NCBI RefSeq assembly: GCF_900110125.1
Contig: NZ_FOCN01000005.1
Span: forward strand, 62,001-126,000
Length of the DNA: 64,000 bases
DNA from: Cryobacterium luteum
GTDB lineage: Bacteria; Actinomycetota; Actinomycetes; Actinomycetales; Microbacteriaceae
Reading direction: 5' to 3'
The translations under genes were made by a program, and so were the position numbers. The notes under the pieces are model-generated. The model ran no database searches. It was not told the origin of the DNA and saw nothing but the letters and a program-made list of their open reading frames with translations. Shown one piece after another: positions 1-64,000 of this stretch; positions within the stretch are counted from its first letter, which is position 1, and every line of letters begins with the position of its first letter.

Positions 1-295
1 CGTGGTGTTCGCCGCCCGGCACCAAAATGCGCCGGCGCGGGGCGCGCGCCCAGTACAGGCCCTTGATGCCGAGGTTGATGGCCTCGGTACCGCTTCCGGT
101 GAAGATCACCTCGATCGGGTCGCAGGCAAGGCTCGCCGCCACGATTTCCCGTGACTCTTCGAGCATCCGTTTCGCATTTTGGCCCTGGCTGTGCACCGAG
201 GCGGGGTTGCCGACGACGCCCATCGCTTCGGCATAGGCGGCAATAGCGGCGGGAAGCATGGGCGTGGTCGCCGCATGGTCCAAATAGACAACCAT
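1..295 (-). CDS. Cysteine desulfurase, N-terminal fragment
   Basis: PLP-dependent cysteine desulfurase of the NifS/IscS class, which mobilises sulfur from L-cysteine as a persulfide for Fe-S clusters or tRNA thiolation. Only the first 98 codons are in the window; the gene runs off the left edge. The visible start reads VVYLDHAATTPM, the usual opening of class V aminotransferases, followed by GNPASVHSQGQ and FTGSGTEAINLGIKG, which pack around the cofactor in the family. The catalytic lysine and cysteine lie outside. The ATG at 295 has TAAAAT exactly six bases upstream and no Shine-Dalgarno sequence, so the mRNA is probably leaderless. It diverges from glgX. Which sulfur pathway it feeds cannot be told from the fragment. 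Confidence 0.9.
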   Translation of the reverse strand, partial: MVVYLDHAATTPMLPAAIAAYAEAMGVVGNPASVHSQGQNAKRMLEESREIVAASLACDPIEVIFTGSGTEAINLGIKGLYWARAPRRRILVPGGEHH

Positions 296-301
296 GGCCC
301 T

Positions 302-307
302 ATTTTA
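302..307 (-). promoter_or_regulatory. -10 box of a leaderless promoter (desulfurase)
   Basis: TAAAAT on the minus strand, six bases before the ATG at 295. With the usual 6-7 base distance from -10 box to transcription start, the mRNA would begin at the start codon. No good -35 hexamer is visible. The 85-bp gap to glgX (296-380) also carries one copy of the GCGGATGCC nonamer at 330-338. Confidence 0.5.
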
Positions 308-380
308 CGCCCCCCAAATTTGTCGTCGGGCGGATGCCGGTGGTCGTCAGCCTCCCTGCACACTGATTACTCTTGAACCC

Positions 381-2459
381 ATGAGTTCCACCGACCCCCT
401 GCGCAACCTCGGTGTGCGCTTGACCAGCGCCGGTGGCGAACTCCGTGTCTGGGCCGAGCACGCCGACGCCATGGAGTTGTGCTTGTTCGACGACACCGAC
501 CCGAACTGGATCATCAAGAGCGTGCCGATGACCATGGACGTGCACGGCGTTTGGTCCGGCAAATCGCGCACCCTGTCACCGGGGCGCCGCTACGGCATCC
601 GGGTGTCGGGTCCGGCGAGCCCTAAGAACTCGTTCCACCCGGAGAAAACCCTGATCGAACCGTATTCTCGTGGTTTGGTTCGGGTGGGAGCCGGGCTGTG
701 GCAATCCTCGGTCGTCGACGACTATTTCGACTGGAACGGTACCGCAAAACCGGCAACGGCCCTCGACCACACTGTGGTTTATGAGGCGCACGTGCGCGGC
801 CTCAGCCGGCTGAATCCGCTGGTTCCGGCCGCGCTGCGTGGAACCTACGCCGGGCTCGCCCACGAATCGACCATCGCCTATCTGAAAGACCTCGGCGTGA
901 CCGCGGTCGAGCTGCTGCCGGTGCAGGCGTTCGTGTCGGAGCAGCGACTGATTAAACAGGGTCTGATCAACTACTGGGGGTACAACACCCTCAATTTCTT
1001 TTCCCCGCACGCCGACTACGCCACCCAGGCAGCCCAGTCTGCCGGGCCGGCAAGCGTGCTGCGTGAGTTCAAGGGCATGGTCAAACTGTTGCACGAGGCG
1101 GGGCTCGAGGTCATCCTCGATGTCGTCTACAACCACACCGCTGAAGAGGGTCGCAACGGTCCGGTCACCAGCCTGCGCGGCATCGACAACTCTGCCTACT
1201 ATCGGCAGGACGAGTCCGGCGCGTACATCGATGTGACCGGCTGTGGCAATACGGTCAACTTCAGCCACGACGTGCCGAAACGTCTCGTGCTCGATTCGCT
1301 GCGCTACTGGGCCAACGACCTGCAGATCGACGGGTTCCGCTTCGATCTCGCCGCGACGCTCGGGCGGGACGCCGGCGTCGTCTACGACCCGGGGCATCCG
1401 CTGCTCACCGAGATTCGCGACGACCCGGAACTGGCCGGAGTGAAACTCATCGCTGAACCGTGGGACGTCGGCCAGGGCGGCTGGCAGACCGGCAATTTTC
1501 CGCCAGGCTGGACCGAGTGGAACGACCGCTACCGCGACCGCATGCGGGATTTCTGGCTGTCCGATATGAAGAGCCTGCGCCTGACCGGCTCGGCCGGCAG
1601 CGGCATCGGCCGGTTCGCGACCCGCGTCGCTGGGTCGTCGAACACCTTCTCCGAAGCTCGCGGACCGCTCGCCTCGCTCAACTTCATCACCGCCCACGAC
1701 GGGTTCACCCTGGCCGACCTGACCGCCTACGACGTGAAGCACAACCTCGGCAACGGCGAGTCGAACCGGGACGGCACCGACAACAACAACTCCTACAACC
1801 ACGGGGTCGAGGGTCCGACCCGCGACGTGGCTATTCTGGCGACGCGGCGCAAAGCCATGCGCAACATGCTCGGCACGCTGCTGCTCTCGGCCGGTATTCC
1901 CATGCTCACCGCCGGCGACGAGTTCGGGCGCAGCCAGCGCGGCAACAACAACGCCTACTGCCAGGACAGCGAGCTGACCTGGCTCAACTGGGACTTCGAC
2001 GACTGGCAGCAGGACTTGCACCGGGTCACGCGCCGGCTGCTGCAGTTGCGGCGGGAGAACCCGGCTCTGCGCCCCGTGCACTTCGGTCGGTTCGGCGAGA
2101 CCACGCCGAGCGCGAGCCAGCTGGACTGGTACAACATGGCCGGCGAGGTGCTCACCGGTGATGCCTGGAACTCGCCGACCGAGCGCACCCTGCAGTACAT
2201 GGCGGCGTCCACCCCCGAACACGAAGCCTTCAACCGCATTCTGCTGGTGATCAACGCGAGGGAGCAGGACGAGACGGTCACCCTGCCCGCGCACGAGGGA
2301 GTGGATGCCTACACGCTGCTCTGGGATTCCGGTCACGACGATCTGCGCGATTCGGTCATCGAGCACGCGCCGGGTACCCCCCTGTTCGTGTCCGGCGCTT
2401 CGATGCAGCTGATGCGGGCGCACGGCGCCTTCGTGCCGCGCCGCACACCGCTGGCCTAG
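381..2459 (+). CDS. glgX: Glycogen debranching enzyme GlgX
   Basis: Isoamylase-type debranching enzyme (GH13) that cuts alpha-1,6 branches of glycogen after phosphorylase has trimmed the outer chains; cytoplasmic. 692 residues, normal for GlgX. An N-terminal CBM48-like domain precedes the catalytic barrel. Region I is VVYNHTAEEG near residue 247; the catalytic triad can be placed as D322 (GFRFDLA), E359 (IAEPWD) and D440 (TAHDGF). The segment NRDGTDNNNSYNHGVEGPT and the later GDEFGRSQRGNNNAYCQD are typical of GlgX. The start chosen is ATG 381 (MSSTDPLRNLG); the frame is open upstream to 294 but that part has no homologous character. TACTCT lies seven bases before the ATG, so the transcript may be almost leaderless. 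It converges with glgP. Confidence 0.95.
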   Translation: MSSTDPLRNLGVRLTSAGGELRVWAEHADAMELCLFDDTDPNWIIKSVPMTMDVHGVWSGKSRTLSPGRRYGIRVSGPASPKNSFHPEKTLIEPYSRGLVRVGAGLWQSSVVDDYFDWNGTAKPATALDHTVVYEAHVRGLSRLNPLVPAALRGTYAGLAHESTIAYLKDLGVTAVELLPVQAFVSEQRLIKQGLINYWGYNTLNFFSPHADYATQAAQSAGPASVLREFKGMVKLLHEAGLEVILDVVYNHTAEEGRNGPVTSLRGIDNSAYYRQDESGAYIDVTGCGNTVNFSHDVPKRLVLDSLRYWANDLQIDGFRFDLAATLGRDAGVVYDPGHPLLTEIRDDPELAGVKLIAEPWDVGQGGWQTGNFPPGWTEWNDRYRDRMRDFWLSDMKSLRLTGSAGSGIGRFATRVAGSSNTFSEARGPLASLNFITAHDGFTLADLTAYDVKHNLGNGESNRDGTDNNNSYNHGVEGPTRDVAILATRRKAMRNMLGTLLLSAGIPMLTAGDEFGRSQRGNNNAYCQDSELTWLNWDFDDWQQDLHRVTRRLLQLRRENPALRPVHFGRFGETTPSASQLDWYNMAGEVLTGDAWNSPTERTLQYMAASTPEHEAFNRILLVINAREQDETVTLPAHEGVDAYTLLWDSGHDDLRDSVIEHAPGTPLFVSGASMQLMRAHGAFVPRRTPLA

Positions 2460-2485
2460 CCCGCCGGGCTGGGCCAGCGGGCTAG
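2456..2485. terminator. Inverted repeat covering both stop codons of glgX and glgP
   Basis: A 9-bp perfect inverted repeat, CTAGCCCGC at 2456-2464 and GCGGGCTAG at 2477-2485, with a 12-base loop. The TAG of glgX (2457-2459) and the TAG of glgP (2484-2482) are both inside the arms. It probably serves as a bidirectional terminator for this tight convergent pair (22 bp apart), though no T tract follows on either strand. Confidence 0.45.
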
Positions 2486-5049
2486 TTCGCGAGGGCGACC
2501 AGGCCCATTTCGGCCGGGCTGATCAGCAGATCATTCCGGGGAACGACGCGCACTGTGTACCCAAACGCTCCGGCCCGGTCGAGTTCGACCGTTCCGGTGA
2601 AGAGGGTGGCGCCACCCGGCGGGGCTTCGTCGGGCGATGCCGGTTCGAGCGCCGCAATGGCCACGTCGCGCAATTCATCGGTGCCCAGGCTCTTGCCGTA
2701 GACGACCTCGACCGTCACATCCTCGGGTGCCAGCCCGCCCAACTGCACGTGTGCGCGCAGGTGCAGGTCATCGCCAACTTCGGGTACCGACGAGACGCCG
2801 CCGGATTCAACGTGGGTCACCGCCACCTGCGGCCAGGCCGACACGATCCGGCCCTTCCACGCCGCCAGTTCGCGGGCGGCACGGTAATTGTTGGCCGACA
2901 TGAGCGCTTCGTAGTGCCCGGCGGGGCGGTACAGGCGCTGCACATACTCGCTCACCATGCGGTCGGCGGACAGTTGCGGCGACAGGGTGGACAGGGTGTG
3001 ACGGATATTGGATACCCAGCGTTCCGGAACGTCGTCGGCGTTGCGTTCGTAGAAGGTCGGCGCCACCTGGTGTTCGATCAGGTCGTAGAGCGCCTCGGCC
3101 TCGAGCCGGTCACGTTCGGCGGGGTCGCCGGCCGAATCGGCTGACGGAATGGCCCAGCCGTTTTTACCGTCGTAGTATTCCGGCCACCATCCGTCGAGGA
3201 TCGACAGGTTCAGCGCGCCATTGAGAGCGGCTTTCATGCCGCTGGTACCGCAGGCTTCGAGTGGGCGGAGCGGATTATTGAGCCAGACATCCGTTCCCGG
3301 ATACATTAGCTGCGCCATCGCGATGTTGTAGTCCGGCAGAAAAGCGATGCGCGTGCGCAGAGCCGGATCGGCGGCGAACTGAACGATTTTCTGGATCAGC
3401 CGTTTGCCCTCTTCGTCGGCGGGGTGGGACTTGCCGGCGATGACGATCTGAATCGGATGTTCCGGGTGCAGCAGAAGGGCGCGCAGTCGTTCCGGATCGT
3501 GCAGCATCAGGGTGAGGCGCTTGTAGGTGGGGACGCGGCGAGCGAATCCGATGGTCAGCACGTTCGGGTCGAAAACCCGGCCGATCCAGGCCGGCGGGAT
3601 GCCGCCGGGGTTCTGGTCGCGCCAGGCGCCCAGCAGGCGGCGGCGGGCATCCTCGACGAACTGCAGGCGCATCTGACCGCGCACCGACCAGAGGTCCTGG
3701 TCGGAGACCTCGTGCGAGGCCCAATTGGCGATCGTCGTGTCGCTCGTGCCGAGCTTGGCCTGCGCGAGGCTCTTCAGTGCCGGGTCGGTCCAACTCTGAG
3801 CGTGCACACCATTCGTGATCGACGTGATCGGAACATCCGCTGAATCAAAACCAGGCCAGAGTCCGTTGAACATGCGGCGGCTGACCTCGCCGTGCAGGGT
3901 GGACACGCCGTTGGCGTGCTGGCCGAGCCGCAACCCCATGATGGCCATATTGAACACTTCGGAGGAGCCGCCGGCGTAACTTTCCGCCCCGAGCGCGAGC
4001 AGGTCGTCCACGTCGACGCCGGGCAGCAGATCGGTGCCGAAGTAGCGACGCACGAGCGAACGCTCGAACCGGTCGATGCCGGCGGCGACCGGGGTGTGGG
4101 TGGTGAAGACGGTCCCGGCCCGGGCCACCTGCAGGGCTTCCTGAAAGCTCAGGCCCTCACCGATCAGGCTGGAAATGCGCTCGAGACCGAGGAACCCGGC
4201 GTGGCCCTCGTTGGTGTGGAAGACCTCCGGCTCCGGCAGGCCGTGCAGCGAACTCCACAGTTTCACGGCGCGGGCGCCGCCGATGCCCAGCAGCAGTTCC
4301 TGCAGCAGTCGGTGTTCGCCGCCGCCGCCATAGAGACGGTCGGTGACCAGGCGCAGGTCGTCGGCATTTTCGGGGATGTCCGCGTCGAGCAGCAGCAGGC
4401 GCACCCGGCCCACCTTGGCCTGCCAAACCCGCGCGTGCAGCGTGCGCTCGTCGGGAAGCGCGAGCGAGACCTGCACGGCCGAGCCGTCGGCGTGGCGCAG
4501 CACGGCGAGCGGCAACCCGTCGGGGTCGAGCAGCGGGTAGCTTTCCATCTGCCAGCCGTCGGGCGAGATGGCCTGGCTGAAGTACCCAGCACGGTAGAAC
4601 AGTCCAACGCCCACCAGCGGCAGGCCAAGGTCTGAAGCGCTCTTGAGGTGGTCACCGGCCAGGATACCGAGCCCGCCCGAATACTGCGGCAGGGCGGCGG
4701 CGATACCGAATTCCGGTGAGAAGTACGCGATTGCGGCGGGCTTTTCGCCCTCGAGTCCCTGGTACCAGCGAGGCTGGTCGAGATAGTCACGCAGCCCGTC
4801 GCGGGTGGCATTGACCTCGCCAACGTAGTCGTGGTCCTGCGCGAGCTCGTCGAGGCGACGTGGGTCGACAGCGCCGAGCAGAGCGACCGGATCGGTGCCG
4901 ATCTCGCGCCACAGATCCGGGGCAATACGCTCGAACAGCTGTCTGGTGGGCTCATGCCACGACCAGCGGAGATTGCCGGCAAGCTCCTCGAGAGCCGCGA
5001 GCGGCTCGGGGAGAACGGCGCGGACGGTAAATTTGCGGATGGCCTTCAC
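2482..5049 (-). CDS. glgP: Alpha-glucan (glycogen) phosphorylase
   Basis: PLP-dependent glucan phosphorylase (GT35) that releases glucose 1-phosphate from alpha-1,4 glucans. 855 residues from a GTG start at 5049 (VKAIRKFTVRAVLPEPL), in the range of the actinobacterial/Thermus-type AlgP family. The N-terminal LAGNLRWSWHEPTRQLF and the segment FSPEFGIAAALPQYSGGLGILAGDH are characteristic of that subgroup. The PLP-binding lysine lies in GTSGMKAALNG, at about K606. The frame is open further upstream to 5121, but that stretch is not family-like and would run into the glgE promoter region. AAGGT 8-9 bases before the GTG can act as a ribosome site; alternatively TAAGGT seven bases upstream could be a -10 box. 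It diverges from glgE and works against GlgE/GlgB in glucan turnover. Confidence 0.93.
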   Translation of the reverse strand: MKAIRKFTVRAVLPEPLAALEELAGNLRWSWHEPTRQLFERIAPDLWREIGTDPVALLGAVDPRRLDELAQDHDYVGEVNATRDGLRDYLDQPRWYQGLEGEKPAAIAYFSPEFGIAAALPQYSGGLGILAGDHLKSASDLGLPLVGVGLFYRAGYFSQAISPDGWQMESYPLLDPDGLPLAVLRHADGSAVQVSLALPDERTLHARVWQAKVGRVRLLLLDADIPENADDLRLVTDRLYGGGGEHRLLQELLLGIGGARAVKLWSSLHGLPEPEVFHTNEGHAGFLGLERISSLIGEGLSFQEALQVARAGTVFTTHTPVAAGIDRFERSLVRRYFGTDLLPGVDVDDLLALGAESYAGGSSEVFNMAIMGLRLGQHANGVSTLHGEVSRRMFNGLWPGFDSADVPITSITNGVHAQSWTDPALKSLAQAKLGTSDTTIANWASHEVSDQDLWSVRGQMRLQFVEDARRRLLGAWRDQNPGGIPPAWIGRVFDPNVLTIGFARRVPTYKRLTLMLHDPERLRALLLHPEHPIQIVIAGKSHPADEEGKRLIQKIVQFAADPALRTRIAFLPDYNIAMAQLMYPGTDVWLNNPLRPLEACGTSGMKAALNGALNLSILDGWWPEYYDGKNGWAIPSADSAGDPAERDRLEAEALYDLIEHQVAPTFYERNADDVPERWVSNIRHTLSTLSPQLSADRMVSEYVQRLYRPAGHYEALMSANNYRAARELAAWKGRIVSAWPQVAVTHVESGGVSSVPEVGDDLHLRAHVQLGGLAPEDVTVEVVYGKSLGTDELRDVAIAALEPASPDEAPPGGATLFTGTVELDRAGAFGYTVRVVPRNDLLISPAEMGLVALAN

Positions 5050-5064
5050 GAGGTCAACCTTAGA

Positions 5065-5091
5065 GGTGTCACGTGTCCAATACGTAACACC
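5065..5091. promoter_or_regulatory. Dyad in the glgP-glgE divergent promoter region
   Basis: GGTGTCACGT (5065-5074) and ACGTAACACC (5082-5091) form a 10-bp inverted repeat with a single mismatch, spaced by 7 bases. It sits in the 84-bp gap between the divergent glgP and glgE starts, so one DNA-binding protein could control both genes. The regulator cannot be named from sequence. Confidence 0.45.
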
Positions 5092-5133
5092 GAAATTCCT
5101 GCGTCCGGGCGAGCCGAGCACAAGACGGGAGCC

Positions 5134-7254
5134 ATGGCCACGCTTTCACGCTACGGTCGTGGTGTGGCCAAGACAGCAACGAAAAAGACGACCCTGCCGA
5201 CAGCATCGAGCAGCGCCCCCACGGCCGTGTCCACGGCTGCGAGCAGCGCCGGCGCATCCGTTGGTCGAATCCCGATTCTCGACCTCTCTCCTCAGCTGAA
5301 CGACAATCTCTGGCCGGCCCGCGCCTTCGTCGGTGAAGTCGTGCCGTTCGCAGCGACCGCGTTTCGCGAGGGGCACGACCTCATCGGTGTCGAGCTGCAG
5401 CTCACCGCCCCCGGCACCAGCACCACGCGGCATCCCATGGCACTGCAAGCCGACGGCACCGATCGCTACGGTACCGAGGCTCAGCTTGGCGCTGCGGGCC
5501 GCTGGACCTATCGGGTGCGCGCCTACGCCGACGACTTCGCCACCTGGGAACACAACGCCGCGATCAAGATTCCGGCGGGCATCGACGTTGAACTCATGTT
5601 CGAGATCGGTGGTGCACTGCTCCGCCAGGCCAGTGCCGACACCGCCCGACCGCTCGCCGCACGCCGACTGTTCAAGGCCGCTGCGGCCACCCTCGCCGAC
5701 ACCACAAAGCCCGCCACCGAACGTCTGCTCGCCGTAGCGGATGCCGCGCTCCGGCAGGCCATCGCAGCCCACCCCCTCGCCGGGCTGGCCACTCTTTCAG
5801 CCGAACGCACCATCATCGTCGAACGCACCAGGGCCGGGGTCGGCTCCTGGTACGAATTCTTCCCCCGCTCGGAGGGTGCCGTGCGACGGCCCGACGGCAG
5901 CTGGCAGAGCGGAACTTTCCGCACCGCGGCCAAGCGACTGCCCGCCGTCGCGGCCATGGGCTTCGATGTGCTCTACCTGCCGCCGATCCACCCGATCGGG
6001 CAGTCCTGGCGCAAGGGCCCCAACAATTCGCTCGAGGTCGCACCGGGCGACCCCGGCTCGCCGTGGGCGATCGGCTCGAAAGACGGTGGCCATGACGCCA
6101 TCCACCCCGACCTCGGCACCGTCGCCGACTTCACGTTCTTTCTGAAGACGGCAGCCTCGCACGGCATCGAGGTAGCCCTCGACTTCGCGCTGCAGGCCTC
6201 GCCGGACCACCCCTGGGTGCAGGAGCATCCGGAATGGTTCACGACCCTCCCCGACGGCACCATCGCCTACGCCGAGAACCCGCCGAAGAAATACCAGGAC
6301 ATCTACCCGATCAATTTCGACAACGATCCCGCCGGCATCCGGGCCGAGGCGTTGCGCCTCGTTCGGTACTGGATCAGCGTTGGGGTGCGCATCTTTCGGG
6401 TGGACAACCCCCACACCAAACCTCTCGATTTTTGGGAATGGCTCATCGGTGAGGTCAACGCCTCCGACCCCGACGTGGTCTTCCTCGCCGAAGCGTTCAC
6501 CCGGCCGGCCCTCATGCAGGCGCTCGGCAAGGTCGGCTTCCAGCAGTCCTACACGTACTTCACCTGGCGCAACACGAAAATCGAACTCGAAGAGTTCTTC
6601 GACGGCCTCGCCACCGATACCCCTGATTTTCTGCGCCCGAACCTGTTCGTGAACACCCCCGACATCCTCACCGAATACCTGCAGTTCGGCGGGCCGGCGG
6701 CGTTCAAGATCCGGGCAGCCCTCGCCGCGACGGCCGCGCCGACCTGGGGGGTGTACGCCGGCTTCGACCTGTTCGAGAACGTCGCCCGGCCGGGTGCCGA
6801 AGAGAGCATCGACAACGAGAAATACGAGTACCGACCGCGCGACTGGAGCAAGGCGGAGGAGCTCGGAAAATCCCTTGCGCCGTACCTCACGCTTCTGAAT
6901 CGCATTCGGGCGGACCACCCGGCGCTCGGGCAGCTTCGCAACCTCGATATCCACGCCAGTGACGACGACTCGATCCTCGTCTACAGCAAGTACCTCGACG
7001 CCGCCTACACGGGCACCGGCCAGGCGGATGCCCTCATCATCGTCGCCAACGTCGACCCGCACTCGGTGCGCCAGACGGTCGTGCACCTCGACGTGACCCG
7101 GTTCGGCATTGCCCGCGGTGACACTTTCGACGTGCACGACCTCGTGTCGGGCGCCACCTGGACCTGGTCAGCCGACAACTTCGTTCGCCTCGACGCCTTC
7201 AGCGAACCGGTGCACATCCTGCACGTCACCCCCCACGATCCGGGCCACGCATGA
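5134..7254 (+). CDS. glgE: Alpha-1,4-glucan:maltose-1-phosphate maltosyltransferase GlgE
   Basis: GH13_3 maltosyltransferase that elongates alpha-1,4 glucan from maltose 1-phosphate, the last polymerising step of the trehalose-to-glucan route. 706 residues from ATG 5134, preceded by GGGAG; the first 35 residues are an Ala/Thr/Ser-rich tail and the family domain begins at GRIPILDLSPQLNDN. Catalytic residues by alignment to the family: D424 (IFRVDNPHTKP), E453 (FLAEAFTRP) and D510 (NTPDIL). The N-terminal domain and the segment GSWYEFFPRSEG are typical. The gene overlaps glgB by four bases (ATGA), so the two are translationally coupled. An in-frame GTG at 5164 is a less likely start. The trehalose synthase and maltokinase that make its substrate are not in the window. 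Confidence 0.95.
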   Translation: MATLSRYGRGVAKTATKKTTLPTASSSAPTAVSTAASSAGASVGRIPILDLSPQLNDNLWPARAFVGEVVPFAATAFREGHDLIGVELQLTAPGTSTTRHPMALQADGTDRYGTEAQLGAAGRWTYRVRAYADDFATWEHNAAIKIPAGIDVELMFEIGGALLRQASADTARPLAARRLFKAAAATLADTTKPATERLLAVADAALRQAIAAHPLAGLATLSAERTIIVERTRAGVGSWYEFFPRSEGAVRRPDGSWQSGTFRTAAKRLPAVAAMGFDVLYLPPIHPIGQSWRKGPNNSLEVAPGDPGSPWAIGSKDGGHDAIHPDLGTVADFTFFLKTAASHGIEVALDFALQASPDHPWVQEHPEWFTTLPDGTIAYAENPPKKYQDIYPINFDNDPAGIRAEALRLVRYWISVGVRIFRVDNPHTKPLDFWEWLIGEVNASDPDVVFLAEAFTRPALMQALGKVGFQQSYTYFTWRNTKIELEEFFDGLATDTPDFLRPNLFVNTPDILTEYLQFGGPAAFKIRAALAATAAPTWGVYAGFDLFENVARPGAEESIDNEKYEYRPRDWSKAEELGKSLAPYLTLLNRIRADHPALGQLRNLDIHASDDDSILVYSKYLDAAYTGTGQADALIIVANVDPHSVRQTVVHLDVTRFGIARGDTFDVHDLVSGATWTWSADNFVRLDAFSEPVHILHVTPHDPGHA

Positions 7255-9575
7255 GCGGCGACAAGAAAAAAGACAAGAAGAAGCACTCGAGCAAGCACCA
7301 GAAAGGTCAGGGAAAGAACATCGACGGCAAGAAGGGTCAGTCCCCGAAGACACACTCCACAAAGGCCACGAAGCACGCGGCCCCCACCGAACCGGCACCG
7401 ATTCCCGACCACATTCTCGAGGCCGTCGCCGCCGGCAGCTACTACAACCCGCACGAGATTCTCGGCCAGCACCTCGCCCACCAGGCCGGCGTCTCTGACC
7501 CACTCGTCACCATCCGCGCCCTTCGTCCGCTCGCCACCGAGGTGTTCGCCATTCTGGCCAGCGGCGCGCACGTGGAACTCGCCCACCTCGCGCACGGCAT
7601 CTGGCAGGGTGAAAGCACCCTCGGACTCACCGACTACACGATCGAGGCCCGCTACCAGGATGCCCCGCCCTGGATTTGCGATGACCCCTACCGGTTCATT
7701 CCGACGCTCGGCGAGCTGGACCTGCACCTGATCGGGGAAGGCCGCCACGAGCGTCTCTGGGACGTTTTGGGGGCCCACCACCGAGAGCACGGAGGCGTCA
7801 CGGCCGCCTCCACCGGTACCTCCTTCGCGGTCTGGGCGCCGCACGCCAGAGCCGCCCGCGTCATCGGCGATTTCAACGGCTGGAACGGCACCAACCACGC
7901 CATGCGCAACATGGGCAGCACCGGTGTCTGGGAGCTGTTCATTCCGGGCCTCGAACTCGGCACCAGGTACAAATTCCAGCTGCGCACGCAGTCCGGCGCC
8001 TGGGTCGAGAAAGCCGACCCGATCGCCCGGCTGGCCGAGGTTCCGCCGCTGACGGCGTCGGTCGTCACCGCATCGCACTACGAGTGGGCGGATGCCGCGT
8101 GGCTGGCCAACCGCGAAGCCAACGATCCGCACAATCAGGCAATGAGCGTATACGAGATGCACGTCGGCTCCTGGCGCCCCGGCCTCGGCTACCGCGACCT
8201 CGCCGATGAGCTCGTCGGCTATCTGCAGGAACTAAGCTTCACGCACGTGGAATTCATGCCCCTCGCGGAGCATCCGTTCGGTGGTTCCTGGGGCTACCAG
8301 GTGAGCGGCTACTACGCGCCGACCAGCCGATTCGGCTCCCCCGACGACCTGCGCTACCTGATCGATCGGCTGCACCAGGCCGGCATCGGCGTGATCATGG
8401 ACTGGGTGCCCGGCCACTTTCCCAAGGACGACTTCGCCCTGGCCCGCTTCGACGGCCAGGCCCTCTACGAGCACCCCGACCCGCGGCGGGGTGAGCAGAT
8501 GGACTGGGGCACGTACATCTTCGACTTCGGCCAGATGCAGGTGCGCAACTTCCTCGTCGCCAACGCGCTGTACTGGCTCGAAGAGTTCCACATCGACGCC
8601 CTGCGCGTCGATGCCGTCGCATCGATGCTCTACCTCGACTACTCGCGCGAAGACGGCCAGTGGGAGCCGAACAAGTACGGCGGCAACGAGAACCTCGAGG
8701 CGATCAGCCTGCTCCAGGAGATCACCGCGACGGCGTACAAGCGCAATCCCGGCACGATCATGATTGCCGAGGAATCCACCAACTGGGGCGGGGTGACAGC
8801 GCCGACCAGCGGCGGCGGACTCGGGTTCGGGTTCAAGTGGAACATGGGCTGGATGCACGACTCCCTCGAGTACATGCAGGTCGACCCCATGTACCGGTCG
8901 TACCACCACAATGACATCACGTTCTCGTTCATCTACGCCTTCAGCGAGAACTTTCTGCTGCCGATCAGCCACGACGAGGTCGTGCACGGCAAGGGCGCCC
9001 TCGTCTCGAAGATGCCGGGCGACTCCTGGCAGCAGCTCGCCAATGTGCGCGCCTACCTCGCCTTCATGTGGGCGCACCCCGGCAAGCAGCTTCTGTTCAT
9101 GGGCAGTGAGTTCGGGCAGCGCTCGGAGTGGAGCGAGGAACGCGGCCTGGATTGGTGGATGCTCGACCAGCCCGCCCACCGCGGCCTGTTCAACCTCGTC
9201 GGCCAGCTCAACCGCGTGTACCGCGACAACGCGAGCCTGTGGAGCCGCGACAACGACCCGGGCGGCTTCGAACTGCTCGATGGCGGAGCAGCGAGCCAGA
9301 ACGTCGTGTCATTTCTGCGCTGGGACAACCACGGCGTACCGGTGGCCTGCTTCTTCAACTTCGCCGGGCAGCCGCACACCGACTATCGGGTGGGTCTGCC
9401 GTTCGCCGGGCAGTGGGAGGAGATCCTCAACACGGATGCCAGCGATTTCGGTGGCTCCGGCGTGGGAAACCAGGGAGCCGCCCAGGCCTACAACGAGCCC
9501 TGGGCGGGCCGGCCGGCATCCGCTACCCTGACCCTGCCACCTCTGGCTGGTCTCTGGTTGCGCCTGCGCCGCTAA
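7251..9575 (+). CDS. glgB: 1,4-alpha-glucan branching enzyme GlgB
   Basis: GH13_9 branching enzyme that introduces alpha-1,6 branches into the linear glucan made by GlgE. 774 residues, with a Lys-rich, disordered-looking N-terminal tail (about residues 1-45, KKKDKKK and repeated GK/KG) before the usual N domain (YNPHEILGQHL) and CBM48 (SFAVWAPHARAARVIGDFNGW). Catalytic triad: D454 (ALRVDAVASML), E507 (IAEEST) and D575 (PISHDEVVHGKG). Region I is DWVPGHFPKDD, close to the usual DWVPAHFP. The start ATG overlaps the glgE stop codon. The basic tail is unusual and could bind RNA, DNA or an acidic partner; this is speculation. Confidence 0.96.
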   Translation: MSGDKKKDKKKHSSKHQKGQGKNIDGKKGQSPKTHSTKATKHAAPTEPAPIPDHILEAVAAGSYYNPHEILGQHLAHQAGVSDPLVTIRALRPLATEVFAILASGAHVELAHLAHGIWQGESTLGLTDYTIEARYQDAPPWICDDPYRFIPTLGELDLHLIGEGRHERLWDVLGAHHREHGGVTAASTGTSFAVWAPHARAARVIGDFNGWNGTNHAMRNMGSTGVWELFIPGLELGTRYKFQLRTQSGAWVEKADPIARLAEVPPLTASVVTASHYEWADAAWLANREANDPHNQAMSVYEMHVGSWRPGLGYRDLADELVGYLQELSFTHVEFMPLAEHPFGGSWGYQVSGYYAPTSRFGSPDDLRYLIDRLHQAGIGVIMDWVPGHFPKDDFALARFDGQALYEHPDPRRGEQMDWGTYIFDFGQMQVRNFLVANALYWLEEFHIDALRVDAVASMLYLDYSREDGQWEPNKYGGNENLEAISLLQEITATAYKRNPGTIMIAEESTNWGGVTAPTSGGGLGFGFKWNMGWMHDSLEYMQVDPMYRSYHHNDITFSFIYAFSENFLLPISHDEVVHGKGALVSKMPGDSWQQLANVRAYLAFMWAHPGKQLLFMGSEFGQRSEWSEERGLDWWMLDQPAHRGLFNLVGQLNRVYRDNASLWSRDNDPGGFELLDGGAASQNVVSFLRWDNHGVPVACFFNFAGQPHTDYRVGLPFAGQWEEILNTDASDFGGSGVGNQGAAQAYNEPWAGRPASATLTLPPLAGLWLRLRR

Positions 9576-9589
9576 GTCATTCTGCGGCA

Positions 9590-9636
9590 GCGCAGGAAGT
9601 GCCCGTTTGACTGAGTTAAACGGGCACTTCCTGCGC
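9590..9636. terminator. 19-bp perfect hairpin after glgB
   Basis: Arms 9590-9608 and 9618-9636 are exact reverse complements (core GGAAGTGCCCGTTT and AAACGGGCACTTCC), with a 9-base loop. It lies between the convergent ends of glgB (9575) and the thioredoxin-like gene (9654), the position of a shared terminator. The stem is much longer than needed and there is no T run after it. Confidence 0.6.
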
Positions 9637-9653
9637 TCCGGGGAACGACGAGA

Positions 9654-10658
9654 TCAGTAGAGCAGGGCGGCCAGGCGGGACCGGGTGGGGGCGACCCGGG
9701 GGTCGTCGGTGCCGATGACCTCGAACAGTTCCAGGATGCGCTCGCGGATCGTGTTGCGACCCGGCGCCGGCTGGGCCGGGAACAGGGTCAGCAGCCGATC
9801 GAAAGCGTCCTCGATGTGACCGCCAGAGAGGTCAAGGTCGGCGACCAGCAGTTGCGCGTCGAGATCGTCGGGAGCGGATGCCGCCCCATTGCGGATCTGG
9901 TCGATGGTCTTGCCCTGCAGCCGGGCAAGCAGGCTGACCTGGGCCAGTCCGGCCACGGCCATGGAGTCGTTCGGGTTTTGGGCCAGGGCCGTGCGGTATT
10001 CGCTCTGGGCGGTGGCGTAGTCGCCGGCCTCGATGGCCGCGTAGGCCTCCAGGTGGTGCGGCGGCAGCGGCTCGTCGACCACGGCGGCCGGCTCGGCGTC
10101 GGCGGCCACTCCGGCGGCCTCGGCTGTACCGGTCACGCCCTGCTGGGCGGCGAGCTCGAGCACCCGACCGAGCACATCGGCGATCTGTTCCTCAGCGAGC
10201 GGGCCGGTGAAGAGCTGCACCGGCTGACCGGTGATGACGGCGGCGACCGTTGGTACGGACTGGGCCTGGAAGGCCTGCGCGAGCTGAGGGTTCGCGTCAA
10301 TGTCAACGCGCGCCAACACGAACTGGCCGGCGAGGCCGGTGATGAGCTGCTCCAGCACCGCCATGAGCGTGGTGGAGGGCTCGCTCCACGATGCCCAGAG
10401 TCCGACGATGACGGGAACACGGGAGGAGAGTTCGAGCAGGTCGCCGAAGTTTGCGTCGGTGCCGTCCAGAACAAGGCTCGGAACTGTGACGGGCGCGGTG
10501 GGCGCTGCCGGCTCGCCGACGGGGGCGCCCGAGACGGGTGCGCCGACGGGCGCTCCGTTCCTGGCGGTCGGCGGGGTACCGGCCGGGGCGCGGTTCACGA
10601 GGGAGGAGAGGTCGACCGCTCCGCGCAGGTTCGATCCGGAAGGGGGCATGTTGGTCAT
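9654..10658 (-). CDS. Thioredoxin-fold/TPR co-chaperone-like protein (YbbN/CnoX type)
   Basis: 334 residues: a Pro/Ala/Gly-rich N-terminal tail (about 1-60), a thioredoxin fold (about 62-175) and C-terminal tetratricopeptide-like helices (about 195-334: EAYAAIEAGDYATAQSEYRTALAQNPND and following). In the family the protein acts as a cytoplasmic chaperone or holdase feeding client proteins to folding machines. The active-site position reads W88-A-S-W-S92-E-P-S95: both cysteines of the usual CxxC are serine, so disulfide exchange is impossible. The ATG at 10658 is preceded by GGAG at a good distance and overlaps the stop of the gene upstream by four bases, so it is translated with the 614-residue membrane protein. 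Confidence 0.85.
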   Translation of the reverse strand: MTNMPPSGSNLRGAVDLSSLVNRAPAGTPPTARNGAPVGAPVSGAPVGEPAAPTAPVTVPSLVLDGTDANFGDLLELSSRVPVIVGLWASWSEPSTTLMAVLEQLITGLAGQFVLARVDIDANPQLAQAFQAQSVPTVAAVITGQPVQLFTGPLAEEQIADVLGRVLELAAQQGVTGTAEAAGVAADAEPAAVVDEPLPPHHLEAYAAIEAGDYATAQSEYRTALAQNPNDSMAVAGLAQVSLLARLQGKTIDQIRNGAASAPDDLDAQLLVADLDLSGGHIEDAFDRLLTLFPAQPAPGRNTIRERILELFEVIGTDDPRVAPTRSRLAALLY

Positions 10659-12499
10659 GGAAGCTCCGCCGATGTGATGAGGCCCTGAGCGAAGCCCAGA
10701 AGCATGATTTTTTCGCTTGAACCGGCTGTGGGCACGTAGAACAGCAGCTGGTCGCGGTAGGTGTTTTGAAAGCCCTTGGTCGTTGTGGTAATGCCGGACA
10801 GCGCCTTGGCGGCGAGGGCATCGCCCGCCGGGCCCACCGTGGCACCTTCCTGAACGGGCTTGACCGTTTCGGTCTCCGTCATGCTGACGGCCACGATGCT
10901 GCCGGAGTCGTTGGTGGCCAGGGCCACGGCCTCGTCGCTGCCGGCGGCGGCGGCGAATTCGATCGACGCGGTCGACGGCAAAGCGGCGACCTTGGCGGCG
11001 TTGAGATCAGCAACCTGAATTCGGAAGTTGTCGCCGTCGCTCTCGAACAGGCCGTACGAGGGGCTAGCTTCACCCTGCAGCAGGATTTCGGCGTAGGCGG
11101 CTGCCAGCCCATCCGGCGGCAGCAGCAGCAGCTTGTTGTCCGGGGCGATGGCCGGGGCGCCGACAACGGCCGGGGCCACTTCCGGAACGTGTGCCGACTG
11201 CTCGAGGGCGAACAGGTAGTCCACCTGGTAGTTGCTGCGGGGCGATTCCTGCTTGAGCATGACCGCCATGGTCGGAATGCTGGGATCGTTTTCGTCCTGG
11301 ATAACGGTCATGACCACCCGAGGCCAGGAATTGGTCTGCTGGGGCAGGGTGAAGGTGATGGGGGCACCGGGCAGGGCGACGAGCGGGGCGACCGCCGGAT
11401 CGACGGCACGGATCTTGTAGTTGGCGAGGCGCTGTTCCAGGGCGGGCCCGGTGAATCGCGTGGCCAGGGTATCCGCGTTGAGGCTCGTATCGGCGTCCGC
11501 AGTGAGCAGTGAGATCTCGCTCATGATGGCCTCCAGCTGGGAGACAGTCACGGCGGGCGGCGGCAGCTCGGCGGCCGCTTCGACCGAATCGGTGGATTGG
11601 GGCGTCGGTGTGGGAGTGGCGGTAGCGGTGCCGGCCGGGCTGAAATCGGGCCACAGGTCCGCTGAACAGCCGCTCAGGGCCAGACCGGAAACCAGCACCA
11701 TGGGAATAATGGCCACCCGACGGGTGATTCCCCGCCGTGACGCGGTGATCTGACTGGCCTTGATCGCCTTCGGACGGGGGGCACGGGGCAATCGTGGCAT
11801 GCGCGGGCCGCGCGGAACGTTGCGACGCGGCCGACGCGAGCGACGCAGGTGCAGCAGGGCCAGCAGGTACAGCACGAGGCCGGCCAGCAACAGCAGGGCA
11901 CCGCCGGCGAGAAGCGGGCCGGCCCACGGGGTGGAATTGTCCGAAGCCCACGACAGACGGATGTTCGCCGGCGCCGGTGCGACGCCGTCCGAGGCGATGA
12001 TCACCGAGATGTCCTGCGGCAGGGTCAGCGTGGTCGTCAGGGTTCGAGTGCCGCTGTATTCCTCGAGCCAGAGGTCGGAGCCGGCCGGGTTCACGATCGC
12101 GGCGGTTTCCTCCGTTGGGACGGCATCCGCTGCCGCAGCATCGTCAGCCGGTGTGTCCTCATCATCGGGAACGACAGCCTCGGTGGTGGTGGAGGTCAGT
12201 TCACCGGTCTCGTCGTTGAAACCGACGGTGCTGTACGCATCCGTGCCGATCCAGGCGGCCACGTCGTCGGAACGCCCGTAGGCGAGGAAGATTGTGCCGT
12301 CACCGCGCACGTTGATGGTCTGACTGCCCGACGAGGCTGCGAGTGCGCTCGGATCGATCACGGTATAGGTCGTGTCGCCGGTCACGGTGGTACTCAGGGA
12401 GGTGAAGGCGGGCTCGAGCAGGATCGTTCGCTGAGCGATGCCGAGAACGATCATCACTGCTGCAAGAACGAAGGCCACGATGGCAAGAACAAAACGCAC
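10655..12499 (-). CDS. Membrane protein fused to a lipoprotein-like domain, function unknown
   Basis: 614 residues from a GTG start with AAGGG about eight bases upstream. Order of parts: hydrophobic N-terminal helix (2-24), extracytoplasmic Thr/Ser/Asp-rich domain (25-192), second membrane helix (193-217), a strongly basic Pro/Arg linker (218-262), then RVAIIPMVLVSGLALSGCSA, which looks exactly like a lipoprotein signal peptide with a lipobox LSGC at C278. After that comes a Thr/Pro-rich spacer and a folded domain of about 310 residues. The second half alone would be read as an ordinary secreted lipoprotein. I do not recognise the family. It is the first gene of a two-gene operon with the thioredoxin/TPR protein, which suggests a role in envelope protein folding, but that is only context. 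Confidence 0.75.
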   Translation of the reverse strand: MRFVLAIVAFVLAAVMIVLGIAQRTILLEPAFTSLSTTVTGDTTYTVIDPSALAASSGSQTINVRGDGTIFLAYGRSDDVAAWIGTDAYSTVGFNDETGELTSTTTEAVVPDDEDTPADDAAAADAVPTEETAAIVNPAGSDLWLEEYSGTRTLTTTLTLPQDISVIIASDGVAPAPANIRLSWASDNSTPWAGPLLAGGALLLLAGLVLYLLALLHLRRSRRPRRNVPRGPRMPRLPRAPRPKAIKASQITASRRGITRRVAIIPMVLVSGLALSGCSADLWPDFSPAGTATATPTPTPQSTDSVEAAAELPPPAVTVSQLEAIMSEISLLTADADTSLNADTLATRFTGPALEQRLANYKIRAVDPAVAPLVALPGAPITFTLPQQTNSWPRVVMTVIQDENDPSIPTMAVMLKQESPRSNYQVDYLFALEQSAHVPEVAPAVVGAPAIAPDNKLLLLPPDGLAAAYAEILLQGEASPSYGLFESDGDNFRIQVADLNAAKVAALPSTASIEFAAAAGSDEAVALATNDSGSIVAVSMTETETVKPVQEGATVGPAGDALAAKALSGITTTTKGFQNTYRDQLLFYVPTAGSSEKIMLLGFAQGLITSAELP

Positions 12500-12753
12500 G
12501 TATCACCCTTCAGCATTTCCGCTGGTTGGTACTGTCTGGTCGGGACTGGTCTGTCACTCCGGCTGATTCACGCACCTGAAGCTCGTCAGACACGGACCTT
12601 CTACGTTACTGCGTTCTGCTGAGAGGTGCCTAATAGCGGGCGGGAGCGCCTCGAATGGCGGGCGCGTACGTGGCGGGACGGAACCCACTAAAATTGAGCT
12701 GTCCCGTCATGCATGATCCATCGAGGGCCGGGGCCCATTTGTAAGGAGCACAC
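12500..12753. other. Divergent intergenic region
   Basis: 254 bp between two divergent starts (12499 minus, 12754 plus). It must hold promoters for both. I see no convincing -35/-10 pair, no palindrome of note and no small ORF; a few short CTGGT direct repeats occur near 12530-12560. Confidence 0.5.
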
Positions 12754-14361
12754 GTGTCTGACGACGAAGCTGAATTCACCCAGGTATTTCGCGGCTACGA
12801 CAAGGATGAGGTCGCCAAGGCCATCCAGTCGCTGCGCCGCGAACTGATCCAGGCGAACACCCAGAACGCGGAAGCCGGCCGTGAGGTCAAACGCCTCGCC
12901 GGTCGTATCGACGATCTCAACGCCGAGATCGAAGAGGTCGGGAGCCCCACGTTCTCCGGTCTCGGTACCAAGCTGGAGAACACCCTGCGCGTCGCGGAGG
13001 AACAGTCCACCCGCGTGATCGCCCAGGCCGATATCGACGCTGAGAAGCTGCGCGCCGCGACCAACGACGAGGTGCACCTGCTGCGCCAGAACGCAGTGGA
13101 GCAGGCCGAACGCACCCTGTCCGATGCCGCCGTCAAAGCCCGTCGGGTGCTCGATGACGCACGCGTCGAAGCGGATGACATGCGCGCCCGCGCCCAGGAC
13201 GAGCAGGCCCAGATCACTCAGGATGCCACTCGCGATGCCTCACTGATTCGCGGTGCTGTCGCCACCGAGGCGGCCGAAGCGCGGGCCACGGTGAAACGCG
13301 AGGTGGCGGCCGTCCGCTCTGAGGCAGATCGGGAAGCAGCTGAAGTGCGCGTCGTCGCCCAGCGGGAAGCCACCGAAGCCCGCGAAATCGCGGCCGGACT
13401 GACCCACGAGACCGAACTCACCCGCGCCGAAGTGGCTCTGGAACTCGATCAGCAACGCGCCGACCTGCAACGCGAAACCGACCAGGCCCGCGTCGATCTC
13501 GCGGCCGAAACGGAGCAAGCCCGGGTCGACCTGGCGCGGGAGACCGGCGAGGCCCGGATGGCCGGCGCCCACGAGGCCGACCAGGCCCGCACCCTGCTCG
13601 CCGCTGAGGTGGAGCAGGGTCGCATCGACTTGGCCCGCGAAGTCGAACAGGCCCACGCGGTGACCGAGGTGGAACGGGAACAGGCACAGACCGACCTCGT
13701 CCGGGAGCTCGATCGTAAGCGTGCCGGACTGGCCCGCGAGATCGAACAGGCCCGTGCCGCACTCGCCGCCGAGGTGGAGCAGGCCGGTGCCGACCTCGAC
13801 CGCGAGAATCAGCAGGCTCGCATCGACGCCGAGGCCGAGGCCGAGCAGGCCCGCATCGACCTGGAGAACCAGCTCACCGCCACCCGCCGCAAGGGCGAGC
13901 ACGAAGCCAGCCGCCTGGCCCGAGAAATCGACCAGACCCGCGCCGATTTTGATGTCGAGCTCAAGGCCCGCCGGGACGAGGCCGAGCAGGAGCACCTGTC
14001 CCGTCATCAGGAGGCCGTGGCCCAGACGCAGAAATTCCAAGCGGATGCCGCCAAACAGCTCACCGAGACCACCGACCGCACCCTTGAGCTGCGCGTTCTC
14101 AACGCACAGCTCGACGCCGGCGCCCGCGAGGAGGCCAAGGCCAACAAGGACCTCGCCGAGGAGAGTGCCGAGCGCATTCTCAGTGACGCTCACGCCACGG
14201 CCACCGCCCTCGTCACGGACGCCACGACACGTTCACGCACCCTCGTCGCCGACGCCGAAGATCGGTTGTCGCAGATTAGGATTGAGCGCGACGCCGTGGC
14301 CGGGTACTTTGAGAGCCTGCGCAGCGTTTTGACCCAGGCAGAACGGGTCGCAGCCGAGTAA
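12754..14361 (+). CDS. Long hendecad coiled-coil protein, DivIVA/Scy-like
   Basis: 535 residues, almost entirely coiled coil. GTG start with AAGGAG five bases upstream. The N terminus FTQVFRGYDKDEVAKAIQSLRREL resembles the short membrane-binding segment of DivIVA family proteins (F..v.RGYd.deV). Residues about 220-373 are fourteen uninterrupted 11-residue repeats of the type xEQARxDLAxE, flanked by less regular coiled coil. Long hendecad proteins such as Scy and FilP in Streptomyces form cytoskeletal scaffolds for polar growth; a similar structural role is likely here but is inferred. The next gene, an AI-2E/PerM family membrane protein, starts 23 bases downstream and is probably cotranscribed. 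No enzymatic domain is visible. Confidence 0.8.
   Translation: MSDDEAEFTQVFRGYDKDEVAKAIQSLRRELIQANTQNAEAGREVKRLAGRIDDLNAEIEEVGSPTFSGLGTKLENTLRVAEEQSTRVIAQADIDAEKLRAATNDEVHLLRQNAVEQAERTLSDAAVKARRVLDDARVEADDMRARAQDEQAQITQDATRDASLIRGAVATEAAEARATVKREVAAVRSEADREAAEVRVVAQREATEAREIAAGLTHETELTRAEVALELDQQRADLQRETDQARVDLAAETEQARVDLARETGEARMAGAHEADQARTLLAAEVEQGRIDLAREVEQAHAVTEVEREQAQTDLVRELDRKRAGLAREIEQARAALAAEVEQAGADLDRENQQARIDAEAEAEQARIDLENQLTATRRKGEHEASRLAREIDQTRADFDVELKARRDEAEQEHLSRHQEAVAQTQKFQADAAKQLTETTDRTLELRVLNAQLDAGAREEAKANKDLAEESAERILSDAHATATALVTDATTRSRTLVADAEDRLSQIRIERDAVAGYFESLRSVLTQAERVAAE
13411..13872 (+). repeat. Fourteen tandem 33-bp units coding hendecads
   Basis: Exactly 462 bp = 14 x 33. 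The units translate as 11-mers such as TEQARVDLARE, VEQGRIDLARE, IEQARAALAAE and AEQARIDLENQ. Positions 2-5 (E/D-Q-A-R), 8 (L) and 11 (E) are most conserved. DNA identity between units is only partial, so the array is old rather than a recent slippage product. After the array a 7-residue step breaks the register before IDQTRADFDVE resumes it. Confidence 0.85.
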
Positions 14362-14384
14362 TTCCCTACTCCTGGAGACTCCAC

Positions 14385-15434
14385 GTGAAAATTCAGAACG
14401 CCTTCCGGTTCGGACTCGTCGGGACCCTGGGGGTGGGGCTGGGGCTGCTGATCATCACCTCGGTGATCACCCTGCAGACGATCATCATCTATGTCGGGGC
14501 CGCGCTGTTCATCGCGCTCGGCCTCGACCCGGCGGTGTCCTGGCTGGAGAAGAAGAAGTTCCCTCGCTGGGCCGCCATTCTCACCGTGGTCGCCGCCGTG
14601 CTCGGGGTGCTGACGGCAGTGATCTTCGCGATCGTTCCGATCATCGTCGACCAGGTGTCCAAGCTGTCCAAGCTCATTCCGGAGCTGGTCAAGGCCGTGA
14701 ACAGCTCAACCTTTCTGAGCGATCTGCAGAAGCAGTTCCCCGGCCTCAATATTGGCGAGATCTCCAAGACGATCACCGATTTTCTCGGCGGCAACCTGAC
14801 CAACATCACCGCCACGGTTGTGCAGTCGGGGCTCGCCTTCGTCAACGGCCTGTTCGGCGGCCTCATCATCCTCATTCTCACGCTCTACTTCACGGCCTCG
14901 CTGAACAGCATGAAGCGGGCCACCTACCAGCTGGTTCCGGCGTCCAAGCGGGAACGCTTCACCGACATCAGTGAACAGATCACCACGGCCGTCGGTCGCT
15001 ACATCGTGGGGCAGGCCGCCCTGGCCTCGGTCAACGGCGTGCTCAGCTTCATCTTCCTGTCGATCATCGGAGCGCCGTTTCCGGCGCTGCTCGCGTTCAT
15101 CGCCTTCCTGCTGTCGCTGATCCCGCTCGTCGGTACCATTTCGGGTTCTGTCATCATCGTGCTGACCTGTTTGATTCCCGAGATCGGCAGTTCACCGCAG
15201 ACGGCTCTGGCCGCGGGCATCTACTACCTCATCTACATGCAGGTCGAGGCGTACGTGCTCAGCCCGAACATCATGAACCGAGCCGTGTCGGTGCCGGGCG
15301 CGGTCGTCGTGATCGCAGCCCTGGCCGGCGGCAGCCTGCTCGGCATTCTCGGCGCGCTGATTGCCATCCCGGTGGCCGCCTCGGTCATCATGATTGTCAA
15401 ACAGGTCGTCATCCCCCGCCAGAACGAACTCTAA
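14385..15434 (+). CDS. AI-2E family transporter (PerM/YdiK type)
   Basis: 349-residue integral membrane protein of the PF01594 family. GTG start at 14385 with GGAG eight bases upstream. Two hydrophobic hairpins open the protein (about 8-50 and 60-90), then a soluble-looking region (VSKLSKLIPELVKAVNSSTFLSDLQKQ), then about five more membrane helices ending in GALIAIPVAASVIMIVKQVV. The C-terminal P..A..G.....L.G..GALIAIP pattern is the family signature. Members export varied small molecules or cations; substrate here is unknown. It follows the coiled-coil gene closely. Confidence 0.88.
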   Translation: MKIQNAFRFGLVGTLGVGLGLLIITSVITLQTIIIYVGAALFIALGLDPAVSWLEKKKFPRWAAILTVVAAVLGVLTAVIFAIVPIIVDQVSKLSKLIPELVKAVNSSTFLSDLQKQFPGLNIGEISKTITDFLGGNLTNITATVVQSGLAFVNGLFGGLIILILTLYFTASLNSMKRATYQLVPASKRERFTDISEQITTAVGRYIVGQAALASVNGVLSFIFLSIIGAPFPALLAFIAFLLSLIPLVGTISGSVIIVLTCLIPEIGSSPQTALAAGIYYLIYMQVEAYVLSPNIMNRAVSVPGAVVVIAALAGGSLLGILGALIAIPVAASVIMIVKQVVIPRQNEL

Positions 15435-15450
15435 GCTCCGGCGCGCTGGT

Positions 15451-16191
15451 CTAGCACGCGGCGGTTTCCGGTGCCGTCCACTCGGTCGGCAGCGGCAGCG
15501 CACCGGGGTTGACGGTGGCGACAATCTCGGTCAGCACCCGGCGGGTGAGGTTCTCCCCCACCCACAGGTGTTTGCCGCCCTCGACCGCGACCAGGCGCAG
15601 GTCGGGCACACTCGCAAACCGCAGGCGGGCAGCATCCGGTCGCAGGTAATCGTCGAACTCGGGAATGAGAGCCACCAGGGCGCGTTCGTTGCCGGCCCAG
15701 GCCGCCAGTTCCTCGTTGCTGGTGCGGTGCAGCGGAGGCGACAACAGGATGGCTCCGCGAATGGGATGTTCCAGTCCGTACTTGAGGGCGAGTTCGGTGC
15801 CGAACGACCAGCCGAGCAGCCAGGGGTTGGGCAGCTGGCGCTCGGCGACGAAGGCCATCGCCGCGGCGACATCGGCCCGTTCGGTCAGTCCATGGCCGAA
15901 GTCGCCGTCACTTGTGCCACGTGGCGAGGCGGTACCGCGGGTGTTGAACCGCAGCACGGCCAGGTCGGCCAGCGCGGGCAGCCGGTTGGCGGCCTTCCGC
16001 AGAATATGCGAGTCCATGAAACCGCCGGCGGTCGGCAGCGGATGCAGCGTCACGAGCGTTGCCACCGGAGCACGGCCGACCGGGGTTGCTAGTTCGCCGA
16101 CCAGGGTCAGGCCGTCGCTCGTGTGCAGTTCGATGTGCTCGATGGTGGCGGGCAGTTCGATGCCGCCACGAATATCGACCGAGGCGGTCAC
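15451..16191 (-). CDS. Alpha/beta hydrolase
   Basis: 246-residue alpha/beta hydrolase of the small DUF-like group that resembles YsgA/dienelactone hydrolases. GTG start at 16191 with a strong AGGAGG six bases upstream; the frame is open to 16404 but the extra residues are out of character. The nucleophile elbow is GWSFG with S129; TLHPLPTAGGFMDSH at about 48-62 supplies the oxyanion loop; the acid is probably in PEFDDYLRPD and the base is the His of EGGKHLWVGE. No signal peptide. Substrate unknown. The 101-residue Cys/His protein lies 22 bases upstream on the same strand and may share its transcript. Confidence 0.82.
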   Translation of the reverse strand: MTASVDIRGGIELPATIEHIELHTSDGLTLVGELATPVGRAPVATLVTLHPLPTAGGFMDSHILRKAANRLPALADLAVLRFNTRGTASPRGTSDGDFGHGLTERADVAAAMAFVAERQLPNPWLLGWSFGTELALKYGLEHPIRGAILLSPPLHRTSNEELAAWAGNERALVALIPEFDDYLRPDAARLRFASVPDLRLVAVEGGKHLWVGENLTRRVLTEIVATVNPGALPLPTEWTAPETAAC

Positions 16192-16213
16192 CGGTCCTCC
16201 TGAATTCTCGGGT

Positions 16214-16519
16214 TCACTTGATTTTCCAACAGTGCGAGTGCCAGTGCCGCCGGTTGGCGAGGTCGGCGGCGTCGCCGAGCACCCCGTCGCCGCGCCAGGT
16301 GACGATGTGTGCCGTGCCCGGCACGATATCGAGGGTGCACCCCGGGCACAGGTAGGTTTTGACGGCCTGCTTGGCGGGAACCGGCTGCACGTGCCACAGA
16401 CCATCGCGTCGTACTTCGCTGCGACGCCAGCCCGCGAGCAGGTGGTTCAGGTCGCCGGTTTCATCGTCGTCGGCGGGCTGCGGGGCTTTGCGGCCTCGGG
16501 GTCGATTGCTGCGCGCCAT
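16214..16519 (-). CDS. Small Cys/His protein conserved in Actinobacteria
   Basis: 101 residues. The middle carries CPGC (YLCPGCTLDIVPG) and the end carries HWHSHCW, a spacing that could form one zinc site with C, C, H and C ligands. The N-terminal 20 residues are basic and Pro/Asp-rich. Similar short proteins are found across Actinobacteria, often with a misleading ATP/GTP-binding label; no P-loop is present. TAGACT stands exactly six bases before the ATG and there is no Shine-Dalgarno site, so the mRNA is probably leaderless. Function unknown. Confidence 0.7.
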   Translation of the reverse strand: MARSNRPRGRKAPQPADDDETGDLNHLLAGWRRSEVRRDGLWHVQPVPAKQAVKTYLCPGCTLDIVPGTAHIVTWRGDGVLGDAADLANRRHWHSHCWKIK

Positions 16520-16525
16520 GATTCC

Positions 16526-16531
16526 AGTCTA
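16526..16531 (-). promoter_or_regulatory. -10 box of a leaderless promoter
   Basis: TAGACT on the minus strand, six bases before the ATG at 16519. No -35 match at the expected distance. Confidence 0.45.
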
Positions 16532-16566
16532 AAGTGCGGGCCCGCAGGCCCGGCACCAGCCTGGTA

Positions 16567-17229
16567 TCAATACCAGCCGGACGCCTGCGATTTCGCCCAT
16601 GCGCCGCACGGAGTGCCGTACCGGTCGGTGATGTAGCCGAGGCCCCATTCAATTTGGGTTCCGGCGTTGGTGGCCCAGTCATCGCCCGCCGTGGCCATTT
16701 TCGAACCGGGAAGTGCCTGCGGAATTCCGTAGGCTCCGCTGGAACCATTCTGAGCGTTGACGCGCCAGCCGGACTCTTTCTGCCAGAGCGAAACAAGGCA
16801 GTTGTACTGGTCTTCGCCCCAGCCGCGACCGGCCACAGCGTCGTAGGCATATGCCTGGGCGGAGCCCGGATCGGGGACGGCGGCCGACGGCGCGGTGAAG
16901 CTCGCGGTCTTCTTCTCCACCGCGACGACAACCGGAACGGGCTTGGGCTTCTCGGTCACGGCGTAGCCGTCGCGAGTGATCGTATTGGCATAGCTGCCCG
17001 CTACGAGCACGGCCTGCGCCGGACCATCGTCGGCCGTGCTCCCGGCGATCTGAAAGTACGGTGACGCGGTGGCACCCGAGTAGGGATCAACGACGGTGAC
17101 GAGCACAAACGCACAGGCTGCCGTGAACCCGAACAGAAAGTGGGCCGGCTTCACCCGCGGCCGAGTTCGACGAACGATCGGCTGTGCCGCGGCCGGAACA
17201 GTGTCGATTGCCTTCAGATGCCTACCCAT
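16567..17229 (-). CDS. Lytic transglycosylase-like secreted protein
   Basis: 220 residues. A basic N terminus (KAIDTVPAAAQPIVRRTRPRVKP) leads to one membrane helix at about 31-48, then a linker and a C-terminal SLT-type lysozyme-like domain: NCLVSLWQKESGWRVNAQNGSSGAYGIPQ, with the catalytic glutamate at about E152, and the end segment IEWGLGYITDRYGTPCGAWAKSQ. This resembles the aggregation-promoting factor/resuscitation-type peptidoglycan lytic domains of Gram-positive bacteria. Two cysteines (NCLV and TPCGAW) could pair outside the cell. It probably remodels peptidoglycan. ATG 17229 was chosen as the first start; AAGG lies rather far upstream. Confidence 0.82.
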   Translation of the reverse strand: MGRHLKAIDTVPAAAQPIVRRTRPRVKPAHFLFGFTAACAFVLVTVVDPYSGATASPYFQIAGSTADDGPAQAVLVAGSYANTITRDGYAVTEKPKPVPVVVAVEKKTASFTAPSAAVPDPGSAQAYAYDAVAGRGWGEDQYNCLVSLWQKESGWRVNAQNGSSGAYGIPQALPGSKMATAGDDWATNAGTQIEWGLGYITDRYGTPCGAWAKSQASGWY

Positions 17230-17283
17230 TAGTAGACGACCTTAGTCGACAAATTTGATAACAACCAAGTAACAGTACCCAAA

Positions 17284-18027
17284 TCAGCGAACCGCGAGCA
17301 TCACGTCGACGACGCTGTCCAGCACGAGGTCGACCTGCGCTTCCCGGTATCCGCCCCGTTCAGGGCGAAAAACAGACGTTCGCACCTCATCGACGGTGAG
17401 CTCACGACCGTCCTGAAAATACTTGACCAGTTTGTTGGCGAGACGATCGACATCCACTCTTTTGTAACCGACGGCCAACACGCTCGCCCGGGTGAAGCGA
17501 TGTCCCGGCGGGCGGCTGAGCCGGGCCACGAGCAGGTCGGCGGTCGTCTCGGCGTCGGCCATCCACGCCTGCTCGCCTCGGGCGCTGGTGGACTGAAAGC
17601 GCTCCCGCGCCGCGAAGGCATCTTCCAGTCGTTCCAAAGCGGCATCGACGTGTTCGGGCGAGAATCCGCCCTTGTGCATTGCAAAAGCGGTATGACGGAT
17701 GCCCTCGGCCGTCAACGTCGCGCCGGCTACGGCAGCTTCCGCCTCGGCCTTCTCGGCAACGATGGCGTGAATGGCGTCGGTCCCGTCGGCACCCGCCGTC
17801 GGGTCGCCGGGCACAGCCTGGAGCGGGTGAACGTCGGGCTCGGCAGCGGCGGCGATCGCATCAACGGATTCCACCGTGCCGACAGCTGAGCCCGTATCGG
17901 CATCCAGGTCGTCATCGGCCGGTTCGGGCTGGTCATAGGCGCGGCGAGCAGCAGCCAGGAACGCTTCGACCTGGCCGACGTTGTAGCCGAGCGTCTTCTT
18001 GCCCACTCGGGGAAATATGGTGCTCAT
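17284..18027 (-). CDS. DivIVA-domain protein with two DivIVA-like segments
   Basis: 247 residues from ATG 18027 (MSTIFPRVGKKTLGYNVGQVEAFLAAARRAYD); the frame is open further upstream without family character. The first 32 residues match the short DivIVA repeat (FPRV..k..GYn..qVeaFL). The same pattern returns at the C terminus: RFTRASVLAVGYKRVDVDRLANKLVKYF. Between them is an acidic linker and a helical region. Such proteins in Actinobacteria bind curved membrane or partner proteins in division, but the function of this one is unknown. It lies just downstream of cdsA on the same strand (48 bp), and may be the end of the pyrH-frr-cdsA transcript. Confidence 0.75.
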   Translation of the reverse strand: MSTIFPRVGKKTLGYNVGQVEAFLAAARRAYDQPEPADDDLDADTGSAVGTVESVDAIAAAAEPDVHPLQAVPGDPTAGADGTDAIHAIVAEKAEAEAAVAGATLTAEGIRHTAFAMHKGGFSPEHVDAALERLEDAFAARERFQSTSARGEQAWMADAETTADLLVARLSRPPGHRFTRASVLAVGYKRVDVDRLANKLVKYFQDGRELTVDEVRTSVFRPERGGYREAQVDLVLDSVVDVMLAVR

Positions 18028-18074
18028 GGCCTCATTGTCTCGTACTTGCGTCGTGCCGGAAGAATCGGTCGCAC

Positions 18075-19088
18075 TCACGCGAAGATCAAGTAGAGCGCGT
18101 AAGCGGCGGCGGCCGACGGCAGAATCGAGTCCAGCCGGTCGAGAAAACCGCCGTGCCCTGGCAGCCACGAACTCATGTCCTTGATTCCGAGGTCGCGTTT
18201 GATGAGCGATTCGGCCAGATCACCGAAGGTCGCGGTCAGCAGAATGACGCCTGCGAACACCAGGCCGAACCACCACGGCTGGTCGAGCATGAAGATCGCC
18301 AGCAGCACGCCCGCGACCATGCAGATCAGGCCGGCGCCGATGAAACCCTCCCAGGTTTTCTTGGGACTGATCGAGGGTGCCATCGGGTGCTTGCCGAAGT
18401 TGAGCCCGCTCACATACGCGCCGGTATCGGCGGAGATCACCAGGATCAGGAAGGCGAGCGTCCACCACTGGCCCTCGTCCTGCGCCACGAGCAAGACGGC
18501 GAAGCTCGCAAGAAAAACGACGTACACCTGAATCAGGATGCCGCCGCCCACGTCGCCGACGACGGAACGGGCCGAGGCACGATGGGACGGAATGACCAGC
18601 AGTGCCAGTCGCCAGAGGGCGATCAGCGCGATACCGCCGAGCATGACAAGCCATTGGCCGGTCGCCTCGCCGTAGAACGCCGCAGGAACGATCGCGACCG
18701 CCGAAATGATCACCGGGATGCGGGGAACGTTACGGCCTGCGTGCCGCAGGGCCTGCGCCAGTTCGAAGGCGCAGAACGCTACGATCACAACCGCGAAGAT
18801 CATGAAGAGCTGTTTGATGATGATCAGGCTGACCAGCATGGAGCCGCCGAGGACGAGCCCGATCAGGATGGCCAGAATGAGGTTACGGCCGGTGCGTGCT
18901 TCGATGCGTTCGTTCGCCTGGTCGAGCTGGGCGCGAGTGGCTTGTACCTGGCGTTCGAAATCGGCTTTGGTGCTCTGCACCTGCCGTTCGAAGTCAGCGC
19001 GCGTCGTCTTCACCTGCGCCCGAAACTCGGCGCGGCTGACACCGTGCCCGCGTTTCTGCGGCTGGTCGTTCCCCGGTTTCTCGGTCAT
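18075..19088 (-). CDS. cdsA: Phosphatidate cytidylyltransferase
   Basis: Makes CDP-diacylglycerol from phosphatidate and CTP for phospholipid synthesis; inner membrane, about eight helices. 337 residues, longer than the usual 270-310 because of a 60-residue N-terminal extension built of four 11-residue repeats (SRAEFRAQVK, TRADFERQVQ, TKADFERQVQ, TRAQLDQANE). The catalytic end shows SDTGAYVSGLNFGKHP, SPKKTWEGFIGA and KRDLGIKDMSSWLPGHGGFLDRLDS, the CDP-DG synthase signature. Start ATG 19088 with AGGGA upstream, eight bases after the frr stop. The order pyrH-frr-cdsA is conserved in Actinobacteria. Confidence 0.95.
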   Translation of the reverse strand: MTEKPGNDQPQKRGHGVSRAEFRAQVKTTRADFERQVQSTKADFERQVQATRAQLDQANERIEARTGRNLILAILIGLVLGGSMLVSLIIIKQLFMIFAVVIVAFCAFELAQALRHAGRNVPRIPVIISAVAIVPAAFYGEATGQWLVMLGGIALIALWRLALLVIPSHRASARSVVGDVGGGILIQVYVVFLASFAVLLVAQDEGQWWTLAFLILVISADTGAYVSGLNFGKHPMAPSISPKKTWEGFIGAGLICMVAGVLLAIFMLDQPWWFGLVFAGVILLTATFGDLAESLIKRDLGIKDMSSWLPGHGGFLDRLDSILPSAAAAYALYLIFA

Positions 19089-19096
19089 CGGATTCC

Positions 19097-19651
19097 CTAG
19101 ATCTCGAGGAGTTCGGCTTCCTTGCGTTTGAAGGCGTCGTCAATGCCGTCCACGTGGCTCTTGGTGATCAGCTCGAGCTCTTTCTCGGCGCGACCGACCT
19201 CGTCATCGCCGACCTCGCTCTTGAGCGCGTCGAGCTCATCCTTGGCTTTGCGGCGAATGTTGCGCACGGAGATGCGGGCATCCTCTGCCTTGGCTTTGAC
19301 GATCTTCACGAATTCCTTACGGCGTTCCGTGGTGAGTTCGGGAAGAGTAGCCCGAATGGTGGTGCCGTCGTTGCCGACGTTGGCGCCCAGGTTCGGGGTG
19401 TCACGGATGGCAATTTCAATGTCACGCAGCGCGGCCTTGTCGTACGGGCCGATCAGCATCGTGCGAGCTTCCTGGTTTTGCAGCGAGGCGAGCTGTTCCA
19501 GCGGGGTCAGCGTGCCGTAGTAGCTCACCAGAATTTTCGCGAACATCTGCGGGTTGGCGCGGCCCGTGCGCACGGTGCCAAAATCGTCTTTGGCAGCCTC
19601 GAGGGCCCGGTTCATGCGCGCTGTGGCGTCGGAAAGAACATCCGCGATCAC
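19097..19651 (-). CDS. frr: Ribosome recycling factor
   Basis: Splits the post-termination ribosome together with EF-G. 184 residues, the standard length. The N terminus [34 protein letters not shown] and the motif [22 protein letters not shown] are diagnostic; the helix ending [27 protein letters not shown] completes the three-helix bundle. GTG start at 19651 with AAAGGAG six bases upstream. It is 31 bp downstream of pyrH and 8 bp before cdsA, in one operon. Confidence 0.97.
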
Positions 19652-19681
19652 GGTGACTCCTTTATTGGTGGTGGAACAATT

Positions 19682-20446
19682 CTAGTTGGAGACGCGAGTA
19701 CCCAGATCGGTGCCGAGGATGGCGGCGGTGACGTTGCCCTCCGGAGCCATGCCGAACACCTGCATGGGCATGTGGTTATCCATGCACAGGCTGAAAGCGG
19801 TGGAGTCGACGACCTTGAGCCCGCGCTGCAGGGCCTCCAGGTAGGTGATGTGGTGGATCTTCTCGGCGTCGGGGTTGGTGCGGGGGTCGTCGGAGTAGAC
19901 GCCGTCGACGCCGTTCTTGGCCACCAGCACGACGTCGGCGTCGATTTCGAGGGCGCGCTGCGCGGCGACCGTGTCGGTGGAGAAGTAGGGCAGTCCGGCG
20001 CCGGCGCCGAAGATGACGACGCGGCCCTTCTCGAGGTGTCGTTCGGCGCGCCGCGGAATGTACTGCTCGGCGACCTGGGTCATCGAGATGGCGGACTGCA
20101 CGCGGGTCTCGGCGCCGGCCTGTTCAAGAAAGTCCTGCAGGGCCAGGGCGTTCATGACGGTGCCGAGCATGCCCATGTAGTCGGCGCGTCCGCGGTCCAT
20201 TCCGCGCTGGGAGAGTTCGGCGCCGCGAAAGAAGTTTCCGCCGCCCACGACGATGGCCACTTCGACGTGCTTGGCGCCCTCGGCGATCTCGCGGGCCAGC
20301 GAGCTGACGACATCCGGATTCACACCGACGGCACCGCCGCCGAAGGCCTCACCAGACAGTTTGAGGAGCACCCGCCGCTTCTTCACAACCGCGGCGAAGT
20401 TCACCGGGCTGGTGTGGGTCATGGGCGTGTTGGCCGTGTCAGTCAT
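19682..20446 (-). CDS. pyrH: UMP kinase
   Basis: Phosphorylates UMP to UDP in pyrimidine synthesis; hexameric amino-acid-kinase fold, cytoplasmic. 254 residues. Motifs in order: [13 protein letters not shown] (phosphate loop), [32 protein letters not shown] (UMP site), [35 protein letters not shown]. The first 25 residues are a polar tail ([20 protein letters not shown]), so MTHTSPVNF at about residue 9 is an alternative start. A terminator after tsf separates it from the tsf operon upstream, so it should have its own promoter within 20447-20520. Confidence 0.96.
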
Positions 20447-20525
20447 TTCGTGCGGGGCCTTCCGAGAGGGGGTGTTACCAAACTATCAAGTGCGCGCGTC
20501 TGCCCCCGCCGGGGCACACACAAAA

Positions 20526-20561
20526 ACGGAGGCCGGATCGCTTTCGCAATCCGACCTCCGT
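20526..20561 (-). terminator. Rho-independent terminator after tsf
   Basis: ACGGAGG ... CCTCCGT arms with an inner CGGAT/ATCCG pair and a short loop (20526-20561). On the minus strand the stem is followed by TTTTTG, the U tract expected for termination of the rpsB-tsf transcript. The stretch of T on the other side is probably coincidental. Confidence 0.85.
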
Positions 20562-20570
20562 CATTTTTTG

Positions 20571-21398
20571 TTAGGCGCCGACCTTGAACCGGGCGAAGCC
20601 CGACACGGTCAGTTTTGCGTCGTCGAGAACCTTCGCGACGGACAGCTTGTTGTCCTTGGCGTAGTCCTGTTCGAGCAGTGCGACCTGCTTGAGGTACGCC
20701 TTGACGCGTCCCTCAACGATCTTGGGCAGTGCCGCTTCCGGCTTGCCCTCATTCTTCGAGATCTCGGTGACGATCTTGCGCTCGGTTTCCACGAGTTCAG
20801 CAGGAACGTCGCTCGCCGCGAGGTACTCGGGGTTGGCGAACGAAATGTGCTGGGCCACGCTGCGAGCGGTCTCCACGTCGGCTCCGGAGAATCCGAGAAC
20901 AACGCCGACCTGCGGGGGCAGGTCCTTGCTGGTCTTGTGCAGGTAGATCGAGAACGATTCACCGGTGACGGCGGCAACCCGGCGAAGTTCGAACTTCTCG
21001 CCGATGATGGCGGCTTCGCCGTCGATGAGCTCGGCGACGGTCTGCGTTCCAGCGGATGCGGCCAGTCCGGCCTCGACCGTGGTCGCGCCAGCGGCAGCGA
21101 TCGCGTCGAGAACCTTGTCGGCCAGAACGACGAACTTGTCACCCTTGGCTACGAAGTCGGTCTCGCAGGCGAGTTCGATCATGTACGCGGTCGTGCCGAT
21201 TTCCTTGGCAGCGACGAGTCCCTCGGAGGTGGAACGGTCAGCGCGCTTGGCGTTGCCCTTGGCACCCTTGAGGCGCAGGATCTCGATGGCCTTGTCCATG
21301 TCACCGTCAGCTTCAACGAGGGCATTTTTGGTGTCGACCATTCCGGTGCCGAGGTTCTCGCGAAGAGCCTTGACGTTTTCGAGTGTGAAGTTTGCCAT
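20571..21398 (-). CDS. tsf: Elongation factor Ts
   Basis: Guanine-nucleotide exchange factor for EF-Tu. 275 residues from ATG 21398 (MANFTLENVKALRENLGTGMVDTKNALVEADGD), the standard start; the frame stays open upstream through a low-complexity shadow. The UBA-like N domain, the TDFVAKGDKF motif that contacts EF-Tu and the two core subdomains are all present. It follows rpsB after 10 bases and ends in a strong terminator, so rpsB-tsf form the usual two-gene unit. Confidence 0.97.
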   Translation of the reverse strand: MANFTLENVKALRENLGTGMVDTKNALVEADGDMDKAIEILRLKGAKGNAKRADRSTSEGLVAAKEIGTTAYMIELACETDFVAKGDKFVVLADKVLDAIAAAGATTVEAGLAASAGTQTVAELIDGEAAIIGEKFELRRVAAVTGESFSIYLHKTSKDLPPQVGVVLGFSGADVETARSVAQHISFANPEYLAASDVPAELVETERKIVTEISKNEGKPEAALPKIVEGRVKAYLKQVALLEQDYAKDNKLSVAKVLDDAKLTVSGFARFKVGA

Positions 21399-21408
21399 AC
21401 CGGGTTCC

Positions 21409-22347
21409 TTACTTGGTCTCGTCGGCAACGACGGTCGCGTCATCGGAGACGGCGGCCAGAACGGCGGCAACCTCGGTGTCGGCGACGGCGTCGGCGATGG
21501 TGGGCTCGGCAACGACGGCCTCGTCGGCCGCGACGGTAGCGTCGGCAACCTTCTCGGTCTCGGCAGAGGACTGCGCGGGGGTGGTCTCGGTTTCGGAGGC
21601 CTGGAGCAGTTCAGCTTCCCACGCGGCGAGGGGCTCGACTTCGGCCTCCGGCTTGGCGTGACGCTGAATGAGTCCCTCGGCTGCGGCGTCCGCAATGATG
21701 CGGGTCAGCAGGCCAACGGAGCGGATGGCGTCGTCGTTGCCCGGGATCGGGTACTGCACGTCGTCGGGGTCGCAGTTGGTGTCGAGGATGGCGATGACGG
21801 GGATGCCGAGCTTGCGCGCCTCGTCGATGGCGAGGTGCTCCTTGTTGGTGTCAACAACCCACAGCGCGGACGGGGTCTTCGTGAGGTTGCGGATACCGCC
21901 GAGGCTCTTGTGCAGCTTGACGAGCTCGCGCTTCTTGATGAGCATTTCCTTCTTCGTGAAACCGCTCTTGGCGGTGTCTTCGAAGTCGAGCTCTTCGAGT
22001 TCTTTCATACGGGCCAGACGCTTGGAAACGGTCTGGAAGTTGGTGAGGAGCCCACCGAGCCAGCGCTGGTTGACGTAGGGCTGGCCTACGCGCTGCGCCT
22101 GCTCAGAGATGGATTCCTGGGCCTGCTTCTTGGTACCGACGAAGAGGATGGTGCCGCCGTGGGCAACCGTCTCCTTGACGAAGTCATAGGCCTTGTCAAC
22201 GAACCCGAGCGACTGCTGCAGGTCGATGATGTAGATGCCGGAACGCTCGGTGAAGATGAAGCGCTTCATCTTCGGGTTCCAACGGCGGGTCTGGTGCCCG
22301 AAGTGCACGCCGCTGTCAAGCAGCTGACGAATGGTTACGACGGCCAT
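21409..22347 (-). CDS. rpsB: 30S ribosomal protein S2
   Basis: Ribosomal protein uS2. 312 residues from ATG 22347 ([27 protein letters not shown]), with AGGAG nine bases upstream. Core motifs: [61 protein letters not shown]. After about residue 245 there is a 65-residue Ala/Glu/Val/Thr-rich acidic tail, a lineage-specific extension seen in other Microbacteriaceae-like S2 proteins. The frame is open to 22440 but the conserved start is clear. It leads the rpsB-tsf operon. Confidence 0.97.
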
Positions 22348-22690
22348 GTGCCGTACTCCTGTTCTGGTGCGGGCTCGAAAAGCCACACCAATCGGTTTGT
22401 GTGATGATCGGTCGATCATCACTCCTGGTGCCCGGCACACGTCCGCCCTGCTTCACGCAAGAATCTCGTGAGACGGGACCGATTGGACATGGCGGCCAAA
22501 TGGGCACGCGTAGTCAGCGCACAAAGCGCTGCTCGGAGTAGCGTATCACTGCTAGGGGTGCGGGCGCGACCGGGTAGGTCGCCAGCTGGTTCGCCGCCAG
22601 CCGCCCCCTCCACCGGCCCGGCCGGGCAGAGATGTCCACCGATCCGCTGGCTGCCCGCCCCGGTCCGCGCCGGCCGGGCAGGGTGGGGAC
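22348..22690. other. Intergenic region upstream of rpsB and the M23 gene
   Basis: 343 bp between divergent starts. The rpsB side carries a perfect 10-bp dyad at 22401-22422 (listed separately) and another inverted repeat, CAGCGC-ACAAA-GCGCTG, at 22515-22531. On the M23 side CGGCCGGGCAG occurs twice about 50 bp apart (near 22618 and 22671). No convincing -10/-35 pair and no small ORF with a ribosome site. Confidence 0.6.
22401..22422. promoter_or_regulatory. Perfect dyad in the rpsB leader or promoter
   Basis: GTGATGATCG and CGATCATCAC separated by GT, 54-75 bases before the rpsB start. The two-base spacer is too short for an RNA hairpin loop without fraying, which favours a protein-binding DNA operator; a slightly opened RNA hairpin controlling S2 synthesis is the alternative. 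Confidence 0.45.
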
Positions 22691-23227
22691 ATGCAGAATT
22701 TACGTGCGCTGGCGGCATCCGCTTTCATCACCGTGATTGTGGTTCTCGGGGCCGGGTCGGCAACCGGCGCTGCTTCCTCCCCACCACCGGTGGCGGCCGC
22801 GCCGACCGGAGCGGATGCCTGGCGCTGGCCACTCGCGGAACCACACCCCGTGACCCGGGCTTTTCTGGCGCCGGCGTCAGCCTATGCGGCCGGGCATCGC
22901 GGGATCGACCTCGCTGCCGCGCCGCAGCAGCCCGTGCTGGCACCGCACGACGGCGTCGTCTCGTTCGCGGGCCCAGTCGTTGATCGGCCCGTCCTGTCGA
23001 TCACGCAGCCGGGTGACGTGATCGTGACGGTCGAGCCGGTGGACTCCGTCGTCGCCGTGGGCGACCGGGTACGAGCCGGGCAAATAATCGGCACCGTGGG
23101 CAGCGGCGGTCACTGCCCGCCGGGGTGCCTGCATCTGGGGGTGCGTCTGCACGGGTCCTACGTGTCGCCGCTGCTCTATCTCGGGAAGCTGCCCCGGGCC
23201 GTTCTGCTGCCGACGGTAACACCGTGA
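22691..23227 (+). CDS. Secreted M23 family metallopeptidase-like protein
   Basis: 178 residues: signal peptide or anchor (about 1-28, ending GSATGAASS), then a compact LytM/M23 domain. The zinc ligands visible are H and D of AAGHRGIDLAA and the histidine of CLHLGVRLHG; CPPGC just before it could form a disulfide. M23 enzymes cut peptide cross-links of the cell wall. M. tuberculosis has a similar gene next to rpsB (Rv2891), so the neighbourhood is ancestral. The ATG at 22691 has AGGG about eight bases upstream. Confidence 0.85.
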   Translation: MQNLRALAASAFITVIVVLGAGSATGAASSPPPVAAAPTGADAWRWPLAEPHPVTRAFLAPASAYAAGHRGIDLAAAPQQPVLAPHDGVVSFAGPVVDRPVLSITQPGDVIVTVEPVDSVVAVGDRVRAGQIIGTVGSGGHCPPGCLHLGVRLHGSYVSPLLYLGKLPRAVLLPTVTP

Positions 23228-23257
23228 TGCCCTGGCTGGGCCACTCCACCCAGTCAA

Positions 23258-23277
23258 GCGTGCCCGGTCAGGCACGC
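23258..23277. terminator. Short hairpin at the 3' end of xerC
   Basis: GCGTGCC (23258-23264) and GGCACGC (23271-23277) with a 6-base loop, covering the last codons and stop of xerC (23268). It lies between the convergent M23 and xerC genes. There is no T tract. Confidence 0.35.
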
Positions 23278-24269
23278 GGGTGGGCGAGTCCGTAACTGGC
23301 TTTGAGGCGCTCGGCTGAGACGTGGGTATAGATCTGGGTGGTGCCGAGGCTGACGTGTCCGAGCAGTTCCTGCACCGCGCGCAGGTCGGCTCCGCCGTCG
23401 AGAAGGTGGGTGGCTGCGGTGTGGCGCAGGGCGTGCGGTCCGGCCGGGCCGGTACCAGGAACCGCTTCGAGCAGGGCGGCGACAAGGCGGTAGACCCCGC
23501 GCACGCCGAGACGCTGGCCCTGACGGCCCAGAAAGACTGCGGCGACGTTCGGGAGCGCTAAGTTCAATCGGGCGGCCGTCGCGGGTTGCACTGCACCGGT
23601 TTGCCCCGCACTGGTCTGCGCTACGCCGGTTTTCGCCGGCGGCGCGGCACCGGCGGCGAGTGGCTGCCGCGCCTCGCGCAGGTAATCGACGAGGGCACGC
23701 TGCGCCGGAACCCCGAACGGAACCACGCGTTCCTTCGCGCCCTTGCCGGTCACCCGCACGGTCAATCGTTCGAGGTCGACGTCGGCGATATCGAGGCCGA
23801 CCAGCTCGGAGACGCGCAGCGCCGAGGCGTAGAGCAGTTCGACGATGGCGAGGTCTCGCAGCGCGAGAGCCTCTCCCCCGGCGGCGCGGGCCGCCAGCAG
23901 GTCGAGCAGGTCGGTCATCTGGATATGGGTGATGACGCGCGGCAGGGTGTGACCCGGTTTCGGCGAGCGCAGGCGAGCCGCCGGGTCGAGGCCGTCGTCG
24001 TGGCTCTGCGCAAGCCAGGCAGTGAAGCTGCGGGCCGACGCCGAACGCCGGGCCAGAGTGGCGCGGGCCAGACCGGCCTGGGTGGCCACCCAGAGCCATT
24101 CCCGCAGCAGTTCCAGGCTCAGCTCAGCGGATGCCGTCACGCCCCGCTCGGCCGCAAACCCGGCCAGTTGGTGAAGGTCGGTGCGATAGGCCCGCACCGT
24201 GTGGATCGAGTAGCCGCGCTCCATGTTGAGGTAGCGCAGAAACTCGTCGATGTCGTCGCTCAGGTGCAC
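23268..24269 (-). CDS. xerC: Tyrosine recombinase XerC
   Basis: Site-specific recombinase that resolves chromosome dimers at dif with XerD. 333 residues from a GTG at 24269 (VHLSDDIDEFLRYLNMERGYSIHTVRAYRTDL), about 30 more than usual. Catalytic residues: R152 (ASALRVSEL), K176 (VTGKGAKER), H279 and R282 (PHALRHTAATHLL), H305 (LLGHVSLG) and nucleophile Y314 (TQIYTHVS). The extra length is an Ala/Thr/Gln-rich insert at about 204-238 between the beta-hairpin region and the HxxR helix. No clear ribosome site precedes the GTG. XerC rather than XerD is chosen because it lies between rpsB and dprA, as in mycobacteria. Confidence 0.9.
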   Translation of the reverse strand: MHLSDDIDEFLRYLNMERGYSIHTVRAYRTDLHQLAGFAAERGVTASAELSLELLREWLWVATQAGLARATLARRSASARSFTAWLAQSHDDGLDPAARLRSPKPGHTLPRVITHIQMTDLLDLLAARAAGGEALALRDLAIVELLYASALRVSELVGLDIADVDLERLTVRVTGKGAKERVVPFGVPAQRALVDYLREARQPLAAGAAPPAKTGVAQTSAGQTGAVQPATAARLNLALPNVAAVFLGRQGQRLGVRGVYRLVAALLEAVPGTGPAGPHALRHTAATHLLDGGADLRAVQELLGHVSLGTTQIYTHVSAERLKASYGLAHPRA

Positions 24270-24309
24270 GGGTTCAGTTTCTCTCACTTTGAGTGTCGCG
24301 CCGCGGAGG

Positions 24310-25212
24310 TCAGCGCTGCCGTGAGAAGGCCTGCCGGCGGTCCTCGGCCGAGAGGGGGGCCAGCTCATCGACGTAGTCGGCGCGAAACTGCGTGACAGCG
24401 GCATAGTCGCCGATCGGCAGCTGGGAGTGGGTGATCTGGTCGGCGTAGACGTGCACGAGGTTGAGAGTCTGGCCGCCGTTCACCCCGGTCAGTTCACGGT
24501 CGGGCGCGCTGAGGTCCATCGTGTAACAGGTGGCCGCCGCGACCGACACGGGGATGCCGGCGAAGAGGCCCTGTGTGGAGTAGTGCAGGTGCCCACCGAG
24601 AATGGCGCGCACGTCGCTGCCGGCCAGAACGGCGGCCAGCTTCGGCTGATCCTGCAGCTCGAGCACGCTCATCAGCGGCAGCGGTGTGGGAATCGGTGGG
24701 TGGTGCAGCGCCAGAATCGACCCGCGCGGGGCCGGCTGCTTGAGCACATCGGCCAGCCAGCGCAGTTGATCGTCGGTGACCTCACCGTGGTGATATCCGG
24801 GAACGCTCGTGTCGACGGCGATGATGCGCAGGCCGTCAAGATCATGTGTTTGATCTACGGGGTATTGGTCGGCGGGCACCTCGCCAAGCAGCTCGGTGCG
24901 AAAGGCGTCGCGCTGGTCGTGGTTGCCCATCACCCAGATGATCCTGGCGTTCCACCGGGCGGCAGCGGACTCGACGATGCCGCGAATGCGACGGTAGGCA
25001 TCGGCTTCGCCGCGGTCGGCCACGTCGCCGGTGAGAATGATCGCGTCGGGGCGAATGCCCGAGCGGTGCAGCTGCTCGAAGGCGCGGTGCACGGTGTGGT
25101 CGGTGTCGACGGCGCCGTAGAGGGCCGCGCCATCCGCTAGAAAATGGGTGTCACTCAAATGCACCAGAATCTTCTCGGCGGGCGCGTACTGGCCCAGCTG
25201 CACGGCTGCCAT
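24310..25212 (-). CDS. Calcineurin-like metallophosphoesterase (CpdA/GpdQ type)
   Basis: 300 residues with the full metallophosphoesterase motif set: LSDTHF (about 21), GDVADRG (about 62), GNHD (about 97), and the later LHHPP and GGHLHYS histidines. The class III cyclic nucleotide phosphodiesterase group (CpdA, Rv0805) has this layout, so 3',5'-cAMP or related phosphodiester hydrolysis is likely. Start ATG 25212 with AGAGGTGATCC upstream. It ends 40 bases before the xerC start on the same strand. Confidence 0.88.
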   Translation of the reverse strand: MAAVQLGQYAPAEKILVHLSDTHFLADGAALYGAVDTDHTVHRAFEQLHRSGIRPDAIILTGDVADRGEADAYRRIRGIVESAAARWNARIIWVMGNHDQRDAFRTELLGEVPADQYPVDQTHDLDGLRIIAVDTSVPGYHHGEVTDDQLRWLADVLKQPAPRGSILALHHPPIPTPLPLMSVLELQDQPKLAAVLAGSDVRAILGGHLHYSTQGLFAGIPVSVAAATCYTMDLSAPDRELTGVNGGQTLNLVHVYADQITHSQLPIGDYAAVTQFRADYVDELAPLSAEDRRQAFSRQR

Positions 25213-25273
25213 GGATCACCTCTCGTCGGGACTTCAGACTACGGGCACCCACCGACATTCCGTCGACACCAGA

Positions 25274-27469
25274 TCAGGACGTCACGAGGACACCTTCACG
25301 GTCGGGCGAGGGCTCGGGCCTGAACTCGGGTCCACTCGTGCGCCCCCACGCTGCGCGGCCGGCAATCGCGAGGAGTGCGGGCACGAGTACGAGCATCACC
25401 ACGAGCGCATACACGGCCACGGCCACGGCCAGCCCGAAGCCGAACATTGTGACGGTGCGTTGGTCGTTGAGAATGAAACTTCCGAACACGACGACCATGA
25501 CGGATGCCGCGGCCAGGATGACTCGGGCCGTTGCAGCCAGGCCGTCGCGGACGGCTCGGTCGGGATTGCCCGTGCGGACGAGCTCCTCTTTGACGCGGCT
25601 CAGCAGGAATACGGTGTAATCGGTGGACAGACCGAACAGAACCGCGAAGAGCATGACCGGAACGAACGATTCCACCGGTCCGGGGGCCACCCCCAGCAAA
25701 CCGGCAGGCCACCACCCCCATTGGAAGACGGCGACAACCGGCCCATAGGCGGCCCCGACCGCGAACAAGTTCATAATGACCGCCATGGCCGCGATGAACG
25801 GGGCCCGGAACTCGATCAAGAGGACGATGAAAGCCAGCATAACGACGATCAGGATGAACCAGCCAATCTGTGCCAGAAGGGTGTCGGCCAGGTCGATGCT
25901 CGTCGCCGTTGCCCCGCCGACGTGGGCCGTCGCGTTCGGGGCCGCCGCCGGCAGTACGGTATCGCGCAAGGCGTGCACCAGGCTTTCCGTGGCCGTATCA
26001 TCCGGTGAACTACTGGGAATCACCGTGAACAGCGCGGTCGTTCCGTTTTCCGACAGCCGCGGTGGCGTGACGGCGCTGATGCCATCCGTTGCTGCCAATT
26101 CGGCACGCACCGCGAGGCTCGCGGCCTGATTCTCGGTGGGAGGCGAGTCCGCACCGAAGTCGACCGTGACCAGGAGCGGGCCCGACCACCCGGCACCGAA
26201 GCCGTCGACGATGAGATCGTAGGCTTTTCGCTGGGTGGTCTCGGCGGCCTGCGATCCGCCGTCGGCGGTGCCGAGACGGAGCGATAGCAGGGGGAGGGCC
26301 AAAATTACCAAAACAAGTACGGCGGCGAGCGCCGAGACCCAGCGACGACGCTGGATGCCTCCGGACCAGCCGCGCCAGCCCGACGCGGGCGCTGAGTGGG
26401 AGGTTCCCGCGGCATCCGCTGTACCGGGGGTCGTTCTGCGGAGTTTACGCACGCGAACGCGATCCAGACTGCGGCCGAAAATCGCCAGTAGCGCCGGCAG
26501 CAGAGTGACAGCGGCCAGCATCGTGGCGCTGACTACGATGGCGCTGGCCAGGCCAAGCGAGGAGACGAAGGGGATGCCGATGGCATACAGACTGAGGATG
26601 GCGATGATCACCGTGGCCCCCGCGACCAGGACGGAACGTCCCGCGGTCGTCATGGCCACTTCGATGGACGCGTTCGGGGCCAAGCCCTGGGCCATCCCTT
26701 CTCGGTGCCGCGTAACGATCAGCAGTGCGTAGTCGATTCCCACGCCCAGGCCAATCATGGCGGCCACGATGGGTCCGGACGTGCCGATCGTCACCGACGA
26801 TGCGATCATGGTGATCGAGGCGAGCCCAATTCCGAGGGCCATGAGGGCACTGGCCAGCGTGACAAGCATTGCGAACAGCGATCCGAAAACGAGAAGTAAG
26901 ACCAGGGCTGCGGCGAGCAACCCATAGACCTCACTTCCCGACGGCCCGGACTCGGCCTGCGAGGCAGGGCCTCCGAATTCGACCTCAGCGCCGGTCTCTT
27001 GCACGCCCGCAAAGGCTGCCTGCGCGGCGGCAAGCGTCTGGGCAGGGATGTCTTTAGCCCGTTCCGTGAACTGAATAGTCACCATGGCCGTCATTCCGTC
27101 TTCGGAAACCATCGGCTGGGGCGGATCGTATGGCGACCGCGCGGCAGCGACGCCGTCGAGGGCGGCGACCTCCGCCACGGCCTCCTCCACTGCGGTGCGG
27201 GTGGCAGCAGAGGTGACGGGGTTCGCGGCATCCGTGCAATGCACGATGGCCTGCATCCCGTCGCCGGACAGCTCAGGAAACTGCTGCCGCAGGGTGTCGT
27301 AGGCGGCCTGCGAATCGGTGCCGGCGAGAGTCAGGTCGTTGCTGAAGGTGCCGCCGAATGCCCGGCTTCCCAACACAGCCCCGAGTAGCAGCATCAGCCA
27401 CAGTGCGACCACTATCCAGCGGTATCGGGTTGATATGCGAGCAAGTGCAGAAAGCACGGCGAGTCCCAT
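25274..27469 (-). CDS. MMPL-family RND transporter
   Basis: 731 residues with the two-repeat MMPL layout: N-terminal helix (RYRWIVVALWLMLLLGAVLG), a periplasm-side loop of about 140 residues, a block of five helices (GLLAAALVLLLVFGSLFAMLVTL onward), then the same again in the second half. GIDYALLIVTRHREG and STDYTVFLLSRVKEEL are the two helix-4 motifs with the proton-relay Asp-Tyr. Such proteins export lipids or drugs by proton motive force. ATG 27469 is used; a GTG one codon upstream is possible. The tetR gene lies immediately upstream on the same strand, suggesting drug- or lipid-inducible export. Confidence 0.9.
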   Translation of the reverse strand: MGLAVLSALARISTRYRWIVVALWLMLLLGAVLGSRAFGGTFSNDLTLAGTDSQAAYDTLRQQFPELSGDGMQAIVHCTDAANPVTSAATRTAVEEAVAEVAALDGVAAARSPYDPPQPMVSEDGMTAMVTIQFTERAKDIPAQTLAAAQAAFAGVQETGAEVEFGGPASQAESGPSGSEVYGLLAAALVLLLVFGSLFAMLVTLASALMALGIGLASITMIASSVTIGTSGPIVAAMIGLGVGIDYALLIVTRHREGMAQGLAPNASIEVAMTTAGRSVLVAGATVIIAILSLYAIGIPFVSSLGLASAIVVSATMLAAVTLLPALLAIFGRSLDRVRVRKLRRTTPGTADAAGTSHSAPASGWRGWSGGIQRRRWVSALAAVLVLVILALPLLSLRLGTADGGSQAAETTQRKAYDLIVDGFGAGWSGPLLVTVDFGADSPPTENQAASLAVRAELAATDGISAVTPPRLSENGTTALFTVIPSSSPDDTATESLVHALRDTVLPAAAPNATAHVGGATATSIDLADTLLAQIGWFILIVVMLAFIVLLIEFRAPFIAAMAVIMNLFAVGAAYGPVVAVFQWGWWPAGLLGVAPGPVESFVPVMLFAVLFGLSTDYTVFLLSRVKEELVRTGNPDRAVRDGLAATARVILAAASVMVVVFGSFILNDQRTVTMFGFGLAVAVAVYALVVMLVLVPALLAIAGRAAWGRTSGPEFRPEPSPDREGVLVTS

Positions 27470-27485
27470 CACGGTTCATCGAGTC

Positions 27486-27508
27486 CAGCAGCACGATTCG
27501 AGCTGCTG
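27486..27508. promoter_or_regulatory. Inverted repeat between tetR and the MMPL gene
   Basis: CAGCAGC (27486-27492) and GCTGCTG (27502-27508) with 9 bases between, just upstream of the MMPL start. TAGAC/GTCTA arms at 27518-27543 flank the tetR stop side. Either could be an operator for local control of the transporter. Confidence 0.3.
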
Positions 27509-27546
27509 AACCGAGATTAGACGAAATGTGACAGTGATGTCTAGTT

Positions 27547-28143
27547 TTACGAATCACCCTTTGAGGCCTTTGCCGCTATGCCGCCGACCAGGGTGCGAAA
27601 AATGAGGTCGGACACGTCGGTATCCGTCTGCTTCGTTGCTGACGCGGCGCGTACGGCCGCGATGAGTAGGGCGGCCATTGCCGTGACAATCCACTCCGGC
27701 GCAAGGTCATCACGGATGTCTCCCTCACGCTGCCCCCGTTTGACGACATCCACCACGGGGGCCAGCACCTGATCACGCTGGCGTAAAAATCGTGGGCTGG
27801 CATCCGCTGCCTTCATCAAAATGATGCGAAAGCGCATCCCGTGCTTGCCCAGCGCAGTGACGACCCGCCGGAGCACTTCGAGCGCATCCCCATCATCGAG
27901 GCGGCACGCGATCAGGGTCTCTGACGCACGGGTGAGGGCCTCCGCCTGGATTGCCTTGAGCAGGGTCTGCCGGTTGTTGAAATGGCGATAGAGAGTGGCC
28001 CGGGTTAAATTCGCCGCCTGCGCCACATCCGCCATAGTGGAGTCGGGGTCGCGAGCCAGTACATCGGCCGCTGCCGTTAGGAGTGCCCGCTGGTGGCGTT
28101 CCACATCGATTCGAGGAACCGCTGGCGGTTTGGAGGGTGGCAT
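27547..28143 (-). CDS. TetR-family regulator
   Basis: 198 residues from ATG 28143 (MPPSKPPAVPRIDVERHQRALL), with AAAGG five to nine bases upstream. The helix-turn-helix is STMADVAQAANLTRATLYRHFNNRQTLLKAI at about 30-60, followed by an all-helical ligand domain. It is followed by the MMPL transporter gene on the same strand, so it is the probable repressor of that pump and of itself. The dyad 28163-28176, 20 bp before its start, is the best operator candidate. Confidence 0.9.
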   Translation of the reverse strand: MPPSKPPAVPRIDVERHQRALLTAAADVLARDPDSTMADVAQAANLTRATLYRHFNNRQTLLKAIQAEALTRASETLIACRLDDGDALEVLRRVVTALGKHGMRFRIILMKAADASPRFLRQRDQVLAPVVDVVKRGQREGDIRDDLAPEWIVTAMAALLIAAVRAASATKQTDTDVSDLIFRTLVGGIAAKASKGDS

Positions 28144-28162
28144 GGTGCCTTTCCAGGAAGTG

Positions 28163-28176
28163 CGTCGACCTCGACG
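28163..28176. promoter_or_regulatory. Candidate TetR operator
   Basis: CGTCGA-CC-TCGACG, a perfect 6-2-6 dyad, lies 20-33 bases before the tetR start at 28143. Placement suits autorepression. Confidence 0.4.
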
Positions 28177-28241
28177 ATATGCCAATTTCGTCGCACAGTA
28201 TTACCGAGGCCGGGGAGACACTTCGGTTTTCGAGATCCGAC

Positions 28242-29564
28242 TCAGAACACCGGCAGCACCGAGACCGTCCTCTCGCCAAAATTGGTGATGCCCACCCTGC
28301 TGCCATCGGGTGTGACGGCCAGACTCGAGGGGGCACGCCCCACCGGGATACGACTCAGTACCCGGTTGGTTGCGGTGCTGACCGTGACGATGAGGTTGTT
28401 CTCGGTCGACAGAACGTAGAGTTTCGACCCGTCGGGGCTCACGGCCAGGGCGCCGGGAGCCGTGATGGCGATGCTGGCGCGCACGCGGTTGGTCGCCGTG
28501 TCGATGACCTCGACGGCGTTGGACGGACCGGTGAACAGATCACGCCCGAGGCTCGCGTAGACCGTCTTTCCGTCGGGCGACGGTGCCGATGCCACCGGCG
28601 GGTGCGAAGTGTTGAACTCCTTGAGGGGCCTCTGAGGCGCGGCCGTGTCGATGATGATCACGCCGTAGTCGTCGCCGTTGCTGAGGTAGACCTTCGTACG
28701 GTCAGCGCTCGGAGTGAGTTCACCCACCGGAGCGCCGGTGAAGATGGGCTCGGCGACGGAACGGGTGGCGATGGTGGCCACCGTGATATCGAACAACGAG
28801 GGTGACCCGCCGATGTAGAGGGACTTGCCGTCAGGCGTGGCGACGAGGTCACCGCACGCACCGACCCGAAACGAGTAGGCGACCGAGTTTGTGGCGATAT
28901 TCAGCGCATAGATCTTTTCATCGCTGCAGGTGCTCACGAACACCTGCTTCTGGTTGGTCGACACGGCCAGCGCTCGGGGGGTGCCGCCGAGCGGGATGGT
29001 CGCCACGACTGTGCCGGTTGTCGTGTCGATCACAGAGACGGTCTGCGCACCACCATTGGCGACGTAGGCCCAGCGACCGTCAGCCGTCACAACGATCTCG
29101 CGGGGATTGGCGCCGACCGCGATGGTCGCCGGTGCGACCACCCGGGTCGCGGGGCTCGTCTTCGAGACGGTCTGATACCCCGCCTTCGTGCCGGCGACGG
29201 TCACCGTGACTCTCTTTCCCACGTGGCTGTTCGCGGGCGTGAAAACGGATGCCGTGGCGCCGGGTACCGACACACCGTTCACCTTCCAGCGGTACGACAG
29301 GGTCACCGGGGCCGGTTTCCAGGTACCCGGCGCGGAGGTGAGGCGCCGGCCGGCCTGCGGGGTGCCGGTGATCGCCGGCACCGGGGTGGCGGTTAACTGG
29401 TTGGCGGCGGGCTGGATCTCGGTTGGCTGGTTGACGGTGCGCGGCACGCTCGTCGCAGGAGCGGCGAGCGCCGTCGGCGCGGAAGCCAGCAGGAATGCTC
29501 CCAAGGTGACGATGGTGAGTGCGAAGCCCAGGCTTCGGCGACGGGCGGTTACGGGTGCGCTCAT
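28242..29564 (-). CDS. Secreted YncE-like beta-propeller protein with Ig-like domain
   Basis: 440 residues from ATG 29564 (MSAPVTARRRSLGF); a start three codons earlier is possible. Signal peptide to about residue 35 (LTIVTLGAFLLASAPTALAAPA). Then an Ig-like/cell-wall-type module TPQAGRRLTSAPGTWKPAPVTLSYRWKVNGVSVPGATASVFTP... repeats seen in actinobacterial surface proteins, followed by a propeller of seven or so YVTN/YncE repeats (AYVANGGAQTVSVIDTTTGTVVATIPLGGTPRALAV and similar). No catalytic residues are recognisable. Such proteins may bind or scaffold at the surface; function unknown. It ends 98 bases before the tetR start and is on the same strand, with no sign of being regulated together. 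Confidence 0.8.
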   Translation of the reverse strand: MSAPVTARRRSLGFALTIVTLGAFLLASAPTALAAPATSVPRTVNQPTEIQPAANQLTATPVPAITGTPQAGRRLTSAPGTWKPAPVTLSYRWKVNGVSVPGATASVFTPANSHVGKRVTVTVAGTKAGYQTVSKTSPATRVVAPATIAVGANPREIVVTADGRWAYVANGGAQTVSVIDTTTGTVVATIPLGGTPRALAVSTNQKQVFVSTCSDEKIYALNIATNSVAYSFRVGACGDLVATPDGKSLYIGGSPSLFDITVATIATRSVAEPIFTGAPVGELTPSADRTKVYLSNGDDYGVIIIDTAAPQRPLKEFNTSHPPVASAPSPDGKTVYASLGRDLFTGPSNAVEVIDTATNRVRASIAITAPGALAVSPDGSKLYVLSTENNLIVTVSTATNRVLSRIPVGRAPSSLAVTPDGSRVGITNFGERTVSVLPVF

Positions 29565-29645
29565 GACATCCACTTCTCTGAAATTATGCGAAAGGGGCGG
29601 GGCGACTGGCGATGCTGCGGGTCACAGTAACCCCCTGACGAACCG

Positions 29646-29674
29646 GAGACAAGGGCAGACCGGCGGGCTATCAT
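29646..29674 (+). promoter_or_regulatory. Promoter of the PLP decarboxylase gene, leaderless
   Basis: GAGACA at 29646-29651 (four of six consensus -35 bases), 17-base spacer, TATCAT at 29669-29674, then six bases to the ATG at 29681. No Shine-Dalgarno site is present, so transcription probably begins at the start codon. Confidence 0.55.
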
Positions 29675-29680
29675 GGCGCC

Positions 29681-31171
29681 ATGTCTGCCCAGCCGGACGC
29701 CTACACCGCGGCTCTGGACCGTGCACTGCTGCACGCCCTCGCCTGGCTAGCGTCGTTACCCACCCGCCCGGTCGGCCCTCGGGTCGACGCCGATACCCTG
29801 GCCGCGCTGTCGGCCGGCCCGCTGCCCCCAGCCCCGACGCCGGCGGCCGCTGTCATCGATGAATTGGCTTCCTTCGCGGAACCCGGGCTGATGGCGATGC
29901 CATCCGGCCGGTTCTTCGGGTGGGTGATCGGGGGAACACTGCCCGCCGCGCTCGCCGCCGACTGGCTGGTGAGTGCGTGGGACCAGAACGCCGGAATGCG
30001 CTTCGCCACACCCGCGACCGCCGTGCTCGAAGAGACCGCAGCCGGTTGGCTGCTCGACCTGCTCGGGCTGCCCCCGAAAGCGGATGTGGGATTCACCACC
30101 GGTGCGACGATGGCGAATTTTGTCGGTCTCGCCGCCGGTCGGCAGTGGGTTCTGGAGCGGGCCGGCTGGAACCCGGACAGGGACGGCCTGGCCGGTTCGC
30201 CGCGCGTGCGGGTGTTCGTGGGGGCGGAGCGTCACGACGTCATCGATCTCGCGCTGCGCTACCTCGGCCTCGGAGCGCCCATCGTGGTCGAAGTCGACCG
30301 GGAAGGACGATTGCGGCCAGACGCACTGGCCGAGCTGCTGGATACCGGGTCCGGCCCGGCCATCGTCTGTCTGCAGGCCGGCAACCTGCATTCCGGAGCA
30401 GCAGACCCGATGGACGCCGCGATCGACGTGTCCCACCGACACAACGCGTGGGTGCACATCGACGGAGCGTTCGGCCTGTGGGCCGCCGCCAGCCCGAGCT
30501 ATCGTGACCAGCTCGCCGGCCTGGACCGGGCCGACTCCTGGGCGACGGACGCTCACAAAACCCTCAACGTTCCCTACGACTGCGGGGTGGCGATCGTGTC
30601 CCGGCCCGAAGTCGTGCGCCAGGTGTTCGGCGTGCACACGAGCTATCTGGTGGCGGCCGATGGCACTCCCGCCAACCCGGGACCCGGCAATCCGTTCGAG
30701 AAGGTGCCCGAGCTGTCCCGCCGGGCTCGGGGTGTTCCGGTGTGGGCGGCGCTCCGCGCGCTCGGCCGGGCCGGCACGATCGCACTGGTGGACGGCCTCG
30801 CGGCGAATGCGCGGGCCCTGGCCGAGGGACTCAGCTCGCTGCCCGGCGTCGAGATTCTCAACGAGGTGGTGTTCACGCAGGTGTGCGTGAGCTTCGGCAG
30901 TGATGACCGCACCCGGCGGGTGACGCAGCAGCTCCTCGCCGACGGTTCGGCGTGGATGTCGGGGTCGCGCTGGCACGACCGGGACATTCTGCGCATCTCG
31001 GTGAGCAACTGGTCGACGGATGCCGCGGACGTCGCCCTCTCCCTCGCCGCGGTGGCGCGGGCCTGCGCGGCCACTGACGCTGAGGGGGCGTCAACGGATA
31101 CGTCGGCAGCAGATGCGACGACCGCAGCTCGGCCGACCGACCCGCGCCCACCTTCGGACGATCGAGACTGA
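29681..31171 (+). CDS. Group II PLP-dependent decarboxylase (aromatic/aspartate type)
   Basis: 496 residues, pyridoxal-phosphate decarboxylase of the DDC/GAD family. Motifs: SGRFFGWVIGGTLPAALAADWLVSAWDQN, the cofactor-site FTTGATMANFVGLAAGR, the ring-stacking histidine region GAERHDVIDLALR, HIDGAFGLWAAAS, and the Schiff-base lysine K293 in ATDAHKTLNVPYDCG. The substrate loop does not settle whether it prefers aromatic amino acids, aspartate or glutamate. The last 40 residues are a disordered Ala/Thr/Asp tail. The gene stands alone between two genes on the opposite strand and is probably transcribed as a leaderless mRNA. Confidence 0.87.
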   Translation: MSAQPDAYTAALDRALLHALAWLASLPTRPVGPRVDADTLAALSAGPLPPAPTPAAAVIDELASFAEPGLMAMPSGRFFGWVIGGTLPAALAADWLVSAWDQNAGMRFATPATAVLEETAAGWLLDLLGLPPKADVGFTTGATMANFVGLAAGRQWVLERAGWNPDRDGLAGSPRVRVFVGAERHDVIDLALRYLGLGAPIVVEVDREGRLRPDALAELLDTGSGPAIVCLQAGNLHSGAADPMDAAIDVSHRHNAWVHIDGAFGLWAAASPSYRDQLAGLDRADSWATDAHKTLNVPYDCGVAIVSRPEVVRQVFGVHTSYLVAADGTPANPGPGNPFEKVPELSRRARGVPVWAALRALGRAGTIALVDGLAANARALAEGLSSLPGVEILNEVVFTQVCVSFGSDDRTRRVTQQLLADGSAWMSGSRWHDRDILRISVSNWSTDAADVALSLAAVARACAATDAEGASTDTSAADATTAARPTDPRPPSDDRD

Positions 31172-31198
31172 CCGCTCGCTTAGGCCCGGCAGCCCGCA

Positions 31199-32521
31199 CT
31201 ACAACCGCCGTACCCAGCCTGCCTCCCGCTCCTGGGCAGCCCCGTCGAGATCGAGGCCGCCGAGGGCGCCGCGCACTGCCGCACTGGACAGGCCGGCTCG
31301 GCGCGCCAGATCGGCGACCGTACGCGGCGAGCGACCGCTCAACGCATCGAACACACGCACCTGATCGCTCGTGCGCGGTATCGGCCCGGAGCCGGCGTCA
31401 CTGTCGGGAAAATCCAGCGGAACCTGGATCGACCGCTCACCGACCAGCTCGGCCATCTCGGTCGGGTTGGTGACACAGACCGCGGCGAATTCGCGAATGA
31501 GACGGTGGCAGCCGGCCGAGGTGGGGCTCGTGATCGGCCCCGGCACAGCGCCGAGCGGTCGACCCAGTGCCGAAGCGTGGCCGGCGGTGTTGAGCGAACC
31601 CGACCGCCAGCCGGCTTCGAGCACGACCGTCGCCGCGCTCGCTGCGGCGATCAGCCGGTTTCTTTGCAGAAAGCGCCACTTGGTGGGGGCCGCCCCGCAG
31701 GGCAGCTCCGACACGACGGCTCCGGTCGCCACGATGCGCGTCAGCAGGGAATCGTGCCCGCTCGGGTAGAACCGGTCGACTCCCCCGGCGAGGAACGCCA
31801 CGGTGATGCCGTCACTGGCGAGCGCGGCTCGGTGGGCCATCCCGTCGATGCCATACGCGGCACCGGAGACGATGGCGAAACCGCGGTCGACGAGCCCGGC
31901 CGACGCTTCCATGGCGATGTGTTCGCCGTACCCGGTCGCTGCCCGGGCCCCGACCAGCGCGATTGAATTGGTCAGGGCGGCGAGGGCGCCCGGCACACCC
32001 CGCCACCACAGCGCGAGCGGAGCATGCTGCTCGAGGTCGTCGAGCGCGGACGGCCAGAGGGCGTCCGTGGCCAGCAGCAGCTGGGTCTGCATGCGGGCCG
32101 CCTGCTGTAGCGAGCGGATGACCTCGTTCGAGTTGAGCCGCGGCCGCCAGCGTTGCAGTCCCAGGTCGAGGGCCTGTTCCAGCTCAGCGCTGGTGTCGGC
32201 ATCCGCTTCGGTGGGGTCGGCGCTGGGGCTGGCGGCGAAGACGATGTCGGGTTTGCCCGGCTCATCGCCCAAGGCGTCGCGCACGAGTGCGCCGATGCGC
32301 ACGGGGCTCCACGACTCGAGAACGGCGGTCAGGGCCACGCTCGCACCGACGCTGGCCACAAGCAGTCCGGCGGTACCATCCCCGGGTTCGGCCAGGCCCG
32401 ACCAGGCGGCGCGAGCAAACACCTCGCCGGCGGTGGCGGGGTCGTCGCCCTGCGCCTGGGCACCGCGCACACCCGCGACGAGTTCGCCCACTCGGGTCTC
32501 ATCCAGACCGAACAGCGTCAT
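31199..32521 (-). CDS. dprA: DNA-processing protein DprA
   Basis: Loads RecA onto incoming single-stranded DNA in natural transformation. 440 residues, longer than the usual 360-390. The Rossmann core is clear: GARAATGYGEHIAMEASAGLVDRGFAIVSGAAYGIDGMAHRAAL, AGGVDRFYPSGHDSLL, NRLIAAASAATVVLEAGWRSGSLNTAGHASALGRPLGAVPGP. An N-terminal helical region of about 125 residues and a C-terminal winged helix (VFDALSGRSPRTVADLARRAGLSSAAVRGALGGLDLDG) complete it. Its start overlaps the comM stop by four bases. The set yraN-comM-dprA is the conserved actinobacterial order. Confidence 0.93.
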   Translation of the reverse strand: MTLFGLDETRVGELVAGVRGAQAQGDDPATAGEVFARAAWSGLAEPGDGTAGLLVASVGASVALTAVLESWSPVRIGALVRDALGDEPGKPDIVFAASPSADPTEADADTSAELEQALDLGLQRWRPRLNSNEVIRSLQQAARMQTQLLLATDALWPSALDDLEQHAPLALWWRGVPGALAALTNSIALVGARAATGYGEHIAMEASAGLVDRGFAIVSGAAYGIDGMAHRAALASDGITVAFLAGGVDRFYPSGHDSLLTRIVATGAVVSELPCGAAPTKWRFLQRNRLIAAASAATVVLEAGWRSGSLNTAGHASALGRPLGAVPGPITSPTSAGCHRLIREFAAVCVTNPTEMAELVGERSIQVPLDFPDSDAGSGPIPRTSDQVRVFDALSGRSPRTVADLARRAGLSSAAVRGALGGLDLDGAAQEREAGWVRRL

Positions 32522-34053
32522 GACGTCATTCCTTTGCGTAGGTAGAGGGCCTGGCCCACCTGGTCGGGGCCGGGGATGCTCAGACCGTCATAGTCGGCGA
32601 GGGTCCAGGCGATGCGCAGCACTCGGTCATAGCCGCGCATGGTGATGCCACCGCGCTCGAGCGCTCGATCAAGCCCCGCCGTGGCGCTCGGGGCCAGACG
32701 CACCGGCGCGCCGCGCAGCCACGGGCCGGGCACCTGGGAGTTCAGCGTCCACGGTGTGCTGCCGAGCCGTTCGGCCGCTGCGGCCCGCGCGGCCACCACT
32801 CGGTGCCTGGCGGTGACGCTCGTCATGCGCTGCGTACCGGCGGCGACGCGCAGCTGGGCGGCGGTGATGCGCTTCACGTTGAGCTGGATGTCGATGCGGT
32901 CCAGCAGCGGTCCGGAGATGCGGGCGAGGTAGCGGCGGCGCGCGTTCGGTGGGCAGGTGCAGCTGAGGTCGCCAGCGCCGTATTTCCCGCACGGGCATGG
33001 GTTCGCCGCCATCACCAGCTGAAACCGGGCCGGAAAATGGGCCACGGCGTTGGCCCGGTGGATGCTGATCCAGCCGGATTCGAGCGGCTGGCGCAGGGCA
33101 TCGAGCACGGGCGAAGCGAATTCGGGCGCCTCGTCGAGGAACAGAACGCCGTGCGAGGCCTGCGAGGCGGCCCCCGGCCGAATCTGCCCGCCGCCGCCGC
33201 CGACCATGGCGGCCGCTGTCGCGGTGTGGTGAGGCGCCTCCCACGGCGGCCGCGTGATCAGGGCACCGCCGAGTCCGAGGCCGCTGAGCGAACGCAGTGA
33301 GCTCACTTCGAGCGAGCTGACCGGGTCGAGGTCGGGCAGCAGACCGGGCAGGCGGGCGGCGAGCATGGTCTTACCGGCGCCGGGCGGGCCGAGCAGAAAC
33401 ACGTGGTGCCCGCCGGCCGCCGCGATCTGCAGGGCCAGGATGGCGTCGTCGTTGCCGATCACGTCGGCGAGGTCGGGTTCGGCGGTGAGGCTGTCGGGTG
33501 TGACCGCTGCCAGAATGGGCTCGACCGGTTTCGGCGTGAGTTTGGCGCCGTGGAAGATCGCCGCCTCCCGCAGCGAGGCGACGCCGATCACCCGCATGTC
33601 GGGAACAAGCCCGGCCTCGGCTTCGTTGCCGATGGGCACCATGACCGTGGTGTGCCCGAGGCGGGCGGCGGTCATCACCCCCGGCAGGATACCCGGCGTC
33701 GGCCGCAGCCGGCCGTCGAGGGCGAGCTCGCCGAAGTGCACGACCTTTCCGACCGATTCGCCGGACACCGTGCTGTCGGCGGCGAGGCAGGCCAGCGCGA
33801 TCGCGAGGTCGAACCCGGCGCCGTGCTTGGGCAACGCGGCTGGCGACAGATTGATGGTGAGGCGGTGAATGGTGAGGGGGCATCCGCTGTTAGCAGCCGC
33901 GGCGCGCACCCGCTGGGTGGCCTGGGAGAGGGCTGCATCGGGTAGCCCGATCAAAATCATGCCGGGCAGTTGCGCCGAGATGTCGGCCTCGACCTCAACG
34001 AGCGCGCCGGTAAGCCCGAGCAGCGCCACCGCGTGGGTGCGGGCGATTCCCAT
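32518..34053 (-). CDS. comM: YifB/ComM family AAA ATPase
   Basis: 511 residues. An N-terminal Lon-protease-like domain (GLTGALVEVEADISAQLPGMILIGLPDAALSQATQRVRAA) is followed by a Mg-chelatase-like AAA module with Walker A GPPGAGKTMLAARLPG, Walker B GVLFLDEAPEF and the sensor segment. A Cys cluster CPCGKYGAGDLSCTCPP at about 355-372 is usual in the family. ComM is a branch-migration helicase that helps integrate transforming DNA. The start at 34053 shares a base with the yraN stop (TGATG), and its stop overlaps dprA, so the three genes are tightly coupled. Confidence 0.94.
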   Translation of the reverse strand: MGIARTHAVALLGLTGALVEVEADISAQLPGMILIGLPDAALSQATQRVRAAAANSGCPLTIHRLTINLSPAALPKHGAGFDLAIALACLAADSTVSGESVGKVVHFGELALDGRLRPTPGILPGVMTAARLGHTTVMVPIGNEAEAGLVPDMRVIGVASLREAAIFHGAKLTPKPVEPILAAVTPDSLTAEPDLADVIGNDDAILALQIAAAGGHHVFLLGPPGAGKTMLAARLPGLLPDLDPVSSLEVSSLRSLSGLGLGGALITRPPWEAPHHTATAAAMVGGGGGQIRPGAASQASHGVLFLDEAPEFASPVLDALRQPLESGWISIHRANAVAHFPARFQLVMAANPCPCGKYGAGDLSCTCPPNARRRYLARISGPLLDRIDIQLNVKRITAAQLRVAAGTQRMTSVTARHRVVAARAAAAERLGSTPWTLNSQVPGPWLRGAPVRLAPSATAGLDRALERGGITMRGYDRVLRIAWTLADYDGLSIPGPDQVGQALYLRKGMTS

Positions 34054-34409
34054 CAGAACACGCCCTCAAGGTGTTCGATGATGGGTTCCCGGCCCGCCGG
34101 GGCAATCACCGCCACGACGTCGAGCCGGATCTGGCGTGGCCACCGCTCGGCCGCCGCGCACCAGGCGGCGGCGAGGCGGCGCATCCGCGCGAGCTTTTTC
34201 ACGGTGATGGCTTCAAACGGATGCCCGAAACTCAGGCTGCTGCGCGTCTTTACCTCGACGAAGACGACCGCGGCGCCCTGCTGCACGACGAGGTCGATCT
34301 CGCCCTCTGTACACCGCCAGTTGCGAGTCAGGATGGTGTAGCCGGCGCCCTGCAGAAAGCGCGCGGCCTGTTCTTCACCGAGTTTGCCGAGTTCGTCTTT
34401 GCGCGCCAC
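34053..34409 (-). CDS. yraN: YraN/UPF0102 family nuclease-like protein
   Basis: 118 residues from a GTG at 34409 (VARKDELGKLGEEQAARFLQGAGY) with GGAGG six bases upstream; the longer reading frame to 34538 adds an unrelated basic tail. The restriction-endonuclease-like core is EGEIDLVVQQGAAVVFVEVKTRS, in which D and the ExK pair would bind metal. Cellular role is not settled in any organism; its steady linkage to comM and dprA suggests handling of incoming or damaged DNA. First gene of the three-gene set. Confidence 0.9.
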   Translation of the reverse strand: MARKDELGKLGEEQAARFLQGAGYTILTRNWRCTEGEIDLVVQQGAAVVFVEVKTRSSLSFGHPFEAITVKKLARMRRLAAAWCAAAERWPRQIRLDVVAVIAPAGREPIIEHLEGVF

Positions 34410-34588
34410 GAGTGCCTCCGAGAACAGAGTGCGCTCTCTCACCCGGCCGAAGCCTCGCCGCTGCCAGGTTGGTGGACAGCGCCGCCGGTGGGGCAACTGT
34501 GCAGGAGGCGGCGGGCAGGAGCGGCGCTCTTCGCTCACGGCGCCGACCGGCCTGCTGTCTCGCGGAATGTTCCCGTTCGCGCGGCAGG

Positions 34589-35728
34589 CTACTCGGCGTG
34601 CAGCACGAACAGGCGGCGCACGACGTCGCCGGCTACAAGGGCGTCGAGGCTTTCATTGAGGTCGCGCAGCGGGCGGGTGTCGGTGTGCAGCAGCTCGACC
34701 GGCAGCCCGCCGTCCCGCCAGAGCTGCAGGTAAGCCGGAATGTCCCGGCTCGGCACGGAGTCCCCCATGTAGGAGCCAAGGAGGCGACGGCCTAGGCCGG
34801 CGAACTGCAGCGCCGGCGTCGTAATGGTCTGCTCTGGATGCGGCAGACCCACCGAGACGAGGGCGCCGCCGCGGGTGAGCAGAGCCAGGCTTGCCTCCAT
34901 CACGCGGGCGCTGCCGACGGCCTCGATGGCCAGGTCGACACCGTCGCCGGCGTGCTCACGCACCAGGTCGGCTGCTTGCTCTGGCGATCCGGCGTGGTGC
35001 GCGCCGCAGCGCAGGGCCAACGCCTGCTTCGCGGGCAGCGGATCGATCGCGATCACGGTCGTGCCGGCCACCTGGGCTGCGGCCATGACGGCCATCAGGC
35101 CGACCGCCCCGAGACCGAACACGATCACGGACTGGCCGGGCGCGAGGGCGCCGGTGTTGAGCACGGCGCCGATGCCGGTGAGGGCCGCGCAGCCGAACAT
35201 GGCGGCCACATCGAAGGGAACATCCTGATCGATGGCGACGACCGATTCGCGGGCGACGACCGCGTACTGCGAGAACGCCGAGACACCGAGATGGTGGTTG
35301 ATGCGCTCCCCCGCGCTGCTGGCCAGCACGGCCGGGCCGTGCAGGAGATCACCGGTGCCGTTGGCCTCGGCGCCGCGGTGGCAGAGTGCGGGGCGCCCGG
35401 CCAGGCAGGCCCGGCAGTCGCCGCAACTCGGCACGAAGACCAGCACAACTCTGTCGCCGACGGCCAGGTCGTCGACGCCGTCGCCGAGCGCGGTGACGGT
35501 GCCGGCCGCCTCATGCCCCAGGGCCATCGGCAGCGGGCGAATCCGTGAGCCGTCGATGACGGACAGGTCGGAGTGGCAGAGGCTGGCCCGTTCGATGCGC
35601 ACGAGCACCTCGCCGGCGCGCGGCGCCGGCACCGGAATCTGCTCAAACGTCAGCGGGCGGCTCTTGGCATACGGCCGGGCGGCGCCGGCGTCGCGAAGAA
35701 TGGTACTGAGCATCGTTGCTGGAGTCAT
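34589..35728 (-). CDS. Zinc-dependent alcohol dehydrogenase (MDR family)
   Basis: 379 residues. Catalytic zinc site: C-H in SLCHSDLS, GHEAAG, and the later C in FGCAALTG. Structural zinc: four cysteines in PSCGDCRACLAGRPALC. Rossmann GxGxxG appears as VFGLGAVGLMAVMAA, followed by IDPLPAKQ, in which the aspartate favours NAD over NADP. It resembles the class III/aryl-alcohol or mycothiol-dependent formaldehyde dehydrogenase group; the exact substrate is not clear. TAGGTT lies exactly six bases before the ATG, so the GGAGGA between them is probably not used as a ribosome site. It diverges from the F420-type gene, with their promoters overlapping. Confidence 0.88.
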   Translation of the reverse strand: MTPATMLSTILRDAGAARPYAKSRPLTFEQIPVPAPRAGEVLVRIERASLCHSDLSVIDGSRIRPLPMALGHEAAGTVTALGDGVDDLAVGDRVVLVFVPSCGDCRACLAGRPALCHRGAEANGTGDLLHGPAVLASSAGERINHHLGVSAFSQYAVVARESVVAIDQDVPFDVAAMFGCAALTGIGAVLNTGALAPGQSVIVFGLGAVGLMAVMAAAQVAGTTVIAIDPLPAKQALALRCGAHHAGSPEQAADLVREHAGDGVDLAIEAVGSARVMEASLALLTRGGALVSVGLPHPEQTITTPALQFAGLGRRLLGSYMGDSVPSRDIPAYLQLWRDGGLPVELLHTDTRPLRDLNESLDALVAGDVVRRLFVLHAE

Positions 35729-35734
35729 TCCTCC

Positions 35735-35740
35735 AACCTA
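35735..35740 (-). promoter_or_regulatory. -10 box of the alcohol dehydrogenase gene
   Basis: TAGGTT on the minus strand, six bases before ATG 35728. Its -35 region (about 35758-35763) would lie over the -10 box of the divergent gene. Confidence 0.45.
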
Positions 35741-35755
35741 ACGCCAGATGCGACG

Positions 35756-35761
35756 TACGCT
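35756..35761 (+). promoter_or_regulatory. -10 box of the F420-type gene
   Basis: TACGCT on the plus strand, six bases before ATG 35768, with no Shine-Dalgarno site. Its -35 region (about 35733-35738) overlaps the -10 box of the alcohol dehydrogenase promoter. Confidence 0.45.
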
Positions 35762-35767
35762 GGGCCT

Positions 35768-36211
35768 ATGACTCTGCGCGACCGGCTGACCGATCTGGGC
35801 ATGCTCGCCATGAACGGCGTGCACCGGATGCTGCTGGTTACGACCCGCGGACGCCTCGGCTGGACCATCGGCACCATGGCGGCCGTCGAACTGCACACGA
35901 TCGGCCGCAGCAGCGGGCAGCGTCGGTCGACGATGCTCACGGCGCCGATTCACGAGGGCGGCCGGTACGTGCTGGTGGCGTCCAAGGGCGGCGACGACCG
36001 GCATCCGTTCTGGTATGCCAACCTCGTGGCCCAACCCGAGGTGGAGCTGACCATTCGCGGGGTGACGCGGCCGTTTCGGGCGCGCACCGCGTCATCCGCT
36101 GAGAAAGCCGAGCTGTGGCCGCGTGTCATCGCCGCATACCCCGGCTATCGGAAGTACCAGACGAAGACCGACCGTGACATCCCCGTGGTCATCTGCGACC
36201 CCCGCCCCTGA
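35768..36211 (+). CDS. Deazaflavin (F420)-dependent nitroreductase-like protein
   Basis: 147 residues of the Ddn/F420H2-dependent reductase family (split beta-barrel). Typical strings: VELHTIGRSSGQRRSTMLTAPIHEGGRYVLVASKGGDDRHPFWYANLVAQPEVELTIRG, here quoted in parts: HTIGRSSGQRR, VASKGGDDRHPFWYANL and QPEVELTIRG. The KGG..R.P.W..NL pattern binds the deazaflavin in Ddn. It probably reduces quinones or nitro compounds with F420H2. Start ATG 35768 follows TACGCT by six bases. It is followed by the first copy of the twin-palindrome element and converges with the GAPDH gene. Confidence 0.85.
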   Translation: MTLRDRLTDLGMLAMNGVHRMLLVTTRGRLGWTIGTMAAVELHTIGRSSGQRRSTMLTAPIHEGGRYVLVASKGGDDRHPFWYANLVAQPEVELTIRGVTRPFRARTASSAEKAELWPRVIAAYPGYRKYQTKTDRDIPVVICDPRP

Positions 36212-36240
36212 ATTGAGGACGGGGCCTGGGCCCGGAACGC

Positions 36241-36288
36241 GGGCCCAGTTTATAGACTGGGCCCAAGGACGGGGCCCGGGCCCCGTCC
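36241..36288. repeat. Twin-palindrome intergenic element, copy A
   Basis: First palindrome 36241-36264: half-site GGGCCCAGTTTA with its mirror TAGACTGGGCCC (one G-for-A change). Two bases later the second palindrome 36267-36288: GGACGGGGCCC followed by its exact reverse complement GGGCCCCGTCC. A degenerate third arm, GGACGGGGCCTGGGCCC, lies just upstream at 36217-36233. The element fills the gap between convergent genes and may end transcription on both strands. Confidence 0.85.
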
Positions 36289-36300
36289 AGATCACACGGG

Positions 36301-37776
36301 TCAGGCGACGGGCTCGAGGGCCGCGGCGGGAACGATGGCCGGGAAGATGGGCGCGTGCGCGCCTGACATCTCTTCAAGCACCCGAATCACCTGGCAGCTG
36401 TAGCCGTATTCGTTGTCGTACCAGACGTAGAGAACGGCCTTCTGGTCGGTGACGATGGTGGCCAGTCCGTCGACGATGCCGGCGCGACGCGAGCCGAGGA
36501 AGTCGCTCGAGACCACTTCGGGCGAGTCGATGAAGTCGATCTGGCGGTGCAAGGAGGAATGCAGCGACATGGTGCGCAGGTAGGTGTTGAGCTCGTCCTT
36601 GTCGGTCGCGCTGGCAAGGTTGAGGTTGAGGATGGCCATCGACACGTCGGGGGTGGGCACCCGGATGGCGTTGCCGGTGAGCTTGCCGGCCAGTTCGGGC
36701 AGCGCCTTGGCGACGGCCTTGGCAGCACCGGTCTCGGTAATCACCATGTTGAGCGCGGCGGAACGGCCGCGACGATCGCCGGAGTGGAAGTTGTCGATGA
36801 GGTTCTGGTCGTTGGTGAACGAGTGCACCGTTTCCACGTGGCCGTCGATGATGCCGTACCGGTCGTTGATGGCCTTGAGCACCGGGGTGATCGCGTTCGT
36901 GGTGCAGGATGCCGCGGTGATGATGCGGTCGCTCGGCAGGATGTCGGTGTGGTTGATGCCGTGCACGATGTTCTTGAGCGTGCCCTTGCCGGGCGCGGTC
37001 AACAACACCCGGGCGACGCCGGGGCACTTGAGGTGCTGCGACAGGCCCTCTTCGTCACGCCACTTACCGGTGTTGTCAATAACGATGGCGTCGTGGATGC
37101 CGAACTGCGTGTAGTCGACGCTGGCCGGGTCGCCGGAGTAGATCACCTGAATGAGCGTGCCGTTGGCGAGGATGGTGTTGTTCTCCTCGTCGATGGTGAT
37201 CGTGCCCTCGAAGGGGCCGTGCACCGAGTCGCGACGCAGCAGGCTGGCCCGCTTGACGAGGTCGTTGGCCGAGCCGCGACGCACGACGATCGCGCGCAGG
37301 CGCAGGCCCTGGCCGCCGCCGGCATGTTCGATCAGGATGCGCGCAAGCAGCCGGCCGATGCGACCGAACCCGTAGAGCACGACGTCGGTGCTGGTGCGGC
37401 CGTCGAGTCCGTGCTGGCCGACGACGTCGGCGAGTTCGGCGCGCAGGTATTCGTCGAGGGTGACCCGGTCGTTCTGCTCACGAAACCCGAGAGCCAGGCG
37501 TGCGAGGTCGATCGACGCGGCACCAAGATTGAGACCGTCGACAGCTTGCAGAATCGGGAGGGTCTCGTCGAGCGGAAGCTCGACATCCGCTATGTGGCGG
37601 GCGAAGCGATGCGCCTTCAACAGACCGACGACCGACTTGTTGACGAGGCCGCGCCCGTAGACGCTCGTCACGACGGTGTTGTCGCGGTAGAGGCGCCCGA
37701 TCAGGGGAATCATCGCCTCGGCGAGAGCCTCGCGGTTGCTCCACGTTGCACGGGCACGATCAGCGTCCTGGATCAC
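36301..37776 (-). CDS. gap: Glyceraldehyde-3-phosphate dehydrogenase, long type
   Basis: 491 residues, about 150 more than classical GAPDH, in the class typified by Corynebacterium GapB. The first 130 residues are a helical extension; the NAD fold starts at VVLYGFGRIGRLLARILIE. The catalytic cysteine lies in ITAASCTTNAITPVLKAIND, with the partner histidine in ETVHSFTNDQNLIDNFHSGDRRGR. The end WYDNEYGYSCQVIRVLEEM is standard. In corynebacteria this class works in the gluconeogenic direction and accepts NADP; that is known for the family, not shown here. GTG start at 37776 with GGAAGG upstream. Confidence 0.92.
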   Translation of the reverse strand: MIQDADRARATWSNREALAEAMIPLIGRLYRDNTVVTSVYGRGLVNKSVVGLLKAHRFARHIADVELPLDETLPILQAVDGLNLGAASIDLARLALGFREQNDRVTLDEYLRAELADVVGQHGLDGRTSTDVVLYGFGRIGRLLARILIEHAGGGQGLRLRAIVVRRGSANDLVKRASLLRRDSVHGPFEGTITIDEENNTILANGTLIQVIYSGDPASVDYTQFGIHDAIVIDNTGKWRDEEGLSQHLKCPGVARVLLTAPGKGTLKNIVHGINHTDILPSDRIITAASCTTNAITPVLKAINDRYGIIDGHVETVHSFTNDQNLIDNFHSGDRRGRSAALNMVITETGAAKAVAKALPELAGKLTGNAIRVPTPDVSMAILNLNLASATDKDELNTYLRTMSLHSSLHRQIDFIDSPEVVSSDFLGSRRAGIVDGLATIVTDQKAVLYVWYDNEYGYSCQVIRVLEEMSGAHAPIFPAIVPAAALEPVA

Positions 37777-37838
37777 AGGGTTGCCTTCCTAAACCTTCGT
37801 CGGTCTTGTCCGGCCACCCGAGGCCCCGGAGTCATTCC

Positions 37839-38162
37839 TTATTCGTCGAGCGCAAGTTCCTTGGGAAGTTCGAAGTCTTTCGACGCGAGTTCTTCCACGT
37901 TGACGTCCTTGAAGGTCAGCACGCGCACCGATTTCACGAATCGATCGGAACGGTAGACGTCCCAGACCCAGACATCCTTCATGGTCAGTTCGAAGTAGAA
38001 GTCGTGTTCCGTGTCGCGACGCACCAATTCGACCTCGTTCGCGAGGTAGAAGCGTCGTTCGGTTTCGACGACGTACTGGAACTGACCAACCACGTCTCGA
38101 TATTCCCGGTACAGGGCCAACTCGACCTCGCGGTCGTAGTCCTCGAATTCGTCTTCTTCCAT
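37839..38162 (-). CDS. DUF2469 family protein
   Basis: 107 residues, very acidic (MEEDEFEDYDREVELALYREYRDVVGQFQYVVETERRFYLAN in parts), with a conserved core FQYVVETERRFYLANEVEL and VWVWDVYRSDRFVKSVRV. It belongs to the actinobacterial DUF2469 family, which almost always lies beside rnhB-lepB-rplS, as here (Rv2901c in M. tuberculosis). No function is known. It ends the rnhB-lepB cluster, 12 bp after rnhB. Confidence 0.9.
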   Translation of the reverse strand: MEEDEFEDYDREVELALYREYRDVVGQFQYVVETERRFYLANEVELVRRDTEHDFYFELTMKDVWVWDVYRSDRFVKSVRVLTFKDVNVEELASKDFELPKELALDE

Positions 38163-38174
38163 GGTGACTTTATC

Positions 38175-38819
38175 TTACGCTGAGATTTTGAGCCACGATT
38201 TTCGGTGTAAGGGGCTCGGCCCGAGCAGGTCGATGGCGCTCAGGTGTGCCGCACTGCCGTAGCCCTTGTTCGACGCCCAGCCGTAGCCGGGGGTGTCGTC
38301 GTGCGCGGCGATCATGAGACGATCGCGGTGCACCTTGGCAATAACGGATGCCGCCGCCACCGACCCGCAGTCCCGGTCGGCCTTGATGCGGGTCACGACG
38401 TTCAGCGGGGTGGCCAGTGCCTTGTTCAGCCAGTCGTCGCTGCCGTCGAGCAGTACGATGCTGCCGGCCACGTCGACGCCCTGCGCGTACAGCTCGGCCA
38501 GGGCTCGCTTACCGGCCAGCCCGAGGCAGGCGATGATGCCGAGCTGGTCGACCTCGGCGGCCGAGGCGAGCCCGACGGCCGAGTAAGTTGCCCAGGCAAC
38601 GGCGAGCGGCGCGAGCAGTTCGCGGCGCGGTTCGCTGAGCATCTTCGAATCGCGCAAGCCCACTGGCATGGTCAGAACGGATGCGTTCACCGCGGCGAAT
38701 CCCACGGCCACCGGCCCGGCGAGGGCGCCGCGACCCACCTCGTCGCAGCCGATCACGAATCGGGCGCCGGTGCGGAGCAGGTCGAGCTCCACGTCGAGGG
38801 TGGGGTCGGACACCGCCAC
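38175..38819 (-). CDS. rnhB: Ribonuclease HII
   Basis: Cuts the RNA strand of RNA-DNA hybrids and single ribonucleotides in DNA. 214 residues. The metal-binding motif FVIGCDEVGRGALAGPV holds the DE pair; further acidic residues occur in LDGSDDW and IKADRDCGSVAAASVIAKVHRD. GTG start at 38819, whose first base is the last base of the lepB TAG stop, so translation is coupled. Confidence 0.95.
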   Translation of the reverse strand: MAVSDPTLDVELDLLRTGARFVIGCDEVGRGALAGPVAVGFAAVNASVLTMPVGLRDSKMLSEPRRELLAPLAVAWATYSAVGLASAAEVDQLGIIACLGLAGKRALAELYAQGVDVAGSIVLLDGSDDWLNKALATPLNVVTRIKADRDCGSVAAASVIAKVHRDRLMIAAHDDTPGYGWASNKGYGSAAHLSAIDLLGPSPLHRKSWLKISA

Positions 38820-39616
38820 TAGTCGGTGCCCGTGTCCGCTTGTTCCACCTCGCGAAACACGTCGGGATAGTCGTCGAGCCAGGCCCAGCGCGCGAGGGGC
38901 CAGCTCACGACGAGCGCTCGACCGACGACATTCTCGACCGGAACGTACCCCTTGCCGGCTGTCTCGCCGTTGTAGCGGGAGTCCTTGGAGTTGTAACGGT
39001 TGTCGCCCATCATCCAGAGTGAGTCAGCCGGGATGGTGACGTCGAAGTCGTCCTGGGAGACCTTGGTCTCACCGGCCGGCAGCAACACGTAGGCCGACTC
39101 GTCGAGCGGCACGTCGTTGACGCTCATCTGGCCGAGGGCGTTGCAGCAGACAACGTGGTCGCCGGGCAGCCCGATGACCCGTTTGATGAGGTGGTCGTTG
39201 CTGTCGGGTGCCGACAAGCCGACGACCGAGAGCAGCCAGTCGGCTCCGGCCACGATCGGGTTCTGCACGATCTCGGGCTGGGGCAGCAGCCATCCGCCCG
39301 GGTCTTTGAACACGATGACGTCGCCGCGGGTGAGCGGGATTAGTTCGGGTTCGAGCTGGTTCACGATGATGCGGTCGTTGATCTGCAGGGTGTTCTCCAT
39401 CGATCCGGAGGGGATGTAGAAGGACCGGATCAGGAACGTTTTGATCAGAAATGAGATGAGCAGTGCAACCACGAAGATGATGAGCAGGTCGCGGATGAAC
39501 AGCAAGACGCCGCGCTTCTTGCTGGGCGCCTGCGTGCTGCGGGCCGTCTTGCGGGGAAACCTCTTCGACTCTGACACCCGACGATCGGACCTGGAGGCGA
39601 GCACTTCATCTGTCAT
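38819..39616 (-). CDS. lepB: Signal peptidase I
   Basis: Removes signal peptides outside the membrane. 265 residues: basic cytoplasmic tail, one membrane helix (LFIRDLLIIFVVALLISFLIKTFLI), then the catalytic domain. The serine is in IPSGSMENTLQIND; the lysine is in the box around DHLIKRVIGLPGDHV; the final box is WMMGDNRYNSKDSRYNG. Start ATG 39616 has no clear ribosome site. It lies 79 bp after rplS with a strong hairpin between them. Confidence 0.95.
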   Translation of the reverse strand: MTDEVLASRSDRRVSESKRFPRKTARSTQAPSKKRGVLLFIRDLLIIFVVALLISFLIKTFLIRSFYIPSGSMENTLQINDRIIVNQLEPELIPLTRGDVIVFKDPGGWLLPQPEIVQNPIVAGADWLLSVVGLSAPDSNDHLIKRVIGLPGDHVVCCNALGQMSVNDVPLDESAYVLLPAGETKVSQDDFDVTIPADSLWMMGDNRYNSKDSRYNGETAGKGYVPVENVVGRALVVSWPLARWAWLDDYPDVFREVEQADTGTD

Positions 39617-39624
39617 TTAACCGC

Positions 39625-39661
39625 CTGAGCTCCCCATCAGTTTAGGTGATGGGGAGCTCAG
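39625..39661 (-). terminator. Hairpin between rplS and lepB
   Basis: A 15-bp perfect stem, CTGAGCTCCCCATCA at 39625-39639 and its reverse complement at 39647-39661, with a 7-base loop. No T run follows on the minus strand. It could attenuate or end the rplS transcript before lepB, or protect an mRNA end. Confidence 0.55.
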
Positions 39662-39695
39662 GGAAGAATCCGGTTACAGCGGTTTAGCGCGAAAG

Positions 39696-40037
39696 TTAGC
39701 GCTTTTCCTTGATCTTGGCCTTCTTGCCGCGCAGGTCGCGCAGGTAGTACAGCTTCGCGCGACGAACGTCGCCGCGGGTCACGATCTCGATGTGGTCGAT
39801 GACCGGGGAGTGCACCGGGAAGGTACGCTCGACACCGATCTGAAAGCTGACCTTGCGAACGCAGAACGTTTCGCGCACGCCTTCGCCGGAGCGGCCGATG
39901 ACGACTCCCTGGAAGACCTGGATACGAGAGCGGGTTCCCTCAATGATGTTGACGTGAACCTTGACGGTGTCGCCGGCACGGAAGTCAGGAAGATCCTTCT
40001 TCAGTGATGGGGCGTCTACCGCGTCGAGAATATGCAT
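39696..40037 (-). CDS. rplS: 50S ribosomal protein L19
   Basis: Ribosomal protein bL19 at the subunit interface. 113 residues, the standard length: [31 protein letters not shown], then [33 protein letters not shown] and [17 protein letters not shown]. Start ATG 40037, without a strong ribosome site. The 172 bp upstream probably hold its promoter. In most bacteria it follows trmD; here a small membrane protein gene stands between them. Confidence 0.96.
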
Positions 40038-40209
40038 GTTGTTTCGCTCTCTGTACCCGCCACAGGTCGACTACGCTAGGTGCTTCATTCGAAGCAATCA
40101 GTATGAGGATGTGCGCCGCAACATGCAGGTTCCCCTGTGGCAGAGTCCTGCAGCGGCACAATCGCCTATTCTGCCATGAACTCGCGCCGGCTGCAAAGTC
40201 GGGCGCGGC

Positions 40210-40752
40210 TCAGGGCCGGTCGCGTTTTTCTTCGATGACGATGGTTTCGGGGGTGGCCCGTCGGCCAGACGGTGGAGTCGCAGTCGTGCGGTTAGGCAGC
40301 GGATGCCGCGGCCCGGCCGAATCGGACTGTACGGGCATCTGCCCGCGCGCCGTCTGTTCCACCAGGTCGACCATGGCGCGCATGCGACGCTTGGCGGAGT
40401 CAACCAGCTCCCAGACGGCGAACCAGAACACGGCGAGGCCGCCCAGGATGACGAGCACGCTGAGCCAGCCCGCGGCATCCGTGGAAAAGGGGATGGCGAT
40501 GATGAGGGCATGCCAGAGGGCGAGCACGCCGACGTCGGCGTAGGAGACGGCCCGGGTTTCGCGTACTTCTTTGCGCGCGAAGATGACGAGGGCGACGAGC
40601 AGCATGCCGAGGCCGATGAGCACGGCTCCGAAGAAGATGCCCAGCACCGCCCAGGCACCCGATCCGAAGATCGATGACCCGACGAGGAGCCAGAGCGGCA
40701 GGGCTCCGGCGGCGATGAATTGCCAGTGGTAGAAGGTGCGGCGGATGATCAC
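40210..40752 (-). CDS. Four-helix membrane protein, unknown
   Basis: 180 residues with four predicted membrane helices: about 11-29, 33-58, 75-92 and 96-115. The last 65 residues are a soluble, charged tail (AKRRMRAMVDLVEQTARGQ ... ETIVIEEKRDRP). I do not recognise a family. The GTG start at 40752 has TAAACT exactly six bases upstream, so the transcript is probably leaderless. It lies between trmD and rplS on the same strand. Confidence 0.7.
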   Translation of the reverse strand: MIIRRTFYHWQFIAAGALPLWLLVGSSIFGSGAWAVLGIFFGAVLIGLGMLLVALVIFARKEVRETRAVSYADVGVLALWHALIIAIPFSTDAAGWLSVLVILGGLAVFWFAVWELVDSAKRRMRAMVDLVEQTARGQMPVQSDSAGPRHPLPNRTTATPPSGRRATPETIVIEEKRDRP

Positions 40753-40758
40753 GGCGTA

Positions 40759-40764
40759 AGTTTA
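40759..40764 (-). promoter_or_regulatory. -10 box of a leaderless promoter
   Basis: TAAACT on the minus strand, six bases before the GTG at 40752. Confidence 0.45.
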
Positions 40765-40809
40765 TCGACGGGGACTGACACTAACCTTGGCGTTCGCTGG
40801 TGGCTGAAG

Positions 40810-41580
40810 CTAGGAAACCCTGCGGGGCATCAGGTCGGGCCGCACACGTTCGGTGCGTTCGATCTGCTGCTGACGCCGCCAGGTGCTGATGGCCCCGTGG
40901 TCGCCGCTGCGCAGCACCGGCGGCACGTCGAGGCCGCGCCAGCTGGCCGGCTTGGTGTAACTGGGATATTCGAGCAGGCCGTCTTCGTGGGATTCCTCGA
41001 CCAGGCTCGCCGGATTGCCGACCACGCCGGGAATGAGCCGGCCGATCGCTTCGATCATGGCCATCACGGCGACCTCTCCCCCGTTGAGCACGTAATCGCC
41101 CAGGCTGACCAGCCGCACCCGTCCGCGCTGCGAATAGTGGTCGACGACGCGCTGATCGATGCCTTCGTAGCGGCCGCAACCGAAGACAAGGTGCTGCTCG
41201 AGCGAGAGTTCCCTGGCCATGGCCTGGGTGAACTGGTCGCCGGCCGGCGAGGGAAAGATGAGGATGGGGCCGGTATCGGTCGGTGCGTCGGCCGCGTTGC
41301 CGGTGATCGGTGTTTTGGTCGTGGCTGAGTCGGCCGGATCAGATTCAGGCTGAGCACCCAGGATGGCGTCGAGGGCGTTACCCCACGGCTCGGGCTTCAT
41401 CACCATGCCGGCGCCGCCGCCGTAGGGGGTGTCGTCGACCGTGTGGTGTCGGTCGTGGGTGGAGTCGCGCAGGTTGTGCACGCCCAGGTCGATCAATCCG
41501 CTCTGGCGGGCTTTGCCGAGCAGCGACAGGTCGAGCACATCGAAGAATTCGGGAAAAATGGTGACAATATCGATGCGCAT
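40810..41580 (-). CDS. trmD: tRNA (guanine-N1)-methyltransferase
   Basis: Methylates G37 of tRNAs that read CNN codons, preventing frameshifts. 256 residues from ATG 41580 ([24 protein letters not shown]). Knot-forming SAM motifs: [30 protein letters not shown] and [21 protein letters not shown]. An Ala/Thr/Asp-rich insert at about 76-104 lengthens the protein. TAGAAT lies six bases before the ATG and overlaps the sirB stop codon, so trmD seems to have its own leaderless promoter here rather than being read from rpsP-rimM. Confidence 0.95.
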
Positions 41581-41586
41581 GGTCAA

Positions 41587-41592
41587 ATTCTA
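41587..41592 (-). promoter_or_regulatory. -10 box of trmD, overlapping the sirB stop
   Basis: TAGAAT on the minus strand at 41592-41587, six bases before the trmD ATG. Its TAG is also the sirB stop codon. Confidence 0.5.
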
Positions 41593-42372
41593 GAAGAGTT
41601 GGGCGTGCTCTTTCGCCTCGAGGTAGCGGTCGATGACCAGATCGACCAGCGCGGCGGGGGCTTCTTCCCCCGGCAGCAGTAGCGGGGCGGTGACCCGGTC
41701 GGCGCCTTCGCCCTGGGTGCGGGTGAGGTCGAAGAAGAATCCGGGTGCCATCAGATAGGTACTCACGGTGACGCTGGCGCCGCGCAATCGGGCCGCGGTG
41801 ACGGCGCAGGCCAGGCGAGGCGACGCGGCGGAGAGAAACCCCACGGTGACGCGCACCCCGAGCCGCTGCTGCAGCATCGCGCCGACCCGGCGGCAGTCCT
41901 CGACGGCGCGCCCGTCGCTCGAGCCGGCCGCGGCGAGCACGATCTCCTGGCCCGGTACCAGCGGGTCGAGTCCGGCGGCGTGCAGGCGCTGTTCGAGCAC
42001 GTCGATGAGCCGGTCATCGGGGCCGAGCGCCCGCGACAGGGCGGTCACGCGCTCGTGAGCGCTGGTCTCCCGTTGCAGGTCGACGTGCACGTGGTACCCG
42101 GCCGAGAGCAGCAGCGGCACGACGACCGCGGCGTTGTCGCAGCGCACCGCACTGAGGCTCGCCGCGACATCCGGCTGCTGCACATCAACGAAACCGCCGA
42201 GCACGGCGAGATCGGGGCGGGCGCGGGCGACGCCGTCGACGAGGCCCTTGATGGCGGCCTGCCCGTCGGCCGAGTTGGTGCCGTGCGAAATGGCCACGAG
42301 CGCGGCGGGTACGACTGTGGACCGACCATCAGGCGGTCGTTGCGCGGTCTGCCGTTCCCCGAGCAGGGTCAT
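41590..42372 (-). CDS. sirB: Sirohydrochlorin ferrochelatase-like protein (SirB/CbiX)
   Basis: 260 residues with two half-repeats of the chelatase fold: VAISHGTNSADGQAAIKGLVDGVARARPDLAVLGGFVD with a metal-binding histidine in SHGT, and LLLSAGYHVHVDLQRE with the second histidine pair. The C-terminal half is a decayed repeat. In this setting it should put iron into sirohydrochlorin to make siroheme for nirB and for the sulfite reductase at 57 kb. Cobalt insertion for B12 is the alternative, but no cobalamin genes are near. It overlaps nirD by four bases. Confidence 0.85.
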   Translation of the reverse strand: MTLLGERQTAQRPPDGRSTVVPAALVAISHGTNSADGQAAIKGLVDGVARARPDLAVLGGFVDVQQPDVAASLSAVRCDNAAVVVPLLLSAGYHVHVDLQRETSAHERVTALSRALGPDDRLIDVLEQRLHAAGLDPLVPGQEIVLAAAGSSDGRAVEDCRRVGAMLQQRLGVRVTVGFLSAASPRLACAVTAARLRGASVTVSTYLMAPGFFFDLTRTQGEGADRVTAPLLLPGEEAPAALVDLVIDRYLEAKEHAQLF

Positions 42373-42758
42373 GCCGCCGCTAGCTCGCCCGGGTCAACAG
42401 CCACCTCGATGTACCCACCCACGATGCGGGTTTCGTAGGTGTTCAGCACGAGCGTCGGGTTGGTGAAGCATTCTCCGGTGCCGAGGTCGTAGACCTCTTT
42501 GTGCAACGGTGAGGCGATGGTGGGGCGGTCGCCCTTGGATCCGACGATGCCGCGAGCCATGACGTTGGCCTCGGTGTGCGGGTCGCGGTGGTCGACGGCG
42601 TAGATCTCGGTCGGCGAGAGCAGAAACAGGGCGATCTGTTTCATGCGAATGAGGGCTGCCTCGCCCCAGCTGGGTTCCAGATCGGTCACGGCGCAGGCGC
42701 GCTCCCAGACCAGGGTTGGGGTGTTGCTCGGACGGGTCTCGGCCAGTGTCATCGTCAT
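42369..42758 (-). CDS. nirD: Nitrite reductase small subunit
   Basis: Small subunit of assimilatory NAD(P)H-nitrite reductase, a Rieske-fold protein without the iron-sulfur ligands. 129 residues from ATG 42758 with GGGAG upstream. Typical strings: ALFLLSPTEIYAVDHRDPHTEANVMARGIVGSKGDRPTIASPLH in parts, and KEVYDLGTGECF. It is transcribed away from nirB and with sirB, which is not the usual nirBD operon. Confidence 0.9.
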   Translation of the reverse strand: MTMTLAETRPSNTPTLVWERACAVTDLEPSWGEAALIRMKQIALFLLSPTEIYAVDHRDPHTEANVMARGIVGSKGDRPTIASPLHKEVYDLGTGECFTNPTLVLNTYETRIVGGYIEVAVDPGELAAA

Positions 42759-42973
42759 GGTGCGCTCCCAGGGGGTGTTCGGTGTTGCGTTGGTCCCACG
42801 GTAGGCGAGCCATATTTCGGCTGGTCGCCCGCCATGTTTCCCCTTCGTGAAACCCGCCTCACAGTGGGGGTGGCCCGCTGTGGGGCTTTCGACCAGCACG
42901 GGACACACAAGCGACACGAGGGGGAAACTGCCCCGAACTACGCTCACAATTGCCCCGCTCTGAAAGGATGCTG
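42759..42973. promoter_or_regulatory. nirD-nirB divergent control region
   Basis: 215 bp between divergent starts. GTTTC at 42836-42840 and GAAAC at 42849-42853 form a spaced dyad near the middle; another GGAAAC occurs near 42943. These recall nitrogen-control sites in Actinobacteria but do not fit the GlnR spacing. No firm promoter boxes. Confidence 0.35.
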
Positions 42974-45673
42974 ATGCCAGCTTCTCGTGAAACCGCTTCC
43001 GCGTATTCTGCCCCAGCCACCGCAGCATCCGCTGTGGAAGCGACACACGCCGTCACATCGGCCAGCCCAGCGGATGCCGCCACTTCGGCTTCGGGAACAC
43101 CGCGCCGCGTCATCGTGATCGGCGGCGGCCCCGCCGCGCACCGCCTCACCGACGCCCTGCACTCCCGGGACACCGAACACACCCTCTCGATCATTGTGCT
43201 GGCCGAGGAGAACCACCGGCCCTACGACCGGGTCGCGCTGAGCCAGCGCCTCGCCGGCCTGATCGACCTCACCCTCGAACCCACGGCGCCGTGGGACAGC
43301 GAGCGCATCGCGCTGCGCATCAACGAGCGGGCCACGAGCATCGATCGGGTCGCCCAGACCGTCACCACCGAGGCCGGAGTCGTGCTCGAGTATGACGAGC
43401 TCGTGCTCGCCACCGGGTCGAGCGCCCCGATACCGGAGCTGCCGGGTCGCGAGCACATCCGGGTCTACCGCACCGTCGACGACGTCGATGCCCTCGTCGA
43501 CGAGCTCGCCTCCCTCACCGTCTCCCTCGGCCGCACCCCGAAGGTGGTCGTGGCCGGCGGCGGCCTGCTCGGCCTCGAAGCGGCCGGCGGACTGCACAAG
43601 CTCGGCGCCGAGTCGGCGATCGTGCACTCCGGCGGCTGGCTGATGTCGGCGCAGCTCGACGAGGGCGGCGGGCAGGCCCTCGGCCGCCTGATCGTGGCCC
43701 AGGGCATCGAATTGCACCTCGGCACCCGGGCCCGCACCATTCTCACCAACGATGACAACTCCGCGATGACCGGTCTGCAGCTCGGCAACGGCCGGGAGAT
43801 CGGCGCCGACATGGTCGTTTACGCAATCGGCATCTCGCCGCGCGACGAACTGGCACGAGATGCCGGCCTCACCGTGGGCAGCCACGGCGGCGTCACGATC
43901 GGCAACGACTGTCGCACGAGCGACACGAATATCTGGGCGATCGGCGAGGTCGCCAGCTGGAATGATCGCTGCGTCGGCCTGGTCGCTCCGGCCAACGCCA
44001 TGGCCGAAGTGGTCGCCGACCGACTGCTCGGCGGCACCGCCGAGTTCACCACCGTCGACGACGCCACCAAGCTCAAACTTTCGGGAGTGGACGTCGCGAG
44101 CTTTGGCGACGCCCTCGCGACCACGCCGGGCTCGCTCGAAATCGTCTACGCTGACCCGGCCCGCGGGCTGTACCAGAAACTCGTCATGACCGACGACGCC
44201 AAAACCCTGCTCGGCGGCATCTTCGTCGGCGACGCCACCCCCTACTCGGCCCTGCGCCCGATGGTGGGCCGCGAGCTCAGCAGCGAACCAGCCGCCTATC
44301 TCTCGGCGGCCGGCGCCGAGGCTCCGGCCGGCGATGAACTGCCCGACGACGCTCTGGTCTGCTCCTGCAACATGGTCTCGGTCGGCGAGGTGCGCAGCGC
44401 CGTACGCGGCGACGAGCACTCGGAAGCCTGTACCGAACTCGGCGCTCTCAAGGTCTGCACCCGCGCCGGAACCCAGTGCGGGTCGTGCGTGCCGCTGGTC
44501 AAGAAGATTCTCGAGGCCGAGCTGACGGCATCCGGTCAAACGGTCTCGCACGCCCTGTGTGAGCACTTCGAACTGAGCCGGCAGGAACTGTTCGAGTCGG
44601 TGCGGGTGCTCGGGCTCACGTCGAGCGACGAGATCTTCTCCCGCTTCGGCACCGGTCGCGGCTGCGACGTCTGTAAGCCGGCCGTCGGATCGATTCTGGC
44701 CAGCCAGAACACCGCCTACATTCTCGACGCCGGCCGCGGCACCCTGCAGGACACCAACGACCGCGCCATGGCCAACATGCAGAAGGACGGCACCTATTCG
44801 GTCGTGCCGCGCATTCCCGGCGGTGAGATCACACCGACCAAACTCGCCGTGATCGCAAAGGTCGCCCTCGACTTCGACCTCTACACCAAGATCACCGGCG
44901 GCCAGCGCATCGATCTGTTCGGCGCCCGCCTGGAGCAGCTGCCTGATATCTGGCGCATCCTCGTCGATGCCGGCTTCGAGTCGGGTCAGGCCTACGGCAA
45001 GGCGCTGCGCAACGTGAAATCCTGCGTCGGCTCGACCTGGTGCCGCTTCGGCGTGCAGGATGCCGTTGGTCTCGCCATTCGGCTCGAGCTGCGCTATCGC
45101 GGACTGCGCGCGCCGCACAAGTTCAAGTTCGGCGTCTCGGGCTGCGCACGGGAATGCGCCGAAGCCCGGGCCAAAGACGTGGGCATCATCGCGAGCGACA
45201 ACGGCTGGAACATGTACGTCGGCGGCAACGGCGGGTTCCAGCCGGCGCACGGGCAGCTGCTGGCGACCGACCTCGACGAAGAAACCCTGATCAAATACAT
45301 CGACCGCTACATGATGTATTACATTCGCACGGCCGATCGGATGCAGCGCACCGCCCGCTGGATGGAAGACCTGGAGGGCGCCCTCGATCACGTGCGCGAC
45401 GTCGTCGTCAACGACTCGCTCGGCCTCGCCGCGGAGCTCGAACAAGCCATGCTCGCCCACGTTGACAACTATGAAGACGAGTGGGCCGCGACGCTCGCTG
45501 ACCCGGAACGCCTGCGCCGGTTTCGCTCCTTCGTGAACGCGCCGACCGAACCAGACCCGAGCATCGCGCTCGTTACGGAGCGTGACCAAATCAGGCCGGC
45601 CACCCCGGCCGAACGGGCCTCGTCGAGTACTGTTCTACTAAGTGGAAACCGCATTCCCGTTCGAAAAGAGTAA
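42974..45673 (+). CDS. nirB: Nitrite reductase large subunit (NAD(P)H, siroheme)
   Basis: Reduces nitrite to ammonium with NAD(P)H. 899 residues from ATG 42974, which has GAAAGG six bases upstream; earlier in-frame starts lack one. Domains: Ala/Ser-rich tail (1-43), FAD/NAD(P)-binding oxidoreductase (VIVIGGGPAAHRLTDAL; second dinucleotide site KVVVAGGGLLGLEAAGGL), BFD-like [2Fe-2S] domain (VCSCNMVSVGEV; CTRAGTQCGSC, about 463-510), then two ferredoxin-like halves and the siroheme-[4Fe-4S] site with SCVGSTWC (about 682) and SGCARECAEA (about 722). It reads into cobA after four bases. Confidence 0.96.
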   Translation: MPASRETASAYSAPATAASAVEATHAVTSASPADAATSASGTPRRVIVIGGGPAAHRLTDALHSRDTEHTLSIIVLAEENHRPYDRVALSQRLAGLIDLTLEPTAPWDSERIALRINERATSIDRVAQTVTTEAGVVLEYDELVLATGSSAPIPELPGREHIRVYRTVDDVDALVDELASLTVSLGRTPKVVVAGGGLLGLEAAGGLHKLGAESAIVHSGGWLMSAQLDEGGGQALGRLIVAQGIELHLGTRARTILTNDDNSAMTGLQLGNGREIGADMVVYAIGISPRDELARDAGLTVGSHGGVTIGNDCRTSDTNIWAIGEVASWNDRCVGLVAPANAMAEVVADRLLGGTAEFTTVDDATKLKLSGVDVASFGDALATTPGSLEIVYADPARGLYQKLVMTDDAKTLLGGIFVGDATPYSALRPMVGRELSSEPAAYLSAAGAEAPAGDELPDDALVCSCNMVSVGEVRSAVRGDEHSEACTELGALKVCTRAGTQCGSCVPLVKKILEAELTASGQTVSHALCEHFELSRQELFESVRVLGLTSSDEIFSRFGTGRGCDVCKPAVGSILASQNTAYILDAGRGTLQDTNDRAMANMQKDGTYSVVPRIPGGEITPTKLAVIAKVALDFDLYTKITGGQRIDLFGARLEQLPDIWRILVDAGFESGQAYGKALRNVKSCVGSTWCRFGVQDAVGLAIRLELRYRGLRAPHKFKFGVSGCARECAEARAKDVGIIASDNGWNMYVGGNGGFQPAHGQLLATDLDEETLIKYIDRYMMYYIRTADRMQRTARWMEDLEGALDHVRDVVVNDSLGLAAELEQAMLAHVDNYEDEWAATLADPERLRRFRSFVNAPTEPDPSIALVTERDQIRPATPAERASSSTVLLSGNRIPVRKE

Positions 45674-45677
45674 GCAG

Positions 45678-46487
45678 ATGACAGCCCAGAGTTCCCCTAG
45701 GCCTGGGTCAGTCGGCACCGGGTCGGTCATCCTGGTCGGTGGCGGCCCCGGCGCCGTCGAACTGCTGACCATGGCCGCCGTCACAGCGCTGGAACAAGCG
45801 GATGTCGTGCTGTTCGACCGCCTCGCCCCCAACGACGACCTCGCCTCCCTCGCGCCCCGGGCCATCCTGATCGACGTCGGCAAACGCGCCGGCAACCACC
45901 CGGTCTCGCAGACCGGGATCGAAGGACTCATGGTCGAGCATGCCCTCGCCGGCCAGCGCGTGGTGCGGCTCAAGGGCGGCGACCCCTACGTGTTCGGTCG
46001 CGGCAGCGAAGAAGTGCTCGCCTGCCACCGCAACGGCATCCCGGTCACCGTGATCTCGGGCGTCACGAGTGCAATCGCGGTGCCGGCCGCGGCCGGGATT
46101 CCACTGACCCACCGCGGCATCAGCCACGCCTTCACCGTGATCAGCGGGCACGCGCCACTCACCGACAACGAACTCGAAGGCCTCACCCTGCTCGGCAGCA
46201 CCATCGTCGTGTTGATGGGCGTTGGCACGCTACCGACCTTCAGCCAGGGCCTGCTGCGCCACGGCATGTCCGCCGGCATGCCGGTGGCCATCATCGAGCG
46301 CGGGTTCAGCGCCACCCAGCGCACCACCGTGAGCACCCTGTCGACGGTCCTGGCGGATGCTGCAGCAGCCGGCGTGCGCAGCCCCGCCGTTCTGGTCGTC
46401 GGCGAGGTCGTGCGCCTCGCCTTCAGCGGCGACACCTCTGCCGAAGAGCTGGTGGCCAGAGCGGCCGCATTCGAGGAGACTGACTGA
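45678..46487 (+). CDS. cobA: Uroporphyrinogen-III C-methyltransferase
   Basis: SAM-dependent methylase that makes precorrin-2 from uroporphyrinogen III, the first step toward siroheme. 269 residues from ATG 45678, four bases after nirB. Signature strings: VILVGGGPGAVELLTMAAVTALEQADVVLFDRL in parts, VRLKGGDPYVFGRGSEE and GVTSAIAVPAAAGIPLTHRG. It has no CysG-type dehydrogenase domain, so oxidation of precorrin-2 must be done by another protein. Its stop shares a base with the hemD start. Confidence 0.94.
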   Translation: MTAQSSPRPGSVGTGSVILVGGGPGAVELLTMAAVTALEQADVVLFDRLAPNDDLASLAPRAILIDVGKRAGNHPVSQTGIEGLMVEHALAGQRVVRLKGGDPYVFGRGSEEVLACHRNGIPVTVISGVTSAIAVPAAAGIPLTHRGISHAFTVISGHAPLTDNELEGLTLLGSTIVVLMGVGTLPTFSQGLLRHGMSAGMPVAIIERGFSATQRTTVSTLSTVLADAAAAGVRSPAVLVVGEVVRLAFSGDTSAEELVARAAAFEETD

Positions 46488-47752
46488 TGGCCGGCGCCAA
46501 CGACGAGGGCGGGATGGTCTCGGGAACGGGCGGTGTGTCGGGGGGCGAGGCTCTGGCATCCGCTTCACCCGACCTGCCCGCGCCGGATCTGCACGCGCAC
46601 CATGTGCGCATGCCGGGAGCGACCGAACCGATCGAGGTCGCGGCGCCGTTTCTGCAGCCGAACCAGCTCGAAGGGTTTCGCATCGGGGTCACGAGCGATC
46701 GGCGTTCAAGCGACCTGATCGACGCCTTCGAGCGGCGCGGCGCCCGCGTGGTGCACGCGCCGACGCTGCGCATCGCGCACTCCCAGCAGGACGGCCCGCT
46801 ACTCGAAGACACCCGCCTGATGATCGCGGCGCGGCCCGATGTTTTGCTCGCGACGACCGGCTACGGGGTGCGCCGCTGGTTCGAGGTGGCCGAGGCCGAC
46901 GGCATCGGCTCCGCGCTGACCGACGCGTTGGCCGAGACAACCATTCTCGTGCGCGGGCCGAAAGCGCGCGGCGGCATTCGTGCGACCGGGCTGAACGATT
47001 CGGGAATGAGCGATTCCGAGACGACGGCCTCGCTCGTCGATAAGGTTCTGGCGGAGTACCCGCCGGGACTCGTGATCGGCATCCAGGTGCACGGCGCCAC
47101 CGACGAGGTGCAGCTGGACCGGTTGCGGGCCGTGCACGAGCGTGTGCTCGTCGTCGCGCCCTACCGCTGGATCGCCATGGACGACACCGACGAGCGCGTT
47201 TACAAGCTGGTCGAGGCCATCTGCGCCCGCCAGCTGGACTGCGTCACGTTCACGAGCGCGCCGGCCGTGCACGCCCTGTTCACCGCGGCCGAGGGCATGG
47301 AAATGTACCCCGAGCTGATAGCGGCGCTGCGCTCCGAGGTGTGCGCGGCCGCCGTCGGCCCGGTAACCAGCGCACCGCTGATGGCGGCCGGGATAGCCCC
47401 AATTCAGCCGACTCGGTTTCGCATGGGCGCGCTCATTCGGCTGGTCTGCGAACACCTCGAGCAGAACATGATCGAGCGGGTCGAGACCCAGAACGGGCTC
47501 GTGCAGCTGCGCGGCTCCATCGTGCAGGTCGGCGAGGAGCGGGTGCAGCTGCCGCCGACGGCGCTCGCCATCATGCGGGCGCTCATGCGGGCCCGCGGCG
47601 CGGTCGTCTCCCGCGAGGACCTCACGCTCGCGCTGGCCGGCGACTCCGACGATCACGCCATGGAGGTTTCGCTCAGCCGGCTGCGGCAGACGCTCGGCGT
47701 GCCCGGGCTGGTCGCGACGGTGGTCAAGCGCGGCTACCGCCTGAACGTCTAG
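46487..47752 (+). CDS. hemD: Uroporphyrinogen-III synthase fused to a winged-helix DNA-binding domain
   Basis: 421 residues. After an Ala/Gly/Pro-rich tail of about 60 residues comes a HemD domain (FRIGVTSDRRSSDLIDAFERRGARVVHAPTLRI; later VTFTSAPAVHALF and AAVGPVTSAPLMAAGI), then from about residue 325 an OmpR-type winged helix: EERVQLPPTALAIMRALMRARGAVVSREDLTLAL, MEVSLSRLRQTLG, GLVATVVKRGYRLNV. The same fusion is known in M. tuberculosis (Rv0260c). It may be an enzyme that senses tetrapyrrole intermediates and controls genes, such as nirB, or a pure regulator that has kept the HemD fold as a sensor. It ends the nirB-cobA-hemD run. Confidence 0.88.
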   Translation: MAGANDEGGMVSGTGGVSGGEALASASPDLPAPDLHAHHVRMPGATEPIEVAAPFLQPNQLEGFRIGVTSDRRSSDLIDAFERRGARVVHAPTLRIAHSQQDGPLLEDTRLMIAARPDVLLATTGYGVRRWFEVAEADGIGSALTDALAETTILVRGPKARGGIRATGLNDSGMSDSETTASLVDKVLAEYPPGLVIGIQVHGATDEVQLDRLRAVHERVLVVAPYRWIAMDDTDERVYKLVEAICARQLDCVTFTSAPAVHALFTAAEGMEMYPELIAALRSEVCAAAVGPVTSAPLMAAGIAPIQPTRFRMGALIRLVCEHLEQNMIERVETQNGLVQLRGSIVQVGEERVQLPPTALAIMRALMRARGAVVSREDLTLALAGDSDDHAMEVSLSRLRQTLGVPGLVATVVKRGYRLNV

Positions 47753-47769
47753 CTCTCGCGGCGCACAAA

Positions 47770-47812
47770 TGCCGGGCGGTTCCGCTGTGAAACACAACGA
47801 GACAGCCCGGCA
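47770..47812. terminator. Weak inverted repeat between hemD and rimM
   Basis: TGCCGGGC (47770-47777) and GCCCGGCA (47805-47812) in the gap between convergent genes; the 27-base loop makes it a poor terminator on its own. Confidence 0.25.
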
Positions 47813-47828
47813 CGGGACGGTCGAAGTC

Positions 47829-48476
47829 TTAGTCGGCCGTAAGAGCGGATGCCGCGGCATCCGTTGCAGAGGCCGCGTCGGCATCCGTTTCAGGAGCTTC
47901 AGCCGGGTCTTCGGGGAGCTCTTCGAGCAGCCCGGGCGGCGGCGTGATCGTGACCAGGCCGTTCTTCACGTCGACGCTCGGCACGATAGCCTTTACGAAC
48001 GGGATCATGACGTCGCCGGTAGGCGTCTTCACGATCAGCAAATCTTGGGCGGGCATGTGCTCGAGGCGACCAATGGTGCCGATGCGCACGCCGTCACGCA
48101 TGACGGCGAGGCCGACCAGCTGGTGGTCGTACCAGGCGTCTTCTTCATCCGACTGCTCGGCGACATCCGCGTCGATCCAGAGGATCGCCTTCGCGAGCGC
48201 TTCGGCCGCACTGCGGTCGACGACATCCTTGAAAAATCCGACCGCGTGCTGGTTGTACCAGCGCAGCTCGACGAGTTCGATCGTCTTGCCGTGCCAGGCC
48301 GAACCGGTCGGAACCTGCAGCGTGAACACGGCGCCCGGGACGAAACGTCGTCCCGGGTCATCCGTGAACAGTTCAAGCTTGATTGCTCCCTTGAGGCCGT
48401 GAGCCTTGGTCAGGCGCCCCACCCGTAACTGCTGGGTGCGGTCCTTCTCGCTGTCGTCCACCGTCGTGTCGTTCAC
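47829..48476 (-). CDS. rimM: Ribosome maturation factor RimM
   Basis: Assists late assembly of the 30S head, binding S19. 215 residues from GTG 48476. RimM core: LRVGRLTKAHGLKGAIKLELFTDDPGRRF, the PRC-barrel DHQLVGLAVMRDGVRIGTIGRLEHMPAQDLLIVKTPTG and MIPFVKAIVPSVDVKNGLVTI, given here in parts. The last 30 residues are an acidic Ala/Glu/Asp tail. The GTG start is four bases after the khpA stop; longer versions would overlap khpA. In most bacteria trmD follows directly; here the nitrite/siroheme block lies there. Confidence 0.93.
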   Translation of the reverse strand: MNDTTVDDSEKDRTQQLRVGRLTKAHGLKGAIKLELFTDDPGRRFVPGAVFTLQVPTGSAWHGKTIELVELRWYNQHAVGFFKDVVDRSAAEALAKAILWIDADVAEQSDEEDAWYDHQLVGLAVMRDGVRIGTIGRLEHMPAQDLLIVKTPTGDVMIPFVKAIVPSVDVKNGLVTITPPPGLLEELPEDPAEAPETDADAASATDAAASALTAD

Positions 48477-48480
48477 TGAA

Positions 48481-48717
48481 CTAGAAATCGGTGTCGACGA
48501 CGTCGACGCGAACGCGTCGACCATCGGCCAGAGCTGCAACGAGGGTACGCAGGGCCTTGGCGGTGCGACCCGCACGACCAATGACCCGGCCGAGATCCTC
48601 GGGGTTCACACGAACCTCGAGCACCTCGCCTCTTGCAGAATTCTTTTCTGCAACGTGCACATCGTCCGGGTGATCAACGATCCCCTTGACGAGGTGTTCG
48701 AGCGCGGGAGCAAGCAA
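48481..48717 (-). CDS. khpA: KH-domain RNA-binding protein KhpA
   Basis: 78-residue single KH-domain protein, partner of KhpB/Jag in other bacteria, affecting sRNA and mRNA stability. Sequence: LAPALEHLVKGIVDHPDDVHV, then VNPEDLGRVIGRAGRTAKALRTLV with the GxxG loop as GRAG. The start is TTG at 48717, two codons after the rpsP stop, with GAGG inside the end of rpsP as ribosome site. No ATG or GTG fits. The order rpsP-khpA-rimM is conserved. Confidence 0.92.
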   Translation of the reverse strand: MLAPALEHLVKGIVDHPDDVHVAEKNSARGEVLEVRVNPEDLGRVIGRAGRTAKALRTLVAALADGRRVRVDVVDTDF

Positions 48718-48720
48718 CAG

Positions 48721-49125
48721 TTACGCCTCTTCGGTTGCTTCGGCAGCAACCTCTTCTACCTTGGCGACCGGCTTCTCGGCCTTGGGCTTGAGAACCGGCT
48801 TCTTCTTCTCGTCGGCGACGAAAGCAGCCTTCGGTTCCTTCACCTTGACGGTGCTCTTGGCGTTCTTGTCGCCCTTGAAGATGCCCCAGTCACCCGTGAG
48901 CTTGAGGAGTGCAGCAACCTGCTCGGTCGGCTGAGCGCCGACGCTGAGCCAGTACTGCGCACGCTCGGACTTGACCTCGATGACCGAGGGCTCCTCCGTG
49001 GGGTGGTAGATGCCGATTTCTTCGATGACACGACCGTCGCGCTTGGTGCGCGCGTCGGCAACGACGATGCGGTAGTACGGTGCACGGATCTTACCCATGC
49101 GCTTCAGACGGATTTTGACAGCCAC
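48721..49125 (-). CDS. rpsP: 30S ribosomal protein S16
   Basis: Ribosomal protein bS16. 134 residues from a GTG at 49125 ([26 protein letters not shown]), with GGAG five bases upstream. The conserved part ends near residue 85; after it comes a 50-residue Lys/Ala/Glu/Val tail, an actinobacterial extension. The frame is open upstream to 49215 but the conserved start is clear. It leads the rpsP-khpA-rimM run. Confidence 0.95.
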
Positions 49126-49327
49126 AATTCTCCAGTGTTGATTCGGTGTTTGGCGAACCTTGGGCCGTGAGCGTGGGGGCACACTCGGCATAAGCTCTAT
49201 AGGATCACGTTGCACCGAGATAGAGGGTCGGGCACAACGGATCGCGACTAATCATACTGTCAGAGATTACCTACATTGTGATAATCGGCCGTCTACGGCT
49301 TTCACCGGCCCACCCAAGGAGTACCCT

Positions 49328-50464
49328 GTGTCACTGGAATTCGCCCGATCCGCCCGCTCCACCGTGGGCATCGAGTGGGAGGTCGCCCTCGTCGACCGCG
49401 CGACCGGCGACCTGGTCAACATCGCCGACGAGGTGCTCGACGCCCTGCGCGGCCCCGACGGCTCCGCGCACCCCACGATCACCGGCGAGCTGCTGCTCAA
49501 CACGGTCGAACTGGTCTCCGGTGTGCACGACACCGTCGGCCACGCCGTAGCGGATGTCGCCGGCCAGCTCGGCGAGGTGCGCCGCGCCCTGGCGGAACGC
49601 GAGGTCGACGTGATCTGCAGCGGCTCGCATCCGTTCGCGCAGTGGTTCGACCAGATCGTCACCGACAAGGCCCGCTACCACAAGCTCATCGACCGCACCC
49701 GGTGGTGGGGACGCAACATGATGATCTGGGGAATCCACGTGCACGTCGGCATCGAGGACAAAGCCAAGGTCATTCCGATCATGAACGGCCTGCTCACCTA
49801 CGTGCCGCACCTGCAGGCGCTCAGCGCGTCGAGCCCGTTCTGGGCCGGCGTCGACACCGGCTATGCCAGCAACCGCTCACTGATGTTCCAGCAGTTGCCG
49901 ACCGCCGGCCTGCCCTGGGATCTGCCCGACTGGGAAGCCTGGGAGCGCTACGTCGACGACCTGGCGGCGACCGGCATCATCGAGGACGTCACCGAGGTGC
50001 GCTGGGACATTCGCCCGTCACCGCGCTGGGGCACGATCGAGATTCGCGTCTGCGACGGCGTCTCGACCACCGTGGAGCTCGGCGCGATCGCCGCGTTCAT
50101 CCAGTGCCTCGTCGAGTGGATGTCCACTCGCCTCGACGCGGGCGAAGACGTGCCGCGCATGCAGCCGTGGTTCGTGCGCGAAAACAAGTGGCGCGCGGCG
50201 CGCTACGGTCTGGGCGCAGAGATCATCCTCGATGCTGCCGGCGCCGAATGCCTGGTGACGGATGATGTGCGTCGCCTGATCGAGACCCTCTCCCCCACAG
50301 CCGAGCGGCTCGGCTGCCTGCCGGAGCTGCTCGGCCTCCACCGCATCATCGACGACGGCGCCAGCTACCAGCGGCAGCTGGCCATCGCCGCTTTGGCTGA
50401 CGGGAGCCTGCCCGCGGTCGTCGCGGCGCTCAGCCACGAACTCGCGCAGGGGCTCGGGAGTTAG
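49328..50464 (+). CDS. ybdK: Carboxylate-amine ligase / glutamate-cysteine ligase 2 family (YbdK)
   Basis: 378 residues from a GTG at 49328 with AAGGAG six bases upstream. Strings of the GCS2/YbdK family: STVGIEWEVALVDRATGDLV, ICSGSHPFAQWFDQ, RWWGRNMMIWGIHVHVGIED, RWDIRPSPRWGTIEIRVCD and WFVRENKWRAARYGL. These are the ATP-grasp-like ligand and metal residues. Weak glutamate-cysteine ligase activity is known for E. coli YbdK; real substrates in Actinobacteria are uncertain, and since these bacteria use mycothiol rather than glutathione, a different amide is likely. It diverges from rpsP. Confidence 0.9.
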   Translation: MSLEFARSARSTVGIEWEVALVDRATGDLVNIADEVLDALRGPDGSAHPTITGELLLNTVELVSGVHDTVGHAVADVAGQLGEVRRALAEREVDVICSGSHPFAQWFDQIVTDKARYHKLIDRTRWWGRNMMIWGIHVHVGIEDKAKVIPIMNGLLTYVPHLQALSASSPFWAGVDTGYASNRSLMFQQLPTAGLPWDLPDWEAWERYVDDLAATGIIEDVTEVRWDIRPSPRWGTIEIRVCDGVSTTVELGAIAAFIQCLVEWMSTRLDAGEDVPRMQPWFVRENKWRAARYGLGAEIILDAAGAECLVTDDVRRLIETLSPTAERLGCLPELLGLHRIIDDGASYQRQLAIAALADGSLPAVVAALSHELAQGLGS

Positions 50465-50501
50465 ACGGGCTGGCTGCTGCGAGGCATCCGCTTTCGTTTG
50501 G

Positions 50502-51290
50502 TCAGGCGTTCTTGCTGTCTCGCCAGGCGAGCCAGTCGATGGCTTTGCCCAGGTCGTAGTCGGGGCCGGAGATGCCAACCGTGAACAGGCGGGTTCCGAG
50601 GTCGTAGAGTGCGTCGGCGTCGTGCACCGTGCGCCCGCGCAGTTCGGTGGAGATCTCGATCTCGCTCAGGTCGCGGCCGACCTCGTCGCACCAGGCACTG
50701 AGCACGCCGAGCTTATGCTCAAGCACTTCGGGGTTGGAGAAGGAGTGCCAGATGTCGGCGTGCTGGGCGACGATGCGCAGGGTCTTCTTTTCGCCGCCAC
50801 CGCCGATGAGTACGGGGATCTCGCGGGTGGGCGGCGGGTTGATCTTTACCCAGCGCGCTGCGATGCGGTTGAGGCTGTCGTCGAGGGCGTTCAGCCGGGT
50901 GCCCGGCGTGCCGAATTCGTAGCCGTATTCCTGGTAGTCGCGTTCGAACCAGCCGGCGCCGGTGCCGAAGATGAAGCGTCCGCCGCTGATGTGGTCGATC
51001 GTGCGGGCCATGTCGGCCTGCAGGTCGGCGTTGCGGTAGCTGTTGCAGTTGACCAGGGCGCCGAATTCGATTGTTGTGGTCTGCTCGGCCCAGGCGGCGA
51101 GGATGGTCCAGGATTCAAAGTGCAGTCCGTCGGGCTCACCGCTGAGCGGAAAAAAGTGGTCCCAGTTGAAGGCCACGTCAAAGCCGCGCGACTCGACCTC
51201 GGTGAGGGTATCGCGAATCTTCGTGTACTCAGCGTGCTGCGGCGCGATCTGCACGCCGATGCGCACGTTCTGATTCCTCGTTGAAGTCAT
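50502..51290 (-). CDS. LLM-class F420-dependent oxidoreductase
   Basis: 262-residue luciferase-like TIM barrel: RIGVQIAPQHAEYTKIRDTL, NWDHFFPLSGEPDG, FGALVNCNSYRNADLQADMARTIDHISGGRFIFGTGAGWFERDYQEYG in parts, and PVLIGGGGEKKTLRIVAQHADIWH. The GGGGEKK and GTGAGW loops bind deazaflavin in this class. Substrate unknown. TAGGCT lies exactly six bases before the ATG at 51290, so it is probably leaderless. It lies downstream of ffh and separated from it by copy B of the twin palindrome. Confidence 0.88.
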   Translation of the reverse strand: MTSTRNQNVRIGVQIAPQHAEYTKIRDTLTEVESRGFDVAFNWDHFFPLSGEPDGLHFESWTILAAWAEQTTTIEFGALVNCNSYRNADLQADMARTIDHISGGRFIFGTGAGWFERDYQEYGYEFGTPGTRLNALDDSLNRIAARWVKINPPPTREIPVLIGGGGEKKTLRIVAQHADIWHSFSNPEVLEHKLGVLSAWCDEVGRDLSEIEISTELRGRTVHDADALYDLGTRLFTVGISGPDYDLGKAIDWLAWRDSKNA

Positions 51291-51296
51291 GTGTCC

Positions 51297-51302
51297 AGCC
51301 TA
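51297..51302 (-). promoter_or_regulatory. -10 box of the LLM gene, leaderless
   Basis: TAGGCT on the minus strand, six bases before ATG 51290; the same hexamer serves ftsY. Confidence 0.45.
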
Positions 51303-51392
51303 GAGCCGCGCCCGGGCTGAGCCGCGACCGGGAACTGGCCGTATTCAGATCGTGGGTTCGCAGCACGCGCGCCGGGCCCACCTTATGAACAC

Positions 51393-51440
51393 GGGCCCAG
51401 TTTATAAACTGGGCCCAGGGACGGGGCCCGGGCCCCGTCC
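51393..51440. repeat. Twin-palindrome intergenic element, copy B
   Basis: Palindrome 1 at 51393-51416 is perfect: GGGCCCAGTTTA and its reverse complement. Palindrome 2 at 51419-51440 is identical to that in copies A and C: GGACGGGGCCC and its reverse complement. GGGCCCACCTTATG lies upstream near 51374, matching a similar string before copy C. It lies after ffh on the minus strand and before the LLM promoter. Confidence 0.9.
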
Positions 51441-51466
51441 AGAGATGGCCCGGCACGGGGGGCGAA

Positions 51467-53056
51467 CTACCGGCCGAGCATTTTCTGCAGCGCCGCCATT
51501 TCCTCTTCGGTGGGACCGCCGGCCTTGCCCTTGCCGGGCTGGGCGCCGGAGCCGAGGCCGAAACCCGAGCCGGCGGCATCCGCTGACGCGGTTTCGCCAG
51601 CGGGCTTGACGCCCGCGGCCAGAGCGGCGTTCTCGGCGGCGCGCTTGGCCGGGTTGCCCGACTTGGAGCCCTTCTTCTTCTGCTGAACCTTGGGCTTGCC
51701 GCCGTAACCGGCGCCGGGGATCGGACCCATGCCGGGAATGTTGGGCATTCCGCCCTTGGCGACGGTCTTCATCATCTTGGCGGCCTGCTCGAAGCGCTGC
51801 ACGAGCTGGTTGACCTCGGTGACGCTCGACCCTGAGCCCTTGGCGATGCGCAGGCGGCGAGATCCGTTGAGCAGCTTCGGAGTGGTGCGTTCCAGCTTGG
51901 TCATCGACTGGATGATGGCCTCCGTGCGCACGATCTCGCGCTCGTCGAAGTTCTCGAGCTGCGCCTTCATGGCGCCGGCGCCGGGCAGCATGCTCATCAT
52001 TTTCTTGATGGAGCCCATGTTGCGCAGCTGCTGCATCTGGCCGAGAAAGTCGTCGAGGGTGAACGTATCGGTCGCGAACTTTTCGGCGACCTTGCGGGCT
52101 TCGTCCTCGTCGAATGCGCCCTGCGCCTGCTCGATCAGGGTGAGGATGTCACCGAGGTCGAGGATGCGGCCGGCCATGCGGTCGGGGTGGAACGGTTCGA
52201 AGTCGTCGAGGCCTTCACCGGTGGAGGCGAACATGATCGGGCGGCCGGTGAGCGAGGCCACCGAGAGGGCCGCGCCACCGCGGGCATCGCCGTCGAGCTT
52301 GGTGAGCACGACGCCGGTGAAGTCGACGCCGTCCTGAAAGGCCTTGGCCGTGGCGACGGCGTCCTGGCCGATCATGGCGTCGATGACGAAGAGCACCTCG
52401 TCCGGATCGATCGCCTTGCGAATGTTCGCGGCCTGCTTCATGAGTTCCGCGTCGACGCCGAGGCGGCCGGCGGTGTCGACGATGACGACGTCGTGCACTT
52501 TCTGCAGGGCGTACTTCACGCCGTCGCGGGCCACCTTGACCGGGTCGCCGACGCCGTTGCCGGGCTCGGGCGCGTAGACGGCGACGCCGGCCTGCCTGGC
52601 GACGACCTCAAGCTGGGTGACCGCGTTCGGTCGCTGCAGGTCGGCTGCGACGAGCAGCGGGGTGTGACCGTCCTTGGCGAGCCACTTGGCGAGCTTACCG
52701 GCGAGGGTGGTCTTACCGGCACCCTGCAGGCCCGCGAGCATGATGATGGTCGGCGGCTTTTTGGCGAATTCCAGCCGACGCTGTTGGCCACCGAGGATGG
52801 TGATGAGCTCGTCGTTGACGATCTGCACGACCTGCTGGGCCGGGTTCAGGGCCTTACTGACCTCGTCGCCGAGGGCGCGCTCGCGCACCTTGCCGGTGAA
52901 GTCCTTGACGACCTCGAGGGCCACGTCGGCGTCGAGCAGCGCGCGGCGGATCTCACGAACGGTGCCGTCGACATCCGCTGCGCTGAGCTTGCCCTTGGTG
53001 CGGAGGTTTTTGAACGTCTCGGCAAGACGATCTGAGAGGTTTCCAAAAGTAGCCAT
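51467..53056 (-). CDS. ffh: Signal recognition particle protein Ffh
   Basis: SRP54 GTPase that brings ribosomes making membrane proteins to FtsY. 529 residues. NG domain: LAETFKNLRTKGKLSAADVD, G1 GLQGAGKTTLAGKLA, then VDTAGRLGVDAELM and TKLDGDARGGAALS. The M domain (from about 330) has LDDFLGQMQQLRNMG and a Gly/Met-rich RNA-binding end, with a Lys-rich tail. Start ATG 53056. Its 3' end is followed by twin-palindrome copy B. Confidence 0.96.
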   Translation of the reverse strand: MATFGNLSDRLAETFKNLRTKGKLSAADVDGTVREIRRALLDADVALEVVKDFTGKVRERALGDEVSKALNPAQQVVQIVNDELITILGGQQRRLEFAKKPPTIIMLAGLQGAGKTTLAGKLAKWLAKDGHTPLLVAADLQRPNAVTQLEVVARQAGVAVYAPEPGNGVGDPVKVARDGVKYALQKVHDVVIVDTAGRLGVDAELMKQAANIRKAIDPDEVLFVIDAMIGQDAVATAKAFQDGVDFTGVVLTKLDGDARGGAALSVASLTGRPIMFASTGEGLDDFEPFHPDRMAGRILDLGDILTLIEQAQGAFDEDEARKVAEKFATDTFTLDDFLGQMQQLRNMGSIKKMMSMLPGAGAMKAQLENFDEREIVRTEAIIQSMTKLERTTPKLLNGSRRLRIAKGSGSSVTEVNQLVQRFEQAAKMMKTVAKGGMPNIPGMGPIPGAGYGGKPKVQQKKKGSKSGNPAKRAAENAALAAGVKPAGETASADAAGSGFGLGSGAQPGKGKAGGPTEEEMAALQKMLGR

Positions 53057-53085
53057 GATGCGTTTAGTTTAACCGGTGGCCGCAG

Positions 53086-53712
53086 CTAGTTCGAAACGGA
53101 TGCCGCGGCGCGCGTTGCATCCACTGCGAGCGCTGCCGGCGCGACCAGGCGCTCGACCGCGCGGATGACGTTGGCTCGCCTCACCGGGATCGCCGCCGGG
53201 TCGGGCGTACCGCCGTAGGCGAGCACCGCTCCGGGCTCATGCATCCACGCGGTGGCGACGCCGAAGATAAGGGTCATGAGCTGCGCTGGATCCCACGCGG
53301 CGTCGACTCGACCGGCCGCCTGCGCCAAACGGATGCGCCGCACCTGTTCGTCCCGATAGCCGAGCATGACCTCGAGGGCCGGCAGCCAGGTGCCGTCGGT
53401 CTCCAGGCGCGCCCAGTCGATCATGCGCAGGTGGTCGCCGTGCTGCACCGCGTGGTCGAACAGGGCTCCGGCGAAGGCCGGCATGTCGTGGTCAGTGAGC
53501 ACGGCGTCGCTCGCGAACTCGCGCAGGTTCAGCTCCAGCACCTCGAGGAAGAGCTGCTCCTTGTCGGAGTAGTACGCGTAGAGGCGTTCCTTGCTCGCGG
53601 ACGCACTTTTAGCGATGCGGTCGATGCGAGCCCCGGCGAGACCGTAGGCCGCGAACTCCGTGCGCGCCGCGTTGAGAATACGAGTCTGGGGGTCTGCTCC
53701 GTCGCGTGCCAT
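53086..53712 (-). CDS. TetR-family regulator
   Basis: 208 residues. Helix-turn-helix AYGLAGARIDRIAKSASASKERLYAYYSDKEQLF at about 22-56; the rest is a helical ligand domain. It diverges from the MFS exporter gene, and a perfect 16-bp palindrome between them covers the -35 region of its own promoter (TATAGT at 53724-53719, six bases before the ATG). It is the likely repressor of the exporter and of itself. Confidence 0.92.
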   Translation of the reverse strand: MARDGADPQTRILNAARTEFAAYGLAGARIDRIAKSASASKERLYAYYSDKEQLFLEVLELNLREFASDAVLTDHDMPAFAGALFDHAVQHGDHLRMIDWARLETDGTWLPALEVMLGYRDEQVRRIRLAQAAGRVDAAWDPAQLMTLIFGVATAWMHEPGAVLAYGGTPDPAAIPVRRANVIRAVERLVAPAALAVDATRAAASVSN

Positions 53713-53718
53713 ATCTCG

Positions 53719-53724
53719 ACTATA
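53719..53724 (-). promoter_or_regulatory. -10 box of the tetR gene, leaderless
   Basis: TATAGT on the minus strand, six bases before ATG 53712. The expected -35 site, 17 bases further, falls on 53742-53747, the left end of the palindromic operator. Confidence 0.5.
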
Positions 53725-53741
53725 GCCAACAATTCATCTAA

Positions 53742-53757
53742 AACGAACTAGTTCGTT
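53742..53757. promoter_or_regulatory. TetR operator palindrome
   Basis: AACGAACTAGTTCGTT, a perfect 16-bp palindrome in the 70-bp gap between tetR and the MFS gene. Size and position are those of a TetR-family operator controlling both genes. Confidence 0.75.
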
Positions 53758-53782
53758 CGGTTTGCACGATAAGGTGGCGGAC

Positions 53783-55345
53783 ATGTCGACTCCACCACCC
53801 ACCACCGTTTCGCCCCAAACCGTTTCGCCCGAATCGGCCAACACGATTGGTCCCACGACCGCGCCGCCCGCGTCGGCGGGGGCGACATCCGCTTCGCTGA
53901 AACAGAGCGAACCCAACCCGCGCCGCTGGTGGCTGCTCACCATTGTGGCCCTCGCCCAGCTCACCGTCGTGCTCGACGGCACCATTGTGAACATCGCGCT
54001 CCCCCAGGCGCAGGAAGCGCTCGGTATGAGCGACGGCGACCGCACCTGGGTCGTCACCCTGTACTCACTCGTGTTCGGGGCGCTGCTGCTGCTCGGCGGG
54101 CGCATCGCGGATTTCTGGGGGCGTAAGCGCTCCTTCATTGTGGGGATGGCCGGGTTCGCCATTGCGTCCGCCCTCGGTGGTGCGGCGCAGAGCACCTGGG
54201 AGCTACTCGCCGCCCGCGGGCTGCAGGGCCTGTTCGCCGCGCTGCTCGCGCCTGCCTCGCTCGCCCTGCTCACGGTCAACTTTCCCGGCGGCAAGGACCG
54301 CATCAAGGCCTTCGCCGTCTATGGCGCGATCGCCGGCGGCGGCGCGGCGGTCGGTCTCATTCTCGGCGGGGTGCTCACGGAGTATGCGAGCTGGCGCTGG
54401 TGCCTCTACGTGAACGTCCCGATCGCGATCCTGGCGATTGCGGCCGCTGTTCCGGTGATTCGGGAGAGCAAGGCGCACGGCAATACCCGGTATGACGTAC
54501 CGGGGGCTATTCTTGTGGCGCTCGGACTGGGATCCCTGGTGTTCGGCTTCGCACAAGCAGAGAACGGCTGGGGAACGTGGCCCGTGCTGGTCTGCCTCCC
54601 CCTCGGACTGGTGCTGCTGCTGCTGTTCGTGTTGGTGGAAAGCCGGTCGAATCATCCGCTGCTGCCGCTGCGCATCATGGCGAACAAGGTGCGCGGCGGG
54701 GCCTTTCTCACCGCGCTGCTTTCGGGCGCCGCGCTGCTCGGCGGGCTGCTGTTTCTCACGCTGTACTTTCAGATCGTGCTGGGCTACACGCCGATTCAGT
54801 CCGGTCTGGCTTCACTCCCGATGACCGTGACGATCATGATCGGTGCCGGCCTGCTGTCGAAGTTTCTGGCCAGCACCGGCGTGCGCATTCCGATGACTGT
54901 CGGGCCGATCGTCGGCGCGGCCGGGCTGCTCTGGCTGACGCAGATCACGGTGGGCGGCAACTACGCGCTCGAGGTGCTGCCGGGGCTCATTCTGCTCGGC
55001 GCCGGCCTCGCGATGATCTTCGTTCCGCTGCAGAACGTGGCCCTGTCGGGGATCGCCGAGCACGACGCCGGCGCCGCGAGCGCCGCGGTGACGGCCATGC
55101 AGCAGATCGGTGGATCGCTCGGGGCGGCCCTGTTCACCGCGCTATACACCGCTGCCGTGAGTTCGTACCTGGTTGGTAAGGTGCCGTCGCAGGCGGTGCA
55201 GCTCGGTGCCCTCGTGAGCGGGTACCAGTCCGCCTTCCTGTGGGCGGCCGTCATTATCTTCGCGGCGGCGCCGATCGCGTTCTTCCTGGTGCGCCCGCGC
55301 CGGGAGGATCTGCTCGGCGCGGGGACCGCAGTGCACCTGGGGTAG
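53783..55345 (+). CDS. MFS exporter, DHA2 (EmrB/QacA) family
   Basis: 520 residues from ATG 53783 with AAGGTGG upstream; a TTG seven codons earlier is less likely. About 14 membrane helices after a Thr/Pro/Ser-rich cytoplasmic tail of about 45 residues. Motif A GGRIADFWGRKRSF follows helix 2; motif C appears as VYGAIAGGGAAVGLILGGVLTEYASWRWCLYVNVP, given in parts. Such pumps export drugs or metabolites with proton exchange. Probably repressed by the divergent TetR. Confidence 0.92.
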   Translation: MSTPPPTTVSPQTVSPESANTIGPTTAPPASAGATSASLKQSEPNPRRWWLLTIVALAQLTVVLDGTIVNIALPQAQEALGMSDGDRTWVVTLYSLVFGALLLLGGRIADFWGRKRSFIVGMAGFAIASALGGAAQSTWELLAARGLQGLFAALLAPASLALLTVNFPGGKDRIKAFAVYGAIAGGGAAVGLILGGVLTEYASWRWCLYVNVPIAILAIAAAVPVIRESKAHGNTRYDVPGAILVALGLGSLVFGFAQAENGWGTWPVLVCLPLGLVLLLLFVLVESRSNHPLLPLRIMANKVRGGAFLTALLSGAALLGGLLFLTLYFQIVLGYTPIQSGLASLPMTVTIMIGAGLLSKFLASTGVRIPMTVGPIVGAAGLLWLTQITVGGNYALEVLPGLILLGAGLAMIFVPLQNVALSGIAEHDAGAASAAVTAMQQIGGSLGAALFTALYTAAVSSYLVGKVPSQAVQLGALVSGYQSAFLWAAVIIFAAAPIAFFLVRPRREDLLGAGTAVHLG

Positions 55346-55380
55346 GTCGAGTGTGGCCTCCGGGCCCACCTAATGGCCAG

Positions 55381-55428
55381 AGGCCCAGTTTATAAACTGG
55401 GCCCCTGGACGGGGCCCGGGCCCCGTCC
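55381..55428. repeat. Twin-palindrome intergenic element, copy C
   Basis: Palindrome 1 at 55381-55404, with one change at its first base (AGGCCCAGTTTA and TAAACTGGGCCC); palindrome 2 at 55407-55428, identical to copies A and B. GGGCCCACCTAATG lies just upstream (55362 onward), matching copy B. It fills the gap between the convergent MFS and DUF2004 genes. Confidence 0.9.
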
Positions 55429-55435
55429 AAGAAAA

Positions 55436-55939
55436 TTAGCTGTCCAGGGCCACCTGCACGGTGTCGCCGTGCACGTCGATCGTCACGACCAGCAGGCCGT
55501 CGGTGTCGTCGGGGCTGATGGCATACTCGAGCACGGCGAAGTGCGCCTCGCTGCCGTTGTGGTGCGGGTGAAAGCCAATGCGCTGCAGGCGCAGGGAGCG
55601 CAGAAAGTCGATCTGCTGGTCGCCGGAATCCCAGATGATGGCGTTTTCAATCGCCTCCTGGTCCATCTCCTCGAGCTGCTCACTGATGTACTGGCTCGTC
55701 ACCGAGACCTCGGCCGACAGATCGGCCACGAGGGACTCCCGCACCTGAGAGTCCAGGTCTTCCATCGAACTGATCATGGCCGCGGCAATGTCGAGCGCTT
55801 CGGCGGTGACCGAATCTTCATCGGGTGAGCTGAGGTCGATCTCTACGCTCTGGTCGCCGAGCTCGGCGGAATCCGACCAGTAGACCTCACCCTCGTCTTC
55901 GTCGCCGAGAATTCCGAAGAAATCGTGTTCGATGCTCAT
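55436..55939 (-). CDS. DUF2004-type acidic protein
   Basis: 167 residues, strongly acidic, no signal peptide or membrane helix. N-terminal MSIEHDFFGILGDEDEGEVYWSDSAELG in parts and C-terminal FHPHHNGSEAHFAVLEYAISPDDTDGLLVVTIDVHGD resemble the DUF2004 family. SSMEDLDSQVRESLVADL is a helical middle. Function unknown. ATG 55939 with AGAGGAG upstream, 22 bp after ftsY on the same strand. Confidence 0.75.
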   Translation of the reverse strand: MSIEHDFFGILGDEDEGEVYWSDSAELGDQSVEIDLSSPDEDSVTAEALDIAAAMISSMEDLDSQVRESLVADLSAEVSVTSQYISEQLEEMDQEAIENAIIWDSGDQQIDFLRSLRLQRIGFHPHHNGSEAHFAVLEYAISPDDTDGLLVVTIDVHGDTVQVALDS

Positions 55940-55961
55940 AGTGCTCCTCTAAAATTCTTCA

Positions 55962-56837
55962 TCAGCCGACCAGTTTCTGTGCAAACACGTGCGGGGTGAA
56001 TCCGGTGAGATCGTTGATGCCCTCACCCTGCCCGACCAGTTTGATGGGAATACCGGTCTTCTCCTGCACGGCCAGCACGAAGCCGCCGCGCGCCGAACCG
56101 TCGAGCTTGGTCAGTACCAGGCCGGTCACCCCGGCGTGCTCGATGAAGGCCTCGGCCTGGGCGAGCCCGTTCTGGCCGGTCGTGGCGTCGAGCACGAGCA
56201 GCACCTCGGCGATCGGACCCTGCTTCTCGACCACCCGGCGAATCTTGGTGAGCTCGTCCATCAAGCCGCCCTTGGTCTGCAGCCGCCCGGCGGTATCGAT
56301 GAGCACGATCTCAATGCCCTCGTTCCTGGCCTTCTCGACCGTTTGAAAGGCGACGGATGCCGGATCCTGGCCGGTCATCTGCGGTTTCACGATTTGCGCG
56401 CCGGCGCGTTCCGCCCAGGTCGACAGTTGTTCGACCGCACCGGCCCGGAACGTGTCGGCCGCGCCGATCACGACGCTGCGGCCGTACGTGTGCAGAAACT
56501 TGGCGAATTTTCCAATCGTCGTGGTCTTGCCGACCCCGTTGACCCCGACGACGAGCACGACTGCAGGGCGCTCAGACAGTGTGAGAGTGGAGTCAAGGGC
56601 CGAGAGGCGCTCTTCGATGCTTTCGCGCAGCATCCGTTGTAAATCGGTCGGGTCGGTCGTGTTGTACCGGGCGACCTTGGCGCGCAGGTCGGCGATGACC
56701 GCGTCGGTGACGGTGGGGCCGAAGTCGGCCTGCAGCAGGGCGTCCTCCAGGTCGTCCCAGGTGTCGGCGTCGATGGTCTTCTTCGCGAACATTCCGCGCA
56801 GTGCGCCGGAGAGGGACCAGGGGGTGCGTTCAGCCAT
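55962..56837 (-). CDS. ftsY: SRP receptor FtsY
   Basis: GTPase docking partner of Ffh at the membrane. 291 residues: the N and G domains only, without the long acidic A domain of E. coli; the first ten residues (AERTPWSLSGALRGMF) may bind lipid. GTPase motifs: VNGVGKTTTIGKFA, VIGAADTFRAGAVEQL, DTAGRLQTKGGLMDEL and TKLDGSARGGFV. TAGGCT stands six bases before the ATG, so the mRNA is probably leaderless. In M. tuberculosis ffh and ftsY (Rv2916c, Rv2921c) are similarly close. Confidence 0.95.
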   Translation of the reverse strand: MAERTPWSLSGALRGMFAKKTIDADTWDDLEDALLQADFGPTVTDAVIADLRAKVARYNTTDPTDLQRMLRESIEERLSALDSTLTLSERPAVVLVVGVNGVGKTTTIGKFAKFLHTYGRSVVIGAADTFRAGAVEQLSTWAERAGAQIVKPQMTGQDPASVAFQTVEKARNEGIEIVLIDTAGRLQTKGGLMDELTKIRRVVEKQGPIAEVLLVLDATTGQNGLAQAEAFIEHAGVTGLVLTKLDGSARGGFVLAVQEKTGIPIKLVGQGEGINDLTGFTPHVFAQKLVG

Positions 56838-56843
56838 GTCCCT

Positions 56844-56849
56844 AGCCTA
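56844..56849 (-). promoter_or_regulatory. -10 box of ftsY, leaderless
   Basis: TAGGCT on the minus strand, six bases before ATG 56837. Confidence 0.45.
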
Positions 56850-56983
56850 CGGGGGTGCCGACGGCTTCGCCGCGGTGAGGCGCGCGAGCGCGGGATGCTG
56901 CGGCGCAGCGCCAGAGAAGCGGATGCTCCCAGCCACGCCCGTCTGTCGCTGACCGCACAGCATTCACAACCCCCGCAAACTAT

Positions 56984-57018
56984 GTGACGCCGCGTGACAG
57001 TGTGTGACAGCACATGAC
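56984..57018 (+). promoter_or_regulatory. Four GTGAC-type repeats phased at 10 bp
   Basis: GTGAC at 56984, 56994 and 57004, and ATGAC at 57014: four copies exactly 10 bp apart, so all face the same side of the helix. They lie about 95-130 bp before the sulfite reductase start, a place suited to an activator or repressor of the sulfate operon. The rest of the 275-bp gap (56838-57112) shows no gene. Confidence 0.5.
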
Positions 57019-57112
57019 CGCGCCCGACTCCCCCGTTCGTGTGGCGCAGTAGCGTGAAGTCGTTGCTTCGGTTCGAAACCACCGGGCAGTGCCGCAAACC
57101 GAGGGAGCCGAC

Positions 57113-58873
57113 GTGCCGAACGAAACCGAAACGGTGCAGACCGATGCGACGGAGCTCGCCACCACGCCGGCAGCGTCCAAGCTGCCCGCCGCCCGCCCGC
57201 CGCGGCCGTCGACCCGCCCGAACGGCCAGTGGAAGATCGACGGCACCGAACCGCTCAACGGTAATGAGGAGTGGAAGCGGGTCGACAACGGCCTCGCCGT
57301 GCGCGGCCGCATTGAACAGATCTACTCCAAGCAGGGTTTCGACTCGATCGACGGCACCGACCTGCACGGTCGCTTTCGCTGGTGGGGCCTCTATACGCAG
57401 CGCAAGCCCGGCATCGACGGCGGCAAGACCGCCACGCTCGAACCCGAAGAGCTCGAAGACCGCTACTTCATGCTGCGCGTGCGCATCGACGGCGGCCAGC
57501 TCAGCACCGAACAGACCAGGGTGATCGGCGCGGTGTCCCGCGACTTCGGCCGCGACACCGCCGACATCACCGACCGTCAGAACATCCAGCTTCACTGGAT
57601 TCAGATCGAGGACATGCCCGAAATCTGGCGCCGCCTCGAGGCCGTCGGGCTTGAAACCACCCAGGCCTGCGGCGATGTGCCGCGCGTGTTCCTCGGCTCC
57701 CCCGTGGCCGGCATCGCCGCCGACGAACTCATCGACCCCACCGAGTCCATCAACGAACTCGCCCGCAAATTTCTCGGCACCGACGAATTCGCCAACCTGC
57801 CCCGCAAGTTCAAAACCGCCATCACCGGCCACCCCAGCCAGGACGTCGTGCACGAGATCAACGACATCGGCCTCGTCGCGCTCGACCACCCCGAGCTGGG
57901 CATCGGCTACGACCTCTGGGTCGGCGGAGCGCTCAGCACTACCCCACGGCTGGCCGAACGCCTCGGCGCGTTCGTCGCCGAAGACCGAGTGTCTGAAGTC
58001 TGGCGCGGCGTCGCCTCCATCTTTCGAGATTACGGCTACCGCCGACTGCGCGGCAAGGCACGCCTGAAGTTTCTGCTCGCCGAGTGGGGACCGGAGAAGT
58101 TCCGTCGTATTCTCGAAGACGAATATCTCGGCTACACCCTGCCCGACGGCCCCGCCGCTCCCCGCCCGAAGACGCAGGGCGACCACGTGGGCGTGCACAA
58201 GCAGAAGGACGGCCGTTTCTACATCGGCGTCGCCCCCTTTGTCGGCCGCGTCTCGGGACAGACCCTGATCAGGCTCGCCGACCTGCTCGAAGCCCACGGC
58301 TCGACCCGCCTGCGCACGACCCCACACCAGAAGATCGTGGTGCTTGACGTGGCCGAAGAGCACGTGGAACCGCTCATCACGGCCCTCGACGAGATCGGAC
58401 TCTCGGCCCGCCCGAGCCTGTTCCGCCGGTCGACCGTGGCCTGCACCGGTATCGAATTCTGCAAGCTCGCCATCGTTGAGACCAAGCAGTCCGCAACGGA
58501 TGCCATCCTCGAGCTCGAGAAGCGCCTCGCCGATATCGCCGCCCCGCACCCCATCACCCTGCACGTGAACGGATGCCCCAACTCCTGCGCCCGCATCCAG
58601 ACCGCGGACATCGGGCTCAAGGGCCAGCTTTTGCCGGACGGCAACGGCGGCTCCACCCCCGGCTTCCAGGTGCACCTCGGCGGCGGCCTCGCCTCCGTCG
58701 ACCGGGACGAGGCCGGCCTCGGCCGTACCGTGCGCGGCCTCAAGGTGACCGCCGACGACCTCGCCGACTACGTCGAACGCCTCGTACGCCGCTTCCTGGC
58801 CGCCCGCAGCGCCGACACCGACGAAACCTTTGCCCAGTGGGCGCACCGCGCCGACGAGGAGGACCTCAAATGA
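57113..58873 (+). CDS. Assimilatory sulfite reductase (ferredoxin type, siroheme)
   Basis: Reduces sulfite to sulfide with electrons from ferredoxin. 586 residues from a GTG at 57113 with GGGAG upstream. Two ferredoxin-like and two siroheme-binding halves; the siroheme-[4Fe-4S] ligands are C444 and C450 (ACTGIEFCKLA) and C488 and C492 (NGCPNSCAR). The first half has TDRQNIQLHWIQIEDMPEIW and TTQACGDVPRVFLGSPVAGI. A nitrite reductase of the same fold (NirA) is the alternative, but cysH, cysD and cysN follow in one operon. It overlaps cysH by four bases. Siroheme must come from the genes at 41-48 kb. Confidence 0.92.
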   Translation: MPNETETVQTDATELATTPAASKLPAARPPRPSTRPNGQWKIDGTEPLNGNEEWKRVDNGLAVRGRIEQIYSKQGFDSIDGTDLHGRFRWWGLYTQRKPGIDGGKTATLEPEELEDRYFMLRVRIDGGQLSTEQTRVIGAVSRDFGRDTADITDRQNIQLHWIQIEDMPEIWRRLEAVGLETTQACGDVPRVFLGSPVAGIAADELIDPTESINELARKFLGTDEFANLPRKFKTAITGHPSQDVVHEINDIGLVALDHPELGIGYDLWVGGALSTTPRLAERLGAFVAEDRVSEVWRGVASIFRDYGYRRLRGKARLKFLLAEWGPEKFRRILEDEYLGYTLPDGPAAPRPKTQGDHVGVHKQKDGRFYIGVAPFVGRVSGQTLIRLADLLEAHGSTRLRTTPHQKIVVLDVAEEHVEPLITALDEIGLSARPSLFRRSTVACTGIEFCKLAIVETKQSATDAILELEKRLADIAAPHPITLHVNGCPNSCARIQTADIGLKGQLLPDGNGGSTPGFQVHLGGGLASVDRDEAGLGRTVRGLKVTADDLADYVERLVRRFLAARSADTDETFAQWAHRADEEDLK

Positions 58874-59640
58874 GCGCCATCAACCTGAACGCGGCATCCG
58901 CTGCCCGCGCCCTGCCGCCGCGTCGACCGGCCGCCGAACTGCAGGCCCTCGCCGAAGCCGGTTCGGCCGAACTCGCCTCGGCCGCCGCAGCGAACGGCCG
59001 TGAGGCCACCGCCGCCGAGGTCGTCGCCTGGGTCGCCCGCAATTTCAGCGCCGACACAGTGGCGGTCGCCTGCTCCATGGCCGACGCGGTGCTGCCCGAG
59101 ATCGTGTCACAACAGCTGCCCGGCGTCGACGTGCTCTTCCTCGACACCGGCTACCACTTCACCGAGACCTATGAGACCCGCGACGCGGTCGCCGCCGCCC
59201 TGCCGGTCACCGTCGTTGATGTGCTGCCACTCGCCACCGTGTCGGAGCAAGACGCCCTACACGGCGCCGAACTGTTCGCCCGCGACCCGAACGCTTGCTG
59301 CGCGATGCGTAAGGTCGAACCGTTGCAGCGGTCGCTGGGCGGCTACGAACTGTGGTTCACCGGGGTACGCCGTGACGAAGCGCCCACCCGCGCCAACACA
59401 CCGCTGGTCACCTGGGACGACCGCAACGGCCTGGTCAAGGTGAACCCGGTCGCCGCCTGGAGCTACGACGAACTGATGGACTACGCCGTCAAGCATCACG
59501 TTCCGGTGAACGTGCTGCTCTCCCAGGGCTACCCCTCCATCGGCTGTGCCCCGTGCACGCAGCCCGTCGCGGCGGGCGCTGACCCCCGTTCCGGCCGCTG
59601 GGCCACCCTCGAGAAGACAGAATGCGGGCTCCACCTATGA
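58870..59640 (+). CDS. cysH: Adenylylsulfate (APS) reductase
   Basis: Reduces activated sulfate to sulfite. 256 residues from ATG 58870, overlapping the gene before it. The iron-sulfur type is shown by C143-C144 (NACCAMRK) and C226/C229 (IGCAPCTQP), which bind a [4Fe-4S] cluster and mark APS rather than PAPS reductases. The catalytic cysteine is C252 in TECGLHL at the very end. VDVLFLDTGYHF is the nucleotide site. No APS kinase is seen in the operon, which agrees with APS as substrate. Confidence 0.94.
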   Translation: MSAINLNAASAARALPPRRPAAELQALAEAGSAELASAAAANGREATAAEVVAWVARNFSADTVAVACSMADAVLPEIVSQQLPGVDVLFLDTGYHFTETYETRDAVAAALPVTVVDVLPLATVSEQDALHGAELFARDPNACCAMRKVEPLQRSLGGYELWFTGVRRDEAPTRANTPLVTWDDRNGLVKVNPVAAWSYDELMDYAVKHHVPVNVLLSQGYPSIGCAPCTQPVAAGADPRSGRWATLEKTECGLHL

Positions 59641-60545
59641 CCATCGCAACCCACCGCCTCTCCGAACTCGACGTGCTCGAGAGCGAAGCGATCCACGTCA
59701 TTCGCGAGGTCGTCGCCGAATTCGAACGCCCCGTGCTGCTGTTCAGCGGCGGCAAGGATTCGGTCGTGGTGCTGCACCTCGCCGCGAAGGCGTTCTGGCC
59801 GGGCACGATCCCGTTCTCGTTGCTGCACGTGGACACCGGCCACAACTTTCCCGAGGTGCTCGAGTTTCGCGACAGAACCGTCGCCGCTCACGGCGTGCGG
59901 CTCGTCGTCGCTCAGGTGCAGGACTACATCGATGACGGTCGCCTGGCCGAACGGGCCGACGGCACCCGCAACCCGCTGCAGACCATGCCGCTGCTCGACG
60001 CGATCGCGGCCGGCCGGCACGACGCCGTCTTCGGCGGCGCCCGCCGCGACGAAGACAAGGCCCGTGCTAAGGAGCGCATCCTCTCGCTGCGCGACGAATT
60101 CGGCCAGTGGGACCCGCGGAACCAGCGCCCCGAGCTGTGGAACCTCTACAACGGCCGCCACACCGTTGGCCAGCACGTGCGTGCCTTCCCGATCAGTAAC
60201 TGGACCGAACTCAACGTCTGGCGCTACATCGAACGCGAGAACATCGAACTGCCCCCGCTGTACTACGCCCACGAGCGCGAGGTCTACCGCCGCGACAACA
60301 TGTGGCGCGCCATCAGCCCGGTCAGCCCGCCTCGCGACGACGAAACGGTCGAAACCCGCACGGTGCGGTACCGCACGGTGGGCGACATGAGCTGCACCGG
60401 CGCGGTCGACTCGCACGCGGCATCCGTCGCCGACGTCGTGCGCGAGGTCGGCGTTTCCACCATCACCGAACGAGGCGCAACCCGCGCCGACGACCGCATC
60501 TCCGAAGCCGCCATGGAAGACCGCAAGAAGGAAGGATATTTCTAA
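59637..60545 (+). CDS. cysD: Sulfate adenylyltransferase subunit 2
   Basis: Small, catalytic subunit of ATP sulfurylase. 302 residues; start ATG 59637 overlaps the cysH stop (ATGA). The PP-loop is PVLLFSGGKDSVVVLHLA; further CysD strings are LLHVDTGHNFPEVLEFRD, FGGARRDEDKARAKERI and LNVWRYIERENIELPPLYYAH. The end MEDRKKEGYF is typical. Its partner cysN lies one gene further on, separated by an ABC binding-protein gene. Confidence 0.96.
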   Translation: MTIATHRLSELDVLESEAIHVIREVVAEFERPVLLFSGGKDSVVVLHLAAKAFWPGTIPFSLLHVDTGHNFPEVLEFRDRTVAAHGVRLVVAQVQDYIDDGRLAERADGTRNPLQTMPLLDAIAAGRHDAVFGGARRDEDKARAKERILSLRDEFGQWDPRNQRPELWNLYNGRHTVGQHVRAFPISNWTELNVWRYIERENIELPPLYYAHEREVYRRDNMWRAISPVSPPRDDETVETRTVRYRTVGDMSCTGAVDSHAASVADVVREVGVSTITERGATRADDRISEAAMEDRKKEGYF

Positions 60546-61606
60546 TGAGAAATTCGCTACGTTTGGGCGCTCTCATGCTGGGAACGGTCCTTCTTCTGAG
60601 CGGATGCGCTGCCACGGCCAGCACCGAGCCCGCCACCGACCAGGGTGCAGCCGACGAACTGCGTCTGGGCTACTTCGACAACGTCACCCACGCGGCCGCA
60701 CTGGTCGGGCTGGAGAACGGCTTCATCGAGGAGGCCCTCGGCGACACGACGCTGAGCACCCAGATCTTCAATGCCGGCCCGGCCGCCATTGAAGCCCTCA
60801 GCGCCGGCGCCATCGACGCCGCCTATATCGGCCCGAGCCCTGCCGTGAACACGTTCATCCAGAGCGGCGGCCAGTCGGCCGTCATCGTGGCGGGAGCGGC
60901 GAGCGGCGGCGCGGCGCTCGTCGTGCGCGACGGTATCGACAGCCCGGCCGACCTGGCCGGCACCATCCTCGCCACGCCGCAGCTCGGCAACACCCAGGAT
61001 GTCGCCCTGCGCGCCTGGCTCGGCGATGAAGGCTACACGACCAGCACCACCGGCGGCGGCGACGTGAATGTGTCCCCGACCGAGAACGCGCAGACCCTGA
61101 CCTTGTTCCAGAGCGGCCAGATCGACGGCGCCTGGCTGCCGGAGCCGTGGGTGTCCCGGCTGGTGCTCGAAGCCGGCGCACACGTTCTCGTGAACGAAGC
61201 CTCCCGGTGGAAGAACGGCGATTTTCCCACCACCGTGCTGCTCGTGCGCAAGGCCTTTCTCGAGGAGCACCCCGACACCGTTCAGGCGCTGCTGGAGGGC
61301 CATGTCACGGCCGTCGACTGGCTCACCGCGAACCCGGCCGACGCCGCCACGGTCATCAACGCGAAGCTCACGGCCGATACCGGCAAGGCTCTCGCCGACG
61401 ATGTGCTGGCCCGCGCCCTGACCGAAGTGACGTTCAACGTCGACCCGCTGGCGTCGACCTTTCCGGTCTCGCTCGCCGAGGCGGTCAAGGCCGGCATCGG
61501 TAAGGACGGCGACTTGAACGGCCTGTTCAACGTGGCACTGCTCAACGCGGTACTGGCCAAGCACGCAGAAGAACCGGTCTCGGCCGGCGGATTGGGAACG
61601 GAATAG
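60545..61606 (+). CDS. ABC transporter substrate-binding lipoprotein (SsuA/TauA/NrtA type)
   Basis: 353 residues with a lipoprotein signal peptide ending LLLSGCAAT. NMT1/SsuA-like fold: LRLGYFDNVTHAAALVGLENGFIEEAL, FNAGPAAIEALSAGAIDAAYIGPSPAVN, FQSGQIDGAWLPEPWVSRL. Members bind sulfonates, taurine, nitrate or similar. The setting inside a sulfate operon, with the ATPase and permease downstream, suggests import of sulfate or sulfonates. Start ATG overlaps the cysD stop by one base (TAATG). Its place between cysD and cysN is unusual. Confidence 0.9.
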   Translation: MRNSLRLGALMLGTVLLLSGCAATASTEPATDQGAADELRLGYFDNVTHAAALVGLENGFIEEALGDTTLSTQIFNAGPAAIEALSAGAIDAAYIGPSPAVNTFIQSGGQSAVIVAGAASGGAALVVRDGIDSPADLAGTILATPQLGNTQDVALRAWLGDEGYTTSTTGGGDVNVSPTENAQTLTLFQSGQIDGAWLPEPWVSRLVLEAGAHVLVNEASRWKNGDFPTTVLLVRKAFLEEHPDTVQALLEGHVTAVDWLTANPADAATVINAKLTADTGKALADDVLARALTEVTFNVDPLASTFPVSLAEAVKAGIGKDGDLNGLFNVALLNAVLAKHAEEPVSAGGLGTE

Positions 61607-61609
61607 CAG

Positions 61610-63022
61610 ATGACCCTCACCATTGACACCCAGGCCAGCACCGAGAACGACATCGTCGCCGCCCCCGAAGGCACCCTGTTTCGTTTCGCGACGGCCGGCT
61701 CGGTCGACGACGGCAAGTCCACCCTCGTGGGTCGGCTGCTGCACGATTCCAAGGCCATCCTCGCCGACCAGCTCGAAGCGGTCACCCGTACCTCCACCGA
61801 GCGCGGCTTCGGCGGCGAGAGCGGCGGAATCGACTTCGCCCTGCTGACCGACGGCCTGCGCGCCGAACGCGAACAGGGCATCACCATCGACGTGGCCTAC
61901 CGCTATTTCGCGACGCCCGCCCGCTCGTTCATTCTCGCCGACTGCCCCGGCCACGTGCAGTACACCCGCAACATGGTCACCGGCGCCACCACAGCGGATG
62001 CCGTCATCATGCTCATCGACGCCCGCAAGGGTGTGCTCGAGCAGACCCGCCGGCACCTCAGCGTCGTCGCCCTGCTGCGGGTGCCGCACGTGATCGTCGC
62101 GGTCAACAAGATCGACCTGTTGGACTACGACGAGGCCGCCTACCGGGAGGTGGAGGCATCCGTTCGCCTGGTCACCGCCGAACTCGGCATCGCTGAGGTG
62201 CTCGTCATTCCGGTGTCGGCCCTGGTCGGCGACAACGTCGTCGACCGTTCCGAGCGCACCCCGTGGTATGCCGGACCGAGCCTGCTCGAACTGCTCGAAA
62301 CCCTCACCGTGATCGACGACCTCGACGAGCGCGGGCAGGCCACCGAGGCGTTCCGCCTGCCGGTGCAGCTCGTGCTGCGACCGCAGGGCGCGGTCGTCGT
62401 GGCCCCGGAACTGGCCGATTCCTACCGCGATTACCGGGCCTACGCCGGGCAGGTCGCCAGCGGCAGCATCAGGGTGGGCGACCCGGTGAGCGTCGAGCCC
62501 GGCGGCGGCACCAGCACCGTCACCGGTATCGACTTCGCGGGCGTCGCGCTCGAGGAGGCCTTCGCACCGCAGTCAGTTGCGCTGCGCCTGGCCGATGACC
62601 TCGACATTGCCCGCGGCGCCGTGATCGCCGCCGCCGGCACCCTGCCGCCGATCACGCGCACCCTGACGGCCGACCTGTTCTGGCTCGACCCGCGCCCGCT
62701 CGCCCCGGGCGCCCGCGTGCTCCTGAAATTCGGCACGACCGTCGTGCAGGCCCTGATCAGCGCCGTCACCGGGCGCCTCGACCTCAGCACGCTCGCCGTT
62801 GAACCGGCCACAGCCCTGGCCGTGAACGATATCGGGCAGGCCAGCATCCGCTTGTCCCGCGATTTGCCCGTGGAGCGCTACACGCAGAACCGCCGCTCCG
62901 GCGCTTTCCTGGTGATCCACCCGCAGGACGGCGCGACCCTCGCCGCCGGCATCGTCACCGCGCCCGGCGAGCCCACCCGCGCCGGCGACGGCTCGGGCGC
63001 CGGCTCGGAGGTGTCACCGTGA
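61610..63022 (+). CDS. cysN: Sulfate adenylyltransferase subunit 1
   Basis: GTPase subunit that drives ATP sulfurylase. 470 residues, EF-Tu-like. G1 TAGSVDDGKSTLVGRLLHD, G2 region AEREQGITIDVAYRYF, G3 DCPGHVQYTRNMVTG, G4 VNKIDLLDY. Two beta-barrel domains follow. There is no APS kinase domain fused at the end, consistent with direct use of APS by CysH. It starts three bases after the binding-protein stop and overlaps the ATPase gene. Confidence 0.95.
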   Translation: MTLTIDTQASTENDIVAAPEGTLFRFATAGSVDDGKSTLVGRLLHDSKAILADQLEAVTRTSTERGFGGESGGIDFALLTDGLRAEREQGITIDVAYRYFATPARSFILADCPGHVQYTRNMVTGATTADAVIMLIDARKGVLEQTRRHLSVVALLRVPHVIVAVNKIDLLDYDEAAYREVEASVRLVTAELGIAEVLVIPVSALVGDNVVDRSERTPWYAGPSLLELLETLTVIDDLDERGQATEAFRLPVQLVLRPQGAVVVAPELADSYRDYRAYAGQVASGSIRVGDPVSVEPGGGTSTVTGIDFAGVALEEAFAPQSVALRLADDLDIARGAVIAAAGTLPPITRTLTADLFWLDPRPLAPGARVLLKFGTTVVQALISAVTGRLDLSTLAVEPATALAVNDIGQASIRLSRDLPVERYTQNRRSGAFLVIHPQDGATLAAGIVTAPGEPTRAGDGSGAGSEVSP

Positions 63023-63801
63023 CCACCGTGTCTGTAGCCCCGGCCCCGACCCGTGCCGCGCTCGAGCCGGCCGCGATCTCGATCGATGCCCTCGGCAAGC
63101 GCTACGGCACCGGGCCGCTCGTGCTCGACGACATCAACCTGTCGGTCCCGGCCGGCCAGTTCGTCTGCCTGCTCGGGGCGAGCGGATGCGGCAAGTCCAC
63201 GCTGCTGAACATCATCGCCGGCCTGGAGAAACCGACCGTGGGCGCCGTCACCGTGGCGAGCGGCAAAGCCGCCGTCATGTTCCAGGACGCAGCCCTGTTC
63301 CCCTGGCTGACCGCCGGCCGCAACGTGGAACTCGCCCTGAAACTTCGTGGTGTGCCGCGCAAAGAACGCCGGGCCGAGGCCCTCGAATTGCTCGACCTGG
63401 TCAACCTCGCCGACGCCGCCGACAAACGTCCCCATGAACTGTCCGGCGGCATGCGGCAGCGTGTGGCGCTCGCCCGCTCGCTCGCGCAGGACCGCAAGGT
63501 GCTGCTCATGGACGAACCGTTCGCCGCACTCGACGCCATCACCCGCGACCTGCTGCACGAAGAACTGGAACGGGTCTGGCGCCAAACCGGCCGCACCATC
63601 GTCTTCGTCACCCACAACGTGCGGGAGGCCGCGCGACTGGGCGAACGTATTCTGTTGATGTCGTCGCGCCCCGGGCGCATCGTCAACGAGTGGACCATCA
63701 CCGACACCGGCTCCCGCCGCATCGAATCCCCCGAAGTCGCCCGCCTGGGCGACGAGATCACCGACCAGCTGCGAGAGGAGATCCGCCGCAATGCCGCTTG
63801 A
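63019..63801 (+). CDS. ABC transporter ATP-binding protein (SsuB/TauB type)
   Basis: 260-residue importer ATPase. Walker A GASGCGKSTLLNII, Q-loop FQDAALFPWLTA, signature HELSGGMRQRVALARSL, Walker B VLLMDEPFAAL, H-loop FVTHNVREA. The DEPFAALDAITRDLL string is typical of sulfonate/nitrate/taurine importers. GTG start overlaps the cysN stop; its own end overlaps the permease gene by 11 bases. Confidence 0.95.
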   Translation: MTTVSVAPAPTRAALEPAAISIDALGKRYGTGPLVLDDINLSVPAGQFVCLLGASGCGKSTLLNIIAGLEKPTVGAVTVASGKAAVMFQDAALFPWLTAGRNVELALKLRGVPRKERRAEALELLDLVNLADAADKRPHELSGGMRQRVALARSLAQDRKVLLMDEPFAALDAITRDLLHEELERVWRQTGRTIVFVTHNVREAARLGERILLMSSRPGRIVNEWTITDTGSRRIESPEVARLGDEITDQLREEIRRNAA

Positions 63802-64000
63802 GCCTGCCACCATCAAGGCGCACGACCCCGGCCACGACGAACTCCGCCGCCTCGAAGCCGGCCTGGATTCACTGCAGGCCGTTCCCGAAACACCCCGCGG
63901 CGCCTTTCGCCGCACCCTCGACGGTGTCGTGCCGCCGATTCTGCTGCTGATCGCGCTCGTCGCGGCCTGGCAGGTCTACATTCTCGTCGCCAAGCCCCGG
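63791..64000 (+). CDS. ABC transporter permease, N-terminal fragment
   Basis: First 70 codons of a gene that runs off the right edge. ATG 63791 lies inside the end of the ATPase gene. A polar tail of about 47 residues (LEPATIKAHDPGHDELRRL) is followed by VVPPILLLIALVAAWQVYILVAKP, the first membrane helix of a BPD/SsuC-type permease. It should complete the importer with the binding protein and ATPase before it. Confidence 0.8.
   Translation, partial: MPLEPATIKAHDPGHDELRRLEAGLDSLQAVPETPRGAFRRTLDGVVPPILLLIALVAAWQVYILVAKPR

Follow-up and report, generated by a model that had tools for sequence, protein, structure and literature searches.

Why does one short word recur, on both strands, throughout this stretch of the Cryobacterium luteum genome, and what could have kept it there? 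The preliminary description counted at least 23 exact copies of a nonamer in the window (i.e. the whole 64,000-nucleotide stretch analysed), and took the nonamer as the unit of repetition. All 23 start positions were correct, while one minus-strand copy (at 1393) had been overlooked, bringing the total to 24 (12 per strand).

Spelling and abundance of the word

The excess proved to be real and was, if anything, understated. The mean over 100 dinucleotide shuffles of the window was 2.07 nonamers (maximum 6), and the expectation under order-3 Markov statistics of the window was 1.65. Two outcomes had been named as speaking against the word, a third-order model that predicts the count and a fall to background elsewhere in the genome, and neither was found: a 444 kb genome sample holds 130 nonamers against 11.3 expected (order 3), and the whole genome 1,123 (587 + 536) against 113 for the same letters read backwards.

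The over-represented nonamer is nonetheless part of a longer unit, since among 66 copies of CGGATGC the base at -2 is A in 49 and the base at -1 is A or G in 59. The Cryobacterium word is thus the ten-letter A(A/G)CGGATGCC (ARCGGATGCC; roughly 1,400 genome copies), with a whole-genome count of 1,374 (41 for the reversed control word), a density of about 1 per 2.8 kb and a roughly 50-fold over-representation relative to the order-3 model. When words with fewer than 10 copies are set aside, the top-scoring 8-, 9- and 10-mers of the 444 kb sample all derive from it. One of its forms, AGCGGATGCC, occurs 101 times in that sample, as against 1.9-4.3 expected under Markov orders 1-4 (17.2 under order 5, a model trained on the word itself), and its observed/expected ratio falls from 52.6 through 4.25 and 1.15 to 0.96 with 0, 1, 2 and 3 mismatches; of three control words from the same genome, one reached 7.6 without mismatches, on 9 copies. 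A graded fall with mismatches is likewise described for uptake sequences (excerpt of PMC1939737).

The window contains 45 ARCGGATGC sites (Table 1). GGATG and GATGCC are each common there by themselves, and a search of the window against Rfam at gathering scores returned no match.

Table 1. Copies of the word and of its shorter forms in the window, with strand and state in five aligned relatives where recorded
Form	Position	Strand	Remark
ARCGGATGC	163..171	-	kept in 5/5 relatives
GCGGATGCC without leading A	330..338	+	
AGCGGATGCC	1393..1402	-	overlooked in the preliminary description
AACGGATGC	5254..5262	-	
AGCGGATGCC	5736..5745	+	
GCGGATGCC without leading A	7024..7032	+	
GCGGATGCC without leading A	8088..8096	+	
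AACGGATGC	8270..8278	-	
AGCGGATGCC	9515..9524	-	
AGCGGATGCC	9873..9882	+	
AGCGGATGCC	12122..12131	-	
AGCGGATGCC	14040..14049	+	
AGCGGATGC	16037..16045	+	kept in 5/5 relatives
AGCGGATGC	21051..21059	+	3 or 4 word bases differ in 4/5 relatives
AGCGGATGCC	22714..22723	-	
AGCGGATGCC	22810..22819	+	
AGCGGATGCC	24126..24135	+	
AGCGGATGCC	26411..26420	-	stretch without alignment in five relatives
AGCGGATGCC	27799..27808	-	stretch without alignment in five relatives
AACGGATGCC	29244..29253	+	
AGCGGATGCC	32198..32207	-	
AGCGGATGCC	33879..33888	-	
AACGGATGCC	34216..34225	+	
AACGGATGCC	36000..36009	-	
AACGGATGCC	38343..38352	+	kept in 5/5 relatives
AACGGATGC	38676..38684	+	
AGCGGATGCC	40298..40307	+	
AGCGGATGC	43025..43033	-	
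AGCGGATGCC	43069..43078	+	
AGCGGATGCC	46555..46564	-	
AGCGGATGCC	47844..47853	+	inverted pair, left arm
AACGGATGCC	47856..47865	-	inverted pair, right arm
AACGGATGCC	47880..47889	-	
AACGGATGC	49627..49635	-	kept in 5/5 relatives
AGCGGATGCC	50483..50492	-	flanked by convergent genes; hairpin nothing unusual
AGCGGATGCC	51575..51584	-	within SRP54-type gene; kept in 5/5 relatives
AACGGATGCC	53095..53104	+	
AACGGATGC	53328..53336	+	
AACGGATGC	56630..56638	-	kept in 5/5 relatives
AGCGGATGC	56918..56926	+	
AACGGATGCC	58495..58504	+	kept in 5/5 relatives
AACGGATGCC	58568..58577	+	
AGCGGATGCC	58893..58902	-	
AGCGGATGC	60599..60607	+	
AGCGGATGCC	61993..62002	+	kept in 5/5 relatives
AACGGATGCC	62155..62164	-	
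AGCGGATGC	62844..62852	-	kept in 5/5 relatives
AGCGGATGC	63181..63189	+	kept in 5/5 relatives

Constraint on the DNA, strand and spacing

The word is enriched in six of six reading frames, rare codons included: 8, 13 and 56 copies in the three sense frames (0.21, 0.75 and 0.69 expected) and 64, 21 and 24 in the three antisense frames (0.25, 2.39 and 0.42 expected). At orthologous places in relatives 1 to 5, respectively, the 9-mer was identical in 24/43, 29/41, 19/41, 25/40 and 24/41 cases, where its own flanks predicted 16.5, 10.9, 10.8, 13.2 and 10.8 (P = 0.01, <5e-5, 0.003, 1e-4 and <5e-5, values on which the common ancestry of the five relatives bears). The word outlasts its own flanks in all five.

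An origin in mutation or codon usage, which the commonness of GGATG and GATGCC in the window would favour, is barely credible when set against this orthologous identity; codon choice and composition are excluded as the source by the Markov models together with the six-frame enrichment. The earlier assertions that codon choice does not explain the word, and that the DNA itself is subject to selection or to a bias, are upheld by the Markov excess, the frames and the conservation. Two copies had also been called intergenic: the one at 50483 does lie between called genes, whereas the status of 330 hinges on the start codon, because it falls outside the called gene (381-2459) but within the longest ORF available in its frame (294-2459). 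Spread of the word chiefly by a small inserting mobile repeat was dismissed, as aligned places lacking the word mostly show substitutions and no gaps (exceptions: 47844, 53095 and 56918).

In six contig samples of the genome, ARCGGATGC sites are split into 121 plus and 118 minus, and each contig is mixed (51/41, 19/24, 22/17, 5/8, 12/15 and 12/13). In a single-contig relative (3.8 Mb), among the matches listed (100 of 163 plus-strand sites, spanning 0-2.72 Mb), 66 lie within the first 1.9 Mb. Strong strand polarity is absent; a weak one may exist. An apparent dependence of the position-2 purine on strand, noticed in one relative, did not recur in the six contig samples.

These figures bear on a Chi-like recombination signal, in which the word would temper a RecBCD/AdnAB-type nuclease at broken ends so that repair begins. 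Chi sites are typically frequent, non-palindromic, over-represented and core-rich, the Cryobacterium word shares the first three of these traits, and AGCGGATGCC contains AGCGG, the Chi of B. subtilis. Moreover, a 13.2 kb stretch with a tyrosine integrase at its start is motif-free (0 sites vs 7.1 expected); ordinary metabolic genes occupy some other motif-poor stretches. We nevertheless judge such a signal unlikely, as the co-orientation of Chi (about 75% in E. coli) is missing from the mixed contigs, and both a length of ten letters and a spelling that shifts within one family are unusual for Chi.

A binding site for a chromosome-organising or segregation protein would agree with the genome-wide scatter, the conservation and the lack of strong polarity, but it is very unlikely: spacing is irregular and somewhat clumped (CV 1.23 over 233 gaps, which rules out regular spacing), parS- or matS-type sites are far fewer than the roughly 1,400 copies found here, and fast spelling change would presumably demand a co-evolving essential protein. 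Sites facing each other at short distance are no commoner than expected (5 gaps shorter than 50 bp vs 6.5), unlike in Neisseria. Terminator hairpins were discarded on this ground and because the fold at 50483 is no better than that of shuffled sequence (z 0.05).

Distribution and genus-specific spellings

A count in related genomes, as had been proposed, found the word enriched in 31/31 Cryobacterium genomes, while none of 230 genomes from 19 other families of the order stands out for it; within the order, as far as these genomes go, the word is confined to Microbacteriaceae. Samples of 75-80 kb yielded an over-represented word in 16 of 25 other genera (chosen post hoc as the best among many, with g35, g52 and g85 borderline) and no clear word in the other 9. 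GGA lies inside 15 of the 16 (e.g., GGATGCGG, GCAGGATCC, AGGAGGCG), although GGA common to G+C-rich words is weak evidence alone. One 1.43 Mb genome has its own word without GGA (ACACCGAT, 502 copies).

Most words of the other genera are non-palindromic; GCGGATCC and CGGATCCG are near-palindromic, and the HIP1 palindrome GCGATCGC is raised in one sampled genome (44 places vs ~15 expected). These exceptions would suit an iterated site of HIP1 type that goes with a solitary DNA methyltransferase and, once methylated, serves repair or chromosome upkeep; HIP1, too, is repeated within a single lineage and associated with orphan methyltransferases (excerpt of PMC4390886). We regard this as quite unlikely, given that the Cryobacterium word has ten bases, is not palindromic and differs from GCGATCGC.

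A putative uptake tag and its known counterparts

Among the readings of the word we rate DNA uptake first, and lean towards a DNA-uptake-sequence-like 'self' tag of the Microbacteriaceae; the methyltransferase, chromosome-organising and repair or recombination roles suggested earlier had left uptake out. Some DNA-binding component of the transformation machinery (candidate: a pilin or ComEA-type receptor) would favour tag-bearing DNA, and tagged fragments, once imported, would replace homologous DNA via recombination. Uptake bias and point mutation could then build up tags at weakly constrained positions, until a genus prefers its own DNA. The site-free 13.2 kb integrase stretch speaks for such a tag; the motif-poor stretches with ordinary metabolic genes, and a site found next to the break in comEC (below), speak against it.

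The genome carries comEA as well as clusters of type IV pilus genes that include pilins (N_methyl motif). ComEC is non-discriminating, because it is nearly universal in Microbacteriaceae (293/299 genomes) and present in 10/14 control genomes. The strain from which the window comes seems to have its comEC split by an integrative element, and the 10.6 kb beside the break hold one site. A T2SSF match was found in 96/100 genomes; word enrichment exceeded 3 in 22/46 genomes with a strong, PilC-like match (E <= 1e-28) and in 13/39 of those lacking one (P = 0.19 by Fisher's test, 0.06 by Mann-Whitney), and one genome (G003) carries 187 word copies and no T2SSF match. Dependence of the word on a type IV pilus platform was rejected, the association over these 85 genomes not being significant. 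Two members of the family, Rhodoluna lacicola and Aurantimicrobium photophilum, are described as naturally transformable (excerpt of PMC11577799).

In the literature searched (subscription papers and preprints lay outside it), sequence-specific uptake is documented for Neisseriaceae and Pasteurellaceae, no uptake sequences were found outside these two families, and none of the papers listed deals, by title and start of abstract, with such sequences in Actinobacteria. Among the listed papers containing the nonamer letters, none concerned an iterated word by title; in one, on a Microbacteriaceae species, the letters belong to a probe (excerpt of PMC12089995). It is a bolder proposal, on which we are not quite persuaded, that the family possesses genus-dialected self-recognition in uptake, the first in Gram-positives, independent of proteobacterial DUS/USS and with a new receptor, and that mobile elements counter it by insertion into comEC. 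Uptake-sequence dialects and integrative elements in Neisseriaceae are the subject of PMC7371117.

The uptake reading touches on why certain bacteria prefer DNA of their own kind and on how tag and reader co-evolve. If true, it would offer an independent, new comparative system (several spellings within a single family, part of whose members are transformable) and a genetic handle on Cryobacterium and freshwater Actinomycetota, and might account for failed transformations with foreign DNA.

Chi, an over-represented and strand-specific word found in core genomes, is similar in kind, yet it has fewer letters and mostly runs in the direction of replication, a strong polarity absent here. Several marks of DUS and USS are found here: a non-palindromic 9-12-mer that ranks first in the 444 kb genome sample and has hundreds to thousands of copies in the genome, graded mismatched forms, and lineage dialects with a common core (the words being post hoc, and 9/25 genera having no clear word). 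The frequent inverted pairs that serve Neisseriaceae DUS as terminator hairpins are not. The present case differs further from that DUS in its actinobacterial host, its unrelated word and its lower density. According to the excerpt of PMC3630211, DUS are among the most over-represented 10-12-mers of their genomes (roughly 900 to 3,400 copies), lie in coding and intergenic DNA, are conserved in the core genome, and form dialects built round a shared trinucleotide, CTG in their case and GGA in 15/16 of the present words.

The USS of Pasteurellaceae is unrelated in word and host. It carries flanking AT tracts, and none were seen around the CGGATGC copies. It is alike as a short self word whose one-mismatch forms are graded in over-representation (excerpt of PMC1939737; see also PMC1626085). 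The earlier comparison with HIP1 of cyanobacteria was apt in style, as that word is also iterated lineage-wide, but HIP1 is palindromic, has eight bases and a single predominant spelling, and is associated with methyltransferases (excerpt of PMC4390886). The Cryobacterium word is non-palindromic and the spelling varies by genus, and it is therefore nearer to DUS dialects (excerpt of PMC3630211) than to HIP1.

The repeated word and its placement in genes

Each of the 23 start positions listed in the preliminary description proved to be an exact copy of GCGGATGCC/GGCATCCGC, and an extra copy at 1393 brings the nonamer to 24 per 64 kb, 12 on each strand (mean 2.07, maximum 6 in 100 dinucleotide shuffles of the window). 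Its claimed over-representation also holds beyond an order-3 Markov model (1.65 expected in the window), and genome-wide (3.83 Mb, 73 contigs) we counted 1,123 copies against 113 of the control, i.e., the word read backwards. Alignment of 66 CGGATGC copies shows that the repeated unit is larger than the nonamer: A stands at -2 in 49/66 and A or G at -1 in 59/66, a weaker C-G-C lies downstream of the core, and no flanking tracts were found around these copies. The fuller unit, ARCGGATGCC, has 1,374 genome copies (control: 41). In a 444 kb genome sample (the window plus 19 stretches; ranking limited to words with at least 10 copies) the two top-scoring 10-mers were AGCGGATGCC (101 vs 1.9, order 3) and AACGGATGCC (48 vs 1.1), while the best 8-mer and the best 9-mer are parts of the same word. 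Over-representation falls gradually with zero, one, two and three mismatches (52.6, 4.25, 1.15 and 0.96).

Two further words were observed. The first, AATTCAGGAA / TTCCTGAATT, is unrelated to the main motif and occurs 11 times in the 444 kb sample (0.3 expected). The second is an AT-rich palindrome in the 66% G+C window (see table), perhaps the operator for a single regulator; none of 100 shuffles contained it, even when a mismatch was allowed.

A simple codon-trained finder called 299 genes (74% of the sequence coding, surely an underestimate). The 9-base form ARCGGATGC was enriched in 6/6 reading frames (sense: 8, 13 and 56 vs 0.21, 0.75 and 0.69 expected; antisense: 64, 21 and 24 vs 0.25, 2.39 and 0.42), which bears out the earlier proposal that selection or a bias acts on the DNA itself. 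From 239 sites, 50 lay outside called genes and 3 spanned a border; as uniformity would place 62 outside, there is no intergenic preference. The sites were split 121 plus / 118 minus over six contig samples, with both strands in each, and a single-contig relative (3.8 Mb) had 163 plus-strand sites, the 100 listed spanning 0-2.72 Mb, with 66 within the first 1.9 Mb. Strong replichore polarity is excluded; weak polarity is possible. Gap analysis indicated slight clumping (CV 1.23) and no periodic spacing.

Distribution, conservation and motif-poor stretches

All 31 Cryobacterium genomes were enriched (122-1,391 copies, each at least 3x its control), as were 35 of 85 Microbacteriaceae genomes (one per genus, two for Cryobacterium; above 3x the control plus one). 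None of the 19 other families of the order (230 of 248 genomes) stood out for the Cryobacterium word: their maximum was 82 copies vs 85 control, in a 9.4 Mb genome, and ratios of 2-3 were confined to small counts (the largest being 65 vs 29).

Five relatives could be aligned to the window over 58-60 kb (86-90% identity), the motif sites lying in below-average-conserved stretches (flanks 81-85% identical). The identical 9-mer was present at 24/43, 29/41, 19/41, 25/40 and 24/41 orthologous places, against 16.5, 10.9, 10.8, 13.2 and 10.8 expected from same-phase windows drawn in the flanks of the respective site (P = 0.01, <5e-5, 0.003, 1e-4 and <5e-5, respectively; given their shared ancestry, these are not five independent tests). 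In a second control, permuted words elsewhere in the window were identical in 30-47% of places vs 46-71% for the motif, whose mean base identity was clearly higher in G543, G542 and G551 but not in the relatives G078 and G549. Word-less orthologous places mostly carried base changes rather than gaps; at 21051, the four relatives without the word differ at three or four of nine bases.

Stretches of low motif density tend to have lower G+C. The cleanest, on contig C21, holds 0 sites against an expectation of 7.1 (Poisson P 8e-4; the stretch was picked after the fact). It begins with a tyrosine integrase, one with matches in many relatives, and includes a phage-family protein; of the matches listed for 30 relatives, almost none falls in its 2.9-10 kb part. 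Since the motif-poor stretch of C45 carries ordinary genes, among them those for transporters and oxidases, low density is not a matter of mobile DNA alone.

Places of the features in the window and in the contigs of its strain
Feature	Place	Content
AT-rich palindrome CAGTTTATAAACTG	window 51398-51411
AT-rich palindrome CAGTTTATAAACTG	window 55386-55399
One-mismatch form of the palindrome	window 36246-36259
Motif-poor stretch	C21:19.5-32.8 kb
Motif-poor stretch	C45, 170-206 kb
comEA side of comEC break	C72 (L246, L247)	class I tRNA-ligase end, comEA (SLBB + HhH), 282 aa ORF
Far side of comEC break	C52 (L243:1-3165)	remaining 3' part of comEC, adjoining oppositely oriented large serine recombinase
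Type IV pilus clusters	C51:165-218 kb (L244, L245)	three PilC-type genes in adjacent clusters

Words of other genera

We read 75-80 kb from one genome in each of 25 other genera (5 high and 20 low in the Cryobacterium word), 9 of which gave no clear word. The words are best picks among many candidates, counted on both strands. Genera rich in the Cryobacterium word over-represented ACGGATGCCG, CGGATGCCG, ACGGATGCC and CGGATGCC, and one of them (genome G280) CGGATGCCGC (z 9.3) with the unrelated ATATGCGCGG alongside (9.6). Low genera yielded GGATGCGG (z 12.7), GTGGATGCG (12.0), GGATGCCC (14.3), GCAGGATCC (20.3), GCGCAGGAGC and GGGCGCAGGA (10.7 and 11.5), AGGAGGCG (11.7), ACACCGAT (10.0) and GACGGGAGGC (15.2; perhaps a piece of a dispersed repeat). 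Weaker were GCGGATCC (8.9 in one low genus, 8.1 in another, where the palindromic form CGGATCCG reached 9.4) and GCGGATCG (8.9, low genus); these cases (g35, g85, g52) are borderline alone, because they are best-of-many picks, ATCGCGAT reached 9.5 in an otherwise unremarkable genome, and counting both strands doubles palindromes. GGA lies within 15/16 genus words, by itself weak evidence where words are G+C-rich. Genus words recurred in named loci spanning at most 22 kb (61/80, hand-chosen, all around the same gene; the 19 dropped were unnamed, short or from bins): GCGGATCC in Clavibacter (30 vs 9.6), AGGAGGCG in Frigoribacterium (32 vs 9.0), GGATGCGG in Herbiconiux (46 vs 9.7) and CGGATGCC in Agromyces (136 vs 21.8).

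As separate observations, GACGGGAGGC occupies 21 places in 80 kb of G257 (L193-L196) with flanking bases conserved too, as in a dispersed repeat or a long word, and genome G029 (L061-L064) is enriched in GCGATCGC, the HIP1 octamer of cyanobacteria (44 places in 80 kb vs ~15 expected).

Genome G010 (1,430,433 bp; 51.6% G+C in the sample), which by its size may be Rhodoluna lacicola, has only 5 copies of ARCGGATGCC but 502 of the unlike octamer ACACCGAT. The R. lacicola genome is described as ~1.4 Mbp (PMC8591293). The octamer numbered 336 and 331 in two congeners (genus g11), 65-150 in the 15 other genomes searched of at most 1.8 Mb (three further congeners among them, with 113, 65 and 70), 175 in G211 (2.0 Mb) and 205 in the window's own genome (3.8 Mb); its reversed control is a poor one, being exceeded in all 20 genomes.

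Competence genes and the uptake-sequence reading

DNA uptake sequences fit the Cryobacterium word best, as a putative uptake tag; we prefer this reading to a Chi-like signal or a HIP1-like iterated site, both at lower odds, because the word is non-palindromic, not strongly polar and graded, related words occur in other genera and the family has competent members. Natural transformation was shown for R. lacicola and Aurantimicrobium photophilum (PMC11577799), both of which have comEC, comEA, dprA and tad/flp genes (PMC8591293), and in Micrococcus luteus the Flp pilus genes and comEC are needed for it (PMC4322843). ComEC (PF03772) was found in 293/299 family genomes and 10/14 control genomes, and T2SSF proteins in 96/100 (94 above the cut-off). 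The word does not follow the presence of a strong T2SSF (PilC-like) gene: 22/46 genomes having the gene and 13/39 lacking it were enriched above 3 (Fisher P = 0.19; Mann-Whitney P = 0.06). This result weakens the case for a simple ComP-type model. The pilus clusters on C51 of this actinobacterium also carry PilB-like, PilT-like, pilin, PilO and prepilin peptidase genes.

The 282 aa ORF after comEA (weak, sub-threshold DUF4131 match) is likely the first (5') part of comEC, and an integrative element appears to interrupt this gene in the window's strain, its parts being known from two separate contig ends. An ImmA/HTH-type regulator lies close to the C72 side, and 10.6 kb beside the break, possibly part of the element, hold one site. 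Mobile elements disable competence genes, comEC included, in pneumococci (PMC12637031). The window's strain may no longer be transformable; if it has ceased to transform, its tags would be inherited. The genus words, mostly with GGA, resemble the uptake-sequence dialects of Neisseriaceae, which vary about a common CTG core (PMC3630211).
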